From assembly GCF_001723175.1 (NCBI RefSeq), contig NC_064654.1, positions 1,736,001-1,800,000 on the forward strand: DNA of 64,000 nucleotides, given 5' to 3'. Source of the DNA: Penicillium oxalicum (Eukaryota > Ascomycota > Eurotiomycetes > Eurotiales > Aspergillaceae). A program made the position numbers and the translations under genes. Below are positions 1 to 64,000 of the stretch, one piece after another (within the stretch, counting starts at the first letter, position 1; every line of letters starts with the position of its first letter). The notes under the pieces were generated by a model. That model saw only the letters and a program-made list of their open reading frames with translations, was not told the origin of the DNA and did no database searches.

Positions 1-1
1 A

Positions 2-3000
2 GATGCCATTCGGGATGTATCTGAGCAGAATAAGGCCAAGAGCGAGGATGAGAAAATCTTGAGCACCATACGGACTGAGTTCGAGAGCCTACGCGAGCGC
101 ATGGACATGAGCATTGTCCCCGCCGCCGCCGGGTCTGAGAAGGACGAAATCATCGCCGCTATTCGCGAACATCTGGACACACTTCGTGAGGAGACCCTGT
201 CTCGAAAGGATGGCGGAGAAAGCACTTTGTCTGCCACGAGCGAGTTGTTGGACGTATTCCACGACAACATGGATGCCATCCGCAATGACCTCCAAAGACT
301 TATGGAACAACCCGCCGCATTCGATAGCTCGGAAATCATGGAAACCATCAAAGAGGGCTTGTCCGATGTCAAGCATCAAATTGAGTCCATCCGTGTCGCT
401 CAAAAGGACAGCGAGGAGGCAGAGGCTGTCCGTGGTAACGAGCTCATGCTTGCGAAGGAGGCTTCTTTCGGCAGCGAGATCGACAGCTTGAAGATACTTA
501 TTACGGAACTTCAAACCAAGGTTGAGTCGATCGATTCTACGCCTCGCATGGCCGAGGCCCCTGAAGACGCTCTGAAGCAGAGCCATCTCGATGAGCTCTT
601 TACCGCGGTGCAGGAGATCCAAGTGGCCATGGGTGCATTTAGTGATCTGGGTAAAACGCCTGATCAACACGAGGCGGCAGCTCGCAAGGAAGACACGGAC
701 ACCATTCAGGAGCTTTTGATGAGTACCAAGACTCAACTAGAAGAGATCAAATTCCCGTCTCAGGACGAGTTGGCTTCATCGCAGCACATCGCTACCTTAG
801 AAGCCACAGTGAACGAGGCTAAAGACAGCATTGCGGAGCTGTCTGCCCGTCTCGAGGCTGATGCTCCTACCAAGGCCGAAATCGGTGCTTTAGAAGGCTT
901 GATCAAGGACGTTTGGGTCACCCTTGAGGAAATTAAAACCAAGACCCTCGAAAGGGAACAGGAAGACCCGGAAGCCGACACCGATAAGCTCATGAAATCG
1001 GATCTTCAAACTGTTGAAGCCATGATCTTTGAGGTGAAAACCCAAATTGATGAATTGAAGCTTCCTGACGTGGAGACCATTCCTTCCAAAGAGGAGATTA
1101 GCGACCTAGCGGCTCTCGTGACAGATTTCCGGGAGAAAATGGAGGTGAACAACGACTTGACTGCCCAAGGCTTCGAAGCTCGGAAAGTCGAACATGGTGG
1201 CCTTGCTGAGAAGATTGAGGAGGCAAAGCTCGTCGTTGGCGAATTAGGGGAAGAGCTCAAAAGCAAGCTAGATGGCAGTTCTGAAGGATTGACCGAGCTC
1301 AAGCAGCTGCTGGAGGGCCTCGCACTCACAGCCGAGAGCTTCAGCACCGTCGAAAGCATCAAGGAGCTGACAGATCTCATCAATCGCGAGTTTGAACGGG
1401 CCCGAGGTGAGGAAGATGCCGGCAGACTTGAGAAGGAAGAGCGTGACGCGGCTGCGATGGTCAAGCATGACGAAACCCGCGCTGCGATCATCGTTGAACT
1501 CACCACCAAGATAGACGATAAGATTGCTGAGGTCCTTGCAAAATATGAGGATGCACATGCTTCTCTCCATGCGAAGCTATCCGAGAGCGAAGAGCGTGAT
1601 CTAGCACAAACCGAGGCTGTGGCCAGTACGAAGAGCCTCGCAGAAGAGCTCAAGCTCGTCATCGGCGAGATGGGCACCAGTGTCACCGAAACCTGCGAGC
1701 GGATTGGCGTTGACACCAAGGCCCTTTTTGAGAAGGTAGACGAGTCGTACAACCGCATGGAGGAGATGCAGAATCAGACCAAGTCGGAACAGGAACAGGC
1801 TCGCAGCGAGACCCAGCGAGCCACCGCCGCCACCGAACGTGTGGAGAGCAAGCTGCTCGAGTTTCACCCTCAGATCCTTGAGGCTGTGAATGAGATTCTT
1901 ACCACCGTCAATCGCCACTACGACCATTCACAGAAATCTAGCGAGGAGTTTCGATCTGAGCTATCTGCTTTGCCAAGTACTTTTCCGTCAATGCTGCCTG
2001 CCTTGCCCCCTGCAGAATCAGATGACCCCATTCAATCCAAGCTTAACGATATCCTAGAAAATACCAAAAACAGCCAGGTACAAGAGGTTCTCAACACCCT
2101 CTTGGATCACTCTAAAAATGACCAACTCCATGCCAAGCTCGATCGACTCCTAGAGCGAGGCTCGGGCAATGAGGAAATTTACGAGAAGCTGAACCAGCTC
2201 CTTGACCACGTTACAAACAGTAACAACTCTGTCCATGACAAGCTTGACGCTTTACTGGAACGTCCTGTTCCTGTCTTGGATCCGGATCACTCCGTCACCC
2301 AGATGATGAAACTGGATGAGATGCACAAAGACATCATGGAGAATACCCGCCGCATGAATGAAATGTTCGCGGTCCAATCGGCTCTGGTCGCAGAGGACAC
2401 GGAGCGCAAACGTCGTGAGGCAGAAGATGCGGCCATTGCCTTGGAGCGTCGCAATGCCCAACGAGAGCAAGTCGAGGCCGAGATTATCGGACTCCATGAA
2501 GAGAAGGATTCTCTTTTGAAGATGATTCATTCGCTGAAAGCTGAGAAAGACGAACTTGTTAAGCAGCACACAAAGCTCAACAAGGAGGTGTCGGGGCTTG
2601 AGACTGCTTTGGAAATCCGCCACGAAGAGATGCAGCAGATGGAGGAACGGGCTGATGGGTTGGAGAAACGTATTTTGGAGGGTGTTCTCGACCACGCCCG
2701 GACCATCCTGCTCAGTCGCTCTGGTACAGGGCACGCCGTGGGTCTTCGACGTAATCGCAGCACACGATCTTCCCGTGCTCGCGCACGCAGCCCTAGCGTG
2801 ATCAGCACGACCAGCACTGCGCGTGACTCCAGAGATGCGCGCAGCCTTCTCGGAAACGGTGTGGGCATGGCTTTGAAACGTCGGACGCCCGCAACCTCAC
2901 AGGTGGGCTATGCACCTACTCAACCAAACATTGGTAAGGAGCGTCGAATTCTAAGTCTCAGTCATGTCATGGGAAATCGGGGCCCCGATCGCCAAGTCAG

Positions 3001-3571
3001 TGCCAACAGCGGCATTACCAGTCTGAAGCGCAGCCACTCGGTCAAATCCAACTTTTCGCTCCGCAAGACCTCCATGCCCAATCATCCCTCTGTTTCAAAC
3101 AAGGAAAATGAGGCATTCCCCGAGGAGGATGAGGGCGACAGCGAAATTGAGAGCCACGTGGGGACTGAGCGCCGATCAAGCTATGCACCGACAGATCGCA
3201 AGACTTCCTACGCCGAAACATGTACCGACAGCATGTGCAGTGGACCAACCGAAAGCGTTCTCTCACGAGGACGACGCCCGAGTGGAATGAGTATTGGTAG
3301 CGCTGATATCAGTCCGAATGAGGAGCACGATCAAGAAGCCCCAAGCTTCATTGCTGGTGATGACCAACACTACACCTCGATCAGCCAGATGGAATCTGAC
3401 GACGGAGAGGACGCTCGAACTGCCCGTGAAGACGACGCAGAGGACCACGAAGAAAATGCAAAATATTCCGAGTCCGTTGAGGTGCAAGATGCCGCTCATC
3501 AAGCAGACTTGGAAGCTGAAGTTCTGAACATGCTGGAGCCCGCTGCCGAGCCACCTGTTAGCGTTGCATGA
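2..3571 (+). CDS. Giant coiled-coil protein, C-terminal part (5' end outside window)
   Basis: The frame is open from base 2 with no ATG before the first coiled-coil residues, so the gene begins upstream of the window and only about 1190 residues are seen. The first ~900 residues are almost pure charged heptads (E, K, L, A rich), as in fungal proteins often named chromosome-segregation-ATPase-like, but no ATPase motif is present in this part. Between about 2037 and 2262 a short motif of the type K-L-[ND]-x-[IL]-L-[ED] recurs five times about every 16-18 residues (KLNDILE, VLNTLLD, KLDRLLE, KLNQLLD, KLDALLE). The last ~270 residues switch to a Ser/Arg-rich then acidic, disordered tail. The stop is TGA at 3569-3571. 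It is probably a structural or scaffold protein; the function is not known from sequence. Confidence 0.85.
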   Translation, partial: DAIRDVSEQNKAKSEDEKILSTIRTEFESLRERMDMSIVPAAAGSEKDEIIAAIREHLDTLREETLSRKDGGESTLSATSELLDVFHDNMDAIRNDLQRLMEQPAAFDSSEIMETIKEGLSDVKHQIESIRVAQKDSEEAEAVRGNELMLAKEASFGSEIDSLKILITELQTKVESIDSTPRMAEAPEDALKQSHLDELFTAVQEIQVAMGAFSDLGKTPDQHEAAARKEDTDTIQELLMSTKTQLEEIKFPSQDELASSQHIATLEATVNEAKDSIAELSARLEADAPTKAEIGALEGLIKDVWVTLEEIKTKTLEREQEDPEADTDKLMKSDLQTVEAMIFEVKTQIDELKLPDVETIPSKEEISDLAALVTDFREKMEVNNDLTAQGFEARKVEHGGLAEKIEEAKLVVGELGEELKSKLDGSSEGLTELKQLLEGLALTAESFSTVESIKELTDLINREFERARGEEDAGRLEKEERDAAAMVKHDETRAAIIVELTTKIDDKIAEVLAKYEDAHASLHAKLSESEERDLAQTEAVASTKSLAEELKLVIGEMGTSVTETCERIGVDTKALFEKVDESYNRMEEMQNQTKSEQEQARSETQRATAATERVESKLLEFHPQILEAVNEILTTVNRHYDHSQKSSEEFRSELSALPSTFPSMLPALPPAESDDPIQSKLNDILENTKNSQVQEVLNTLLDHSKNDQLHAKLDRLLERGSGNEEIYEKLNQLLDHVTNSNNSVHDKLDALLERPVPVLDPDHSVTQMMKLDEMHKDIMENTRRMNEMFAVQSALVAEDTERKRREAEDAAIALERRNAQREQVEAEIIGLHEEKDSLLKMIHSLKAEKDELVKQHTKLNKEVSGLETALEIRHEEMQQMEERADGLEKRILEGVLDHARTILLSRSGTGHAVGLRRNRSTRSSRARARSPSVISTTSTARDSRDARSLLGNGVGMALKRRTPATSQVGYAPTQPNIGKERRILSLSHVMGNRGPDRQVSANSGITSLKRSHSVKSNFSLRKTSMPNHPSVSNKENEAFPEEDEGDSEIESHVGTERRSSYAPTDRKTSYAETCTDSMCSGPTESVLSRGRRPSGMSIGSADISPNEEHDQEAPSFIAGDDQHYTSISQMESDDGEDARTAREDDAEDHEENAKYSESVEVQDAAHQADLEAEVLNMLEPAAEPPVSVA

Positions 3572-4289
3572 TTTTCCTTTGTTTTCCTTATGATCAAGTT
3601 TATGAGACGCTTTTTCTTTTTGTACCCCTCCTACCCTTCCTTCGTTTCTGTTAGATACCATGGCGTGTTTATTCTTTGCTGTTTCGGGTCCTGTATGCCT
3701 CTACAATCGTACACCAATGTTAGATGTATTTCTTAATTAACGCAGTCACACACGATATCAGGCTGTGTACATCCATCTCGATTATCCTATTCTTGTAAAA
3801 ATGCTCAACTAAAACTTGTAGATAGCTCTTTACCCTTCTCGAATAGAAAAACTCTACTTGCAACCCACTTTGAGAACCCATCTCGTGGTCGAGTCAGTCA
3901 CTCGCCAGTCGGCACTAGTAATCCGCCCATCTCTAGGTAGTCTCGTGATAGACCGAGTCATGTGCGCGCAGGCCCAAGGTTCCCAAAATATCCTGCTGCC
4001 TGAGGCCAGACCGAGGCAGGTCGCTTGGACGGGAAGGAAGCTCCGTCTCTACTTAATCTTTCTCTTCTGTCCATCCGTCCAGTCCAGCTGGTGCAGTGCT
4101 CTCGTTCTGTCTGCAAGACCAGAACGGCTGCCTGCGGTCCCGATTTTCGCTGGTATCTCGAGAGACACATCTCGATTGATCCAGAGCTCCTTGTACCGAA
4201 TCTGGCACTCCCCCTTTTCAACTGTGGTGCCGGAGCTCCCCACATCGATAAGATCTGATCATTAGGGGGGCGCCCATCCAGTCGCAAGT
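3572..4289. other. Intergenic: 3' flank of coiled-coil gene and promoter/leader of TLC gene
   Basis: No supportable gene. The pyrimidine-rich stretch around 4040-4110 looks like a fungal promoter or 5' leader for the TLC gene starting at 4290. Open frames here (for example 3858-4265) carry no recognisable domain and have no partner exons. Confidence 0.5.
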
Positions 4290-5573
4290 ATGCTCGACCC
4301 CTTTGGCGCGCCGCCTGCCTGGCTGCGAACATTGGTCGAACCATACGCAATCGCCTTGAAGAGTCCAACGTTATCGGAGCATATCCACGAGGTCATTGGC
4401 AGCTTCTTATTCTACCAGTTTATCCACTCCGTGGTGTCGCCATGGTTGTCGCCAATTCTCTTCCCCCGCTCCTATCCGGCGCTTAGTGCCCGTACCAAAC
4501 TGAACTGGGATATTCATGTAGTCTCACTTGTCCAGAGTGTATTGATCAATGCTGCCGCACTTTGGGTCATGTTCTTTGACGACGAGCGACGATCCATGTC
4601 GTCGGGTGAACGTGTTTTCGGATATACTGGTGCATGTGGCTTGATCCAAGCTCTCGCTGTTGGTTACTTTATTTACGACCTCATCGTGAGTGTTCAGCAC
4701 GTCAAAATGTTCGGTATTGGGATGTTGTTCCATGCTGTCAGTGCGCTCTGGGTGTTCAGCCTAGGATTTGTACGTTTGAGTCCCCCAAACTCCGCATCGT
4801 CTGCCTCTTCTCGTGAAATGCTCTCCCAGACTGACTCAGCTTGACCCATCACCTACTTATAGAGGCCATTTGTAAACTACTATGCGCCTGTTTTCATTCT
4901 TTATGAGCTGTCCAGCCCTTTCCTCAATATCCACTGGTTTTTGGATAAAGTCAACATGACCGGAAGCCGATTCCAATGGTACAATGGCATGATGCTCCTC
5001 TCAGTTTTCTTCTGCTGCCGTTTGGTTTGGGGGACTTGGCAGTCAGTGATTGTATACAAGGACATGTGGAATGCGCTTCAGCAGACCTGGTCTGCCGCGT
5101 CGTCATCTCCACTGGCGACCCCTGTGAACATCGGCGCTCACGTTTTCACACTCAGAGACGGTGGCATGTGCGTTGACGAGACCTGTGCTCGCGCTAATGC
5201 CGAAATCGCTCGCTTCAAAGATTTTACTGCTGGCGGTGTACCGACTTGGTTGGTTCTGACGTACGTTGCGTCCAACATTATCCTGAACTTCTTGAACTAT
5301 TTCTGGTTCTCGAAGATGGTGGATACAGTCTTGAAACGGTTCCGCGGTCCTCCTGCCGATACTCCTGAAGCCAAGAAGCTTGACCAGACGTCTTCAAATG
5401 TCAGCCAGCTTGCCCAAGACGCCGTCCTGGGGGCTGCTTCGACTCTTGAAGAAAACGAGGACGCGGCTTTGCGTGGGGAGAAAGTCTCGTCTGCCCTCGA
5501 CACTGGCATTTCAGAAGATTTACGGCGTCGACGAACTGATTTGATTGCCGATCTACCTGGTCCTGGGTCATGA
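4290..5573 (+). CDS. TLC-domain multi-pass membrane protein
   Basis: Two exons, 4290-4769 and 4863-5573, joined in phase 0 across a 93-bp GT-AG intron, give 396 residues. The protein has several hydrophobic segments (around residues 30-60, 80-95, 115-165, 175-190 and 210-235). The pattern is that of the TLC (TRAM/LAG1/CLN8) family: a Tyr/Phe/Asp-containing helix (GYFIYDL), then GMLFHA, then an ELSSPFLNIHWF segment after the splice. TLC proteins sit in the ER or other endomembranes and are linked to sphingolipid or phospholipid handling. This one resembles the TMEM56-like group rather than ceramide synthases, since no Lag1 HH motif is evident. The last ~100 residues are hydrophilic and charged, likely cytosolic. 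Substrate unknown. Confidence 0.85.
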
Positions 5574-6170
5574 TCCGTACTAGGGAGGTCAAAACCAAGA
5601 AGCGGAGACAACGAGTTCTCTCAGCAGACTTTGTGCATAACCTCAACGCCTCATTAGCGGTCCAGCTCGTGCTAGACAAGCGTTTGCTGATTCTTGCTCG
5701 AACCAGCATCCGTGAGATGGCTTACGGGCCCCTGTGTTCTATAATTATCTAGCTTTAGTCAAACCACGGCAAGGCAACAAAGATATATATGAGACGATCT
5801 AGTTGAAAGGCCTGAACTGATTTGATGCCAGCGAACATTGGAGACTGCCGCACTGGAAAATCAAGTGTTACGTCAAGCTACTGCCTGCCCGTAGGACTAA
5901 TATAGTCGTCCCTGGAAGGTTATGTTCGACGTACGATATCTATCGGATGCCCGCCCAAGAGGCAAATATACATGGGACTTCAAAGGGCACGACCTCCTAG
6001 TGACTTGAGGCGCGTTTTGACAGATCAAAAATCCTTGTTCAAAAACCAATGAGATGAATTTGCGCTTTCAGATCCTAGCTGACCAGACCGAACGCCTCCA
6101 AAGCGCCACAACCAGAGCGTCAAACGACATTAGAGCTCTCAAAAACCGAAGGTAGGATTATCCATTAAAA
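5574..6170. other. Intergenic between two convergent 3' ends
   Basis: This holds the 3' flanks of the TLC gene (+) and the snf12 gene (-). I see no coding potential or RNA gene. Confidence 0.5.
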
Positions 6171-7781
6171 TTACCGCGGCACTGCAGCCTCAGGTTTGGC
6201 CAACATGTAGCGTACTGCCTCTTTTGCGACTGGAGTTTCCCAGGCGCTTTCAGGACCTCCACGACGGAACTCAGGACCACTGCCATCACCCACCCCGTTG
6301 GCATCGCCAATGATTGTTTCAAGGTCCCGGCGCTGAGAGTTGATCCAGCGACGAAGGAAAGTAGCGGGATCCTTGGCAAGAGCTTTGTAAAATGAATGGC
6401 GTGCACGCGAGTGAGCAAGAGCCTGAATGATCAGCGCAACCTGCTCGTCCAAGGAAGTGATTTGGCGTAGCGCGGCCGTGTATTGCGGATTTTGAGTGAG
6501 AGCCATCATTTTCTGGCGCAGAGGGTCTCGACAGCGACCTGGATGTCATAGATGGTCGGAGTGGGGGATTTGTGAAACTCCTCATCGACGCGAATTGTGT
6601 ATGGGAGCTTGATAGGATCCATTGGGCTGGTGTGAGGCCCTATGCTTTCGGGAATCTGAGGGAAGAACATTTGATCGCGACCGAAAATCTAAAGACACCA
6701 TATTAGCTTGATTAATAAAAGTCCACCGAAGCAATCGATGAATGACGAGCAGCTTTGACTCACAGATCGGAGGCGATGGTCACAGCGAACCTGTCGCTTC
6801 TCCTCGTCCTCTTGCAGGCCCATCGCACGGATGTAATCCCAGATTCCAAGCACAATCCCACTTCGGGTCTCTTCCTCCACGTCCAAGACTTCAGCAAGCT
6901 CCTTGCTTAGCTTGTATCGCTCCGGTGTCTCGTCCCGCACCAAACTGATAGTCACGTTGATGTTCTCCTGAGAGCTGCGCGAGAACTGAATACAGTCGAA
7001 TTCGGCGTTTGGTGGAATCGTGGTCGGGTTCGCGGACGCCTGCGGTTTTGTCCACGTGACAGGTTTGGCTTCACTAGCGGTGTTGCTTGCTGACTTGTCG
7101 AAGTCGATTGCGATGGTCTTAAAGAAGTGGGAAAGCCGTTGGGAGGGTTTCCTCGGCTTTGTTTGCTTGGCACCTTCTGCAGTGTCCTTGCTCTCGTCCA
7201 TTTCGTCACCTTTTGACGTCTCATCCTCATCCTCTGGCACGGTAGGATCATTGTCATCATCCAGTAATCGACCCTCAATGCGCACCTTAAATCGCCCAGA
7301 GCCTGGATTGCCACCGGCTCCTTGCCAGGGTTGATTCTCGACGGTGTTCGTGATCCAGATGCGAAGGGTGCGGTACTTCTTGACAGTCTTACTGATTGAG
7401 TCTTGAATGTCTAGTCTCTTGCGCACGATCGCGGCATCTAGTCGCTTTTCTAGATCGCGGAGGTTTTTGTATTGTTCGACGCCCTCGCCAATGATCACGT
7501 CCTCCAGACCTTCTGGCATGTTCTTGTCAGTCGGTTTGCGGCTACGTCGAAGGGCTGCATCGTTCGGATGCGGAATTGTGCGCTGTGCGGCCAGGTACTG
7601 TGGATTGACTGCGTGCTGAGGCATTGGAACTGGCATCGCGCCGGCTATTCCGCAGTCAGTAAAGCTCAGAGCTCAGAATGACCGTTCAACAGGGGGACAA
7701 ACCTGGGCCGGGGCCGCGACGAGCTGTCGCAGGAGACTTCATGGAGCCTTGGGGATACCCCCGTGCATAGTTTGGCTGCAT
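6171..7781 (-). CDS. snf12: SWI/SNF chromatin-remodelling subunit Snf12/Swp73 (BAF60, SWIB), with apparent 1-base frameshift
   Basis: Exons on the minus strand are 7781-7703, 7644-6764 and 6688-6171; the first two junctions keep phase. The N-terminal exon starts MQPNYARGYP and runs into GAMPVPMP. The body shows a BAF60-type region (NMPEGLEDVIIGEGVEQYKNL), an acidic insert and a SWIB-like stretch (VLDVEEETRSGIVLGIWDYI) before the second intron. In exon 3 the family sequence runs through PTPTIYDIQVAV and then must continue as DPLRQKMMALTQNPQY, but these two pieces lie in different frames, offset by one base near 6525-6532. As written, translation would stop two codons into the other frame's MM codons, losing about 115 conserved C-terminal residues. 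Known role: core accessory subunit of SWI/SNF (and RSC, as Rsc6) in the nucleus. A sequencing error is the likelier cause than a real null, but I cannot tell. Confidence 0.85.
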
Positions 7782-8100
7782 TGACGTAGTAATTTAGGAA
7801 TCTTCAAATAAAATGGTTATGCGGAGTGGCGCATAGATAGAAGAAAGACAGACACGGCGGAGTTGAAGTCGCGATTCTTCTGCCGCTCAGCCTAACGCGA
7901 TTAGGCAAGTCGCGAACAACACCGCTCAGACTGGCCCATGACCACTCCCATCACCATACTGGATTGAACTTTTTCAATTATTTTATCTTTAAAAGGCACA
8001 GAAAAAAAATTCTCATTGAGCCCTTCATGAAGGTGGATTGTAATTATTTCCGTGGATCAACGTGGTCGCATTGCTATGAATCCAGTGAGTCCGTTGCCAT
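7782..8100. other. Intergenic: promoter of snf12, 3' flank of rpn6
   Basis: Short spacer between two minus-strand genes. No further gene seen. Confidence 0.5.
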
Positions 8101-9427
8101 CTACTCCAGAAGCGATGCCTGGTTAGTGTACAATCCTTCCACCACGTTACTAAGCTTCTCAATTGTGTCCAAAGCAGCATCGTATGCCTGGTCACGTTCC
8201 GTTTCATCGTACACAATCAGACATCCCGATCCTTGATCGAGTACTCCAATAATTACTTTATCCAGAATCATCTGAGAAAGTTTGCGCTCTACCTGCTGGG
8301 TGTCCAAACCGACCATCTTGGCGATGTGGTCCAGCTCCACGCGACTGAAGGGTTCGATGACCTTGACCAGATTCTGCTCCAGCATGGCGTCGTAGAGACG
8401 TCGCAGATGATTTCGGATGAAGGTGTCGCTACCAAGCTCGTATCGATAATCTGAGAGCGCCTTCTCGTATTCCTCAAGAGATCGATTGGCATGAGCTCGA
8501 GCAACTGCCTTCATAGCTTCCAGACGTGGACTTGCGTACTTCTGGGCCTGCTTGGAGCCCAAAAGTTGGGTGACATCATCGACCAGATTGAGCATGATCT
8601 TGCAAAGTAGCATGTACTGTAGCGCTGCTGTTGCCAGCTCACCTTCGTCAAGTGAGCTGTATCCTTCCAGTGCTTCGATGAAGTACGAGAATGCGGTGGT
8701 AAAGTCCTTGTCCTCGGCATGTAACATTCCACTCTGCATATCCAAGCCCGCCTGCAAATTGGGTGGCGTATAAACTGACGCAGCAGACGTTCGCGCGGCT
8801 GTCAATGCGGCTCGGCCTTTAGCCTGGTTACCCAGGGCGTGGTAAGTCCGTGATTCGAGCAGCTGCACCTCAACCAACATGAGCTTGTCGTCCAACCGTT
8901 TCAGCTCGCGAAGAAGAGAGTTGATAAGAGTGAGCGCATCATAGTAGCTCTGCTTCTGCATATAGATTGCAACCAGGCGTGCTTGGAGGTTTTGTCGGAG
9001 GAACGATCGTCGCTCGGCGATTGCCCATTCTATGCATGATTGGATGACGGCAATCTGGAGGTCCAAGGTGTTGGGGATTTCACTAATCAAGTCCAAAAGT
9101 TGGCGAACTGCCATCCCAATCAGCAAGAGCCCTCATGCAGTTAGTTGTAGGTAACATACCAAGCTTGGCTGTCTTTGCCTTAGCAAATGAGGAAAACGTG
9201 TCCCGGCTTGTCTTGATAAGATCCGCGATGTCCTGAGGTTTCTTTGCATCGCGATACAGCTCTCCGAGTCCAATGAGCGCCTGCTCGTAGTCTCGTGACG
9301 ATGCTTCCGTGGAGCCTGGGCCTTCAGAAAGGATCTTCTGGTAAGAGTTGGCCGCACCGGAAGGGTCCTGCTTAGCCCGCTCTTGGATTTCCAGTATCCG
9401 TGGGGACACCTGCAGCGTAGCAACCAT
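8101..9427 (-). CDS. rpn6: 26S proteasome regulatory particle lid subunit Rpn6 (PCI domain)
   Basis: Two exons, 9427-9160 and 9107-8101, give 424 residues, the usual Rpn6 length (human PSMD11 is 422). The intron (9108-9159) splits a Val codon so that AKTAKL joins VRQLLDLI. The N-terminal two thirds are TPR-like helical repeats (ALIGLGELYRDAKKPQDI, TYHALGNQAKGRAALT). The C-terminal part is the PCI fold, with winged-helix residues ELDHIAKMVGLDTQQVERKLSQMI. Rpn6 clamps the lid to the 20S core and the Rpt ring and is essential in yeast. The start is the first ATG after a 258-bp gap shared with the divergent sof1 gene. Confidence 0.96.
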
Positions 9428-9685
9428 GGCGAAGAAGTGAAGATGATTCCAGATCAGTTGATGGATGAGAGAAGAAGCAATTCAGTTGATCAGACAGAAA
9501 GGATCGTGTAGGGCAAGGTGATGACGAGGCGGTTGGGGTTAGACAATCAGCCCGCGGACAGTCGGGGAGCTTGAAGCTGGCAGCTATGGCTCTCACCGCC
9601 CGCTTGACAAATCTGCCCGCCAACAGAAAAAAAAGTTCCATTCGCCGCCTTTCCTGATTTTCTCCGCAACCTGAACATCGTCAAC

Positions 9686-11154
9686 ATGGTGAGTTAAAGA
9701 ATGGCCTTCCTGCTTCATTCGGAAACAAAATGTATACTTACTGGGGAACAGAAAATCAAAGCGCTCTCTCGTCCGACGGCGTCACAACAGGCGCCTGGGT
9801 CTTCCACCGTGCGCCAGGCCCGCAATCTCGACCCTTCTCAGCATCCATTCGAACGGGCGCGTGAATACACTCGTGCCCTTAATGCTGTCAAGATGGAACG
9901 CATGTTTGCTGCTCCCTTTTTGGGTCAAATGGGAGATGGTCACGTGGATGGTGTCTATACAATGGCAAAGGACCCTGGTTCGCTCGAAAGATTTGCCAGT
10001 GGTAGCGGTGATGGTGTGGTGAAGGTGTGGGATTTGACCACCCGTGAAGAAGTTTGGAATACGCAAGGACACGAGAACATCGTCAAGGGCCTCTGCTGGA
10101 CCCATGAGCGGAAGCTTCTGTCCTGTGCAAGCGACAAGACCATCAAACTCTGGGATCCTTACAACTCTACCCCCGAGGCACCTCCTCTGGCGAGTTACCT
10201 GGGTTCTAGTGCCTTCACCGGTCTATCGCAGCACCGAAGTATCCCCTCCTTTGCTGCTTCTTCATCAGTCATCTCTATCTACGACCTTTCTCGGCCGTCG
10301 TCCACGCCATCACAGACACTGCATTGGCCGACCAGCGTTGACACCATCACATCAATTGCGTTTAACCAGACCGAAACATCAATCCTCGCCTCAACCGCCA
10401 TTGACCGCTCGATTATCATGTATGACCTGCGCACCTCCTCGCCAGTTCAGAAGCTTGTTCTTAACCTGGCATCAAATGCTATCGCCTGGAATCCCATGGA
10501 AGCTTTCAACTTCGCGGTGGCCAACGAAGACCACAATGCTTATATTTTCGATATGAGGAAGATGGACCGGGCCCTCAATGTTCTCAAGGACCATGTCGCT
10601 GCCGTCATGGATGTGGAGTTCAGCCCTACGGGCGAGGATCTTGTGACAGCATCCTACGATCGCACTGTTCGCTTGTGGAAGAGGAATCGCGGCCACTCGC
10701 GTGATATCTACCACACTAAGCGGATGCAACGGTACGTCTCACTCAATTTGAAACTATTCTTGGAAGAAGTTCGGGTTCTAACGAATTTATCAGTGTCTTC
10801 TCTGCCAGGTTCACACCTGACAACAAGTACGTTCTATCCGGATCTGACGATGGCAACGTTCGCTTGTGGCGTGCCAACGCCTCCGATCGTAGTGGAATTC
10901 AAAGCGCTCGTCAAAGAACGAAGTTGGAGTACGACCAAGCATTGATCAAGCGATACGGACATATGCCCGAAATTCGCCGCATCAAACGCCAACGCCATCT
11001 CCCCAAGCCTATTAAGAAGGCTGGTGAGATCAAGCGTGAGGAGCTTGGCGCTATCAAGCGGCGCGAGGAAAACGTGCGGAAGCACACCGCTAAGGCAAAC
11101 CTGAAGGGACGAAAGAGCGAACGTGAGAAGATGATCCTTGCCCGCGAGCAATAA
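9686..11154 (+). CDS. sof1: U3 snoRNP-associated WD40 protein Sof1 (DCAF13), with start-codon-only first exon
   Basis: Exons 9686-9688, 9752-10731 and 10794-11154 give 447 residues. The first exon is just the ATG: GTGAGT follows at once, and the 63-bp intron ends in ACAG before KIKALSR, the conserved Sof1 N-terminus. The seven-blade WD40 propeller includes FASGSGDGVVKVWDL, LLSCASDKTIKLWD and LVTASYDRTVRLWK. The third exon restores VFSARFTPDNKYVLSGSDDG. The C-terminal basic Sof1 domain (RYGHMPEIRRIKRQRHLPK, then KREELGAIKRREENVRKHT) is complete. It is required for 18S rRNA processing in the nucleolus. It shares an intergenic region with rpn6 and ends 163 bp from the convergent SDR gene. Confidence 0.95.
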
Positions 11155-11317
11155 AATCCCGCTCTTCTTGAATGCTTCATGTTGGAGCCTTCTGGGTGTT
11201 GCTCCTTCATATTTCATCACCCATGCTGGCAGGGTCTCTTGCCTGACCACAAGCAAAAATATGGACGTGCACATGGTGTACCGACTTTGCCATTATTCGT
11301 CAATACCAAATGATCTC

Positions 11318-12558
11318 TCAGTTTGCCTTCTTGTCAGATTGCTGCAGATGTCCATGTGTACTTTCATCCCGTTGTTGGGTACCCGAAGCAACAGCGTTGT
11401 CGATGCGACTCAGACCCCGTGCCATAAGCTGTACTGCCGCTGGCAGCACAGCATACCAACTGACGAGTGTCGCAAATGCGGGTAATCTCAAAACTCCACC
11501 GCGGCCGCTGTCCACGGCGGCTACAATTTCGCGAGCGACCTCGACCGGCTCCAGCACAGGAGCGAAGAAGTGACTCGGAGTGCGGATCCAATCAAAAAGA
11601 GGTGTAGCCATTTGTCCGGTTTCAACAAGCAACAACTTGATGTGCCCCTCTTGTCGAAGTTCTGCTTCCATCGTACGGTGCAATGCGCTGAGTCCTGCTT
11701 TGCTCGCTGAGTAGTCTGACAGCCCTGCTGGAGACAATTGGCCTAGTACTGAACTGACAGTAACTACGGTACCTCCGTTCTCCGTCTCTGTAATCATGTC
11801 AGGGACAAAAGTCTGATAGAGAGAAAATGCAGCCATCAAGTTGGTGCGAATGGTCTTCTCAAACTCTTTTGCTGGCAGCTGCAATAGTGGCTTGCCGTTG
11901 ATTCTGGCTGCAGCGCAGTTGATGATGATAGTCGGTGTCCCTAGCTGTGTCACATTGTTAGCCTCCATAGCTGTCTTGAGGAGAAAAAAAAATCATGATC
12001 AAAGCATTCTGCACGTCTAACTGCGTCCCCGAGGGGTTAAAGACATACCTCCTGTTTAATCTTTTCTTTAGCTGTTACTATAGCACGGTGATCGGCTACG
12101 TCGCATTGAATATATTGCACATTCTCCCCAAACACTTCATCTTGCTCTTTGTCCCCCATCTCCTTGATGTCCAGGACCGCCACACTGGTTCCTTTCATGG
12201 CGTAGATTTGCGTAATCAGCAATCCAAGTCCACTGGCGCCGCCCGTCACCAAGACAACCTCGTTTGCGGGGTCAACCGTACGCGGGACACCATACGCGAC
12301 GCGGTGGTTGATGATCCGGGCAATGAGGAGCAGAGTGAGTATCGTCGCATATGCAACAGAAATGATGAATTCCAAGTCTGTCGTCGGCGTGACCTGAGCA
12401 CGGAGGCAAAGGACGATGACCCAAGCGATGAATGGACTGAGAATGGTCCTTTTTGACACTCCCAGGAGGGTATCGAGGGTGAGATGGTACGACCATGGCT
12501 TTGTGGCCGATGGGGCTTGGAGAGAACTCCGTGACGCAATCTTGGGCAGGGAGGCCAT
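11318..12558 (-). CDS. Membrane-anchored short-chain dehydrogenase/reductase (RDH10/DHRS3-like)
   Basis: Two exons, 12558-12049 and 11944-11318, with a 104-bp intron in phase 0, give 378 residues; KEKIKQE joins LGTPTIIIN. The N-terminus carries two hydrophobic helices (about 35-52 and 63-82). The Rossmann fold follows, with the NAD(P)-binding TGGASGLG at 105-112, INCAA as the NNAG variant near 178-182, and catalytic Ser235, Tyr248 and Lys252 in YSASK. The layout is that of classical SDRs of the 16C class, which oxidise or reduce retinoid, lipid or steroid alcohols on the ER or lipid droplets. The substrate cannot be read from the sequence. An acidic residue in the VAVLDIKEM stretch after beta-2 hints at NAD(H), as inference. 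Confidence 0.9.
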
Positions 12559-13128
12559 CTTGAGAACGGGGTGACTCGTTATGCAAAATTGATGACTTTG
12601 TGCCTCGTGGAGTTGGGATTCGTTGGGTGGGCACGATGGATCAAGACAGATGTTGTGATTGCATACTTTGAGGCAAGGTTGAATGGGCGGACTTTGATTG
12701 AGCTTTTCTCTTTCTCTTCAAATTCAATGAGAATACCGAACTGCCCGCCTTCGAATGTTGTGGAATAGGGAGTGCACTGGTTTGTTCTGTTCACCCAGCT
12801 GAGGTTTGACCCGTTCGGCACATGCAAGCGCCCAGATCATGTGGGGCGGACATAGACCGGACCTGTGAATATGTTTGTAGTCGCCTACGAGTGACTGTCC
12901 ATTCAATCTCAAGTTAAAGTGGACCAGCCAACGATCAAGAAGTTTAAATGCTTGGAAACGAACTGTCAAATTTACTTATTTGCAACACGTGTCATGAATT
13001 CATGAGTTCATTCTCAGTACAAAGGCAGACTAGTCCAAGTGGAAGGAACCGGACATCTCACGATCCGGGATGCACCGCCATGCTTAGAACAGACATAGGA
13101 CTCCTGACACATAGGTGATGCTTTTCTC
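12559..13128. other. Intergenic: SDR promoter and 3' flank of the PHD gene
   Basis: No gene supported. A CACGTG core occurs near 12987. Confidence 0.45.
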
Positions 13129-14346
13129 CTACACGAGACCTCGCCAGACGGGTGGGGGAGCTCCTGTATCGTGTGCTTTCTGTGCTGGTCCATGAATACT
13201 GTGGCTGAATGTTTGAGACTGAGAGCTCTCAGTAAGAAGACCCAGATCCCTAGGGTCCATCGTGGGCATGAAACCATTGCCCGCCAGGGGATACAGGCGA
13301 TGATCTTCAACAGCATCCTCAAAAGTCTCATCATCAGTATCTGGCTCAGAAGTATCGGACGGAGTTTCTTGGGAGGTAAATGATGCACGTTGAGAGCGAG
13401 AATTCCCGGTGGTGGATGTCCGGGTTTCATTCGATGAGTGGTTGGTATGAGACAAGGCAGTCAGATTTGGCGCAGGATCTGCAGAGATACCCTTTGAGCT
13501 ACTGGAGATGCAATCATCGAGACTAGTCGAGGTTTTGTTGGCGGAGAGTTCTGTTGACGAGGATGCTGTGCGGGGCTTCTTGCGCGAGCTGGTGTATGGA
13601 TTTGCGTCGGTGACATCATCCTCGGAGCACGTTCTCTTCTTTGATCTCAGTTTGAACTCTGCGTGCGTTTCATTTGAATTGGTGGACACAGTCGCTCTCG
13701 GACGTAAGAAGAACTGTGAAGCCGGCCTGTCCTTCATGTTGGCAGGAAACATTGGGACGGAAGGATGTCTGTTTGAAACGTTGACCAGAAGTTCCACAAG
13801 CTGAGCATGTGAGAGGCGTGAGAGGTAAGCTCGTCTCTCATCAGAAGTGAATCTTTCTCCTCCTACCTCAAGATGAGGTGCCGCTTGCAGTCGGGGATGC
13901 AGCGTCCGTGTCGCCTTCTTTGTCTTGACAATCTTGGTCTTTGCCACTGATGGTCGACGCACGGGTTTGCATCTCCTGCAGTGCCACTCCATGTCTCTTA
14001 CCAGAATGACTTGATTGTCAATCGGTGGATCGTGGCATTTCTGGTGCCATGTGCTGTTGCACCCATCGCAGAAGACAATTGCGTTGGAGGCTGGGCTCTG
14101 TCCTCTGTTGCAATGGATGCAAACCACGTTGGCCTCCTTCTTCCGGGAGACTCCCTTCCGCTTTCCTGTGCCGGCCACAGTTGGTGGTGGAACAAATGGC
14201 GTCGGGGCCTTGATAACTCGTCCAGTCCGGCTGGTACGAGTATCAAGGCTGGCGGGCATCTCCACGGCGCCTGTGGAAGGTGCCGGAGGCAGCCCGGCGA
14301 GAGATTTCTTCGCGGGGGGCATCTTCCGTGGCACTATTGGAACCAA
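13129..14346 (-). CDS. PHD-finger nuclear protein
   Basis: A single exon gives 405 residues from the first ATG; the ATG nine codons in (14322, MPPAKKS) is an equally good start. The N-terminus is basic and Pro-rich. One PHD finger lies at about 74-127, with C4HC3 spacing visible as VCIHCNRG, FCDGCNSTWHQKCHDPP and WHCRRCKP. A short conserved helix follows (ERRAYLSRLSHAQLVELL, about 186-205), known from fungal PHD proteins. The rest is low-complexity, Ser/Thr-rich and acidic, ending at TAG (13131-13129). PHD fingers usually bind the histone H3 tail by its methylation state; the aromatic cage residues cannot be judged by eye. It is probably a chromatin reader, target unknown. A TCACGTGA palindrome lies about 310 bp upstream. 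Confidence 0.88.
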   Translation of the reverse strand: MVPIVPRKMPPAKKSLAGLPPAPSTGAVEMPASLDTRTSRTGRVIKAPTPFVPPPTVAGTGKRKGVSRKKEANVVCIHCNRGQSPASNAIVFCDGCNSTWHQKCHDPPIDNQVILVRDMEWHCRRCKPVRRPSVAKTKIVKTKKATRTLHPRLQAAPHLEVGGERFTSDERRAYLSRLSHAQLVELLVNVSNRHPSVPMFPANMKDRPASQFFLRPRATVSTNSNETHAEFKLRSKKRTCSEDDVTDANPYTSSRKKPRTASSSTELSANKTSTSLDDCISSSSKGISADPAPNLTALSHTNHSSNETRTSTTGNSRSQRASFTSQETPSDTSEPDTDDETFEDAVEDHRLYPLAGNGFMPTMDPRDLGLLTESSQSQTFSHSIHGPAQKAHDTGAPPPVWRGLV

Positions 14347-14877
14347 ATATCAAGATGTAAGGATTGGAAGGTGATGGCTGGGATGTTTTAATTGAAGTGA
14401 GGGTTGAGAGATAGTAGGTTGGTGGATGAGAGCAATGTAGGTAAAACAGAATGTGGAAGAGTGGTTGGAAAGTGAAGGGTTGGCTCTCTTTTTAAAACAA
14501 TCTGAGACCAGGCATCCTCTCGCCCAGGCAGGTCGTCTGCCTAGTGTCTGGCCTGGTCGCGCGTGAAGGCAAACACCGTCAACGCTGCCAGTACCTCAGT
14601 ACCATGGAAAATGCAGATTCCGGAAATGAGTGCCTGCGGTGCCTGTATACTCTCACGTGACAGCAGCCCTTTTCCACGGCCAACACTTTTCGCAGGCTCT
14701 GGTTCAACCTAAATATTGTGAGCTACAATAAGAAAGACTGGTGGACTTTGATTAAAGAAAATTTCTCTCCGAAAGTTCTGTCCAGTTGCTCTAGATGTTT
14801 ATATACAATAGTAGGGAGCAGGGAGAGTCAATCGGCAAAGTGTCCGTCCACCTAACTCTCTCATCAATATTGCAGAA
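14347..14877. other. Intergenic: PHD gene promoter and 3' flank of CoA-transferase gene
   Basis: No gene. It contains a short inverted repeat (AGGCAG, 5-base loop, CTGCCT, near 14526-14542) and a TCACGTGA palindrome at 14653-14660. Confidence 0.45.
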
Positions 14878-16544
14878 TCACGCCACCACACCATTCGTCT
14901 TTAACTGCGAAATTTCATCTTTGGTGTATTGCAAGAAATTCGCAAGAATTTCATCTGTGTGTTGACCCAGGGTTGGAGGAGGCGTGCGCACACCGGGCCT
15001 GGCTTCAGAATACTTGATGGGTGTATTGACAAGCTTGATGGGACCGCAGGCTGGATGATCAACCTCGGTAACCATGTTTCGCGCGAGAACTGAAGAGGAG
15101 TCAGGAAGCTGCGCGAATGTAGAAACGGGGAAAGGGATTGAAAAACCGACCATGCTCATGGTTCAATGTCCCCTGAATGTCATTAACCGCTGCATATGGC
15201 ATGCCACTTCCTTCAAAAATGTCCAGCCATTCTTTGGTAGTCTTCTGCTGAGTCGTGGCCTCAATCAACCCGTCAATATCTTCTCTATGTTTCACACGAT
15301 CGCTGTTCGTCACAAAACGAGCGTCGCTCTTCCAGTCAGGGAAGCCCAGCCGATCACACAGAACACCAAACAGACGGTCGTTGCCACCTCCAAAGAGGAT
15401 ATCACCATCTTTAGTCTTGTAGCTTCGATACGGGACAATTGAGGCTAGGTGGAAATCTTAGTACTTGCAGAGTCTGAGGCGCACATCGTGGTCTGCACTT
15501 ACGATGCGCAGTACCCCAACGTCCTGAATCCTTCTGACCGCTGATCAAAGCAGAGCTCGCCAGATTAGACAAAGTGGCGACCTGACAGTCGCTCAGGCAG
15601 GCGTCGATGTGCTGGCCCTTGCCCGTTCTCATTCGCGCCAGTAAAGCTGCCATGATGGCATTTGAAGTATACAAACCTGTGGTCAGGTCGGTGACCGCGA
15701 CACCAACCTTGACGGGAGGGCCGTCGCGTGACCCTGTAATGTGCATCAACCCCATCTCCGCCTCCACCATAACATCATACCCAGCTCGGTTGCTGTAAGG
15801 CCCAGTCTGCCCATAACCTGTGATACTGGCGTAAATCAACTTAGGATTGATCTTTGAAAGTGTCTCATAGTCCATTCCATATTTCTTCAGCGCTCCTGGG
15901 ACATAATTCTCGACGAACACATCACATTCCTTTGCGAGCTTGTGGAGGATCTCGACGCCGGACTTGTGCTGAAATGACAATGCGAGCGACTTTTTGTTGC
16001 GGTTTACCTAGTCACAAGATGAGATGTCTGCACTTGTCAATGTTCTAGTAAGAGGACTCTTCATACTGCCAAGTAATAGGCGCTTTCACCGGGACCTTTC
16101 TGTGATGCATCCTCGTACTTGGCGTACGGAGGACCCCATGCTCGAGTATCGTCACCTCTGACAGGGTGTTCGACTTTGATCACATCCGCCCTTGATCATT
16201 CAAAGTGAGAATTGATGCTCATAGAACTACTGCGCGCCGTGGACGCCTGAGGAGAGAGCGCAGATAGGTACTCACCCAAGGTCTCCTAAGATTTGAGTGC
16301 AATATGGCTGAGAGATAACTTCTTGTCAGCACATTCCACGGGAGAATCATGAAAAGAAAAACGCATAAAGACTCACTCCAGCCAACACTCGGGTCATGTC
16401 AAGCACGCGGATTCCTGCTAGTGGCAGCGTTCCGTCCACAGGTGGAGCGGTAGTGGAATAGCTCCGCAGAGCTAAAATTCGCGACAATACATTGCTTTGC
16501 CGGCAGGGCCTTGAGCGATAGAGAAGTGAAAGAGACATAATCAT
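14878..16544 (-). CDS. Mitochondrial family III CoA-transferase (SUGCT / CaiB-BaiF type)
   Basis: Six exons (16544-16377, 16307-16276, 16190-16067, 16007-15503, 15444-15151, 15089-14878) keep phase throughout and give 444 residues. The N-terminus is a classic mitochondrial presequence (Arg-rich, ending RSYST). Family III signatures follow: [54 protein letters not shown], and the block with the catalytic aspartate, [12 protein letters not shown]. The 3' part has [25 protein letters not shown] and PPPTLGQHT, matching human SUGCT (succinate-hydroxymethylglutarate CoA-transferase) in order. It would move CoA between dicarboxylates in the matrix; the acid used here is inferred only. The second exon is only 32 nt. 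A TACTAAG branch-point box precedes the 15445 acceptor. The gene is divergent from riboflavin synthase. Confidence 0.92.
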
Positions 16545-16771
16545 TCTCAAGTGCCACGCCGCCTTGAGAATGTACAAAGGCCAAAAAAGAATGAGCAAAG
16601 ACGAATTATGAATGGCGCCGTCTCGATCGGATTATATGGTTCTCTGGGGTAGATCGAAACTCCGCCAAAACGCCGACGACGACACCGCTCGGGGTGGGGC
16701 CCGAAGCCGAGGTCGACGGGCGACTCCAATTGTGTAATCATCCTGCAGCTCAAGACAACTCTGTCGCAAAC

Positions 16772-17608
16772 ATGTTCACTGGCTTGGTTGAAACAATCGG
16801 GAGTAGGCCTCTCACCTCTATAGTCTATCAAGATGTGTAATACAGACTAATCAATCTTTTTCCGGGTAGCCGTCACGGCTCTGGAGCCCCTGGACACCTC
16901 GTTGAGTGGAGGTGGGGGTACATCGCTGACGATCTCTGACTGTGAAGAGATCCTTACCGATGCGCACTTGGGTGACAGTATCGCCGTCAATGGTGCGTAC
17001 CCTTGAAAATGAAATTCGATCTACTGAATGGATGGGATGCTGATGTTTTTATCTTGCCAGGAACCTGTTTGACCGTCACTGCCTTCGAGAAGAACTGGTT
17101 CAAGGTGGGATGTGCGCCGGAAACTCTGCGAAGAACCAACCTTGGATCCCTGCAGGCTGGATCGAAAGTGAACCTCGAGCGTGCAGTCTCCGCTGACACC
17201 CGGATGGGTGGTCACTTTGTCCAAGGTCACGTCGACACCGTTGCGAAGATTCTTTCCGTGACGCCTGACGGCAACGCTCTTGTATTCCGCCTGCAGCCGC
17301 GTGACAAGGACGTGCTGCGCTACGTGGTCGAAAAGGGCTATGTCACGCTCGACGGCGCCAGCTTGACGGTTACAAAGGTGGTCGACGGCGAAGATGGGTA
17401 TTGGGAGGTGATGTTGATTGCCTATACACAAGAGAAGATTGTGACTGCGGCTAAGAAGGCTGGCGAAGAAGTCAATGTGGAAATCGACATTGTCGGAAAA
17501 TATGTCGAGAAGAGCGTTCAGGGATATTTTGCCGGTACTTCCGGAGGTGATTTTGCCATTTTGGAGAAAATGGTGTCACGTATGATTGACGAGAAGTTGA
17601 AACGGTAG
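16772..17608 (+). CDS. rib5: Riboflavin synthase (lumazine-binding, Rib5)
   Basis: Exons 16772-16802, 16870-16992 and 17061-17608 give 233 residues. The N-terminus MFTGLVETIG is diagnostic of riboflavin synthase. There are two tandem lumazine-binding barrels: the first has LGDSIAVNGTCLTV (built across intron 2) and MGGHFVQGHVDTV, and the second has GYVTLDGASLTV and VNVEIDIVGKYVE. The enzyme dismutates two 6,7-dimethyl-8-ribityllumazine molecules to riboflavin, acting as a trimer in the cytosol. The length matches the family. It is divergent from the CoA-transferase gene (227 bp apart) and marks the left edge of conserved sequence before the accessory region. Confidence 0.97.
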
Positions 17609-18080
17609 ACTGGAGCGGCAAGAAGTCACAGTCTTCCAGCATATAAATCTCAGGTGATATTTAAAGGAAAAGCCTTCCGTTTCAAATCTAGAGTGATCTT
17701 ATTCGATGCTCGTACACACTCGCCAGCAAAAGTCCCGTCTCCGGCGACTGGGTAGAGTTGCAGGATTTATTGTGCCTTGTACTCGTAATCCAATTTGAAG
17801 CCTCATTTTACATCGATATAGAAGATTGCTACGGGAAAGGTCAGGGGACAAAAAGCTCAGTCAACGAAACAGTGCTTATCCAGTCGCTTTATTCCGAGGA
17901 CCGCAGGTTCGTCAACCTCGACGAAAAATGGGCATTGACATTGAGACTATCACTTGAACCCAGCCCCCGGCTGTTTCATTTTCTCTTCCTTTCAATCGAC
18001 CGACTCTGACGGAACTCACAGCATGAAACTGGCTAACTCAATCTTTCTCCCGTCAACCGGTAACTAGTTTCGACAAGTTT
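17609..18080. other. Intergenic between convergent rib5 and MFS genes
   Basis: The 3' flanks of two genes; a short open frame at 17758-18009 has no recognisable features. Confidence 0.5.
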
Positions 18081-20240
18081 TTATTTTTCCACAACTCCAA
18101 CGCGTTCAGGTTCCGCCTGCGGGAGTTGCACAGCGTCTTCTTTCTTTTTCCCCTTGACACTTTTCACCTCAATGCAGAGAGCACACACCAGCGAAGCACA
18201 AGCCACGGCCACAGCGCTATAGAGCACCTTGATGACCGCGTCATTGTAGGCTTGCAATAGCTGTTCCTTTGAGGCCGGGCCGAGGAGTTGGATGAGCCCA
18301 GTGAGACCCTGTTTGTTGATCTCTTGCGTGGTGATACTTGGATCAATTGGACGAATGGAATGAACGAGCTGCGTCAGGTAGATATTCTGGCCAACGGCCA
18401 TGGACACAATACCCCCGATCGTGAACGAAAATACCACGAGGACAATTCCACCCGTGATTGATTCAGTCGGCAGCACAGTTTGGATTGCAATATACGGGGC
18501 TTGCCAGCCAATGCCACAGCCAACTCCATAGATTGCTTGATATGCAGCCCATTTGACTGTGGAAGTCTCCAAAGTGAGGGTGGTCAATAGCCCGGTGCCC
18601 ACAGACAGCAGACAGCTGCCAAGGATCAGAGCGGGTGTATAGTATCCGATCCATGAGGTAAAAGACCCCGAGAGGAAAAGGGCAAGCGAGAGACCGATCA
18701 CCATGGGTAATGTTGAGACACCGGAGGCTATTATGGAATCAGTCGTCTGCTGTGCCAGCTATTGCACCGAGACTCACCTAAAGGGGTCTTTTCTCGTGCC
18801 GTTTGAAACCACAGAGGAATCTGTATCGGGTCAGCGTCTCATTGTGCAGAATGAGATAAAGGCGTGAGATCGGAACCAAAACTCACATAATAGGCGATAA
18901 TGTACAGACTAGCGGCCATGAAGCCCGAGTACAATATACAGCCTGCTGTGGTTCGCGAAAGGAGCAACTTGAGATCCAGTGTCGCCTTGTCACCTCGCCA
19001 AAGCTCACACGCGATGAAAGCTCCAGCCAGACCGGCAGCGAGAAGAAGTGGAAGAAGCACACGAAAGTTGGACCAGTTGTAAAATGTCCCCGCCCATTCC
19101 AGCGCCAGAATGAGACAGATGATCGTTGGCACGAGAAGTGCGGCGCCGACAGGGTCACATTCGGCCAGTTTCTCCGAGAGACTGAGTCCTGCTTTAGTTG
19201 GTCTTTGGACGTCTTTGAAGAGAAGCAGAACCAGGACCAGACTGAGCACCGCAATGGGGATCGTCACATAGAAGCAAGCTCTCCATCCTCCGTATTCCGC
19301 CAGAACACCTCCAATGAGGGGTCCAGCACAGATAGCCACGCATTCTGCCATCCCCACAACGCCTTGCCAAAATGGTCGTCTTTCGAGAGAGCATATGCGA
19401 GACACTAATCTGGAATCGTCGTCTTAGTTTAGCGCACCGTGAGCAAGAAACGGGCTCACATCACACCGCGAATCGTCTTACATGTTCATGCCCGAGAGAA
19501 TACCGGCACTGGCCAATCCGGTGATGGCGCGTCCGATGATAAATGTCACAGACGTATGTGCCACGGTGCATATGACTGAGCCAACCAAGAAGATTCCTAA
19601 CATGATGGCAAATATGGCCTTGAATGGGTACAGATCATAGACCTTGCCCAGGCTCAGAACGGAGGCGGCCGATGTCATTAAACTGGGACATGATTAGCAG
19701 CATATCGGAAAGACGAGTGGACCAACCTTAGCAAAGGTCGGCACATTGAGAGCCAGGAAATGGTAGACTTACTATGCTGAACTGTACCATACCAAGTCTC
19801 CTGTAGCCTGAAAGTCTTCCACCAGCACGGGAATGATTGTCGCGACACAATTACTGTCCTTCAAAATTCCATTGTCAATTCTTTTTCTCGGCCAGGCAAG
19901 CAATCCCAGACGCTCTGCGTGCAAGACTGAGGTCACTTACATATCCCACTAGAAACGCCGCGGAGCCGGCACTGATCATCATGATTGCAAAACGCCATGA
20001 TTGAGGATAGACTGGCGTTTCCTCCTCGTTGGACGTCGGAATCTCCGTCACCTCATCTGCAGTTGAGGCTTGAGGAGGTTGAGTTTTCTCTCCGGTTGTG
20101 TCCTGAAGATGCGCACTGCGTTCCCTCGTGTTATCTGAACTCGTAGAATCCGGGAGGTTAATGTCTCTAGACATTTTCTCGTCTTCCAAAAAGGGTGGAC
20201 TCTCCAGACTGGACTGGCGATTCTCCAGATGAAAAACCAC
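18081..20240 (-). CDS. MFS efflux transporter of the DHA2 (14-TM) drug/toxin exporter type
   Basis: Six exons (20240-19941, 19858-19773, 19682-19482, 19409-18887, 18820-18778, 18727-18081) keep phase at every junction and give 599 residues from the first ATG, or 577 from the inner ATG at 20174 (MSRDINLP). A ~80-residue hydrophilic N-terminus precedes the first membrane helix. Family marks are VATIIPVLVEDF with VWYSSAYLM (motif D1 region), GRAITGLASAGILSG (motif C-like), ERRPFWQGVVG, GPLIGGVLAEYGGWRACFY and IYGVGCGIGWQAP. DHA2 carriers export drugs and secondary metabolites across the plasma membrane by proton antiport. Its place next to the peptide synthetase suggests it exports that product; this is inference from context. 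The tail ends in a Lys-rich cytosolic stretch. One exon is only 43 nt. Confidence 0.92.
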
Positions 20241-21799
20241 TGGTCAAAATCAGGAGTCTCAGGGAGCCTAGTCGAATAGCGTAAAACAGAAAAGCAACGC
20301 TGGCAGGGATTAGCATGATGACCTAATTCAAAGCAGTGCTCATCAAGAGTCTTCCGACAAGTGCGTATTCTCCAAACATGTTCCCAGCTCCACTATTGTA
20401 CAAGATGGGGCAAATCAACTGTGGACTGTAGCACGACTTCCAGGTCAAGCTCTTCTAAGCAGAGGGCCGAGAGCCACCTTGAAGATCCTCGATCCGAGGC
20501 CATGCTGACACGACCGCGTCCTCGGGGCTGATGAGGCGATTTTCTGTAGCTAGGATTGATCTGCCTACTAGTCCTTTTCCGATTACCTGGGAATGCACTA
20601 GGCACAAGCGGTTCAATATTGCAAAGTCCTCTTGAGAAAGAACCTGAAAAGACAGCAGCTTTAGCCCGTTCATGGACCTGATACATCCGATAGGTATGGT
20701 GGCGGTACCAAGAGTTGTCAATTGGCGAAAAGCTTATCGTCAACCTCGGAATATTCGTGCTGAATAATCCAATCTCGTAGAGACTATCGTCCTACAGCCG
20801 CCCTACAGCCCTCTGAGCAGAACTTGCTTGTCAGGTTGGTGGGCACTCGCCGCCCTTCAGGCACCGGTGGATGGACGGAGCCTCCCGTGCGCGGGCGGGC
20901 ACGTCCAGCCGGGCCGCCCGCCTGCCGGTGGCTGAGTAATCCACCGCCATCCATGGCCCCAGTTCTAAGGCCTGAGGCCGAGACGGTCAAGGACCCGCCT
21001 CGCCTTAGTTCCAGTTGATTGAGCCAGTGGAAGCTGGAGGCTCTCCAGTAACTCGCTGCGGCGGACACCACTAACCGCTTTCAACAAGAGCGCCCAACAT
21101 GGTATGGGAGCTTGCACATCTAACGTGGAGAACCAGTTTAGTGTAGAATTTTTGTGAAAGACCGGGAGATTGATCTTGTGCAACGATACGGAGCATCGCG
21201 ACAGTGCCCCACAAGGACACCCGAAACTGAACCGGCCACCAACGCGTCGAAGGCATGAGGCGGATGTGAATACTACGGTAGATCTGGGCACGCGATTGAG
21301 GCCATTTGCATTCGCAAGCCGAGTCATCTTGTCTTTGTCCCCTATACCAGTCCTGCGTGCTGAGCGAAGGGTCATGATAAACCCACGAGATGGGCAAGTA
21401 GGGGAAGGTTGCGACTGACCAAGCGCAGAGCACGTCAATTACAGAGACGCATCCAGGCCGCGAAAATGGACAGCGGCGGCCTGCTTCAGTATGGGGTCTT
21501 CTTGGTCAGAAGAGTTGCTTAGTAGGTATGTGGCAATTTGATCCAGTAGCTGACGAAGAGCTCTTACTATGATATCAAACAGTATCACTTGTCCAGTATC
21601 AGCACCACTAGAAATTAAATACAGGCTTATAATCATGGCCATATTATAATGATCCGTTGAGCACGTTGACAATTGAGCCTTCTCGAAAATTTACTTTTTT
21701 TTTTGATCTCACCAGACCAAGTTTCAATCCATCTGTTGCTGGTTTTGTGTCAAGTCGAGGATACTACCACAGTAATTGACGAACAGCCATCTCTTCACG
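20241..21799. other. Gene-poor gap between MFS and NRPS genes
   Basis: This 1.56-kb region would hold the promoters of both divergent genes but is long for that. Minus-strand frames (20455-20721, 20784-21071, 21071-21433, 21439-21672) shift repeatedly and none carries a domain I recognise. They may be remnants of a decayed gene, or chance. A GC-rich patch lies at about 20830-21010. Two near-tandem copies of CCTACAGCC sit at about 20792-20812. Confidence 0.4.
20891..20921. repeat. GC-rich inverted repeat
   Basis: Perfect 8-bp arms, GCGGGCGG (20891-20898) and CCGCCCGC (20914-20921), flank a 15-base GC-rich loop, inside a patch far richer in GC than its surroundings. It could form a strong hairpin. 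Function unknown. Confidence 0.6.
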
Positions 21800-23740
21800 A
21801 TGCCTGGCAACCAAGTGCAACCCGAACCACCCTTGGTTGAGGATTGCGTGCACCATGCATTTTGTCGCCAAGTCAGACAAAGGCCAGATGCAACAGCGAT
21901 CGCCTCTCATGACACTTCACTCTCATATCAACAACTGGACGATTATACGGACCGAGTCGCATGGGCGCTTCAAGCACGCGGCGTGGGCCCCGAAGTGGTG
22001 GTACTACTCTGTTTCGAAAAGTCCGCATGGGCCATTGTCGCCATGCTCGCCGTGATGAAAGCCGGCGGTGTTTGTGCCAATGTCAGCCCGAACTATCCAA
22101 TCGAACGAATAAACAGGATTGTTGAGCAAAGCGAGGCATCGCTCATGTTGTCCAATGTGATTAATGAGAAATTGCGGAGTGTTTGTGGGATTGAATTGTT
22201 CGAAATTACCGAAGCCACGGTGACCGCGTTGTCTGCCCCTTCTTCACAACTGATCGACACCATAACTCCACAAAATGCCGCGTACATTCTCTTCACATCT
22301 GGCAGTACCGGCGAGCCAAAGGGCATAGTAGTCGAGCATGGTTCGCTCTGCACCAGTGCTGCGGCTCACGGGTCAAAATGGGGAATCAACTACGGGACCC
22401 GAGTCTTTCAATTTGCGTCTTATACATTTGGTAAGAAGTCTTAGGAATTTGAAGCGAGATCAGAGACAGAGACTAATCCAGCCAAATACACCACAGATGT
22501 GAGCGTTGCCGACATTTTCTTCTCTTTGATGCGAGGCGCATGCATTTGTGTGCCTTCAGAATCCGAGCGACTCGAGAATCTGACTGGCTCCTTGACGCGC
22601 CTCCAAGCCAACTGGGCCTTTTTAACCCCATCTGTTGCTGCAATGGTGAAGCCGGCATTAACTCCATCCCTCCGGACCTTGCTGCTAGGAGGTGAAGCAC
22701 CTACACATCAAAACATCCAGACGTGGGCTGAGGCCGTAGACTTGATTGTCTGCACTGGGCCGGCAGAATGCTCAATTTACTGCATGGGTAGTCCCCCCTG
22801 CAGCAAGGACTCAGATCCTGCAAACGTGGGATTTCCAATTGGAGGACGTCTTTGGGTGACGGACCCTGACGATCCAACGGTCCTAGTTGCACCGGGACAA
22901 ATTGGAGAGCTTGTGATTGAGGGTCGCATTGTGTCAAGAGGCTACCTGAAGAACCCGACGGCCACAGAAAGATCCTTTCTCAGTGAGCCGGCCTGGCTGC
23001 CCAAGGAGGGAGAGCAGCGTCCCCGTCGTGTGTATCGCACAGGCGATCTAATAAGACAGAACCCCGATGGATCATACAACTTCATCGGGCGTTCAGACAA
23101 TCAGGTCAAGATCCGCGGACAGCGCGTGGAGCTGAGTGAAATTGAAAATTCGATCATGCAAGCATCGGCTGCGCTTTCCCTCACAAAGGTCGTGTACATT
23201 GGCAGATCCTCTGATAGGGTGCGGGACGCCCTCGTGGCCTTCCTTGAATTTAAAGATGGCCATACACATCACACCGATTCATCTGCTGCCAGATCTACAG
23301 AGGAGGAAATCATTGCAATTGAAAAAAGTGTGGCTGCATCATTGCCTGATTATATGGTTCCGAATCACTTTCTGCCGTTGACGCAGCTTCCACTCACGCT
23401 CAATGGAAAGGCTGATATGAGGTCTTTACGTCAGCTCTTCAATGAGCACGAATTGAGACAAATAGAGATGGCAAAGTGTCGAAACGCCTCCTCCAAGAGC
23501 AACTTGTCATCAAATGAGATGACTTTGCGCCGCCTATGGTCCCATGTTCTGAACCTTGATGAGGAATTTATCACGCCTGACAGCGACTTTGTACGCCTCG
23601 GCGGCAGCTCACTGAGTGCCATGGAACTCGTCAGCGCTGCTCGCGCTGAAAGGCTTGACTTATCATTTTCATTGGTCATGCAATCCTCCAAACTCAGCAA
23701 CATGGCTGCGGCATGCGCTGAGAATGCGACTTCATCCGAG
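21800..23740 (+). other. NRPS module 1: A1-T1 (initiation)
   Basis: A1 has core A3 FTSGSTGEPKG, A7 YRTGD, A8 KIRGQRVE and A10 NGKAD, so it should be active. The A5 core, usually NxYGPTE, reads VCTGPAE. Hand alignment to GrsA PheA gives pocket residues D-V-A-F-L-G-C-I-Y-K (approximate). T1 carries LGGSSLSA with its phosphopantetheine Ser at about residue 581 (Ser-Ser in place of Asp-Ser). There is no C domain ahead, so this module starts the chain. Confidence 0.85.
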
Positions 23741-26700
23741 GCGGGCGATTCCATTGGAACTGATGGTTCCAGTGGCTGGTCAGGAACTCCTTCTGAGACA
23801 GACTCTGACATTTCAAGTATCACGCCTGCACCTTTTACCATGATAGGAAACGAAAATCTCAGAGAAATTGTCGCCGAAGCAGCCAGAGTCTGTCATGTTG
23901 CCCCCGGCCAAATCCTGGACCTCTACCCCGCCACACCTTTGCAAGAAGATCTGATAGCTGTGAGCCAGACTTCACGAGACAATTACATCTCCACATACCA
24001 GATGCAAGTTCAGCCTGGTACAGGGTTGTCACGAATGAAGCAAGCTTGGGAGCAGGTCTATCAAGAACTGGAAATTCTAAGGACCCGTTTGCTATATTCG
24101 TCTCAGAAAGATCTGGCGCTTCAAGCTGTAATTGATGAGAAGGTGGTCTGGAAGACAGAACGGAAGATTGGCGCATCTCTCGAGGTTTCCTACGGGACTC
24201 CACTCTCGCAGCTGACCGTCACAGAAACAGACGGAAGAGCTTGCATCATTTGGGACGTTCACCACAGTCTCATCGATGGGATTTCTGTGTCTCTGATCTT
24301 CAATCGGCTTGCTGTGATCTACGAAAATCCTTCAGCCCCATCAAATCTTGTTCCCTTCAAAAGCTTCATCACTCACCAATCTTCACTTCCACACAAGGAG
24401 GCAAAGGCTTGGTGGACAGGCTTCCTCGAGGGTGCGCCAATCTCAGATTGGCCTCGGGACACAGGGTCTGATTCAGCGGTGATTCGAGCTCTCGCCCCTT
24501 TAAGCAACGCTGATCGGTCCTTTACGCTCGCGACATACCTGAAGCTGGCATGGGCTCTCCTCATCGGCACCTACACAGACTCAAACGATGTAGTCTATGG
24601 TTGTACAAACTGGGGTCGTTCTTCCTCGATGCGAGACGTTCTCTCTGTCGTTGGGCCGACTATTACGACCGTCCCATTCCGCGTTCAATTTGGTGATGAA
24701 TGCACCATCGCTGATGCTTTGTGTGCGATTCAGTCTGATTCAATCACAATGGCTGCACATGATCATATCGGACTACTCGGCATACGAAGATCCAGCCCGG
24801 CTCTGGGGGAGGCCAGCCGATTCCGTTCACTGCTTGTTATCCAGCCACCTTCGGAGACCTCGATGCTGGAATCACTTGCTCAAATCGAGAGCGCTGATGA
24901 AGACATTCAATCCTACCCACTTGTTCTTGAATGCAGAGAGCTTGAGAACCAAATAGAGATGGTTCTCAACTACCAGACTGGGTCGGTGACGCCGCGTATG
25001 GCATCGTCACTGCTTGGGCAGAACGCCCAAATTCTGAAACGCCTGCTCGCCACGAATATAGAGGCTCCCGTGGCTAGTTTTGATCCCTTTGAAATGTCAG
25101 ATCTTGGTTTGTCCCCGAACAATTCTCTACCTCAACAAAATTCAAGTGGCCATTGCATCCACGTGGAATTCCTGAAAGTGGTGCAGTCTCAGCCCAAAGC
25201 ACAAAGCGTCAACTCCGCCAACGTCTCTTGGACCTATGAGACTCTAGATCAGCTGTCTACTAATGCTGCATATGCTTTGATTGACGCGGGGATCAAATCG
25301 TCATCTATTGTGCCCATATGCTCTCCAAAATCACCCTGGGTCATCGTGACTATGTTGGCCATCCTGAAGGCCGGTGCCACATTTCTGCCTCTGGACGCTT
25401 CCAATCCTCCAGATCGCCTACAGCGTATCATTGAGCGTGTCCAGCCGACTTTGATTCTTGCACCCCCAGACCAAAGCCAGCTGTTCCAGAGCGCTGGCTA
25501 TCGTGTGATTAACCCCGAGGAGCTACCGACACTCACAGCACGAGCTTCGCAGCAAATTCTCCCAGAAGTTCCTCCCCACTCGAGGGCGTACATCATGTTC
25601 ACTTCAGGATCTACTGGAGAGCCGAAAGGCGTTGAAGTTGATCATTCTGCATACTGTGCCGGCGCTTTGGCACGGGCGCCTCATATCGAGAGAGTCTTAG
25701 GTTCTCGTGTGTACCAATTCGCATCTTACGGATTCGATACCAGCATCGAAGACATCCTGACAACTTTGATCACTGGAGGATGTGTCTGTGTACCAAGTGA
25801 GAGTGAACGTCGAGATGACCTGAGTGGCTCATTTTTACGCCTCGGAGCTAATTGCCTGGACATTACGCCATCTCTTGAAAGCACACTGGAGCCGTCCAAG
25901 TTTCCCAATCTTCGGACTTTGATCCTTGGAGGAGAAGCGCTTAATTCGTCACTATCAGCGAAATGGGTGAACACGAACGTCAAGCTGATTAACACTTACG
26001 GTCCCACCGAGACAGCCATTGTCACTAGTGTCAAGAATCCCATTGATACTTCTGGTGAAATCAATGATATTGGCTTTTTGCCTTGCGGCAGAGCATGGGT
26101 TGTGCATCCGCGCAATCATCAATTTCTTCTGCCCCGAGGCGCCGTTGGTGAACTTCTCGTTGAAGGTCCAAACCTGGCTCGTGGCTATTTCTGCGACGTT
26201 GAGCAAACGGCGCGCGCATTCGTTTCAAATTTGAAATGGGCACCTGAGAAATCACGATTTTACAAAACTGGTGACCTTGTCCGGTTCTCGAACGATAGCG
26301 AGAATCTGATTTTCGTGGGGCGAAAAGATGCGCAGGTGAAGATTCGAGGCCAGCGAGTCGAGCTTCTTGAGGTTGCTTCGCATGTGAAGAATGCTAGTGG
26401 CGCATTTGATGTTGTGACTGAGTTTGTGAGTCTCGCAGAGCAACCGCCAGTCTTGGTTGCATTTTTGTGTTTCGAGCAGTCGATCGGCACCTTCTCAATG
26501 CTGCCGATTGCCAAGTCCATCTTCAAGGTCATTCAGGATTGTGAGCAAACTCTGAAGGATAAGATTCCAAGCTACATGGTTCCGGCGGTATACATTCCCG
26601 TCACACGGATTCCAACAACTCGCTCCGGAAAAGTTGACCGCGCAATCTTGCGAAACGCGTTGAAAGAATTGAAGCCAGATCAAATTCAAGAATATCGTCT

Positions 26701-29700
26701 ACAAGATGTTCAGAATGACAACGGAGAACCACTTGATACCGCTGAAGAGGTTCTTTTGGCGAGGCTTTGGGCTACAGTTCTTCATGTTGACGAATCGTCT
26801 CTTCAGAAAAACACGAATTTCTTCCGGACAGGTGGAGACTCCCTGACGGCCATGCGTCTTTCAGCCTTAGCTCGAGAGAACGGTGTCTCGCTGGTGGTTT
26901 CAGAAGTTTTCCAACGTCCTCTACTTGCAGAGATGGCGCTTTATCTTATTTCTGACGACAAGGGACAGCAGTCCAAACAGATTTCACCGTTTAGTCTTCT
27001 GCCACCTAATGCGTCGGTATCTGATATCTTGGAGAGGAATTGGACAAGCATCGATGCCGCTGATGTCGAGGATATCTACCCTTGTACTCCGACACAAGAA
27101 AGCATGATGGCTCTCAGTGCGAAGCAGCCTGGCGCATATGTTGCGAAGTTCGAGTACCTTTTGCAGGATCACGTTGAAACTGAGAAGCTCAAATCGGCTT
27201 TAGAACGTGTGGTGCACACAAACCCAATCTTGCGAACGATGATTCTCTCGGACATGAATCTCGGGTCTATTCAAGTTGTCCTAAACTCGTCGTCTTTCTC
27301 AAAAACAGACAATACTCAGTCACGACCAACTATGACATACGGCTCGCCTTTGTTTCAATTTGAGGTCGTCGAAGGACCACGCAAATCATTAACGCTTTTG
27401 GTCCACCACGCTCTATTTGACGGCTTCAGCCTAGCACAGATTCAGCAGCAGGTGTGCGACTTTTACATGTCTCGCCAGTCCTCACCCGATGTCCCCTCGT
27501 TTGCGTCTTTTGTGGCCTTCATATTGCAGTCTGACAAGAACAAAGAGTCGTCATACTGGAAAGCCCAACTCGCAGGGAGTCCATCCACGGATTTCTTTGT
27601 CCAAGCTCCACGTCAGACTCAAGGACGTAGAGAAGAGAAGACCCAACATATTCTTACACTCCCTCTCAATCAGTCGAATGTCACGAAGGACCTTGGAATC
27701 ACGCTCCCCATTATTCTTCGCGCCGCGTGGGCTTTGACTATCAGCACATTCACCTTTTCGGAAGACATCGTCTTCAATGAAATGCTCTCTGGCAGGAACG
27801 CTTCTTTCGATGGAATATGGTCTCTGAATGGCCCAACCGCAACAACTGTGCCTCTGCGTTGTCAGATTGATAAAAGCTGGACTGTTCAAACTTTCCTGGA
27901 ATCTCTAAGGAAGCAAGCCACGGAAATGATTCCCTACGAGCAGTCTGGAATGCAAAATATCGAGAAATATGTGTCGATGACCCTCAATACCTCAAGCATT
28001 CTGGTCATTCAACCGGAAGAATCGGAGTCTTCACAATTCGACTCCATAATCGTTGAATCGGTGCTGCAGTCAACTGAGGCTCAAACTTCTGGTTACTATA
28101 CCAACGAACTTGTCCTTGATGCAAAGATGACCACGGAGGGGGTTATTTTTGAAGCAGTTTTCGACAGTAATCAAATTCCAACGAAGGTTATGGATTCTAT
28201 CCTAGCAACATTTGCGACTCTCACCCAGCAAATGTTCAATGTGGAGCCGGAAACCCGTCTCTCGGATTTGAAGATGGGCGCAGAGACTCGCCAGCAGCAA
28301 TCTAGTGGGCTTGATCAACGGAAGAGATCTGATCATACTTACACTGAAGCCTCTATATCGGACATGATCGTCCGGAAAGAGATCTCTACGATGCGAAAGG
28401 CAGCTGTTGTTTCCTCCGATGGATCATTGACCTACGCGGAATTGGACAGAAAAAGCTCTACTTTGGCCCTCTATCTTCAATCACTGAATCTTCAGGGCGA
28501 CACGATTGTGATTCCTCTCTTTTTCGAAAAGTCGATCGATGCCATCATTGCCATCGTGGCTGTCCTGCGAGCTGGATACGCTTATGCTGCTCTAGATCCT
28601 ACTCATCCCGACAACCGTCTCCAAGATATGGTGCAACAAGTCAAGGCACATGTTTGCCTTTCGTCCAAATCACTAAGCAAAAGAATTTCCGGTATGACGG
28701 AAAAGTTGCTTGTGATTGAGGATTCTTTCTTGGATTCGCTTGAAAGCCCCGAACGGCAGCCTAAAAGCATGGACCGACCTGGAATTAGCCCTAATAATCC
28801 TGCTGTCATTGTCTTCACATCAGGAAGTACTGGCCGGCCAAAAGCTATTGTTCTTTCTCATGGCGCCATCACCTCCCACGCCAAAACCTTTGGCCCTTCT
28901 CTGAGTATTGAGAGTGAAAGCCGAGTGCTCTGTAATGCAGCATGGGCATTTGGTAAGACTCCAAGCTCCACCTTCATTTGAAACTTCTCAATCCTTACTT
29001 CTCGTACAGACATTCATGCTTTCGAAATTCTGGTCACCCTGATATCCGGGGGAACATTATTCGTCACGGACCAAGATCGCTCTCATCTCACCGAGCTCAT
29101 CAACCTTTGGCAAATCAACTGGCTTTTCTCGACCCCATCTGCCCTCCAAACCCTCGATGGCCCTACCTCTGTACCAAATTTGAAGACAATTGTGATGGTT
29201 GGAGAGCTCCCCTCCAAAGAGATTTATGAAAGGTGGTCGGGTAAACACTTGACCTTGATCAATGGCTACGGGCCTGCAGAGAATACCTTCTTCTCTACCA
29301 TGGCGGTTGTTCAAAATGGTCATCAGGATCCGAGAAATATTGGATTCCCAGTCAATACGCTCGTTTGGATCACAGATCCGGGCCACCCGCAGATCCTTCT
29401 GCCAATGGGTGCAGTTGGAGAGCTGGTGCTTGGAGGACAACAGTTGGCCAAAGGCTATCTCTACAATGAGTCTGCAACGAAGAAAGCCTTCGTAAATTCC
29501 CCTTCTAGCTTGGCAGGAGTCTATGATGGAATTGTTTACAGAACTGGTGATCTATGCCAGATGAACCCCGACGGAAGTCTTCGAATCTTGGGTCGTGCGG
29601 ACTCTCAAGTCAAACTTCGTGGTCAACGGCTCGAGACCGCGGAGGTTGAACATCACCTGCTCAAGGCTCTGAATCAGGAAGTCGCTGTGGATGTCGTCAC

Positions 29701-32700
29701 ATTGAGATCCGGAATGCAAGCACTTGTGGCATTCGTGAGATCCAACGTCGATTATAACGCCGAAGAAAACGAAAGCACGAAGAAGTTCCGCCAGACATGC
29801 ACTAATGCTGCGGACGAGATATCTGCTTTTTTGCCAGGATACATGGTTCCAAGTCACTTTATTCCACTGGTGAAGTTCCCCCATACTGCATCTGACAAGT
29901 TGGATAGAAAAAGGCTTCGAGAGTTTGCTGCTCAGCTATCCAACGTGTCTAGCAACCTCGAGGCCTACTCTCTTTCCCAGTCAAAGCACCTGTCTCCTCC
30001 CGCACCAGGACCAGAACAAGAGCTTCAGTCACTGTGGTCGCAAGTCCTTGAAATTGATGTGTCACACATTGGCGCAAACAGTCAATTCACTGGGCTTGGA
30101 GGAAATTCAATCACTGCTATTAAACTTGCAACGCTGGTTCGACAAAGCAGCCGTGGCGACAAAGATTTAAAAGTGGCCGATATCCTACAGAAACCTACAC
30201 TGAGGGACATGGCGCAATGTGTGAAATCTCAAAAAAACACTCACCCTCGTCAGAAGATCTCCCACGTCACTGAAAGCGAACGACAAGCTATAATTTCTCT
30301 GGTTCTTTCTCGCGAAGATGATGCTTTCGCTACGGAGAATGATATCGAGGACTTGTATCCTTGCACACCCCTTCAAACACAGTTTATGCACGCAACAATT
30401 CAAGATCCTCATGCATATATCAGTCACCAGATTTTCTCCGTCAGACCTGGCGTCAACTGGGACAAACTTGCCGAAGTGTGGCACATCGTTATCAACCGAC
30501 ACGCTGTTTTCCGAACGCGGATATTCCAATGTCCCAATGGAGACCTTGTTCAGGTTGTCCGACGAACGATGAGCCCAGATCAGTGCTCAAGATCGCCATC
30601 GCTTGACTGCTTCCTAGGCGACCATGAACACCACCTCATGTCGTATCCATCACCACTTTTCAAGGTGGGCTTGATTCCAGCGGATGGACACTCCGACACG
30701 GGCAAGGTGGTCTTGACAGTTCACCATTCTGTCTTTGATGAGTGGACGATAAGCAAGCTCGAAGTGGAAGTGGCCAAGATATATCTGAGTCAAGATTTGG
30801 GAGACGCACTTCCATTCAGTTTGATGATTGATCTGACGCGAATCAACAAACCAGATAGTCTGGATTTCTGGAAGCGTTATCTACAGGGATGCGACCCAAA
30901 TCCCGTCAGTCCAAAGGAACCAGGCGAGTCCCGTGTTCGCAGAGAAGTTACCGTGTCTCGAAACTATGTGATTTCTCAAATGCCTCCGTCGAACCTTTTG
31001 TCAACGATTGCGCGGGCATCGTGGGGCTTGGTTCTCGGCTCCCTGACCGAGTCTAGAGACGTCAGCTTTGGCCTTATTCTCAATGGGCGCACTTCAGAAA
31101 ATGAAAGCATCATGGGTCCTGCCGTGACTACTGTTCCATTGAGGGTGAACTTTGGTCAACAAACATCAATTGGTGGCCTGATTGACAAAACTTTTAGTGA
31201 CGGCAACGAAATTCTGCCTCACCAACATGTCTCGTTTGAAGATGTGCGCAAACTCAGTCCAGAAATTGCACGAGCCCTCGACTTTGACACTATTCTTGAT
31301 GTCGGTGTTGAGCTCGCCCATGATCAACTTCCGAATGATCAGATTCTCCGCTTGGAGACAAGTAAAAAGCTTTCGTCAGCCTCAAATTACTACACCAAAT
31401 CTCTCATCGTTGCCTGCCAGTTTACACCAACAGAAATGAAGGTTCAGCTTACCTTCGACAAAAGCGAAATGTCCGATAAGTCAGCTGCACGCATGATCTC
31501 GCAGTTGCACTCCTTCTTTGAGCAGTTGACAAAGCTTCCGAAGCATACCACAATCAATGAGCTTGACTTGCTTGTCGACGAAGAAAAAGCATTCATCAAG
31601 GCAACAAATGGCGATAAACTCTCGGCTCCTGCTGTTCATGCCTTGGTGCACGATCTGGTGGCTCGATCTATAACTCGAAAGCCAAATTCTAAGGCTATCG
31701 AGGCCTGGGATGGAGAAGTTACCTACGCGGAAATGGACGTTGCAGCTTCAAAGCTGGCCCACTACCTCATCTCGCTTGGCGTCACAGTTGGGAGCAAGGT
31801 TCCAGTGTGTTTTGACAAATCAATCATGGATCCGATCACAAAGTTGGCCTGTCTCAGAGCTGGCGCAGCGTATGTGCCGCTAGATCCATCGCACCCCACA
31901 GAGCGCCTGCAAACGATCGTGACTTTTATCGGTTCTGAGGTTCTCCTTGTTGGCAGGTCCCAGCGACAACGGTTCGAGAATTCAGGCCTGAAGACAGTCA
32001 CCTTGGATCTCAGCCTAATCGCCAGCCTTCCAGCTGTACAAGAGCCCCTGCCAGAGAACATCTCTTCCTCCAGTACTGCGATCGTGGTCTTCACATCAGG
32101 ATCAACGGGAATGCCAAAGGGAGTAGAATTGAGCCACCGCTCATTCTGTACTTTAGCCGCCGAAGTCGGTCACTCTATGGATTTGGCAAGGATTTCGGAC
32201 TTGCGAGTGCTGCAGTTTGCTGCTTATGCCTTTGGTGAGTCTCTCTTTGTGGTGGTTCACCCTGTTCTGTATACACGTACTAACATGGTGCTTATCAGAC
32301 GTGTCGAATGCGGAAACATTTTTAACTCTGATTTTTGGCGGAACACTATGCATCATTCAGGATCACGAAAGGATGAACAATCTTGCGGATGCAGTCAATC
32401 GTCTTCGGATCAACTGGCTTTATCTGACACCATCATCTTCGAAGCTACTTCGTCCAGAACAAGCACCGGGCTTACATACCCTCATTTTGGGTGGGGAGGC
32501 GCCGACAAGTGAAATCATCTCTACCTGGGCACACCACGTTCATCTGGTCAACAGTTTCGGACCAGCAGAAGGTGGTATTTGGCCTTCAATGGCTCATTTC
32601 TGGCCAAACAGCAGCCCTATCAATATTGGTTGCAGCGGGGCCACAAAATTGTGGATAGTGAATCCTGCCGATCATCACCAGCTAATGGGCCCGATCGGAG

Positions 32701-35192
32701 TGACCGGAGAACTTTTGTTGGAGGGTCCTATGCTGGCTACCGGATATTTGAAAGAGCCGGAAAAGACTGCTGCTGCTTTCGTTGAAGCACCCCGCTGGGC
32801 TTCAGCTTTTGGAGCTACAGGTCCATTTTACAAGACCGGCGATCTCTGTTTCTACAATGCAGACGGGACGATGAGTTACGTCGGTAGAAAAGATGCCACC
32901 GTGAAAATCCGTGGGCAAAGACTGGATCTGGCTGAAGTCGAAGTGGCCATTGGCAAAGTGACGGATGGCACGCTCAATGTCGCTGCTGAAATCGTCCAAT
33001 TTAAGGATCGCAAGGAGAACTTCCTCGTTGCTTTCTGCTCTGGATCCGACCTCATGGATGATACTCTCTGTATAGAGCCTGATTTCACAGAAAACGTTCG
33101 TGCTCAGCTTCAAGACCTTCTCCCTTCCTACATGCTGCCCACACTCTTCTTTGGTGTGCGCAAGATTCCTCTCACTTTGTCCGGAAAAAGAGATCGCAAG
33201 TCACTCCGTGAGATGGTGTCCGGTCTCAGCCTCACTGAAATAACGAATCAGAGGAATGGAGACCAGATAAGGAAAGTGGAGGGCAAGATTGAGCTTGCTA
33301 TTCAGCGAGCCTGGGCAGATGTGCTTGAAATCGATGCGGATTTGATCAATGCATCCGACAACTTCATTCAGCTTGGAGGCAACTCCATCGATGCCATGAA
33401 GATGGTCTTTGCTCTAAGAGCAAAAGGAGTTTCCATCACTGTGGCTCAGATCTTTCGCTGCAAAGACCTTTCCGAAATGGCTGCTCTTTGTCAATCCGAA
33501 GGCAGTGTTGAAGATGTGCTTCCCGCTACGGTTCCTCAAAAATCTACGGCGAAGCCGGTCAGCCTTCCGTCGGAGATATCCCATTTGATCACTGCAAGCC
33601 TCAATATCTCTGCTGATCAGATCGAAGCTGTTTGTGAGGCCGGAGACTTCCAGGCCTACTGCTACTATTTCGGTACGATGAAATCTCGCGGAACGTCGCA
33701 CTACTCCAGCATACGCTTTGCAAAGGGAGTGTCTGCCAAACGCTTGCGGACGGCATTCTCTCAACTCGTGAATCGGAATCCGATTCTACGCACAGCTTTC
33801 TTGCCCCATAAGAACTCAATTCTTCAGGTGGTTTGCAAAACATGGGATGTTGCCATTGAAGACATTTCCAACGTGGCTGATGGTGAAGTCCATCTCAAGG
33901 AATGGATCTCTAATGATTTGGCAAAAGAAAGCACCTTAAGCAGTCGCTGCACCCGAGGCGCAATCCTGCAGTGCGTGGATGGGTCCAGTGAATTTGTTTT
34001 CCAACACTCACATGCGCGAAAGGATGCGTGGACGGATAACATCCTGTTCAGTGATCTCCAGTCAATTTACAATGATATTGACGTCCCCATTCGATCGAGT
34101 TACTACCAGCTGTGTCAACACCTTCAAAACAAAGATCGCATGGCAACAGCCGCTTACTGGCAGAACCTACTACGCGGATCTCAGATGACTCAGCTTGTGA
34201 CAGCTTCCGGTCCTTCTTACGCCAACATTGTGAACGTCACTCTGCAAACTACTTCCATGTTCGGAGATATCGCATCCTCGGGAATCACCACTGCGACTGT
34301 GCTGAAGACCGCATGGGCCCTAGTACTTGCCGAATTTACGCAAAAAGAAGATGTGGTATTTGGCCATCTGACATCTGGCAGAACACTATCCTGGCCTGAT
34401 ATCGAGCATGTCGTTGGACCCTGTCTGAACATTATCCCTGTTCGTTTCCGCGTATCTAACGATAAAACGCTGGACCTCCTCCGCGATATGCAGAATCAAC
34501 ATACAGACAGTCTGGAACACGAATGGTTGGGAGAGCGAGAAATTGTGGGTCACTGCACAGATTGGGCGCCTTCAACTCGCTTTAGCTCTGTGGTTCAGTA
34601 TCAAAATGTGGACGAGGTGCATTCCATGCAAGCAAATGGGGAGTCGTGGGACGTGCACCTGCATGGGGTAGACTGGGATTCCACAGACATTTGGATCCTG
34701 GCGTATCCCGAAAATGACACCGTCCAGATCACTCTGTGCTTCTCTCCAAAGCGAGTTCCACAACTGATCGCGGAGAGCATGCTAGAGCGTCTGCGGTCAA
34801 TGTTTGAGATCCTTGCAAACACCGACAATCAGAAATCGCCGCTGACGCTTGTCAGAGAGCCCGCACGGCTTCCTCTTCCTCCGGCAGAGATTCCGTCCAG
34901 CTCTCCAAACGGCGTCGCCAACGCTGTAGGAGTTACGGATGTGGCATTGAGTGGCATTGATCCTCTGGTCGAGCAGACGTGGAGCTTCTTATGGGATGCT
35001 GCTTCAACACCATCATCTACTTCTCTCAAGAACGCGGACTTGCCATACTACCAGCTCAGTTACCTCCCCTGGACAGCAAGTACTTTGGCATTTGCGTACC
35101 AGCGTCATGGGATTGATATCTCCACGGAAGATATCATCGACCACCCAACTATGAATGCGCAGTCTGTCTTGTTGTCACAATTACGTGATTAA
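21800..35192 (+). CDS. Four-module nonribosomal peptide synthetase, A-T-(C-A-T)x3-C-T*
   Basis: Exons 21800-22430, 22497-28952, 29010-32234 and 32299-35192 give 4401 residues; the ATG at 21800 (MPGNQVQ) is the only good start. The protein starts directly with an adenylation domain, has four A and four carrier (T) domains, four C domains, and ends in a degenerate carrier-like tail. No epimerase, methyltransferase, thioesterase or reductase domain is visible, so a linear tetrapeptidyl chain of unmodified stereochemistry is expected unless a C domain is dual-function. Release is probably by the last C domain, as fungal C-terminal C domains cyclise peptides. All three introns interrupt A domains at the same codon; A2 has none. 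It is flanked by an MFS exporter (divergent) and an acyltransferase (convergent), as in a secondary-metabolite cluster. The product is not identifiable from sequence. The modules are described in separate entries. Confidence 0.95.
23850..26960 (+). other. NRPS module 2: C1-A2-T2
   Basis: C1 begins DLYPATPLQ and has an intact active site HHSLIDG (about residue 800). A2 is intron-free, with FTSGSTGEPKG, NTYGPTE, YKTGD, KIRGQRVE and SGKVDR. Pocket by hand alignment: D-T-E-D-I-G-T-I-V-K, clearly unlike modules 1 and 4. T2 reads TGGDSLTA (first Leu replaced by Thr), Ser near residue 1658. Confidence 0.85.
27050..30220 (+). other. NRPS module 3: C2-A3-T3
   Basis: C2 begins DIYPCTPTQ and has HHALFDG (about residue 1849). 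A3 is split by intron 2 and shows FTSGSTGRPKA, NGYGPAE, YRTGD, KLRGQRLE and SDKLDR (the Gly before the A10 Lys is Asp). Hand-aligned pocket: D-I-F-F-V-V-G-F-F-K, which looks bulky and hydrophobic. T3 has LGGNSITA, Ser near residue 2729. Confidence 0.85.
30340..33500 (+). other. NRPS module 4: C3-A4-T4
   Basis: C3 begins DLYPCTPLQ; its active site reads HHSVFDE, with the usual last Gly replaced by Glu while both His and the Asp are kept. A4, split by intron 3, shows FTSGSTGMPKG, NSFGPAE, YKTGD, KIRGQRLD and SGKRDR. Hand-aligned pocket: D-V-A-Y-I-G-S-I-W-K, close in pattern to A1. T4 has LGGNSIDA, Ser near residue 3800. Confidence 0.85.
33570..35192 (+). other. NRPS terminal C domain and degenerate carrier-like tail
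   Basis: The last C domain (C4) lacks the LYPxTPxQ start of the others and carries SHARKDA at the active site (about residues 4007-4013). This fits the SHxxxDx pattern of fungal C-terminal cyclising domains, with Gly replaced by Ala. After it, residues ~4325-4401 have carrier-like helices (PLVEQTWSFLWD, then GIDISTEDIIDHPTM), but the LGGxS loop reads LSYLP, so the phosphopantetheine Ser is missing. Confidence 0.75.
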
Positions 35193-35725
35193 CAAAAGTA
35201 GCACGGGAATGATTCTTGGAGACAATACTGTTTTTCTTTTTTGCTTTGACTGTGGCTTCTCTTATTTTGTGATTCTTGCTCGTCGCGGCTAGTTCTTTTT
35301 GTGCAGGTCTGCTTTTTGTTTTTTTTTTCGGGGGTTGTCCATGGGCTATTTGCTCGTACAGAGATTCCATTAAATTTTGCATCTATTCTATTTCAGATAC
35401 TAGGAGAATGGGCATTATATTGTACAGATTTTACTCCATCATCCGAAAATACGATCCGATGATTCCTTTAGACATTAATGAACATGAAATTTAGCTTGCA
35501 CAGCCAATATGCGAGCGTAAATTCAGGAAGATCGTCGCGAACTCGGACAATTCCTCAATAGTAGCTGGGCTCCTCTTCAATGTTTACCATACGGAATTAT
35601 AGCCTAGAACTGACCTCGTTCCAAAAAGCCACATATTGTTCAAGAATTGGTGAAACTGATTTGGATAAAATTGAACTATCGTGATTAAGGCCAGGATTAA
35701 ATCGAATCACCTGTGTGTTCTCCGC
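35193..35725. other. Intergenic between convergent NRPS and acyltransferase genes
   Basis: AT-rich 3' flanks of two convergent genes with T-runs; no gene supported. Confidence 0.5.
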
Positions 35726-37533
35726 TCATGATTCACTACCCAAATAAGCCAGCCAGTCCGAAATACCTTCGCAGAATCTCTCCGCGATGGTCTCATCCAA
35801 AGCTTCAGGCTGCCACGAAGTCGAAACCGCAAGTCCATCCGACATACTCACAATACTAAGCGTCAGTGGTGCACAATTGACCATCGCGCTCTGAGTGAAT
35901 GTCATGCGTGATACGCGCATGTGTTTCTGTGGCGAAGGCGTATTCTCAGTAGATTGATTAGGTGCCTCTCCCGTCTGTTCCAGGTCGATTCGGCCGAGGT
36001 TGGATACCTCAAACGTGAGCGGGCGCACCTGGCCAATGCATTTTGCATTCCTAAAAATGAATAGATTTAGCCATGTCTTTTTTCCCCCTTCGTTCTCTTT
36101 CTTTTCTTTTCTTTTCTTTTCTTTTATTTGAAAGGCTGGTATGCATGAAATGAGTGGAATACGTGACTTACGCAGCGTGGCGATCAGTGTACCGCCCTAG
36201 AGTCGCCAGTCCATTGTTGACCGGCACTTGAGCAAGTTCCTTGGTCAACTGTTCGCGATGAAATTTCGCAATCTTCCATAAGAGAGCAGTTTCGTCGCTT
36301 TTGTTTCCACTCGAGTTTTTAAACGCCGAGATCCAGGTCTTCTGGTAGAGACAGCCGCTATCACCTGTCTGATTCACGATATCCTTGACGGGGTCACTTC
36401 CGGTCCACTTCCTGAGTGAATATGGGGAATGGCCGAAAAAACTGTGTGGGGGAACTAGCTTGGCTAAGACCGCGACGGCTATCGCTTGGAAAAGACTCGT
36501 GGGAGTGATATGATTCTCTTTGCATCGAGTCAGCAAACGCTGCAGGTCTGACTGTTCGATCCGGCTGAGACGAGTTCGACTTTGATAATTGGAAACGCAG
36601 TCCTGGGTGACTGGGTTGCCTGTCCATGGGTTCTGTGTGAAGCTCATAAGTTAGTCTTTGTGTATAGGAAAGAAAGAAAGAAAGAAACGTAATCCGAATG
36701 CAGACACAGCCATTGCGCGACATACCTCGGCGAAAGGATTGCGAAGCCAAGCAGGACGAATTGCACCCCAAAGGTTGTGAGCGTGGAATCCCCAAGTCGT
36801 GGGTATTCCCATCAGATCCTCTACCGGAGGCGGCAACTTCACTGAGGGAGGAACTTTCACGAGAGATTCTTGAACGGGCGCGTTTTTGAAGAAATTAATC
36901 TTTTTCTCTGAATTCAATGCACGGAGAAGTTCTCGATGGAAGACCATTCCGCCCTGACCGTCCATGAAAGCATGGTGAGCGGCCAAAATCACAAATACCT
37001 GATTCGTGTGCCCGGCGTGGCCCAGCAATATCACCTTCCATCCGGGCATCTCATGCAAACGAGTCCATTTCTTCGAATGCAGACCATCCAGCGTCTGGAG
37101 AAGAGCAGACTCAAGATTCTCATTTGTGTCGACTGTTGAGAATTCTATCAATTGGTCCAGGTCCAGCGACTCGAGACGAACAAAAGTGGGATGTTGGCCG
37201 TCCTCTCCTACCACACCACTGCAAAGCGCGCCGTGGTTCAGAACAAACGATGAAATGGCAGACACCATCAGCTGTTCCCACTCCGAAGATGACAATTCAA
37301 GTCCATCTTGGAGCTTGTACAGCGCTGAAAGGCAGAAACATGGGTAGAATCCAGAGTAATGATTGGCGTTATAGATCCGCTCCCTGTATGATATGGAAGT
37401 AAGCGTATGGGACTACAGAAGAAATGAGAATTGTCTCATCAAAAAGGGTAACCGGATGTGTGTTATTTTTCTTTCTGATAACTCATACTTACAAGGTCCC
37501 TGCCTCTCTCAGGATGTTGTCTTTCTTCTCCAT
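35726..37533 (-). CDS. Alcohol acetyltransferase-like (AATase/condensation-fold) acyltransferase
   Basis: Four exons (37533-37493, 37383-36726, 36632-36172, 36050-35726) keep phase and give 494 residues. The first exon (MEKKDNILREAGT) is short and joins LERIYNANHYSGFY. The catalytic motif HHAFMDGQGG (HHxxxDG) lies near residue 150, in the fold shared by alcohol acetyltransferases and NRPS C domains. The C-terminal half has the family's variable channel region and a conserved NLGRIDL stretch. Such enzymes move acetyl or longer acyl groups from CoA to hydroxyl or amino groups. It lies tail to tail with the synthetase, 533 bp away, so it may acylate the peptide or a precursor; that is inference. 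No PTS or signal peptide is seen. Introns hold pentanucleotide and tetranucleotide microsatellites. Confidence 0.85.
36101..36125. repeat. (CTTTT)n microsatellite in an intron
   Basis: Five uninterrupted CTTTT units plus imperfect flanks, inside intron 3 of the acyltransferase gene. Confidence 0.85.
36668..36687. repeat. (GAAA)n microsatellite in an intron
   Basis: About five tandem GAAA units inside intron 2 of the acyltransferase gene (36633-36725). Confidence 0.8.
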
Positions 37534-38554
37534 GTTTTGCGTCTTGGCTGGATGGGAGATTGAAATAGCACGGGGTCGAAGCTGTCAACTCGGGCCGATG
37601 CACAGGTCGCTAACCAGAAAACCAGGAGAAAATATTAATCACAGACAGGAATGAATTCCATGGGCTACAAGATGCATCCTCTGTCATCCGTGTTGGATTG
37701 AGGACTAAAATACTCGGCTTATCTTCCCTCTTTGATCCCGACTTTATTGGGTTGGTGTTGAGCGGGGGTTACAGTTGGGGCGCAACCTGCACCTATGTTC
37801 GAAAATTGTACGAAGATGGAGTCACTAGATTTCAGCTCCGCTCGACTCTGATGCGCTATTCCCTGCTCTTGATCAGGATCTGCTGGATTTCTCATGGCGC
37901 AATAAGAGGCCGAGGGGTTAGCGCTTCGGCAGACACCGTCTGCCGAGTGCCTGTTCCAAATGGCTTAGTAAGTCTTTGGCTCGCCGTGGCAAAGGTCAAC
38001 ATGAAGAGTAAGCGACGATCAATAATAATATACGATGTTGATAATAACGCCGTGTCGATCCCCCCCTTGTGTCCACATGTCACGCTAATGCAATTCGTGA
38101 GGTGTAAGCAAGTATCGGACCTGTTGGACGGCTACCTCAAAGGGGGCTGAAGGTTGGACGAACCCAAGTGCGTTCCGCCTCTTTCACACCAGCAGTTTTA
38201 CAGTTTACAGGGTAGGGCTGGAATCAATCGTACGGCGAGGCTCAAAGCGAAGTAATTCTGGACAATTCTTCAATGGTGTAGCGTTGCAGATTTGGAGGGC
38301 CTTGTCAGCCACGAGACCAATCCAACAAGAAGCCCCAATGAGGAGGTGCTAAGGAACTGACACAATTGAACATGATGGTTCGGATTGGTCTCTGCTGTGA
38401 TATGGATGCCGATCATGAGACTTTGGTGACATTGAAGTATCTCGGGCTTCCCACATAATCGAGCCCAGTGAATCAAAATTTGAGATTCAAACGGCTTGAA
38501 CGATTCCCCCCGAAGATTCATTCACCTCCTCATTTGAACCCTCACCTCTGCACA
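37534..38554. other. Intergenic: divergent promoters of acyltransferase and amidase genes
   Basis: A 1-kb spacer. A 150-codon frame at 37698-38150 (+) has no recognisable domain and is not called. It contains the inverted repeat at 37926-37946. Confidence 0.45.
37926..37946. promoter_or_regulatory. Perfect inverted repeat, candidate regulator site
   Basis: TCGGCAGAC, 3-base spacer ACC, GTCTGCCGA: 9-bp perfect arms. The outer CGG and CCG half-sites resemble those bound by Zn(II)2Cys6 dimers (CGG-N13-CCG). It lies between two divergent cluster genes. Binding is inferred only; a transcript hairpin is the alternative. Confidence 0.4.
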
Positions 38555-40272
38555 ATGCCGGGCCACGCAGTGCACCAGAAAGGGCACTACATTGACCCGA
38601 TCGACTCAAACGGGTCAGGACATCTGGCGCCGCAAAAAAACATCGGGCTCCTTCCTGTCAAGCGGAAACCAGTAGAGCCGCGAAACCCAGATGGTTTTGA
38701 CGGGTATCCGGCACTCTCAAACTATTCGAAAAGCCAGAAAAAAGATGAAGAATGTGACCTTGGCTCCAGCATCTCAGTCGCGAGACTATGGAATGATATC
38801 ATGGAAACAGCCAAATTTGGACAAATGGCAGACTGCCCAGAGGGAATGTACCGGATTGCGCTGAGTAAGGAAGATCAGATGGTCCGAGACTGGTTCAAGA
38901 ACGAGGCCCAATCTCTGGGCTGTGAGGTCCGCGTAGACCAAGTTGGGAACATATTCGCGGTGCTTCCTGGCGCTTGTCGGGACATTCCCCCGATTGGAAT
39001 CGGTAGTCATCTGGATACGCAACCGGCAGGTACTCATTCCCCCAAATCCTCCTACTGATCAGCTTCTGGCATCTGACTTTGGAGACAGGCGGTCGATTCG
39101 ACGGTATCCTAGGCGTTCTCAGTGGGTTGGAGATCCTGCGCACCATCAAGGACTCGGGTCGGCAAATGTACGCCGATGTAGCAGTCATCAACTGGACCAA
39201 TGAGTATGTCTTCCGGCATCATGAGGCCAATCTCGATGGGAATCCATCTAACTGGAGCAATATAGGGAGGGAGCTGGATACCAGTCCGGGTGTACCGGAT
39301 CGGCCGTCTGGTCCGGCCATGTCACCAAGGAAACGGCTCTCAATATGCTTCGGGCTGACCGTCAAGGCACCTTTGGATCTGATCTGTTGGCGATTGACTA
39401 CCAAGGCAGTGTCCCCGCCAGCCATGTCCACAACGGCCTTTCCGCCCATTTTGAGCTTCACATCGAACAAGGTAAACGGTTGGAAGCAAAGCGACAGACA
39501 GTGGGCGTCGTCACAAATATACAGGGCATTCGATGGTACAAGGTGGATGTTCGAGGTCGGCGGGCTCACGCAGGATCTACCCCATGAAGGACCGCGTGGA
39601 CGCCTTGGTCGCCGCGTCGGAGATGGTGTGCTTCCTCAACGGAATCGCCCGAGAGTACGACATGTTCGCCACCGTCGGTGTGCTCGAGGTGGAGAAAGCA
39701 AGTTCAAATATCGTGGCGGACAATGTTCGCTTCACCGTAGATCTGCGACACCGGTCCGAAGACCTTCTCTGCCGCGTGGAGAGTGAGCTCAAGGCACGCA
39801 TGAAAGAATTGACTCGAACATACGGCCCTGCGCTTCAATTTGACATGCATCAAGTCTGGCATAGCCCTGCGGCAGAGTTCGATCAGTCCATTGTCGAGAT
39901 CGTCCGCCGAGCAGCCATCACGACGGTGGGTGAGTCTCAGGTCATGCCCAAAATGATTTCATTTGCGGGACATGACAGTGCCTTGGTTCATCTGACCGGG
40001 ATTCCGACGGCCATGATCTTCGTCCCCAGCCACGAAGGTGTCAGTCATGCACCTGAAGAGTTTACTGAGCGGGAGCATTGGTAAGTGGAAATATCTCTCT
40101 TTCTCTTTCTGACCCCCCTTCCCTCTTCCAATTCCGGCTTATCGAGTGCCTTTCTAACGTGATCGGCTTCAGTGGCGCTGGCGCTGCGGCTCTCTATCGG
40201 GCCGTCTGTCTGTATGATGATCGTCTGCGAGCATCATCGCAAAAGCACAAAGTGGAACCAGAGGCACGCTGA
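38555..40272 (+). pseudogene. M20-family amidase (hydantoinase/N-carbamoyl-amino-acid hydrolase type), broken by a 1-base frameshift
   Basis: Exons 38555-39029, 39089-39203, 39266-40080 and 40173-40272 sum to 1505 nt, one short of 502 codons. Metal-site blocks are present: GSHLDTQPAGGRFDGILGV across intron 1, NWTNEEGA across intron 2, HAGSTP, FAGHDSALV and SHEGVSHAPEEF. HAGSTP and the obligatory next residues MKDRVDAL lie in different frames: the run ACCCC before ATG (about 39578-39583) is one base short, giving TGA at 39585-39587. It is either a recent null allele or a C-run base-calling error. Family members hydrolyse N-carbamoyl-amino acids, ureidopropionate or allantoate derivatives. The ~80-residue N-terminal extension and the altered sequence after NEEGA (GYQSGCTG) are unusual. 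Confidence 0.8.
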
Positions 40273-41443
40273 GCTCAAGGGTTTGCCGATGATGCAACTC
40301 GAGTGGATGGTCGGCCTTCGGTGTCGATCGAGTCACACTTCGTCCGTTACAGAGCAGGACCACGCAGTGCGTGTCGTTACAGTTCCATGGGCGTGATCTT
40401 TCGATAAGATAAGACCATCGATCCGTGAGGACCATCACCATGAATAAAACGCAAAAGCATCCCATAATTCAATTCTTAGTTTCCATTTCACAAGGTTTAA
40501 TTGATTTAAAATCGTTGATTATCATTCTGCCCTCTCTCCAGTAATCATACTTGATCATGCATTCTCACCCATCACCTGTAAACTGTATTGCATCATGTAT
40601 ACGGGTCTGCCCTACCCACTTTTCCCCGACGCCAGTGACCAAACTCCTGTAGAAAGCAGTCACGGCAAAAAACAACGAAATGAGAGTCGGCCTCGTCTTC
40701 GCTAGTACAATTGCTGACTAGGTTTGGGTCAAAATGTGTGCGCAAACCTGGGAAAATTGAAATTACATACATCCGTCCTGCATCCCATCAATGGGTCACA
40801 CTCGAACAGGTTTCATTAGTTTTGGGGCTTCACAGTGGTACATACTTTAGTAATGCCGGATTCGCATTTGGCCTCAGGATCTATGATGGGGTTCAATCTA
40901 CCCAAGTGGGCGGATGCTAGCAAGATCTATCCATGAGAAGAAACCCCATTTTTCACTTTTTGATGAGGCAGCAGTAAGCATGGACCTGAGAGAGGATGAC
41001 AACCTTAAGCCAAGGATTCTTACTCATTCCCATTATTTCCGGCTCCAATTTCTTTGCGGGTTGGAGAAAAAAAAAGGAATTCTTACTCGAGGCAGGACGA
41101 TGCGCCTCGGAGAGCTACCCCATCCGCGTCCCCGCTATGCTGACCACCACGAGCAGAGATCCAATGCTATTGAGAGCTGACCAGGTCTGGAGTTGGCAAG
41201 ACAAGGGCATCCACACTCCCAGTCAGTCACTAGGACTATTGTGGCCTAGTTGCTTATTGCTCCTTGAGGAGGTCCTCTTGTTATGTCACACCTTGATCTT
41301 GGAGGAGCGCGACGCGATCGGTGCAAGCCGTCGGCGTCGATCCAAAATCATCCTGCGAGTGAGATCTGATAAGGTTGACATTTCTCCTGCCACTCCTGCC
41401 CATTCCCCTTGTCGTGGCTGCAAACTGCCAAACTCAAATTAAA
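40273..41443. other. Intergenic: amidase 3' flank and promoter of S9 peptidase gene
   Basis: 1.17 kb with no supported gene; small frames here lack domains. An 11-bp near-repeat (TTCTTACTC core) occurs at about 41018 and 41081. Confidence 0.45.
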
Positions 41444-43426
41444 ATGACAAGCCATCGAGGACATAAGCTCGACGTGAGCTTAGAGGCTCTGGCCGACCTT
41501 CAAGTTCCAGGCGACATTTCCATCTCACCGGACGGCACTCGGCTTGTCTATTCGCTGCAGGCCTACAGCAAGAAAGGTGAACACGCCACATCTTCCATCT
41601 GGATCGCTCAGATCGGCGTGGAGAACAGCAGTCGCCAACTCACGTCGGGTCTTTTTCATGATGAGCAGCCCCACTGGTCCCCGGCAGGAGGAATCATTGC
41701 CTTCAAGTCAGACCGACATCGACCCGGGCAATCCTCCGCCATCTACCTGTTGTCTATCGACGGCGGTGGTGAAGCATACGCTGTGACACCAGCGGAAGCA
41801 GAGAAGCCCATCGTGGCTTTCCAATGGAATGCTACCGGTACGGAAATTGCGTTCACCAGCGCTGATGAAAAAACCGACGAACAAGCCGCGAGGGAGAAAG
41901 CAAAGGACGACCCTACAGTCTGGGGTCTGCATCTCGAATACCACCGCTTGAGGATTGTCAATGTGGCCAGTAGGCAAGTGAAGACTATCGTCAGTGGACG
42001 AAAACACGTACACGATTTTACCTGGAGCCCAGATGCACAAGTCATCTGCTTTGTTGCCCATGAGGATCCAGATATCAATTCCCCTTGGCTTCATGGTGCA
42101 ACTGTTTCTTTTGTACAGCCATCTGGGAAAGAGTTGCACAAAACGGCCCACTTTCCTGGATTAATCAGTCAGCTCCGGTGGGGACATGAGGGTGTCTATT
42201 TCATCGCTGGTCATGTCCCAGAACATATTCTGACTTCACTGTCATTGTATAAACTTGACTTGGAAGCGTGTACATACACAGAGCATCAAGACGGTGATGA
42301 GCGCCACTGTTGTATCACGATTCGCAATAGTCGTTCTTGCCTGTCGTATCGTGTTCAGAGATCCCTGGCAGACGAGTTCTACTTGATTGACGGCGGCGCC
42401 CATATGCTTGTATTCCACGACAAGTGTGAGATGATCGCTTTCGACCTCATCAAGACACCAGACAACGGGACGGTCCTTGCGATGACCAAGGGCGATGGCT
42501 CCCATCCCGAAGAAATCTACTCCATTTCTGAGCCCGCGGGTTTGGTCAGGCTTTCCGCCCACAACTCCTCCATCGCCGCTCTGGGAATATCAAGGTCGTG
42601 GTCATTTTCAACTCACGCAGCTGATGAGTACTCGCTTGATGGAATGATGTATGTCCCTTCGACATACGATGTTGCAGATGGACCATTGCCCACAATTCTG
42701 ATTCCTCACGGAGGACCGTACTGGCGGATCACGACCGGCTTTGCTGTGTGCCACTGCCTCGAAGCGCCGGTGCTGGTCTCTCAGGGCTATGCCGTGCTTT
42801 GTCCCAACTATCGCGGCGGGAGTAGTCGAGGGGAGGAGCATGCGGCATACGCTCATGGAGGGGTTGGAACGGTCGACTACACAGATTGTATCGACGTACT
42901 TCGCCACGCTATCGACAAGGGCTGGGTCGACCCGTCCCGAGTGGTAATCGGCGGATGGTCACAAGGGGGTTTCTTATCCTACTTTGCTGCCACGCGCGCG
43001 GATTTTCAATTCCGAGGAGCCATATGTGGAGCAGGAATCTCGGAATGGACCTCTATGGCCATGAGAAGTGACGCATTTCGAATGCAAGCGGAGTTGGTCG
43101 GTGGTGCTCCGTGGGATGTACAGAAGACGAGGTCCGGTGCCACCAGCCCCCAGGGAGAGCCATGGCAGAAGACCGCGGACAGTCGAAACGCGAGCGCGTT
43201 GTGGCACATGCGTCACGCAAAGACTCCTGTTCTGATCCTTCATGGTGAGAATGACGTTCGGGTACCCGTCGAGCAAGCTATCGCGTTCTATCGCGCCTGT
43301 CTCCAGAATGGTGTGCTGGTCGACATGGTCACGTATCCGAGAGAAGGTCACTTTATCAGTGAGAGAAGACATTTGGTCGACATGTGGACTCGGATGAGAG
43401 ACTTTTGCAAACTCCATTTGCAGTGA
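41444..43426 (+). CDS. S9-family serine peptidase (acylaminoacyl-peptidase / DPP-like)
   Basis: A single exon gives 660 residues from the ATG at 41444 (MTSHRGHKLD); the frame runs open upstream, but that part looks like leader. The N-terminal ~400 residues form a beta-propeller with TolB/WD-like repeats (DISISPDGTRLVYSL, PHWSPAGGIIAFKSD, HDFTWSPDAQVICF). The C-terminal alpha/beta-hydrolase has nucleophile Ser506 in GGWSQGG, Asp604 in GENDVRV and His636 in GHF, the full S9 triad in order. LIPHGGPYW and NYRGGSSRGEEH are typical oxyanion-region blocks. There is no signal peptide, so it is cytosolic, closer to acylaminoacyl-peptidases (S9C) than to secreted DPP-V. It lies next to the synthetase cluster, so it might trim a peptide or protect the host; that is only inference. 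Confidence 0.92.
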   Translation: MTSHRGHKLDVSLEALADLQVPGDISISPDGTRLVYSLQAYSKKGEHATSSIWIAQIGVENSSRQLTSGLFHDEQPHWSPAGGIIAFKSDRHRPGQSSAIYLLSIDGGGEAYAVTPAEAEKPIVAFQWNATGTEIAFTSADEKTDEQAAREKAKDDPTVWGLHLEYHRLRIVNVASRQVKTIVSGRKHVHDFTWSPDAQVICFVAHEDPDINSPWLHGATVSFVQPSGKELHKTAHFPGLISQLRWGHEGVYFIAGHVPEHILTSLSLYKLDLEACTYTEHQDGDERHCCITIRNSRSCLSYRVQRSLADEFYLIDGGAHMLVFHDKCEMIAFDLIKTPDNGTVLAMTKGDGSHPEEIYSISEPAGLVRLSAHNSSIAALGISRSWSFSTHAADEYSLDGMMYVPSTYDVADGPLPTILIPHGGPYWRITTGFAVCHCLEAPVLVSQGYAVLCPNYRGGSSRGEEHAAYAHGGVGTVDYTDCIDVLRHAIDKGWVDPSRVVIGGWSQGGFLSYFAATRADFQFRGAICGAGISEWTSMAMRSDAFRMQAELVGGAPWDVQKTRSGATSPQGEPWQKTADSRNASALWHMRHAKTPVLILHGENDVRVPVEQAIAFYRACLQNGVLVDMVTYPREGHFISERRHLVDMWTRMRDFCKLHLQ

Positions 43427-43921
43427 TACGGAGGGGGAGAGAGCGGGAGTCTGGAGAGGAATTAGTAGATGCCCTGCTGGATTACACGAAGCTTACTCAT
43501 ATTTAGGTACCTAGGGTTGTGAAGATACGCGATACCGCAAGATGCGCCGAGGGCCACTTCAATGATGGACCTACTTACTGGTGCTCGCATTGTAGCAGCA
43601 GTTTCGCCGGCTCGGTGCAAAGTGCCGTCTAATGAACGGTCCCGTGATCTCTCGCAATAGTTTTAATATCCAGGCGCCACCATTTGCATTGCCAAGCCTT
43701 CAGATCTCGTATTCATTCATCGTTTCGTCGTGAAAGATCCCTCGTTAAGTATGCACATGATAGTTTTGTATCTACATAGAGATTTCATGGCCGCGCCCTG
43801 TTTCACCCACTATTATGCGTGTGTTTTTCCAGGCATTCAACTGGTCGTACACGGACTTCCCAGACCAGGATCGCACGGCTTGCGGGTCATGACCCGCATC
43901 ATGGACCACATCGCCGCATTC
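43427..43921. other. Intergenic between convergent S9 peptidase and bZIP genes
   Basis: 3' flanks only; no gene supported. Confidence 0.5.
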
Positions 43922-44884
43922 TCAGGTCATCATTTTCGAGGGTTGCGACGTCAGCAGTGCACTCAGAGCATTTGCATTCCCCAGCTGAGCCGCAATTTCT
44001 AGCGCGGTGTACCCGTCCGGGGCGCGCACCGAACCGTCCGCACCGCGGTCGAGGAGAAGGCGAATCAAGTCGGCGCTACCCAAGGATGATGCATGCATGA
44101 GAGCGGTGCGTCCATTGGTGTCGATTGAATTCACATCAAAGCCGTGTTCCAGCAGGATCTCCACACACTTGCTATTGCCAGACGCAGTGGCCAGGTGAAG
44201 CGCATTGGTGGCATTGCCGGCATTGCCGGCTTGTGTACACCTAGTGAACATGGGATGCGGTACCATTGCACTCGTGTCTTCTTTGGCATCCAAACTCGAT
44301 CCGGAAAGGGTGTGAAAATTCTCTGGGAGTTGAGACAATGAGCTCACGTCACTCCCCAGACCGGCTGATAATTGTAGCCTTGACAGCTCATCTACCGTCG
44401 ACGTCGAGTCGAGGCTGGAGTAACCCTTGAGATCCCCGTGGGGTAAGAAGTTGGCTTCCAGAATCATGGAACCTAGCTCGCCATCCTGGTCCCATTGTAT
44501 TGATTGGTTGCTGGAGAGGTCATCCCTGCTGTTGCTCTGCGACTGGGAGGGTTGCGTGGATTGTTCTGCGAAGGCAAGGTTGATCTGTTGGCGCAAGGAC
44601 TCGTTCTCACGCTCGAGCTCGGCGATCCTGGACTTCATATTGCTTCCTACGTGAGCGATCATACATCGGACTCAGTAAGCGTTCACATTGCTTTTTCTTT
44701 CTCTTTTTTTTTTGACACGTTTCTTCTTCATGTTTTTTTTCTCCCCCTCGCTTCTCCTTCTTCTTTTGTATTTTGCGTCTCACTTTCGGTGATTGATAGA
44801 TCGAATCGGGTGGGTAAACGTACGGTATGAACGTTGTGCAGTTCTATTCTGCTCTCGCCTCTTCTCGGTCATCTGACGAGCCAT
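43922..44884 (-). CDS. bZIP transcription factor with C-terminal ankyrin repeats
   Basis: Two exons, 44884-44824 and 44646-43922, give 261 residues. The intron (177 bp, purine-rich on the coding strand) splits an Arg codon inside the basic region, joining REQNRTAQRSYR to SNMKSRIAELERENESLRQQI. The basic motif NxxAQRxYR and the leucine-zipper start are thus complete only after splicing. The last ~100 residues hold about three ankyrin repeats (TNALHLATASGNSKCVEILLE, NGRTALMHASSLGSADLIRLLL, GYTALEIAAQLGNANALSALL). bZIP-ankyrin proteins are a fungal class that often sits in or near secondary-metabolite clusters as local activators. That makes it the best candidate regulator of the synthetase locus, by position and class only. 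The start is set at MARQMTEKRR. Confidence 0.88.
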
Positions 44885-46877
44885 TTTCGATGGGCGCGTG
44901 GAAAGAAAAAAAAACCAGGTGATTCGAGTCCTTCTTATCCCGAAATGCTCATCATGTGCGAGATATAATATGTCCCATCTCATTCCATCTAGAAAATGCC
45001 AAGAGTCAGATTATCGCCAGAGGCCAGATCATTTAGGCCGAAGGTCGATGAATTACAAATGAGAGGGCACAGCAAGCGCCGAGGGAGCGAAGATGAGCCG
45101 TCGGGAGTGAAGATCCCATCGAGGGTTACTCTCCGTCGTTTTGAATCTGCTTCGCCCAATAAGCCTGCCCTGCGTTACGACCGGTGCTTCCCAAGTGGAA
45201 CCTCATTCTTTCTGCGAATTTGAATCGTTGAGATTTTGATCGATCAGGAGCAAGCTGCGCTGATGAGACGCCTCCGCTCTTTCTTTGCGCCCCTCCGTTA
45301 CATCGCGCGTCGCGCCGCTTCCGTTCCCGCAACCACCCGCCGGTCTTCCAGACTCGAGGGATAACAGAGCAGATGATAATCACGCGGTAGTGGTGTCCTT
45401 GACGGGCAATCTCCGGTCTCCTCACCATCCCAAGGAAACGAAGCATTTCTGCAAGACCTCTGTTTCCAAGTGGGGTTGCCCGCTGTGGCTTGCTGTGTCA
45501 GTGGTCGATGACACAATAACAGTGCTGGAATCAGCCTGTACCCCTACCAAAAGCGCCCCAGACAAGGAATATCCATCACTCCACCGCGCCTACCGTTCGT
45601 CTGCTTCTTCATGCCGTCGAATCAAACCCCGCGCCGCTGGAGGCAATCCACGTGGTCGGAACTCGATACACTAAGCCCGACGGGCGGAGAGCGCCTCTAT
45701 TCTTCAGCTCACTCAGATAACCTTGGCCTCGTGCGTGCAGCAACCAAGAAACCTGGGTCTAGGCAGACATGGGTCCTCTAGCCTCAGACTATACGCTATG
45801 TGGCGTGAATGTTTCAAAAGAGGAGAGAGTACCTTATGTACAAGGTGGTATCGATGCTTGGTACTAGTATGCCAGAGAAGGTCATCTCACGTCAGCACAA
45901 CCCCACCTACTAGTAGTAGTAACTACGTAGGTAGTAAGTGTGGACATCCCCTCGAGAGACATATGGTTGTGACGACAAGGCAGACAAGAAAACTCGAATG
46001 TTCTTTTTAACATTTTCTATGGTCCCAGGGGCGAGCGCCAATAGAACAAGCTTATGCGCCCAGATTGCTTGGGGATCTACTTTAAGCAAGTGATGGCAAA
46101 GCCCCTCACAGAAACTTCCAAGCCGGATGTTGCAGCTAGTCAGTGTGATGATCATGATGCAAGCGGCTCCTTACCCAAAGAGGAATACGCCCATTGATCT
46201 TCTCACTCGACGAGAAACCTGGCCGGGCCACATGCTAGCACATGTTCACCTGACTAGATAGGATTTTTAGATGCAGAATCTGCCACGGAGGCGTGGGCCA
46301 AGAAGTGTGTACAATGGTGAAAAGGGATCTAGCCCGAGTGGATGGCGGAGTTTGCCGACGAAAAAGAAGTTTTCTGTTTGAAAGATGGTACACCGTATTC
46401 GTCGCTGGGGAGAGGGACGGATACGAAAGGATAGATGATCCTAGGGAGTGCTTCAATATGATGCGACGTGAGCGTTCTTGAAGACACCTTCCGAATAGCT
46501 ACGCTGATTTTCGCGAGTACGGCCTGGGAGAATTCAAGGCAAGGCAGAATGAACGCATACAAGTATTGAACTCGAGCACTAAGACTTTTGATTGCGCATG
46601 TGCCCGTGGAATGAGACAAATCGTTGCGAGCTCGTGGGTATAGTATAGATATGAATCGAACGATCTTGTACACAACACGGCTGGCCGCCCAGCCGGCGAT
46701 TGCGGGCCCAATGTGGGACCCCCCAAGACCAGTGGAAATGCGAGCAGCCAAAGCCGCCAAGGCGTGATCGATGCCAAGAAACATCTGGACTGACGTGATG
46801 TTTAACATAAACCAAAAAAAAAGAGGATAGAAAAGATGTGAAGAAAAAATCAACAAGAAATCTCCCTATTCAAGCAC
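44885..46877. other. Gene-poor 2-kb stretch between bZIP and ssf1
   Basis: It holds the bZIP promoter and then about 1.5 kb without a clear gene. A minus-strand frame at 46329-46856 encodes a partly hydrophobic 175-residue chain but starts only 21 bases after the ssf1 stop on the same strand and matches nothing I know. CTAC/GTAG-rich short repeats occur at about 45907-45936. Confidence 0.45.
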
Positions 46878-48268
46878 TCAGTCCTCCATGGAGTCATCAG
46901 AATCAGCCTCGGGTTCCTGATCATCATCCCCGTCATCATCATAATCACTGAGCCACTCGCCATCGTCCTCCATGTCTTCGTCCTCATCCTCATCCTCATT
47001 GACCTCCTCCCCGTTCGCCTTGGCCTTGGCCTTTTCCTTCTTTTTCTTTTCCACGTTCTCCCTCTGCTGCTTCTTGCGCTGCTCCTTCTCCTTCCGACGC
47101 TTTTCCCAACTCTTGTCCAGGGACTTCACCTCCGACGCGGACTTGGTGATGAAATCATGCCACATGATCTTGCCCTCACAGACGCCATCCTCGACCTTCA
47201 TCAGACGCAGCTTCATACGAGGTCCCAACTCAACTAGCTTGACGGCGCGTTTCTCGACCCCGGGTGTGTCGGGCTTCTTTTGTGGCTTATCGCCGGCTTT
47301 CTGACGTTGCGCCTCTCGTTTGTTGAGAATCCGGCGGGTTGTGCTTTCAGCAACTTCCACCTCGGCGTCGGTGTCGAGTTCGGTCTCACTAGCCGAAGTA
47401 TATCCGGCGGCCGACGGATCCAAAAGGTAATCGGCAGCATCTTCAAGCTTGCCTAGATTGGGCACGGCCGCCTTCTTCTTTTCCCTGTTACGGACCTCCT
47501 TGGGGTCCAACCGGCGGATACGTTTTGAGACGCCCGTCTTCTTTGTAGCGATCGCGTAGTGTCGCAGGTGGAGGATGTATGAGCCATCGTCAGACTCGCT
47601 GGGTTCTCTGTTCAAAAGCATGACGCGGCGGATGGAGGAAAGAGGTTGGGCTTGTGGATTGATGGGAGGAAAGAGGGATTGGAAGATGGTGGTAGTGAGG
47701 GTCTCGAGGCGCTTGGGCACTTTCGAGTCTTCAGTGGCATTGGGGGAGTTGAAGTTGTTCATGACAAGCAGGGGAGGGGTCTTGTGATCTTGTCCACCGC
47801 TGCGTGGACGCTTCAATGACCGCTCGACATCCTTGCACAGAGAATAGTTCTCAACTTGAAAATGGAGAGTCGGCCCACGAGGAGTCACGGCGAGTCGCAT
47901 GTTCGTGTTGCCTGTCTTTGACTTGGAGAAAAGCATCAAGTGGGTGACGCCAAGGGGGCCGGCCATCACGGTGTAATCGCGAAGTCGGTTGGATTTTCGT
48001 TCCTGTAGAAGAACGTTAGACATAGTTTCTCAAGAAAGAGCGAGCAATTACAACGAACCTTCAATCGCACGGCCGTATCGGGTTCCATCATACGACGGAC
48101 GTCCTTGACCAGCTGGGTGACACTTGTGCCGACTTGAGAAGCGCCCACTCGAATCACCATTGACTTGGGGGCCTTGGTCATTGAAGATGCTGAACCTTTG
48201 CCAGCCGCGGCCGCGGAGGCATTTTGTGCCCGGAGATGGGTGCGCTTCTTGACGCGTGCCTTGGCCAT
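46878..48268 (-). CDS. ssf1: Ribosome biogenesis protein Ssf1/Peter Pan (Brix domain)
   Basis: Two exons, 48268-48059 and 48002-46878, with a 56-bp intron in phase 0, give 444 residues (VRLK joins ERKSNRLRDY). The N-terminus is basic (MAKARVKKRTHLRAQ). The Brix domain spans about residues 30-300, with PKSMVIRVGASQVG, DYTVMAGPLGVTHLMLFSKS and the sigma70-like loop LVELGPRMKLRLMKVEDG. A Lys-rich then Asp/Glu-rich tail ends the protein. Ssf1 acts in pre-60S assembly (ITS2 processing) in the nucleolus and is essential as the Ssf1/2 pair in yeast. It is divergent from rrp3, another rRNA-processing factor, with 244 bp between start codons. Confidence 0.95.
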
Positions 48269-48512
48269 AATGAATTCGGTTCAATTGACAAGGTCTCTTG
48301 GAAGAGAAAAAAAAATAATCCGACACTGGAGGCGTGTCGGTAACGTCCTGCCCGACTTTGGCTGATAAGCTCGAAGTTTTTTTGTCTCCAAAAATTCCAG
48401 GCGGAGCCATGCGGATCATTGATGTTGCGGACCCACCCAAATTATCTAGAAGTTCTCGAACGGCGACTACATTTTTTTTCCAAGGCAGGCCTTTTCCATA
48501 CCAAACGAAAGA

Positions 48513-49931
48513 ATGTCGGCAATCAAGAAGCGCAAGGTGTCAGGCGAAAAACCTGCACCTTCAACCCGTGATGACAATGACGCCAGCTCTGTGAGCTCCG
48601 AGTCCGGCGACGAGACCACAAATTCGGAGGCGCCCAATGCCGATGAGAAGACTTCGAGCGCTCCACAGACGTTCAAAGAGCTCGGTGTGATCGACTCGAT
48701 CTGTGAGGCATGTGAGAGTCTCGGTTACAAGAAGCCCACGGCGATTCAGGCTGAGGCTATTCCCCTGGCTCTACAAAATCGCGACCTCATTGGTCTTGCG
48801 GAAACAGGTTCGGGAAAGACAGCAGCTTTCGCGATCCCGATTCTGCAAGACCTTATGAGCCGCCCTCAAGCTTTCCACGGACTTGTGATCGCTCCAACGA
48901 GAGAGTTGGCGTATCAAATCGGAAAATCCTTTGATTCACTCGGCTCGACTATCAATGTTCGAACAACAGTCATTGTCGGAGGCATGGACATGGTGCCCCA
49001 ATCTATTGCCTTGGGCAAGAAGCCTCACATTATCGTTGCCACGCCTGGACGTCTGCTTGACCACCTCGAGAACACAAAGGGCTTCAGTTTGCGCTCATTA
49101 AAATACCTTGTGATGGATGAAGCCGATCGATTGCTGGACATGGACTTTGGACCACTCCTCGACAAGATTTTGAAAGTTCTGCCCCGGGAGCGGCGCACAT
49201 TCCTCTTTTCAGCAACTCTGAGCAACAAGGTCGAATCTTTGCAGCGCGCCTCGCTTTCCAACCCGTTGCGAGTGTCCGTGTCTTCGAGCAAGTACCAGAC
49301 AGTCTCCACCCTTCAACAATACTTCCTCCTGCGCCCCCACAAGCATAAGGATATCTATCTCATCTACCTTCTCAATGAATTCGTCGGTCAGTCCGCCATT
49401 GTCTTCACGAGGACAGTGCACGAGACTCAGCGTGTTGCCTTCCTTCTTCGCGCCCTCGGATTCGGTGCCATTCCTCTCCACGGTCAATTGTCACAGTCAG
49501 CTCGGTTGGGTGCCTTGGGCAAATTCCGTTCACGCTCGCGAGATATTCTCGTGGCCACGGATGTCGCCGCTCGTGGTCTCGATATTCCCTCTGTCGACGT
49601 GGTACTGAACTTTGATCTTCCTACCGACAGCAAGACCTACATTCATCGTGTGGGTCGTACTGCCCGAGCTGGAAAGTCCGGAGTCGCAATCAGTTTCTGT
49701 ACCCAATACGACGTGGAGATTTGGCAGAGAATCGAAGGTGCTCTTGGAAAACAGCTGCCGGAATACGAAGTCGCCAAGGATGAGGTGATGGTCCTGGCCG
49801 AGCGGGTTGGCGAAGCTCAGCGACAAGCGATCATGGAAATGAAGAACTTTGACGAAAAGAAAGGCACCCGAGGCAAGAAGTTTGGCAAGGGCAAGCGCTC
49901 TCGGGATGACATGGATCAAGAGGAAGGTTAA
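48513..49931 (+). CDS. rrp3: DEAD-box ATP-dependent rRNA helicase Rrp3
   Basis: A single exon gives 472 residues. After a Ser/Glu-rich start come the Q motif (TFKELGV..KPTAIQ, 53-79), motif I AETGSGKT (96-103), PTRELA (128-133), TPGR (177-180), DEAD (202-205), SAT (233-235), then [15 protein letters not shown] and [10 protein letters not shown] (about 380). The short N-terminus and the basic [13 protein letters not shown] tail match fungal Rrp3 (DDX47) in length. Rrp3 is needed for early pre-rRNA cleavages leading to 18S rRNA. It shares a compact divergent promoter with ssf1. Confidence 0.96.
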
Positions 49932-50750
49932 AATCAACGAATTGTCACTGAAAAGAACCCAGATGGCACTCTTGAACACCATAATCTGCATCTGGCAAGT
50001 GATTGCAAAATCGACTTTGACGCTAAGCACAACATCTCCGATGCCAACTGTCTGTGCGCTTTCTCTCTCAAAAAACTGGCTGGCCCCAATGTATCCTTCC
50101 TGGTGTCCGCTTTCCTGTATATGAAATGAAGTAATGCCTGTTCCATACTGGTTCGCCTAGGTCTCTTGGAGTAGTACGTCCCGTAATATTCATGAGCACA
50201 AAACGTGAATACATTCGATGATTTACAATGCGCCCGCTCGCCCTTCCTATCCTGCGAATCCTTCAAGGAAATTCGTGGTTCTTTTCAAAACAAACACTCC
50301 GCCGCGGCCGATATGGAGCTATCTGGACTCTAACATCGAATGTCATTCTCGTCCAGACCTCACTCCAAACCCTCCTTCTCCATTACCGTCTAGATTCGTA
50401 CCCAATACGAGGCTGCTAAATCTACGCTGCTAAATCTGCATTCGAATCGACATTCAAAGAAAATATGCGGGCCAGGAGTGATCCAAGCTGATCGAAATTT
50501 TTTTAAAGGCAAATCGCTTCTCGACGTGATTACTTTCAAGAGAGACGAGTCTCGTGCCCAAAGACATACGATTATTATGGCATCCGGGATGAGCTGCAGT
50601 TTTGCAGGGAGAGCTACCAGCTATGCCCCATCCCAGAGAGCTCCTTTAAAGGTCCGACAGGAATGCATAAAAAAGCGCACAGAAGAAACTTGGAGGCCGG
50701 TGGGAAGAGGTGGTATTCTGAGGACATATGTCGCAGTTGAAGCGAGCAGA
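49932..50750. other. Intergenic between convergent rrp3 and rpt5
   Basis: Two 3' flanks; a frame at 50478-50966 is mostly antisense to rpt5. It includes a perfect 12-bp direct repeat (GCTGCTAAATCT at 50412 and 50426). Confidence 0.5.
50412..50437. repeat. 12-bp direct repeat
   Basis: GCTGCTAAATCT occurs at 50412-50423 and 50426-50437, two bases apart, in the 3' intergenic region. No function evident. Confidence 0.8.
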
Positions 50751-52340
50751 CTAGACATAGATTCCCATATTGGTGTCCTTCTTCTTTGCCTGAACCTCGG
50801 CAATGGCGTCGACGTAGTTTTCATGCCCGACCTTGCTCATTCCTTTGCGCAGGGCGATCATACCGGCCTCAACGCACACGGCCTTCAGCTGGGCACCACC
50901 AAATTCGTCCGTGCTGCGAGCCAACTCTGCCCAGTTCACCGTGTCTTCAACCGACATCTTGCGTGAATGAATCTGGAGAATGTTGGCACGAGCCTCCTCG
51001 TTGGGAAGTGGGAACTCAATCTTGCGGTCCAGACGACCAGACCGGAGGAGAGCAGGATCCAGGACATCCACACGGTTGGTCGCGGCCAAAACCTTGATTC
51101 GATCATCGGAAGCAAAACCATCCAACTGGTTCAGAAGCTCCAGCATGGTTCGTTGCACTTCACGATCACCGGACTTTTCTGAGTCAAAACGTTTCGTACC
51201 CACAGCATCCAGCTCGTCAATGAAAATGATTGACGGCGCCTTCTCCTTGGCAAGAGCAAAACAGTCGCGGACAAGTTTGGCACCGTCACCAATGAACATC
51301 TGCACCAGTTGAGGACCGGCAAGCTTGAGGAAAGTTGCATTCGTCTCGGCGGCACAGGCCCGTGCAAGTAGGGTCTTACCAGTTCCGGGAGGGCCGTACA
51401 TGAGGGCACCTTTGGGGAAGAATAGATGTTAGCTTACCGGTGGTTTTCAGAACCGGAAATGCCTCGGCGCGGAAACACTCACCCTTTGGCGCCTTAATGC
51501 CAATCTTCTTGAACCGTTCAGCCTCCTTCATTGGCCAAACAATAGCCTCCACAATCTCTTCAATCTGCTTGTCTAATCCACCGATATCCGTGTACTTCTC
51601 TGTGGGCTTCTCGTCGACTTCCATCGCCTTAACTCGGTTGTCGTATTCTGCTGGTAGGGTGTCAAGGACGAGATATGAATCTTTATTCACACCAATCAGA
51701 TCGGCAGGCTTCAGCTTTTCATGGTCGACAAGACCGATGAGAGGGAGGAAAATTGTCTGCCGGGTTGATGTCTTGATGACGGCGGACTTGCCGACACGGG
51801 TGGCATCCAGGTCGATGTTAGCCCCTTCCTCGGCAGCCTCGGCTTCAACATCAAGGTCCAGCAGCTCAACCACATTTCCAACGAGGTATGGTAGTTGTCT
51901 TTTGGAGGTAAAAAGATCGAAGTTAGCCTCTCGAGACGAGCACACATTCAGGGCAAATCCTCAACCATTTCGTAATGGAAGGGTGTCCCTTCCAGTAGTC
52001 TTCCAGGATATCAAATGGCTCCATACCTGTTATTCTCGATCTTTTCTTGGTTATCCTTGACCTTCTCTCGCATCGTGCTTTGCTCGTGTGTTAACCGCTG
52101 GAACTCGCTCTTCATGATGCGCATCTCGTTCTCCAGCATTCGCCGCCTCTTGACAATGTCCGCTGTACTTGAGTGCAGAATCTCGTCGTCGAGCAAATCC
52201 TCCTCGTCGTCTTTTTTCTCGGCATCCTGCATTTCGGCATCTCCGTCATTGTTAGGCTTCTTGCCATCGTCGTCGCCGCTATCTTGCTTCTTGTCTCTGT
52301 TCTCGCGTTCGAGATCGTCGAGATCTTCGAGAGTGGACAT
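50751..52340 (-). CDS. rpt5: 26S proteasome AAA-ATPase subunit Rpt5 (PSMC3)
   Basis: Three exons, 52340-52027, 51898-51483 and 51409-50751, give 462 residues. An acidic N-terminus precedes a coiled coil ([18 protein letters not shown]). The OB-like region ([12 protein letters not shown]) and [12 protein letters not shown] follow. The AAA module has Walker A GPPGTGKT (built after intron 2), Walker [10 protein letters not shown], the sensor AATNR and the arginine finger region [12 protein letters not shown]. The C-terminus ends Ile-Tyr-Val, an HbYX motif used to dock in the 20S alpha-ring and open its gate. Length and order fit Rpt5 among the six Rpt proteins. A 14-bp palindrome with CACGTG lies about 155 bp upstream. 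Confidence 0.95.
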
Positions 52341-52774
52341 CCTGAAAGCTTGGCAAAGATTGTACGTGTATCAGAGATCTATGCTGGAATGAGAGCAGCG
52401 GTGATTGTCGGTAATGAATGATTGAAGCGGATGGTTCGAGAAAGACGTGGACGGGAGGAGCTGTTCGTGACCGAGCTCCGACAAACGTCAGCTTAGTCAC
52501 GTGACTACGTGGATCAACAGCAGCTCTGGGCACAGTCAACGATCCACGCTTGGTAGGTTCATAATTTCATTTTATTAGAAAAGTTGCACCCATAGCGCGA
52601 CCCGTCTGAGTTCTGCGTCATATATTCACGTCGATCTAGATGCGATCTTTGATTGTCTCAGATGGTTTTAAAGCGAGGCTCCACAGAAGTTGAACATGCT
52701 CATTGATTCACAAGGTTTCTTCTCGCGCTTTGCTAGCTCCTGAAGTTTTAGGCTTCTATCTGATCAGCAGTCCT
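52341..52774. other. Intergenic: rpt5 promoter and 3' flank of the dioxygenase gene
   Basis: It contains the E-box palindrome at 52494-52507; no gene supported. Confidence 0.5.
52494..52507. promoter_or_regulatory. E-box palindrome upstream of rpt5
   Basis: TAGTCACGTGACTA is a perfect 14-bp palindrome with a CACGTG core, 154-167 bp upstream of the rpt5 ATG. It is the kind of site bound by bHLH factors such as Cbf1-like proteins; use here is inferred. Confidence 0.45.
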
Positions 52775-54836
52775 CTAGTAGACCGAATAAGGGTTTTTAG
52801 GGTTCTTGAAATCTTTGACGTTTCCGAGGTTGTCCAAGACACTTTGACGGCCAAACTTAAGGAGCCTCAGCCGAGAGACGAAGTCATCATTGTTGACTGT
52901 GCATTTACGTTAGCACAGGATTGGCGAGGGGGCTGTGGCCAAAAACTTACCGTAGCCACCACACATGCGACGCTTTCCGGTGAATTCGGACCGTCCATGC
53001 AGCATTCTCCAGTTGTCAAATACTACGGCAGTCTCTGTCAGTAGGCAATTGCGATTGAAAGTGAAAAGTCACTTACTCAGAGCTGTCCCAGGTTGCAATT
53101 GGGTCCAGATTTCATTTGATTTGTCGGTCAGGATATCGTTGTACGCTCGAGCGGCTGCGTACCATTCGTTTTGCGAGACGATGGACCAGTCTGTTTTTGG
53201 TGCTCGATCATAATTGTTCCAACGGATTTGATGGACGGCCTTTGTGTCGGGGTGGATACTGAAGACAGGCGCCATTGCGGAGGGTTGGATACAGACATCT
53301 TCATTCCCACTTGCATGCCATGGGTGTCGCGAGCGAGTGAGTTCAATGTATGACTTGGGGCTTGTCTGAGCCAGCTTGGTGGCAGCTGCAAAGCCATCCA
53401 CCAGTAGACTCTCTCCTCCCTTTCCATCCGTGTGGGATAACAAGTGGAAGAGTTGTAACCTGGAAGGATCAGTGAAGTAAGTGTTATCCGTGTGAGCCCC
53501 AAGCCACTGGTTTGTGTAAGCTGTGTCCTTATAGGTGAGATCCGCAGTGAAGTCCCAAAACCCTCCTGTGGCTCTCGTCAGCGTCTTTCTCGACTATATG
53601 TCCGGGTATAGACTCTGACAAACCATAATGTGTGTGCCTTATAAAGGCAATTCTTTCAATCAGGGCTTTGGTTGACTGCGGGTCGATCGGCACACCTTTG
53701 ACGAAGCAGAACCCCCAGGTCCACTGATCTGAGATGAGCATTTGTGCTTTAGGCCCAGGGATGGGTGACAATAGGTATTGATTTGTAAAATACTCACGAT
53801 GTTTTCCAGCCACTCCAGTACTGCCTTGTCTTCGGACATCACCGCATCATATGCCACCTCTGGATATGAAGCTCCCCCTTGTGCTTCATACACCTGGAAT
53901 GGTCTAGGTGGGAGCATTAGTGTATTCCAAAATACAAGATATTAAGGACGCACCTTGGTAATCTGACTGGCTTCGTTGGCCTGTGGTCCACAAAGTGTCG
54001 GGAATTGCCGCGATGCGTCGAAAGCCAATTCCATGAATATGTGCTTTCATGCCCATCATTCCCTGTTCTCAATTTAGTTGCCAATAATTGGAAAATGAAG
54101 CCGCAATCAGTTCTCACATTTAACGTGAACATCCTCGACACCGGAGCTTTGGACTTCCTTCGGTCGGATATTTGGCGCAATCTGCACTCGCGTCAGCGCG
54201 TGTGATCAAACAATAATGAATCAAATGATTGCCGAAGACATACCGAGAAAGTGTCGAAAGTCCTTTGTTTGGTGTCCGGATGAACGCACTTCGGACATTG
54301 ACAATTTTCTCTGGGGTTGGTCAATATCAAATACTCAATCAATCGCCAAGGATTATCATGTCTTATTACCTCAGGAATGTAGATCCACTATCCAATACAT
54401 TTTAGCTGCCTGTTCGAATAAGTCTGCCGATTGCTTTGCTTGCTTGGTACTTACAACTGCCAGAAGGGACCTGCTTCTGAGGGGGTTCTCACCACCACAT
54501 TACCGCGTTTCAAGGCTATCCGAAAGGCCTGCTGAGTTTTTTCGTCTTTGGAAATATCCTCGGCGACGTCAAGTTTGGAAGCTTTGTTGCTGATCTGCGC
54601 AGAAGTGGACTGGAGGCGCTTGCTCCTGTTGAGCAGCCAGCTTCCGCTCTGGCCACCGCGAGCTTTACTGTATGCGCTACTAGCCTAAATCATCCCACAG
54701 AAACTGCCGTCAACTCTCAGAGCCTCCACTTGGTGACCAGGAATACACACAAACTTTGACCTACCGAGCTGCAACTGTTGAACACGCTCAATGGCGTGTT
54801 TGAAACTCTGGGCACGTATGTTAGTGAGTCGGGCAT
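52775..54836 (-). CDS. Trimethyllysine dioxygenase, mitochondrial (carnitine biosynthesis)
   Basis: Ten exons (54836-54765, 54684-54455, 54310-54244, 54181-54118, 54062-53954, 53903-53798, 53723-53624, 53565-53077, 53034-52951, 52896-52775) keep phase at all nine junctions and give 480 residues. The N-terminus is Ser/Arg-rich and Asp/Glu-poor, as in mitochondrial presequences. The zinc-type cysteine block reads ENCQCPKCVHPDTKQR (LRDNC..C in relatives). The Fe(II)/2-oxoglutarate core has HTDNTYF (His274, Asp276), LVDGF, RHPWHASGNE, and MLHGRSEFTGKRRMCGGY with distal His425 and the Arg that holds 2-oxoglutarate. The enzyme hydroxylates N6-trimethyllysine, the first step to carnitine (EC 1.14.11.8). 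Gamma-butyrobetaine dioxygenase is a relative, but the GKRRMCGGY tail favours TMLD. An ATCACGTGAT palindrome lies 207 bp upstream. Confidence 0.92.
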
Positions 54837-55273
54837 AGCGTCTGGTGTAGCTTTTTCCATGTTTACCTATGCAAGCTCCGAAGAGCTGCCATATTCAGGC
54901 TTAAATTCCGAGTTGCATTCATGTTTCGCTAATACAAATATGCGTCTCTTGCTGCAGGCACAATGCAGAGTTCGCGAGCTTGTAGTTGTACTGTCTGAAG
55001 AGATGGCCCAAGCGTTGATGGCTTCCAGCAGCCGAGGTTATTATCACGTGATGCTCAAGTACTTGTTTTCCGCATCATACTCTTGCGGAAAAGCAATTAG
55101 CTACAACTATGAAAAACCGACATCTGAAATACCAGCGATTAGTGGATCGATCTACCAGCAGCTTTTTCTGGCGGCATATGACCGCATTTTTATGAATACG
55201 TGGCCATTCTATGGTGCATTTCGTAGGCTCAATCTGCACTATCTTCGATGGGTTGCTTGGGCCCTGGACAAGC
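54837..55273. other. Intergenic: dioxygenase promoter and 3' flank of MaoC gene
   Basis: A plus-strand frame (54778-55305) overlaps both neighbours' antisense strands and has no domain, so it is not called. It holds ATCACGTGAT at 55043-55052. Confidence 0.5.
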
Positions 55274-56452
55274 CTAAAGCTTGCTCTTCTCGCCGACGAC
55301 TTTGACCAGAGCACGTCCATTGCTGAGAACAACTTTCCCGGTCTGATTCTTAGTCACGAAGCGAACCTCCTCAAAACCATCGGACTGCTTGTCACCCATC
55401 CGCCAGATCTCCGTGGTGAGCTTGTCTCCAGGACGAACGGGTGAGGCGAAACGTGCCTGGAATTCCTTGAGATTCTCGGGATTGCTGCCACCGAGTTCGC
55501 GTAAGACACCGTGCGCTGTGGAGTTCCAGCTGAACAGGCCATGGATGATAGTACCGCCAAAGCCCATCTTCTGGCCTGGCTCCGGAGTTGCGTGCAGGGG
55601 GTTGTAGTCACCGTTGAGGCTTTGCCTTGTTAGTGGAATCTTCTCGTTGAAATCATAGAGTGGAGGTCCATACCGATATAAGTGGGCGGTCTCCATATTC
55701 GTCTGGATCACATGGACCGCATCAGGCTTCTTCCCCTCGGGTGGGGGGAAGTTGACGGTGGCGGGGCCTATTAGCGGCGCAAATTAGATCAACTCTTGGG
55801 GTGGCTATGGGACCTCGGAGCAAACAAACCCTTAGGACCCCCCCATCCACCCTGGCCTACCAAAAAGCCGCTGCTCAAGACCTTTGAGTAGACCTCGCCG
55901 GTGTTCGCATCGACAATCGATTGCTCGGTCTCGACAACAGTCCCGGGCTTTCCTTTATCGTAGACACCGACAACTTTGTTTCGCAACTCGAACTTCTTCC
56001 CAGCGCTAGTTGGCGGCAGGGGCTTCAGTACCGTGATCTTTCGCTGACCGTCAACGCCATGGCGGTGGTCCAAGTCGGGGACACCAGGGATCTTGACAGC
56101 CTTTTGGCGCGCATAGAAGTCAATGACCTCCTGATCGGTGAGCTTGAATGCTGGAAAGTGACGAGATGAGTGGTCAGAGGTGCAAGCTCGATCAAGTAGT
56201 TGCTAAACAAGGTGGTCTGCATACGGAGAATGAGCGAGTAGGTGGGGAACACTGAAAAGTTAGGGTGTAGCTCCTGTAACGCAGAGTCAGATTCAAGCAT
56301 CAGGACACCAATTGAACGTTCCAAAAACATACGTAGAGGAAGTGCAATTCGTCGGCCTTGATGCCAATGCTGTTGGCAAATAGCAGGACATCGCGCTTCT
56401 GCCAAGAAACCTCTTGGGGAGGGAATTCGTGACCAGCTCCAGGGGCAGACAT
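55274..56452 (-). CDS. Peroxisomal MaoC-type (R)-hydratase, hot-dog fold, C-terminal SKL
   Basis: Exons 56452-56333, 56273-56225, 56150-55830 and 55767-55274 give 327 residues. The first half is a degenerate hot-dog repeat (SWQKRDVLLFANSIGIK, YELHPNFSVFPTY). The second carries the hydratase-2 motif: an Asp in GDYNPLHATPE and GFGGTIIHGL, with the Asp/Asn/His expected for trans-2-enoyl-CoA hydration to (R)-3-hydroxyacyl-CoA. The last three residues are Ser-Lys-Leu, a perfect PTS1 signal, so it works in peroxisomes, probably in beta-oxidation alongside or as a single-domain version of the Fox2 hydratase. Three CCAAT boxes in a 22-bp tandem repeat lie about 195-240 bp upstream. Confidence 0.92.
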
Positions 56453-57078
56453 TATGAATATACAGGCAAAGATCCAAAATGATTGCGATGAGGGAAGGGG
56501 GAAGAAGTCTAATGCCCCGGGGGGAAGAAATAGCGGAGAGGAGGCGAGCTAAAGCTGGAGTAATTGCGGAGCGGCAATGAGCCGAGGATCTGATAGTACT
56601 GGCGTTGCCGATGCCGAGAATTTGTCTTTGCCTTGCCGTCCACTCCCAATTTGGGACTTCGACCGGGCCAATTTGGGACTTCGACCGGGCCAATCTAGGC
56701 CTCAGATCCAAGCGCTCCCCTGGTGTCTAATGTCTAATTCTTCTTGTTTTTTATATGGGATGTGGAGATATGATAAAGAGCGTTGGAGTTGCTAGACTAA
56801 GCATCGACTCGGGGTATCTACTTGGAAATTCGAGGAGCTTCATGATCACCTCTCCATATCACGCCATGCAGTAATGCCTTTGACCTACCACCCAAACAAA
56901 TCCAAAAGTTTAACGCCAAAAAGGTGGAACCCAGAAAAAAGAGGCCGCAACCACGTCGGATCGCCTTGTGCAAAACCTGAGTTGCCTATGCTAATTTGCA
57001 GTGCATCATGTGCCGAAGATGCCGAGGTCACGTGCAAGGTTGTTGGAAAATTCGAAGACAAAAGGTTGCCCAAGATAT
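56453..57078. other. Intergenic: MaoC promoter and 3' flank of arginine methyltransferase gene
   Basis: It holds the CCAAT tandem repeat at 56646-56694. No gene supported. Confidence 0.5.
56646..56694. repeat. 22-bp tandem repeat carrying three evenly spaced CCAAT boxes
   Basis: A unit starting CCAATTTGGG and ending GACCGGG is present twice in perfect tandem (56646-56667 and 56668-56689), followed by a third CCAAT at 56690-56694. The boxes are exactly 22 bp apart, two helical turns. CCAAT is the core bound by the fungal HAP/CBC complex; the sites lie upstream of the MaoC hydratase gene. Confidence 0.85.
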
Positions 57079-58532
<1,454 letters not shown>

Positions 58533-60528
58533 GTTGGCTGTTTGACAGGAGTGGTCTTGGACAGAAATTTTGACAGAAGTGAGTAGAGTCAGTTGCGACG
58601 AGAAAGCAAAGATTCGAGTCGCAAAATATCGAACGACCTTATCTCGCCTCCCAAACTTTTTTTTCCCGGCACCTCCTAACGCCAAGCATAGACTCCCAAA
58701 AGTCCCCGCTCACACTAGTCCCATTTTAGGCAGTCACGTGCTTGTATAAGCCCTATGATAAATAGGGTTTGTAGATCATGGGAAGCATACTACAGTACTG
58801 ACTAGTCATTTACGTAGTGCTGATTCTATCAATTTACTGAATAGTAGTGAGTCCGAGCATCTTTTTCATGTGGTTCAATTGCGAGGGCCATCAAGGGCCA
58901 TAAAATGTACAGCCACATGATCAAGATACTCACCTCAAGTGCCCATTCATGTTCAACTATCACTACATGACTGCCTCCCCCCTCCGCATAACGGCAGGCC
59001 CAGCGTTCGCAAGCTGACTTCGTAAAGTTTTGCATCATCTTCAATCAAAGTGATCTATATATGTGCAAAGAAATTCCGTTGATACTAAATCAATCACTCT
59101 CAGGGCTCCTACGTACCAATTTTCGTTTCAGAGTAGACAATAGCACTTTCTCATGTTGACTCGGTTTAAACTCAGGCGTCAATAGTTACCTTGTAGATAT
59201 TGGTTATTGCCCATTGTGGATGTATGCATACTGTAAAAGCTCCTAGTTCTGCATGGATATGGTTACCGGCAGGTTAATGTAAATGGTCAAAATCTGATTA
59301 CTAACCGGGTTGATGCTCCTTCCAAGTCCATACTATCAGTACTTTAGCAGGCACTAGGCAGTGTATTATACTAGTTGTAAAAGAAGGTCTCCATTCTATC
59401 AATTCTCCCCTAGTCGCAGGTTTCATGGTCATATGGATGCTTCATGCTTGCAGAAATGTGCTGCTTAGATTTCTAGTACCCGGGTACCTAGGTTTCTATT
59501 CAAGAGGCCAAGCTCATAATCAAGGTAGCCTGGCTCGACACCGCTCTATATATGTCACCCATCTCATGTCAGAAGCATTTCTATGAGCATCTAGGTATCT
59601 GGTCCACGGGTATGAACACGTACATTGGGCTTATTTAAGGCGCGCATGTGGCAGTCCCATCCAACTTGCGTCTTCCATGCTCTACTGGACATGAGTAATA
59701 GATTGATCACCTACAAGTACTTGTCACTGAGTCCTGTGCTTCCGATCATTGCGTGGTTGTTACTCATTTAACCATATGTAGAGCACTCGAGGCATCGAAT
59801 CAAATCAATAGCATGAATTTATTTGAATGTTGGACTATGTTGGTGTATAAGTAGCGGGATTACCCCACACCCATGGTTCTGTTCATGCCAAATGGATAAT
59901 CTGGGGTTTCATACCATACGAGTCCCCATTTGAATTGATCCGTCCAAGGGCGACTCTTATTGAGTTCCTATTAAATAACTTTTTGTAAGTTTCTAGCTGC
60001 ATCTGAGTGTCTATCATTGATGAGGGCTTTAAATATTATAAACCTAGGTATCAGCGCAACATCCATCAATAGGTACCATACTACTTAGTCGGTATCCCCG
60101 AGTATTCATCAGGCGGCTGGTGTGTACCTAGTTGGGTATGGATCTCCTCCATCGGTCACGGCACTGGAAGCGTTCTCAGTGCTGTGCACCGAATAAAAGT
60201 CAGCGGTCTCCACGTCGCAGCGCATTCTCGAGCACTTCGATTGTAGCCAAGGGGGAAAAAAAACGTACAAAGAGAAGAGGAAATTATCATTTAAATGGTG
60301 AGCAGTACTCTACTTAGGTTCACCGCTAGATAGGTCTATGAGCTGATATAGTGACATTCTACTGCACTACTAGTGGTCGTTATTGATGATGATGATGCAC
60401 GATATGCCAAGGCCCGCCTGGGGAGAAGCCGCCCCCCAAATTAACCGCCGGGAAGTTCGTACTTGTCCCGTCATATTTACTTCCGGACACTGACGCGGTT
60501 GCCAGGGCTGGATCTCTGCCTGACCACC
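58533..60528. other. Nearly 2-kb intergenic stretch with no gene found
   Basis: Both strands are rich in stop codons, and no frame above ~90 codons has a domain. It is AT-rich, with frequent CTAGGTACC-type short palindromes (near 59478-59493 and 60043-60074). It includes the divergent promoters of the methyltransferase and per1 genes; the middle kilobase is unexplained. No tRNA box pair was seen. Confidence 0.5.
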
Positions 60529-61732
60529 ATGCCTCTGATCACGAGACAGTCCATTTCTCTGACTCTGGTTGTGGTCGCTATACTGACGCTGCTGGTCAAC
60601 CCTTGTTCGGCCTCTTTGGGTGATCACCTTCCGGACTTTAAAGAATGCGTCCAGGTATTATCCCCTACCCGCGACTCGAGTGGTTCGCGTGTACTGACCT
60701 AAGCTTCACAGTTGTGCAAGACTGAGAATTGCCAAAATGGCAATTCAGTGCTGCGTAAGTCGTCTAATCCATCGGTCTTTGTCATCTAGAAAATACCACG
60801 CTGACTTTCTTCCCTTGCTCAGCGCTGCACCACCGATTGCTTTTCTGGACCTGCCCAGCCGAGTGCGACTACACCTGTCAACATGTCATTACCGACCGCC
60901 GAGTCGCACGCGATCCACCAATGTTGAATCCGGTAGTCCAATTCCATGGCAAGTGGCCATTCCGCCGAATCTTGGGGATGCAGGAACCCTTCTCTGTGCT
61001 TTTCTCCTTCCTCAACTTCGCCGCTCACTGGCATGGAATGTCCCGTGTCCAAGAGTCGATACCCGCCTGGCATTCGATGCGCAAATATTACATGATGTTT
61101 GGGTACATTGGATTGACAAGCTGGACCTTCAGTATGATCTTCCACACCCGCGACTTTAACATCACGGAAAAGTTGGACTACTGGGCGGCAGGCGCGAGCG
61201 TTTTGTATAGCCTGTACATGGCCGTGATTCGGATCATGCGCCTGGACCTTGAGCTTCCCCAGTATCGCCCCACCCTACGGCGCCTGTGGACGGCAGTTTG
61301 CATCTTGCTCTACACGATGCATGTGTGTTACCTGAGCTTCTGGTCGTGGGACTACACGTATAACATGGCCGCAAATGTGGCGGTCGGGATTATCGGGAAC
61401 TTGCTATGGACCGGGTTCAGCATCATCCGATACCGACGGCAGATGAAGTCGTGGACAGCATGGCCTGGTATGATTGTTGCCTGGATTATCCTTGCAATGA
61501 GCTTGGAACTATTTGACTTCCCACCGTGGCATGGCTTGATCGATGCGCACAGCCTGTGGCATCTGGGCACCGTGGTGCCCACCGCTTGGTGGTACTCGTA
61601 AGCTACTCCTTCCCTTTCATACACCTCCAATGTTCTGGTGAGTTCCAGACTGACCCGTGGGCTGTTCAATTTTCTAGATTCCTCATCAGGGATGCGCAGG
61701 ATGACATTGCAGGAAACCGCCTGAAGGCATGA
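60529..61732 (+). CDS. per1: GPI-anchor lipid-remodelling protein Per1 (PGAP3)
   Basis: Exons 60529-60654, 60712-60754, 60823-61597 and 61678-61732 give 332 residues. A cleavable signal peptide (LTLVVVAILTLLVNPCSAS) is followed by a Cys-rich lumenal part (FKECVQLCKTENCQ, then WTCPAECDYTCQHVI) and VQFHGKWPFRRILGMQEPFSV, the Per1 hallmark. About seven membrane helices follow, with conserved His in FSMIFHTRD, and DFPPWHGLIDAHSLWHLGTV near the end. Per1 acts in the ER as a GPI phospholipase A2 that removes the sn-2 acyl chain of GPI anchors. Exon 2 is only 43 nt. The C-terminus is short and polar. Confidence 0.95.
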
Positions 61733-62215
61733 AAGTGGGTATCGTGCTTTGACCATCTCCGGTTTAAAGGCAGCTACTGGAATCTGGGGTTGTCGAAAGA
61801 TAGATTCATTGAATCGAATATTTTTTGTACATTGAAGAAGAAAAAAAAAACCAACTTGGAGGCCCCGGACAATGGCAGCGATGGTATTAATGGCATAGGT
61901 TCCTCTTTGGATCATGTTTGGATCGTAAGATTTATTCCCACGACCCCTTCTGTGGCTGAGCTTTTAATGCCACACCAAGGAACGGGCCGTGGGCGTCAGA
62001 TGTCCCCGCCATCGGCTCACCGCTAAAAGAGGGCGGGCCGTCGCAATAAGTCGTGTCTCACTCCGAGCCCCTCGTCCGTGTTTTTGGTGTTTCTCAAGTC
62101 TCTCATTCCTCTTTACCCCTCCAACTTGCTTCTGCGATCTCTCTTCATCTGGTTTAATCATTTTCAATCACCTAGATCTCCTCTTCAACCCTCGACTGCA
62201 GCTTGTTGCGCCACC
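61733..62215. other. Intergenic: per1 3' flank and promoter/leader of pcm1
   Basis: A pyrimidine-rich leader at about 62085-62195 precedes the pcm1 ATG; no gene supported. Confidence 0.5.
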
Positions 62216-64000
62216 ATGGCCTCCCAGGCTATTCACAAAGCAATTACGGAGGCAGCTCTCCAGTATGAGAAGCCCGAAGGCAAGGTCTTCCAGTATGGAA
62301 CCGCAGGGGTATGTCCAGCAAGATCTGACTGAGCATCTCAAGTTGACCCTCCCAATTGACCTTCTTTCTGTGCCTTTAGTTTCGCATGAAGGCGTAAGTG
62401 TTGATGAGGATCAATCTGCCCCGCATCCAAACTGAACGCCCCTCACCCGCCTTCCTGTGGCTGTTGAGGATGAAGCTCGCTGATTGGCATCATCGCATAG
62501 TGATCTCCTCAATACCGTCGTCTTTGCCGTGGGTCTCCTCGCCGGTCTCCGCTCAAAGAAGCTCAGTGGTCAATGGATCGGTGTGATGGTGACCGCCAGC
62601 CACAACCCAGCGGAGGATAATGGTGTGAAGCTGATTGATCCAATGGTACGTCAAACCCACGCTTTGCACAAAGTCCTGTTCGGTGGTGATGATGATGATG
62701 AAGAAGAAGCAAATCTGACAATTTGAATTGTCTTGCAGGGCGAGATGCTAGAGGTAAGATGAGTTTCGACCTCAATCCAACGAAAACGAGTCCCGTTCTA
62801 GACTCACCATGGATGATGTCTCCAGGCCGAGTGGGAACAATACGCGACCAAGCTGGCGAATGCGCCGCTCGACAAAATCGCCGACGTTTACAATGAGCTT
62901 GTGAAGGAGATTGATGTCAACATGGCCAATCCCGCCCGCGTGGTCTTCGCCCGTGATACTCGTGCGTCTGGATCGCGCCTGGTGGGTGTTCTGAGTTCGG
63001 CCCTGACCGCGACCGACGTTGAATTCATCGACTTCAAGTACATGACGACCCCCCAGCTCCACTACGTCGTGCGCTGCAAGAATACCCTGGGGACGCAATA
63101 TGAGTACGGCGAGCCTACGGAAAATGGCTACTATGAGAAGCTCGCAGCATCCTTCAAGAAGGTCATGAAGGGTGTGAAGGTTAAGGGCTCTTTGACTGTT
63201 GACTGTGCGAATGGTGTTGGCGGTCCCAAGCTGCGAGACTTGATCAAGTACCTGGACTCCGCAATCGAGATCAAGGTTGTCAACGACGACGTGATCAACC
63301 CTGATAGCCTGAACTTTGATGTAAGTCACCATCGAAAATTGGCATGTCAATCAGGATGAGGCTCTAATGGTCGCAGTGTGGTGCCGACTATGTCAAGACG
63401 AAGCAGCGCGCCCCTCCGTCTTCTAAGGCGGCCCCTCTCGATCGCTGCGCTTCTCTTGACGGTGACGCCGATCGTCTGGTGTATTATTTTGTTGACGAAA
63501 GTAACGTCTTCCGCCTCTTGGACGGTGACCGCATCGCGACTCTCGCCGCCTCTTTCATCGGTGACCTCGCCCGCAATGCCGGCATTGCTCAAAAGCTGAA
63601 GATTGGAGTTGTCCAGACCGCCTACGCCAACGGTGCCAGCACCGACTACATCGAAAAAGTCCTGAAGCTGCCCATCATCTGCACAAACACCGGCGTCAAG
63701 CACCTCCATCACGCCGCTCTGCGCTTCGATGTTGGCGTCTATTTCGAGGCGAATGGTCACGGCACGGTCACCTTCTCCGAAAACGCCCTCAAGGTGATCA
63801 AGAACACCGAGCCCCAGTCTCCAGCCCAGCAGCATGCTCTGGAATGCCTCCAGGCTCTCACCGACCTCATCAACCAGGCCGTCGGTGATGCCCTTTCCGA
63901 TATGCTCCTTGTCGAGGCCATTCTCGCGCACAAGGGCTGGTCCCCCAAGGAATGGCTGGGAACGTACACGGACCTGCCCTCCCGTCTGGTTCGCGTCGAA
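62216..64000 (+). CDS. pcm1: Phosphoacetylglucosamine mutase Pcm1/Agm1 (3' end outside window)
   Basis: Exons 62216-62308, 62380-62393, 62501-62645, 62739-62753, 62826-63320 and 63377 to past 64000 stay in phase; about 462 residues are seen. The ATG has a good context (CCACCATGG). The active-site loop [13 protein letters not shown] carries the phosphoserine. The metal loop reads [13 protein letters not shown], and the sugar-binding region begins at [13 protein letters not shown] joins FRMKA and then DLLNTVVF, showing that the 14-nt exon 2 is needed; exon 4 has only 15 nt (GEMLE). The enzyme converts GlcNAc-6-P to GlcNAc-1-P, giving UDP-GlcNAc for chitin, N-glycans and GPI anchors. The frame is still open at the window edge. 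Confidence 0.95.

Follow-up and report, generated by a model that had tools for sequence, protein, structure and literature searches.

Gene Content and Borders of the Predicted Cluster

What does the large synthetase gene at this Penicillium oxalicum locus produce, and which of the genes around it belong to the same pathway? We addressed this question in a window of 64,000 nucleotides (the whole stretch of DNA that was analysed), in which the predicted cluster runs from 18081, by the gene models the final base of the exporter stop codon, to 44884, the A of the regulator ATG. The coordinates and gene content of the original prediction were correct, with small corrections only (splice models, Pfam domains), and the genes are as follows.

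16772..17608, + strand: riboflavin-synthase-like gene (lumazine-binding), left flank, outside the cluster (gene model; PF00677, 4.2e-36)
18081..20174, - strand: MFS exporter (DHA2/TRI12-like), 577 aa, six exons (20174-19941, 19858-19773, 19682-19482, 19409-18887, 18820-18778, 18727-18081)
21800..35192, + strand: four-module NRPS, 4401 aa, four exons (21800-22430, 22497-28952, 29010-32234, 32299-35192), (A-T-C)x4 followed by a C-terminal tail that lacks a carrier serine
35726..37533, - strand: AATase-fold (condensation-like) acyltransferase, 494 aa, four exons (37533-37493, 37383-36726, 36632-36172, 36050-35726); PF07247, 9.6e-15
38555..40272, + strand: M20 hydantoinase/carbamoylase-family amidase; PF01546, 1.4e-20, and TIGR01879, 2.6e-73, both scored on a 439-aa model that omits the stretch at the frame break and the last exon
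41444..43426, + strand: S9 peptidase (dipeptidyl-peptidase V-like), 660 aa; PF00326, 2.7e-40
43922..44884, - strand: bANK-type regulator (ankyrin repeats behind a basic region), 261 aa, exons 44884-44824 and 44646-43922; ankyrin Pfam matches
46878..48268, - strand: Brix-domain (ssf1-like) gene, right flank, outside the cluster (gene model; PF04427, 3e-37)

The flanking genes had been called rib5, ssf1 and rrp3. Domain searches found a lumazine-binding domain on the left and, on the right, a Brix domain with a DEAD helicase beyond it; it is these domains that were checked, and the gene names remain those of the prediction. The claimed immediate return to conserved genes on both sides did not hold on the right, where approximately 2 kb without a gene model separates the regulator from the Brix gene. 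Between the flanking genes, gene models and domain searches recognised no gene for a fatty acid synthase, an aminotransferase or a racemase.

The exporter gene is divergent from the NRPS gene, and its matches to MFS_1 (6.3e-34) and TRI12 (2.2e-10) agree with the DHA2 exporter first proposed. The PF07247 match likewise supports an AATase-like acyltransferase, and this protein retains an HHAFMDG motif; a PDB search with it returned no credible match. The amidase does carry a Peptidase_M20 domain, but its reading frame is disrupted near 39585 in the GCF_001723175.1 assembly, which weakens its claim to cluster membership. The Peptidase_S9 domain was also found as predicted, but membership of this gene is weakened because relatives occur in many Penicillium and Aspergillus species (among the best 120 of 295 matches). 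Judged by sequence, the S9 peptidase is probably not cluster-specific, and the M20 and S9 proteins are probably bystanders or accessory.

Modules of the Synthetase and Its Terminal Condensation Domain

Removal of three introns (66, 57 and 64 bp) gives a single open frame from 21800 to 35192 that encodes the predicted 4401 residues, and the four-module layout was confirmed by Pfam, which, run on the protein of P. oxalicum 114-2, finds four AMP-binding, four Condensation and four PP-binding stretches. That protein, PDE_02610, is the product of the same gene; it is equal in length, differs at 8 of 4401 residues and is public as a 'hypothetical protein'. Two parts of the synthetase bear directly on its product.

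25157..26665, + strand: A2 domain, specificity code DTEDIGTIV; A-domain matches
33501..34880, + strand: stretch with the terminal C domain, C_T type, motif SHARKDA at residue 4008; best solved match TqaA (3.2e-41, 145 bits)

The HHxxxD motif is intact in C1-C3 and reads SHxxxD in C4, and the carrier serine is intact in T1-T4; with complete A-T-C modules in line, the protein has the make-up of a C_T-released fungal NRPS. Its N-terminus is the A1 domain, and a motif scan found no starter C domain and no motif for an epimerase or a methyltransferase; the epimerase motif is absent from the window synthetase (1 of 1) and from both of the two orthologues scanned. As read by motif offsets, the A2 code is identical across three of three orthologues, and the A4 code is the same in P. 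oxalicum and Macrophomina. Because of the acidic pair in the A2 code, which we take to mark a Lys/Orn-type substrate class, the predicted pocket of module 2 suggests a basic residue.

When C4 was compared with solved structures, the C_T domain of TqaA (PDB 5dlk, 5dij, 5egf, 5ejd) came first at 145 bits, and the next chain, from surfactin synthetase, scored 87 bits. In the controls C1-C3, TqaA scores 47-50 bits, under their own bacterial best of 63-80, so that the terminal C domain is both TqaA C_T-like and distinct from the internal C domains (145 versus 47-50 bits). The likeness is confined to the domain, TqaA being another enzyme with another product. Macrocyclisation by C_T domains in fungi is cited in the portion of PMC10512319 available. 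The serine-less tail behind C4 was considered as a special feature and rejected: a post-C tail of 55-140 aa is present in 59 of 121 sequences, the window's own included, and a regular expression for the carrier-serine motif matched 0 of these 59, so such a tail is ordinary. A single-sequence fold of the tail (97 residues) has a mean pLDDT of 57.

Predicted Product

With complete modules and a cyclising-type terminal C domain, the original prediction of an uncharacterised four-module NRPS for a small cyclic peptide is the most likely reading. It is probable, on sequence grounds, that this P. oxalicum secondary-metabolite cluster encodes a synthetase whose product, assembled from four amino acids, is released as a cyclic tetrapeptide closed head to tail. 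Amino acids would be loaded in order by modules 1-4, residue 2 would be basic (Lys/Orn-like), the C_T domain would close the ring, the divergent MFS protein would export the product, and the bANK protein would be the switch that turns the cluster genes on. The suggestion that the peptide is acylated stands in part. Lipopeptide-type acylation is weakened because the protein starts with A1, and N-terminal acylation was rejected for want of a starter C domain; side-chain or O-acylation alone remains likely, and the AATase-like protein, if active at all, would modify an amine or hydroxyl group of a side chain. Ring strain in all-L cyclic tetrapeptides makes the missing epimerase awkward for the cyclic tetrapeptide reading. 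Violaceotide A of A. violaceofuscus was rejected as the product: it bears an N-methyl group according to the abstract and text excerpts, and the synthetase has no methyltransferase motif.

Regulator and Promoter Motifs

The regulator had been called a bZIP-ankyrin protein. Ankyrin repeats do lie behind a basic region (recognised by eye and by alignment), but sequence reading gives at most two leucine-zipper heptads and no bZIP Pfam match was obtained at E<=0.001; a basic region without a full zipper followed by ankyrin repeats is the bANK type. The basic region and the splice are backed by a P. coprophilum protein. The gene is located approximately 8.7 kb from the NRPS gene with three genes between them, and is not adjacent to it.

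At E<=1e-10, the regulator has 17 matches, of which, besides one at 99%, only four are close relatives. Exon 1 is missing from three gene models of such relatives, which suggests that further bANK regulators sit in databases under the name 'ankyrin'.

No promoter motif common to the cluster genes was found among the ToxE box, the Apf2 box and shared promoter words. The ToxE box occurs five times in the window against 2.93 expected and is absent from the four cluster promoter stretches, and the Apf2 box occurs three times against 2.67 expected, with one copy (45887-45894) upstream of the regulator. TTASTAA has four sites in the window, two of them within cluster promoters, which are too few to carry meaning.

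Relatives in Other Fungi and Alternative Readings

The synthetase has a relative in A. uvarum (62% identity) and one in Macrophomina (43%); outside this three-species group, the relatives listed (best 120 of 775) are 28-33% identical. Macrophomina is not among the named organisms in the 17 bANK matches at E<=1e-10. These distributions bear on an alternative that we consider possible, though clearly the weaker reading, namely that the biosynthetic cluster is the divergent MFS-NRPS pair alone, perhaps with the AATase gene, and that the M20, S9 and bANK genes are an older neighbourhood controlling something else. Many named species have an S9 relative and no NRPS orthologue listed (best 120 of 295 S9 and 120 of 775 NRPS matches). 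In P. coprophilum, relatives of bANK (44%) and S9 (60%) are both on contigs of 6,099,455 bp and no NRPS orthologue is among the best 120 of 775 synthetase matches, and the regulator may therefore go with the S9 gene instead of the NRPS gene. The broken M20 frame and the lack of a common promoter motif point the same way. Against this, the A. uvarum relatives of the NRPS and of the bANK regulator are both on contigs of 1,051,428 bp, and a bANK gene beside a four-module NRPS gene is a pairing reported, in the excerpts available, from other fungi.

A separate doubt concerns the product itself. The synthetase might, like some fungal NRPSs, be iterative or yield a peptide that is linear, reduced or dimeric. 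Domain order may mislead, HcpA being non-linear (PMC4041764, in excerpt), and the linear octapeptide fusaoctaxin A is made by synthetases under a bANK-like regulator (PMC6389888, in excerpt); however, all modules here are complete and in order, and the final domain is of the C_T kind, with no reductase, and we regard such a product as unlikely. Similarly speculative is an extension of the cyclic tetrapeptide reading: the sequences could represent a third lineage, within Eurotiomycetes (Penicillium, Aspergillus), of four-module synthetases under bANK control, making an epimerase-free cyclic tetrapeptide whose basic Lys/Orn side chain is acylated by the AATase-like enzyme encoded nearby. If so, the scattered occurrence of these sequences in P. 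oxalicum, A. uvarum and Macrophomina would imply transfer among distantly related fungi.

Comparison with Known Systems

As P. oxalicum is used industrially to produce enzymes, an unassigned peptide pathway in it is relevant to both product safety and discovery. If the link between regulator and synthetase is true, the pairing of bANK and four-module synthetase extends to Eurotiomycetes, and deletion of the regulator would be a simple handle for finding the product. The literature searched gave no mention of locus tags PDE_02608-02613, and no title or abstract among the matches listed reports such a gene set, in keeping with the original prediction, which knew of no described cluster with this set of partners.

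Among the nearest described systems are the HC-toxin/apicidin clusters (HTS1-TOXE, APS1-APS2, APF1-APF2), which, in the excerpts available, combine a four-module NRPS, a bANK regulator and an MFS exporter. The window has all three, with the bANK gene near the NRPS gene, and a member of this family (TOX2/APS) would make a cyclic tetrapeptide that contains a long aliphatic amino acid. Two defining features fail, however: the epimerase domain that these synthetases carry after module 1 has no counterpart motif here, and the genes for fatty acid synthase and aminotransferase, like one for a racemase, were not recognised between the flanks. In addition, P0151 of P. vulpinum, at 28% identity, is the only one of the best 120 of 775 relatives, many of them without a name, to bear the HC-toxin synthetase name. 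We therefore rejected membership, which is very improbable. The HcpA/fungisporin synthetase of P. chrysogenum is likewise a Penicillium NRPS for cyclic tetrapeptides, but, as described in the same excerpt (PMC4041764), it has 6064 aa, two E domains and a non-linear order and ends in C-PCP, whereas the window synthetase has 4401 aa, is linear and without an E motif, and ends in C followed by a carrier-like tail; identity with HcpA was rejected, since neither the two E domains nor the misplaced A4 is present. Overall, the gene group is a fresh example of a familiar sort of cluster, and not a new sort of system.

Organization and distribution of the synthetase

The window corresponds to G000:C5:1736001-1800000 in a genome of 30.77 Mb and 17 contigs, and the core gene of the cluster was modelled as follows.

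21800-35192, + strand, synthetase, single gene, 4401 aa, three introns of 66, 57 and 64 bp

PDE_02610 of Penicillium oxalicum 114-2 matched the encoded protein at all but 8 of 4401 residues (99% identity), which places the window in P. oxalicum or a strain very near it. Pfam recovered A, C and T stretches, four of each, and motif reading gave the order A-T-C x4 with A first, confirming the four-module synthetase of the original prediction. The carrier serine was kept in all four T domains, and C1 to C4 carried the signatures HHSLIDG, HHALFDG, HHSVFDE and SHARKDA, respectively. A motif scan, which also returned chance matches, found no epimerase or methyltransferase motif in the synthetase or in either orthologue. 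Residues 4310-4401, after the last C domain, form a carrier-like tail without the serine; a tail of 55-140 aa was present there in 59 of 121 sequences, and 0 of the 59 had the carrier-serine motif. In A1, A3 and A4, the introns (22431-22496, 28953-29009 and 32235-32298) all interrupt, in phase 1, the codon for Asp in the FD motif, and A2 has none. Pairwise likeness among the A domains was only 32-38%, and the introns may represent either an old common intron or parallel gains.

The synthetase search gave 775 matches, of which the best 120 are described here. Outside P. oxalicum, two relatives stood apart among these listed matches (A. uvarum, 62%; Macrophomina phaseolina, 43%), the remainder showing 28-33% identity, and a last-C-domain profile run on 121 proteins (the 120 listed and the window's own) showed the same separation as a gap from 842 to 314 bits. 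The positions of A-domain codes are based on GrsA numbering; read by motif position, the codes were DVAFLGCIY (A1), DTEDIGTIV (A2), DIFFVVGFF (A3) and DVAYIGSIW (A4). The A2 code, whose Glu/Asp pair resembles codes for lysine, beta-lysine and ornithine, did not differ among the three species; the A4 code was shared with Macrophomina and differed at two positions in A. uvarum, while Macrophomina departed in A3. The A. uvarum A1 code was incomplete because the gene model, which looks mis-spliced at the A1 intron, breaks there. This comparison across three orthologues suggests that they probably make related, non-identical peptides.

The terminal condensation domain and proposed ring closure

C4 matched the cyclising C_T domain of TqaA with 145 bits (E 3.2e-41), compared to 87 bits for the best non-TqaA chain. 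As controls, C1, C2 and C3 scored 50, 47 and 50 bits against TqaA, and each matched another C domain better (80, 67 and 63 bits, respectively). Macrocyclisation by C_T domains is cited in PMC10512319. Motif reading found no C domain ahead of A1, so the first residue would retain a free amine for ring closure. On these domain features, the product is probably a cyclic tetrapeptide and is unlikely to carry a fatty acyl chain at its N-terminus, which narrows the earlier suggestion of acylation to an optional side-chain or O-acylation, putatively by the AATase-fold protein.

Neighbouring genes and the regulator

The gene partners originally proposed were upheld in part. Relatives of the S9 peptidase occurred at 50-75% in many Penicillium and Aspergillus species (best 120 of 295 matches) and, because they are so widespread, this gene is not specific to the cluster. 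The M20 amidase frame was interrupted near 39585 (window 39440-39660), within the conserved AHAGSTP stretch and next to four consecutive C, and resumed in another frame; no credible splice sites were found to explain the break, which would be either a sequencing error or real decay. The MFS exporter, AATase and regulator had open frames under the splice models built here, and the AATase had one other relative in the same genome (27%). ToxE and Apf2 boxes were not enriched, and no 8-10-mer was common to all four promoter stretches compared (4906 bp in total). Elsewhere, a CoA-transferase family III gene (about 15000-16600, - strand; 5.4e-60) adjoins the riboflavin-synthase-like gene, an open frame at 2-3571 (+ strand; 1189 residues) had no Pfam match, and the same contig carries a far larger synthetase at G000:C5:65124-85925, where seven condensation-domain matches fall in an open frame of 7843 residues.

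The bANK regulator (43922-44884) has NRTAQRSYR as its basic region, together with two zipper-like heptads as well as ankyrin repeats, and a P. coprophilum protein carrying MTEKRREQNRRAQRSYRNNMKSRIEELERDN supports the splice that yields the basic region. Among 1364 candidates, 17 proteins matched at E<=1e-10: five were close (one 99%, four 49-56% in alignment) and 12 were generic ankyrin proteins. All 20 other matches in its own genome were through ankyrin repeats only. The models of three regulator relatives (P0242, P0244 and P0246) begin at exon 2, without the basic region; with such models, bANK regulators would pass for ordinary ankyrin proteins.

The A. uvarum regulator and synthetase relatives each lie on a contig of 1,051,428 bp. 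For an A. uvarum genome of ~36 Mb, chance co-placement on such a contig would be about 3%. This linkage, judged from equal contig sizes rather than a DNA reading, supports the regulator as a partner. Against it, the P. coprophilum bANK (P0245) and S9 (P0011) relatives lie on contigs of equal size (6,099,455 bp) with no P. coprophilum synthetase orthologue among the best 120 of 775 matches, and none of the 17 regulator matches was named Macrophomina.

Overall, we regard the locus as a real, uncharacterised NRPS cluster whose core gene is intact, ordinary in kind and moderately interesting for its regulator link. In the proposed working, the bANK protein would activate the genes, four amino acids would be loaded in order, the second probably basic, C4 would close the ring and the MFS protein would export the product.

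Comparison with known systems

As originally stated, no described cluster with this gene set was met in the literature searched: the neighbouring locus tags had 0 mentions in full texts lying mostly outside subscription journals, and no title or abstract among the matches listed described the cluster, which does not prove its absence from print. HcpA, as described in PMC4041764, was excluded. According to PMC4109984 and PMC3729494, bANK regulators adjoin four-module synthetases in Dothideomycetes and Sordariomycetes, and the characterised cases have a single epimerase domain along with fatty-acid genes; in PMC6389888, a bANK-like regulator governs a linear octapeptide cluster. Having no epimerase motif and no recognised fatty-acid genes, the present locus is unlike the characterised clusters described in PMC4109984 and PMC3729494, and membership of their family was rejected on these grounds, but it is like them in joining four modules with the same type of regulator.
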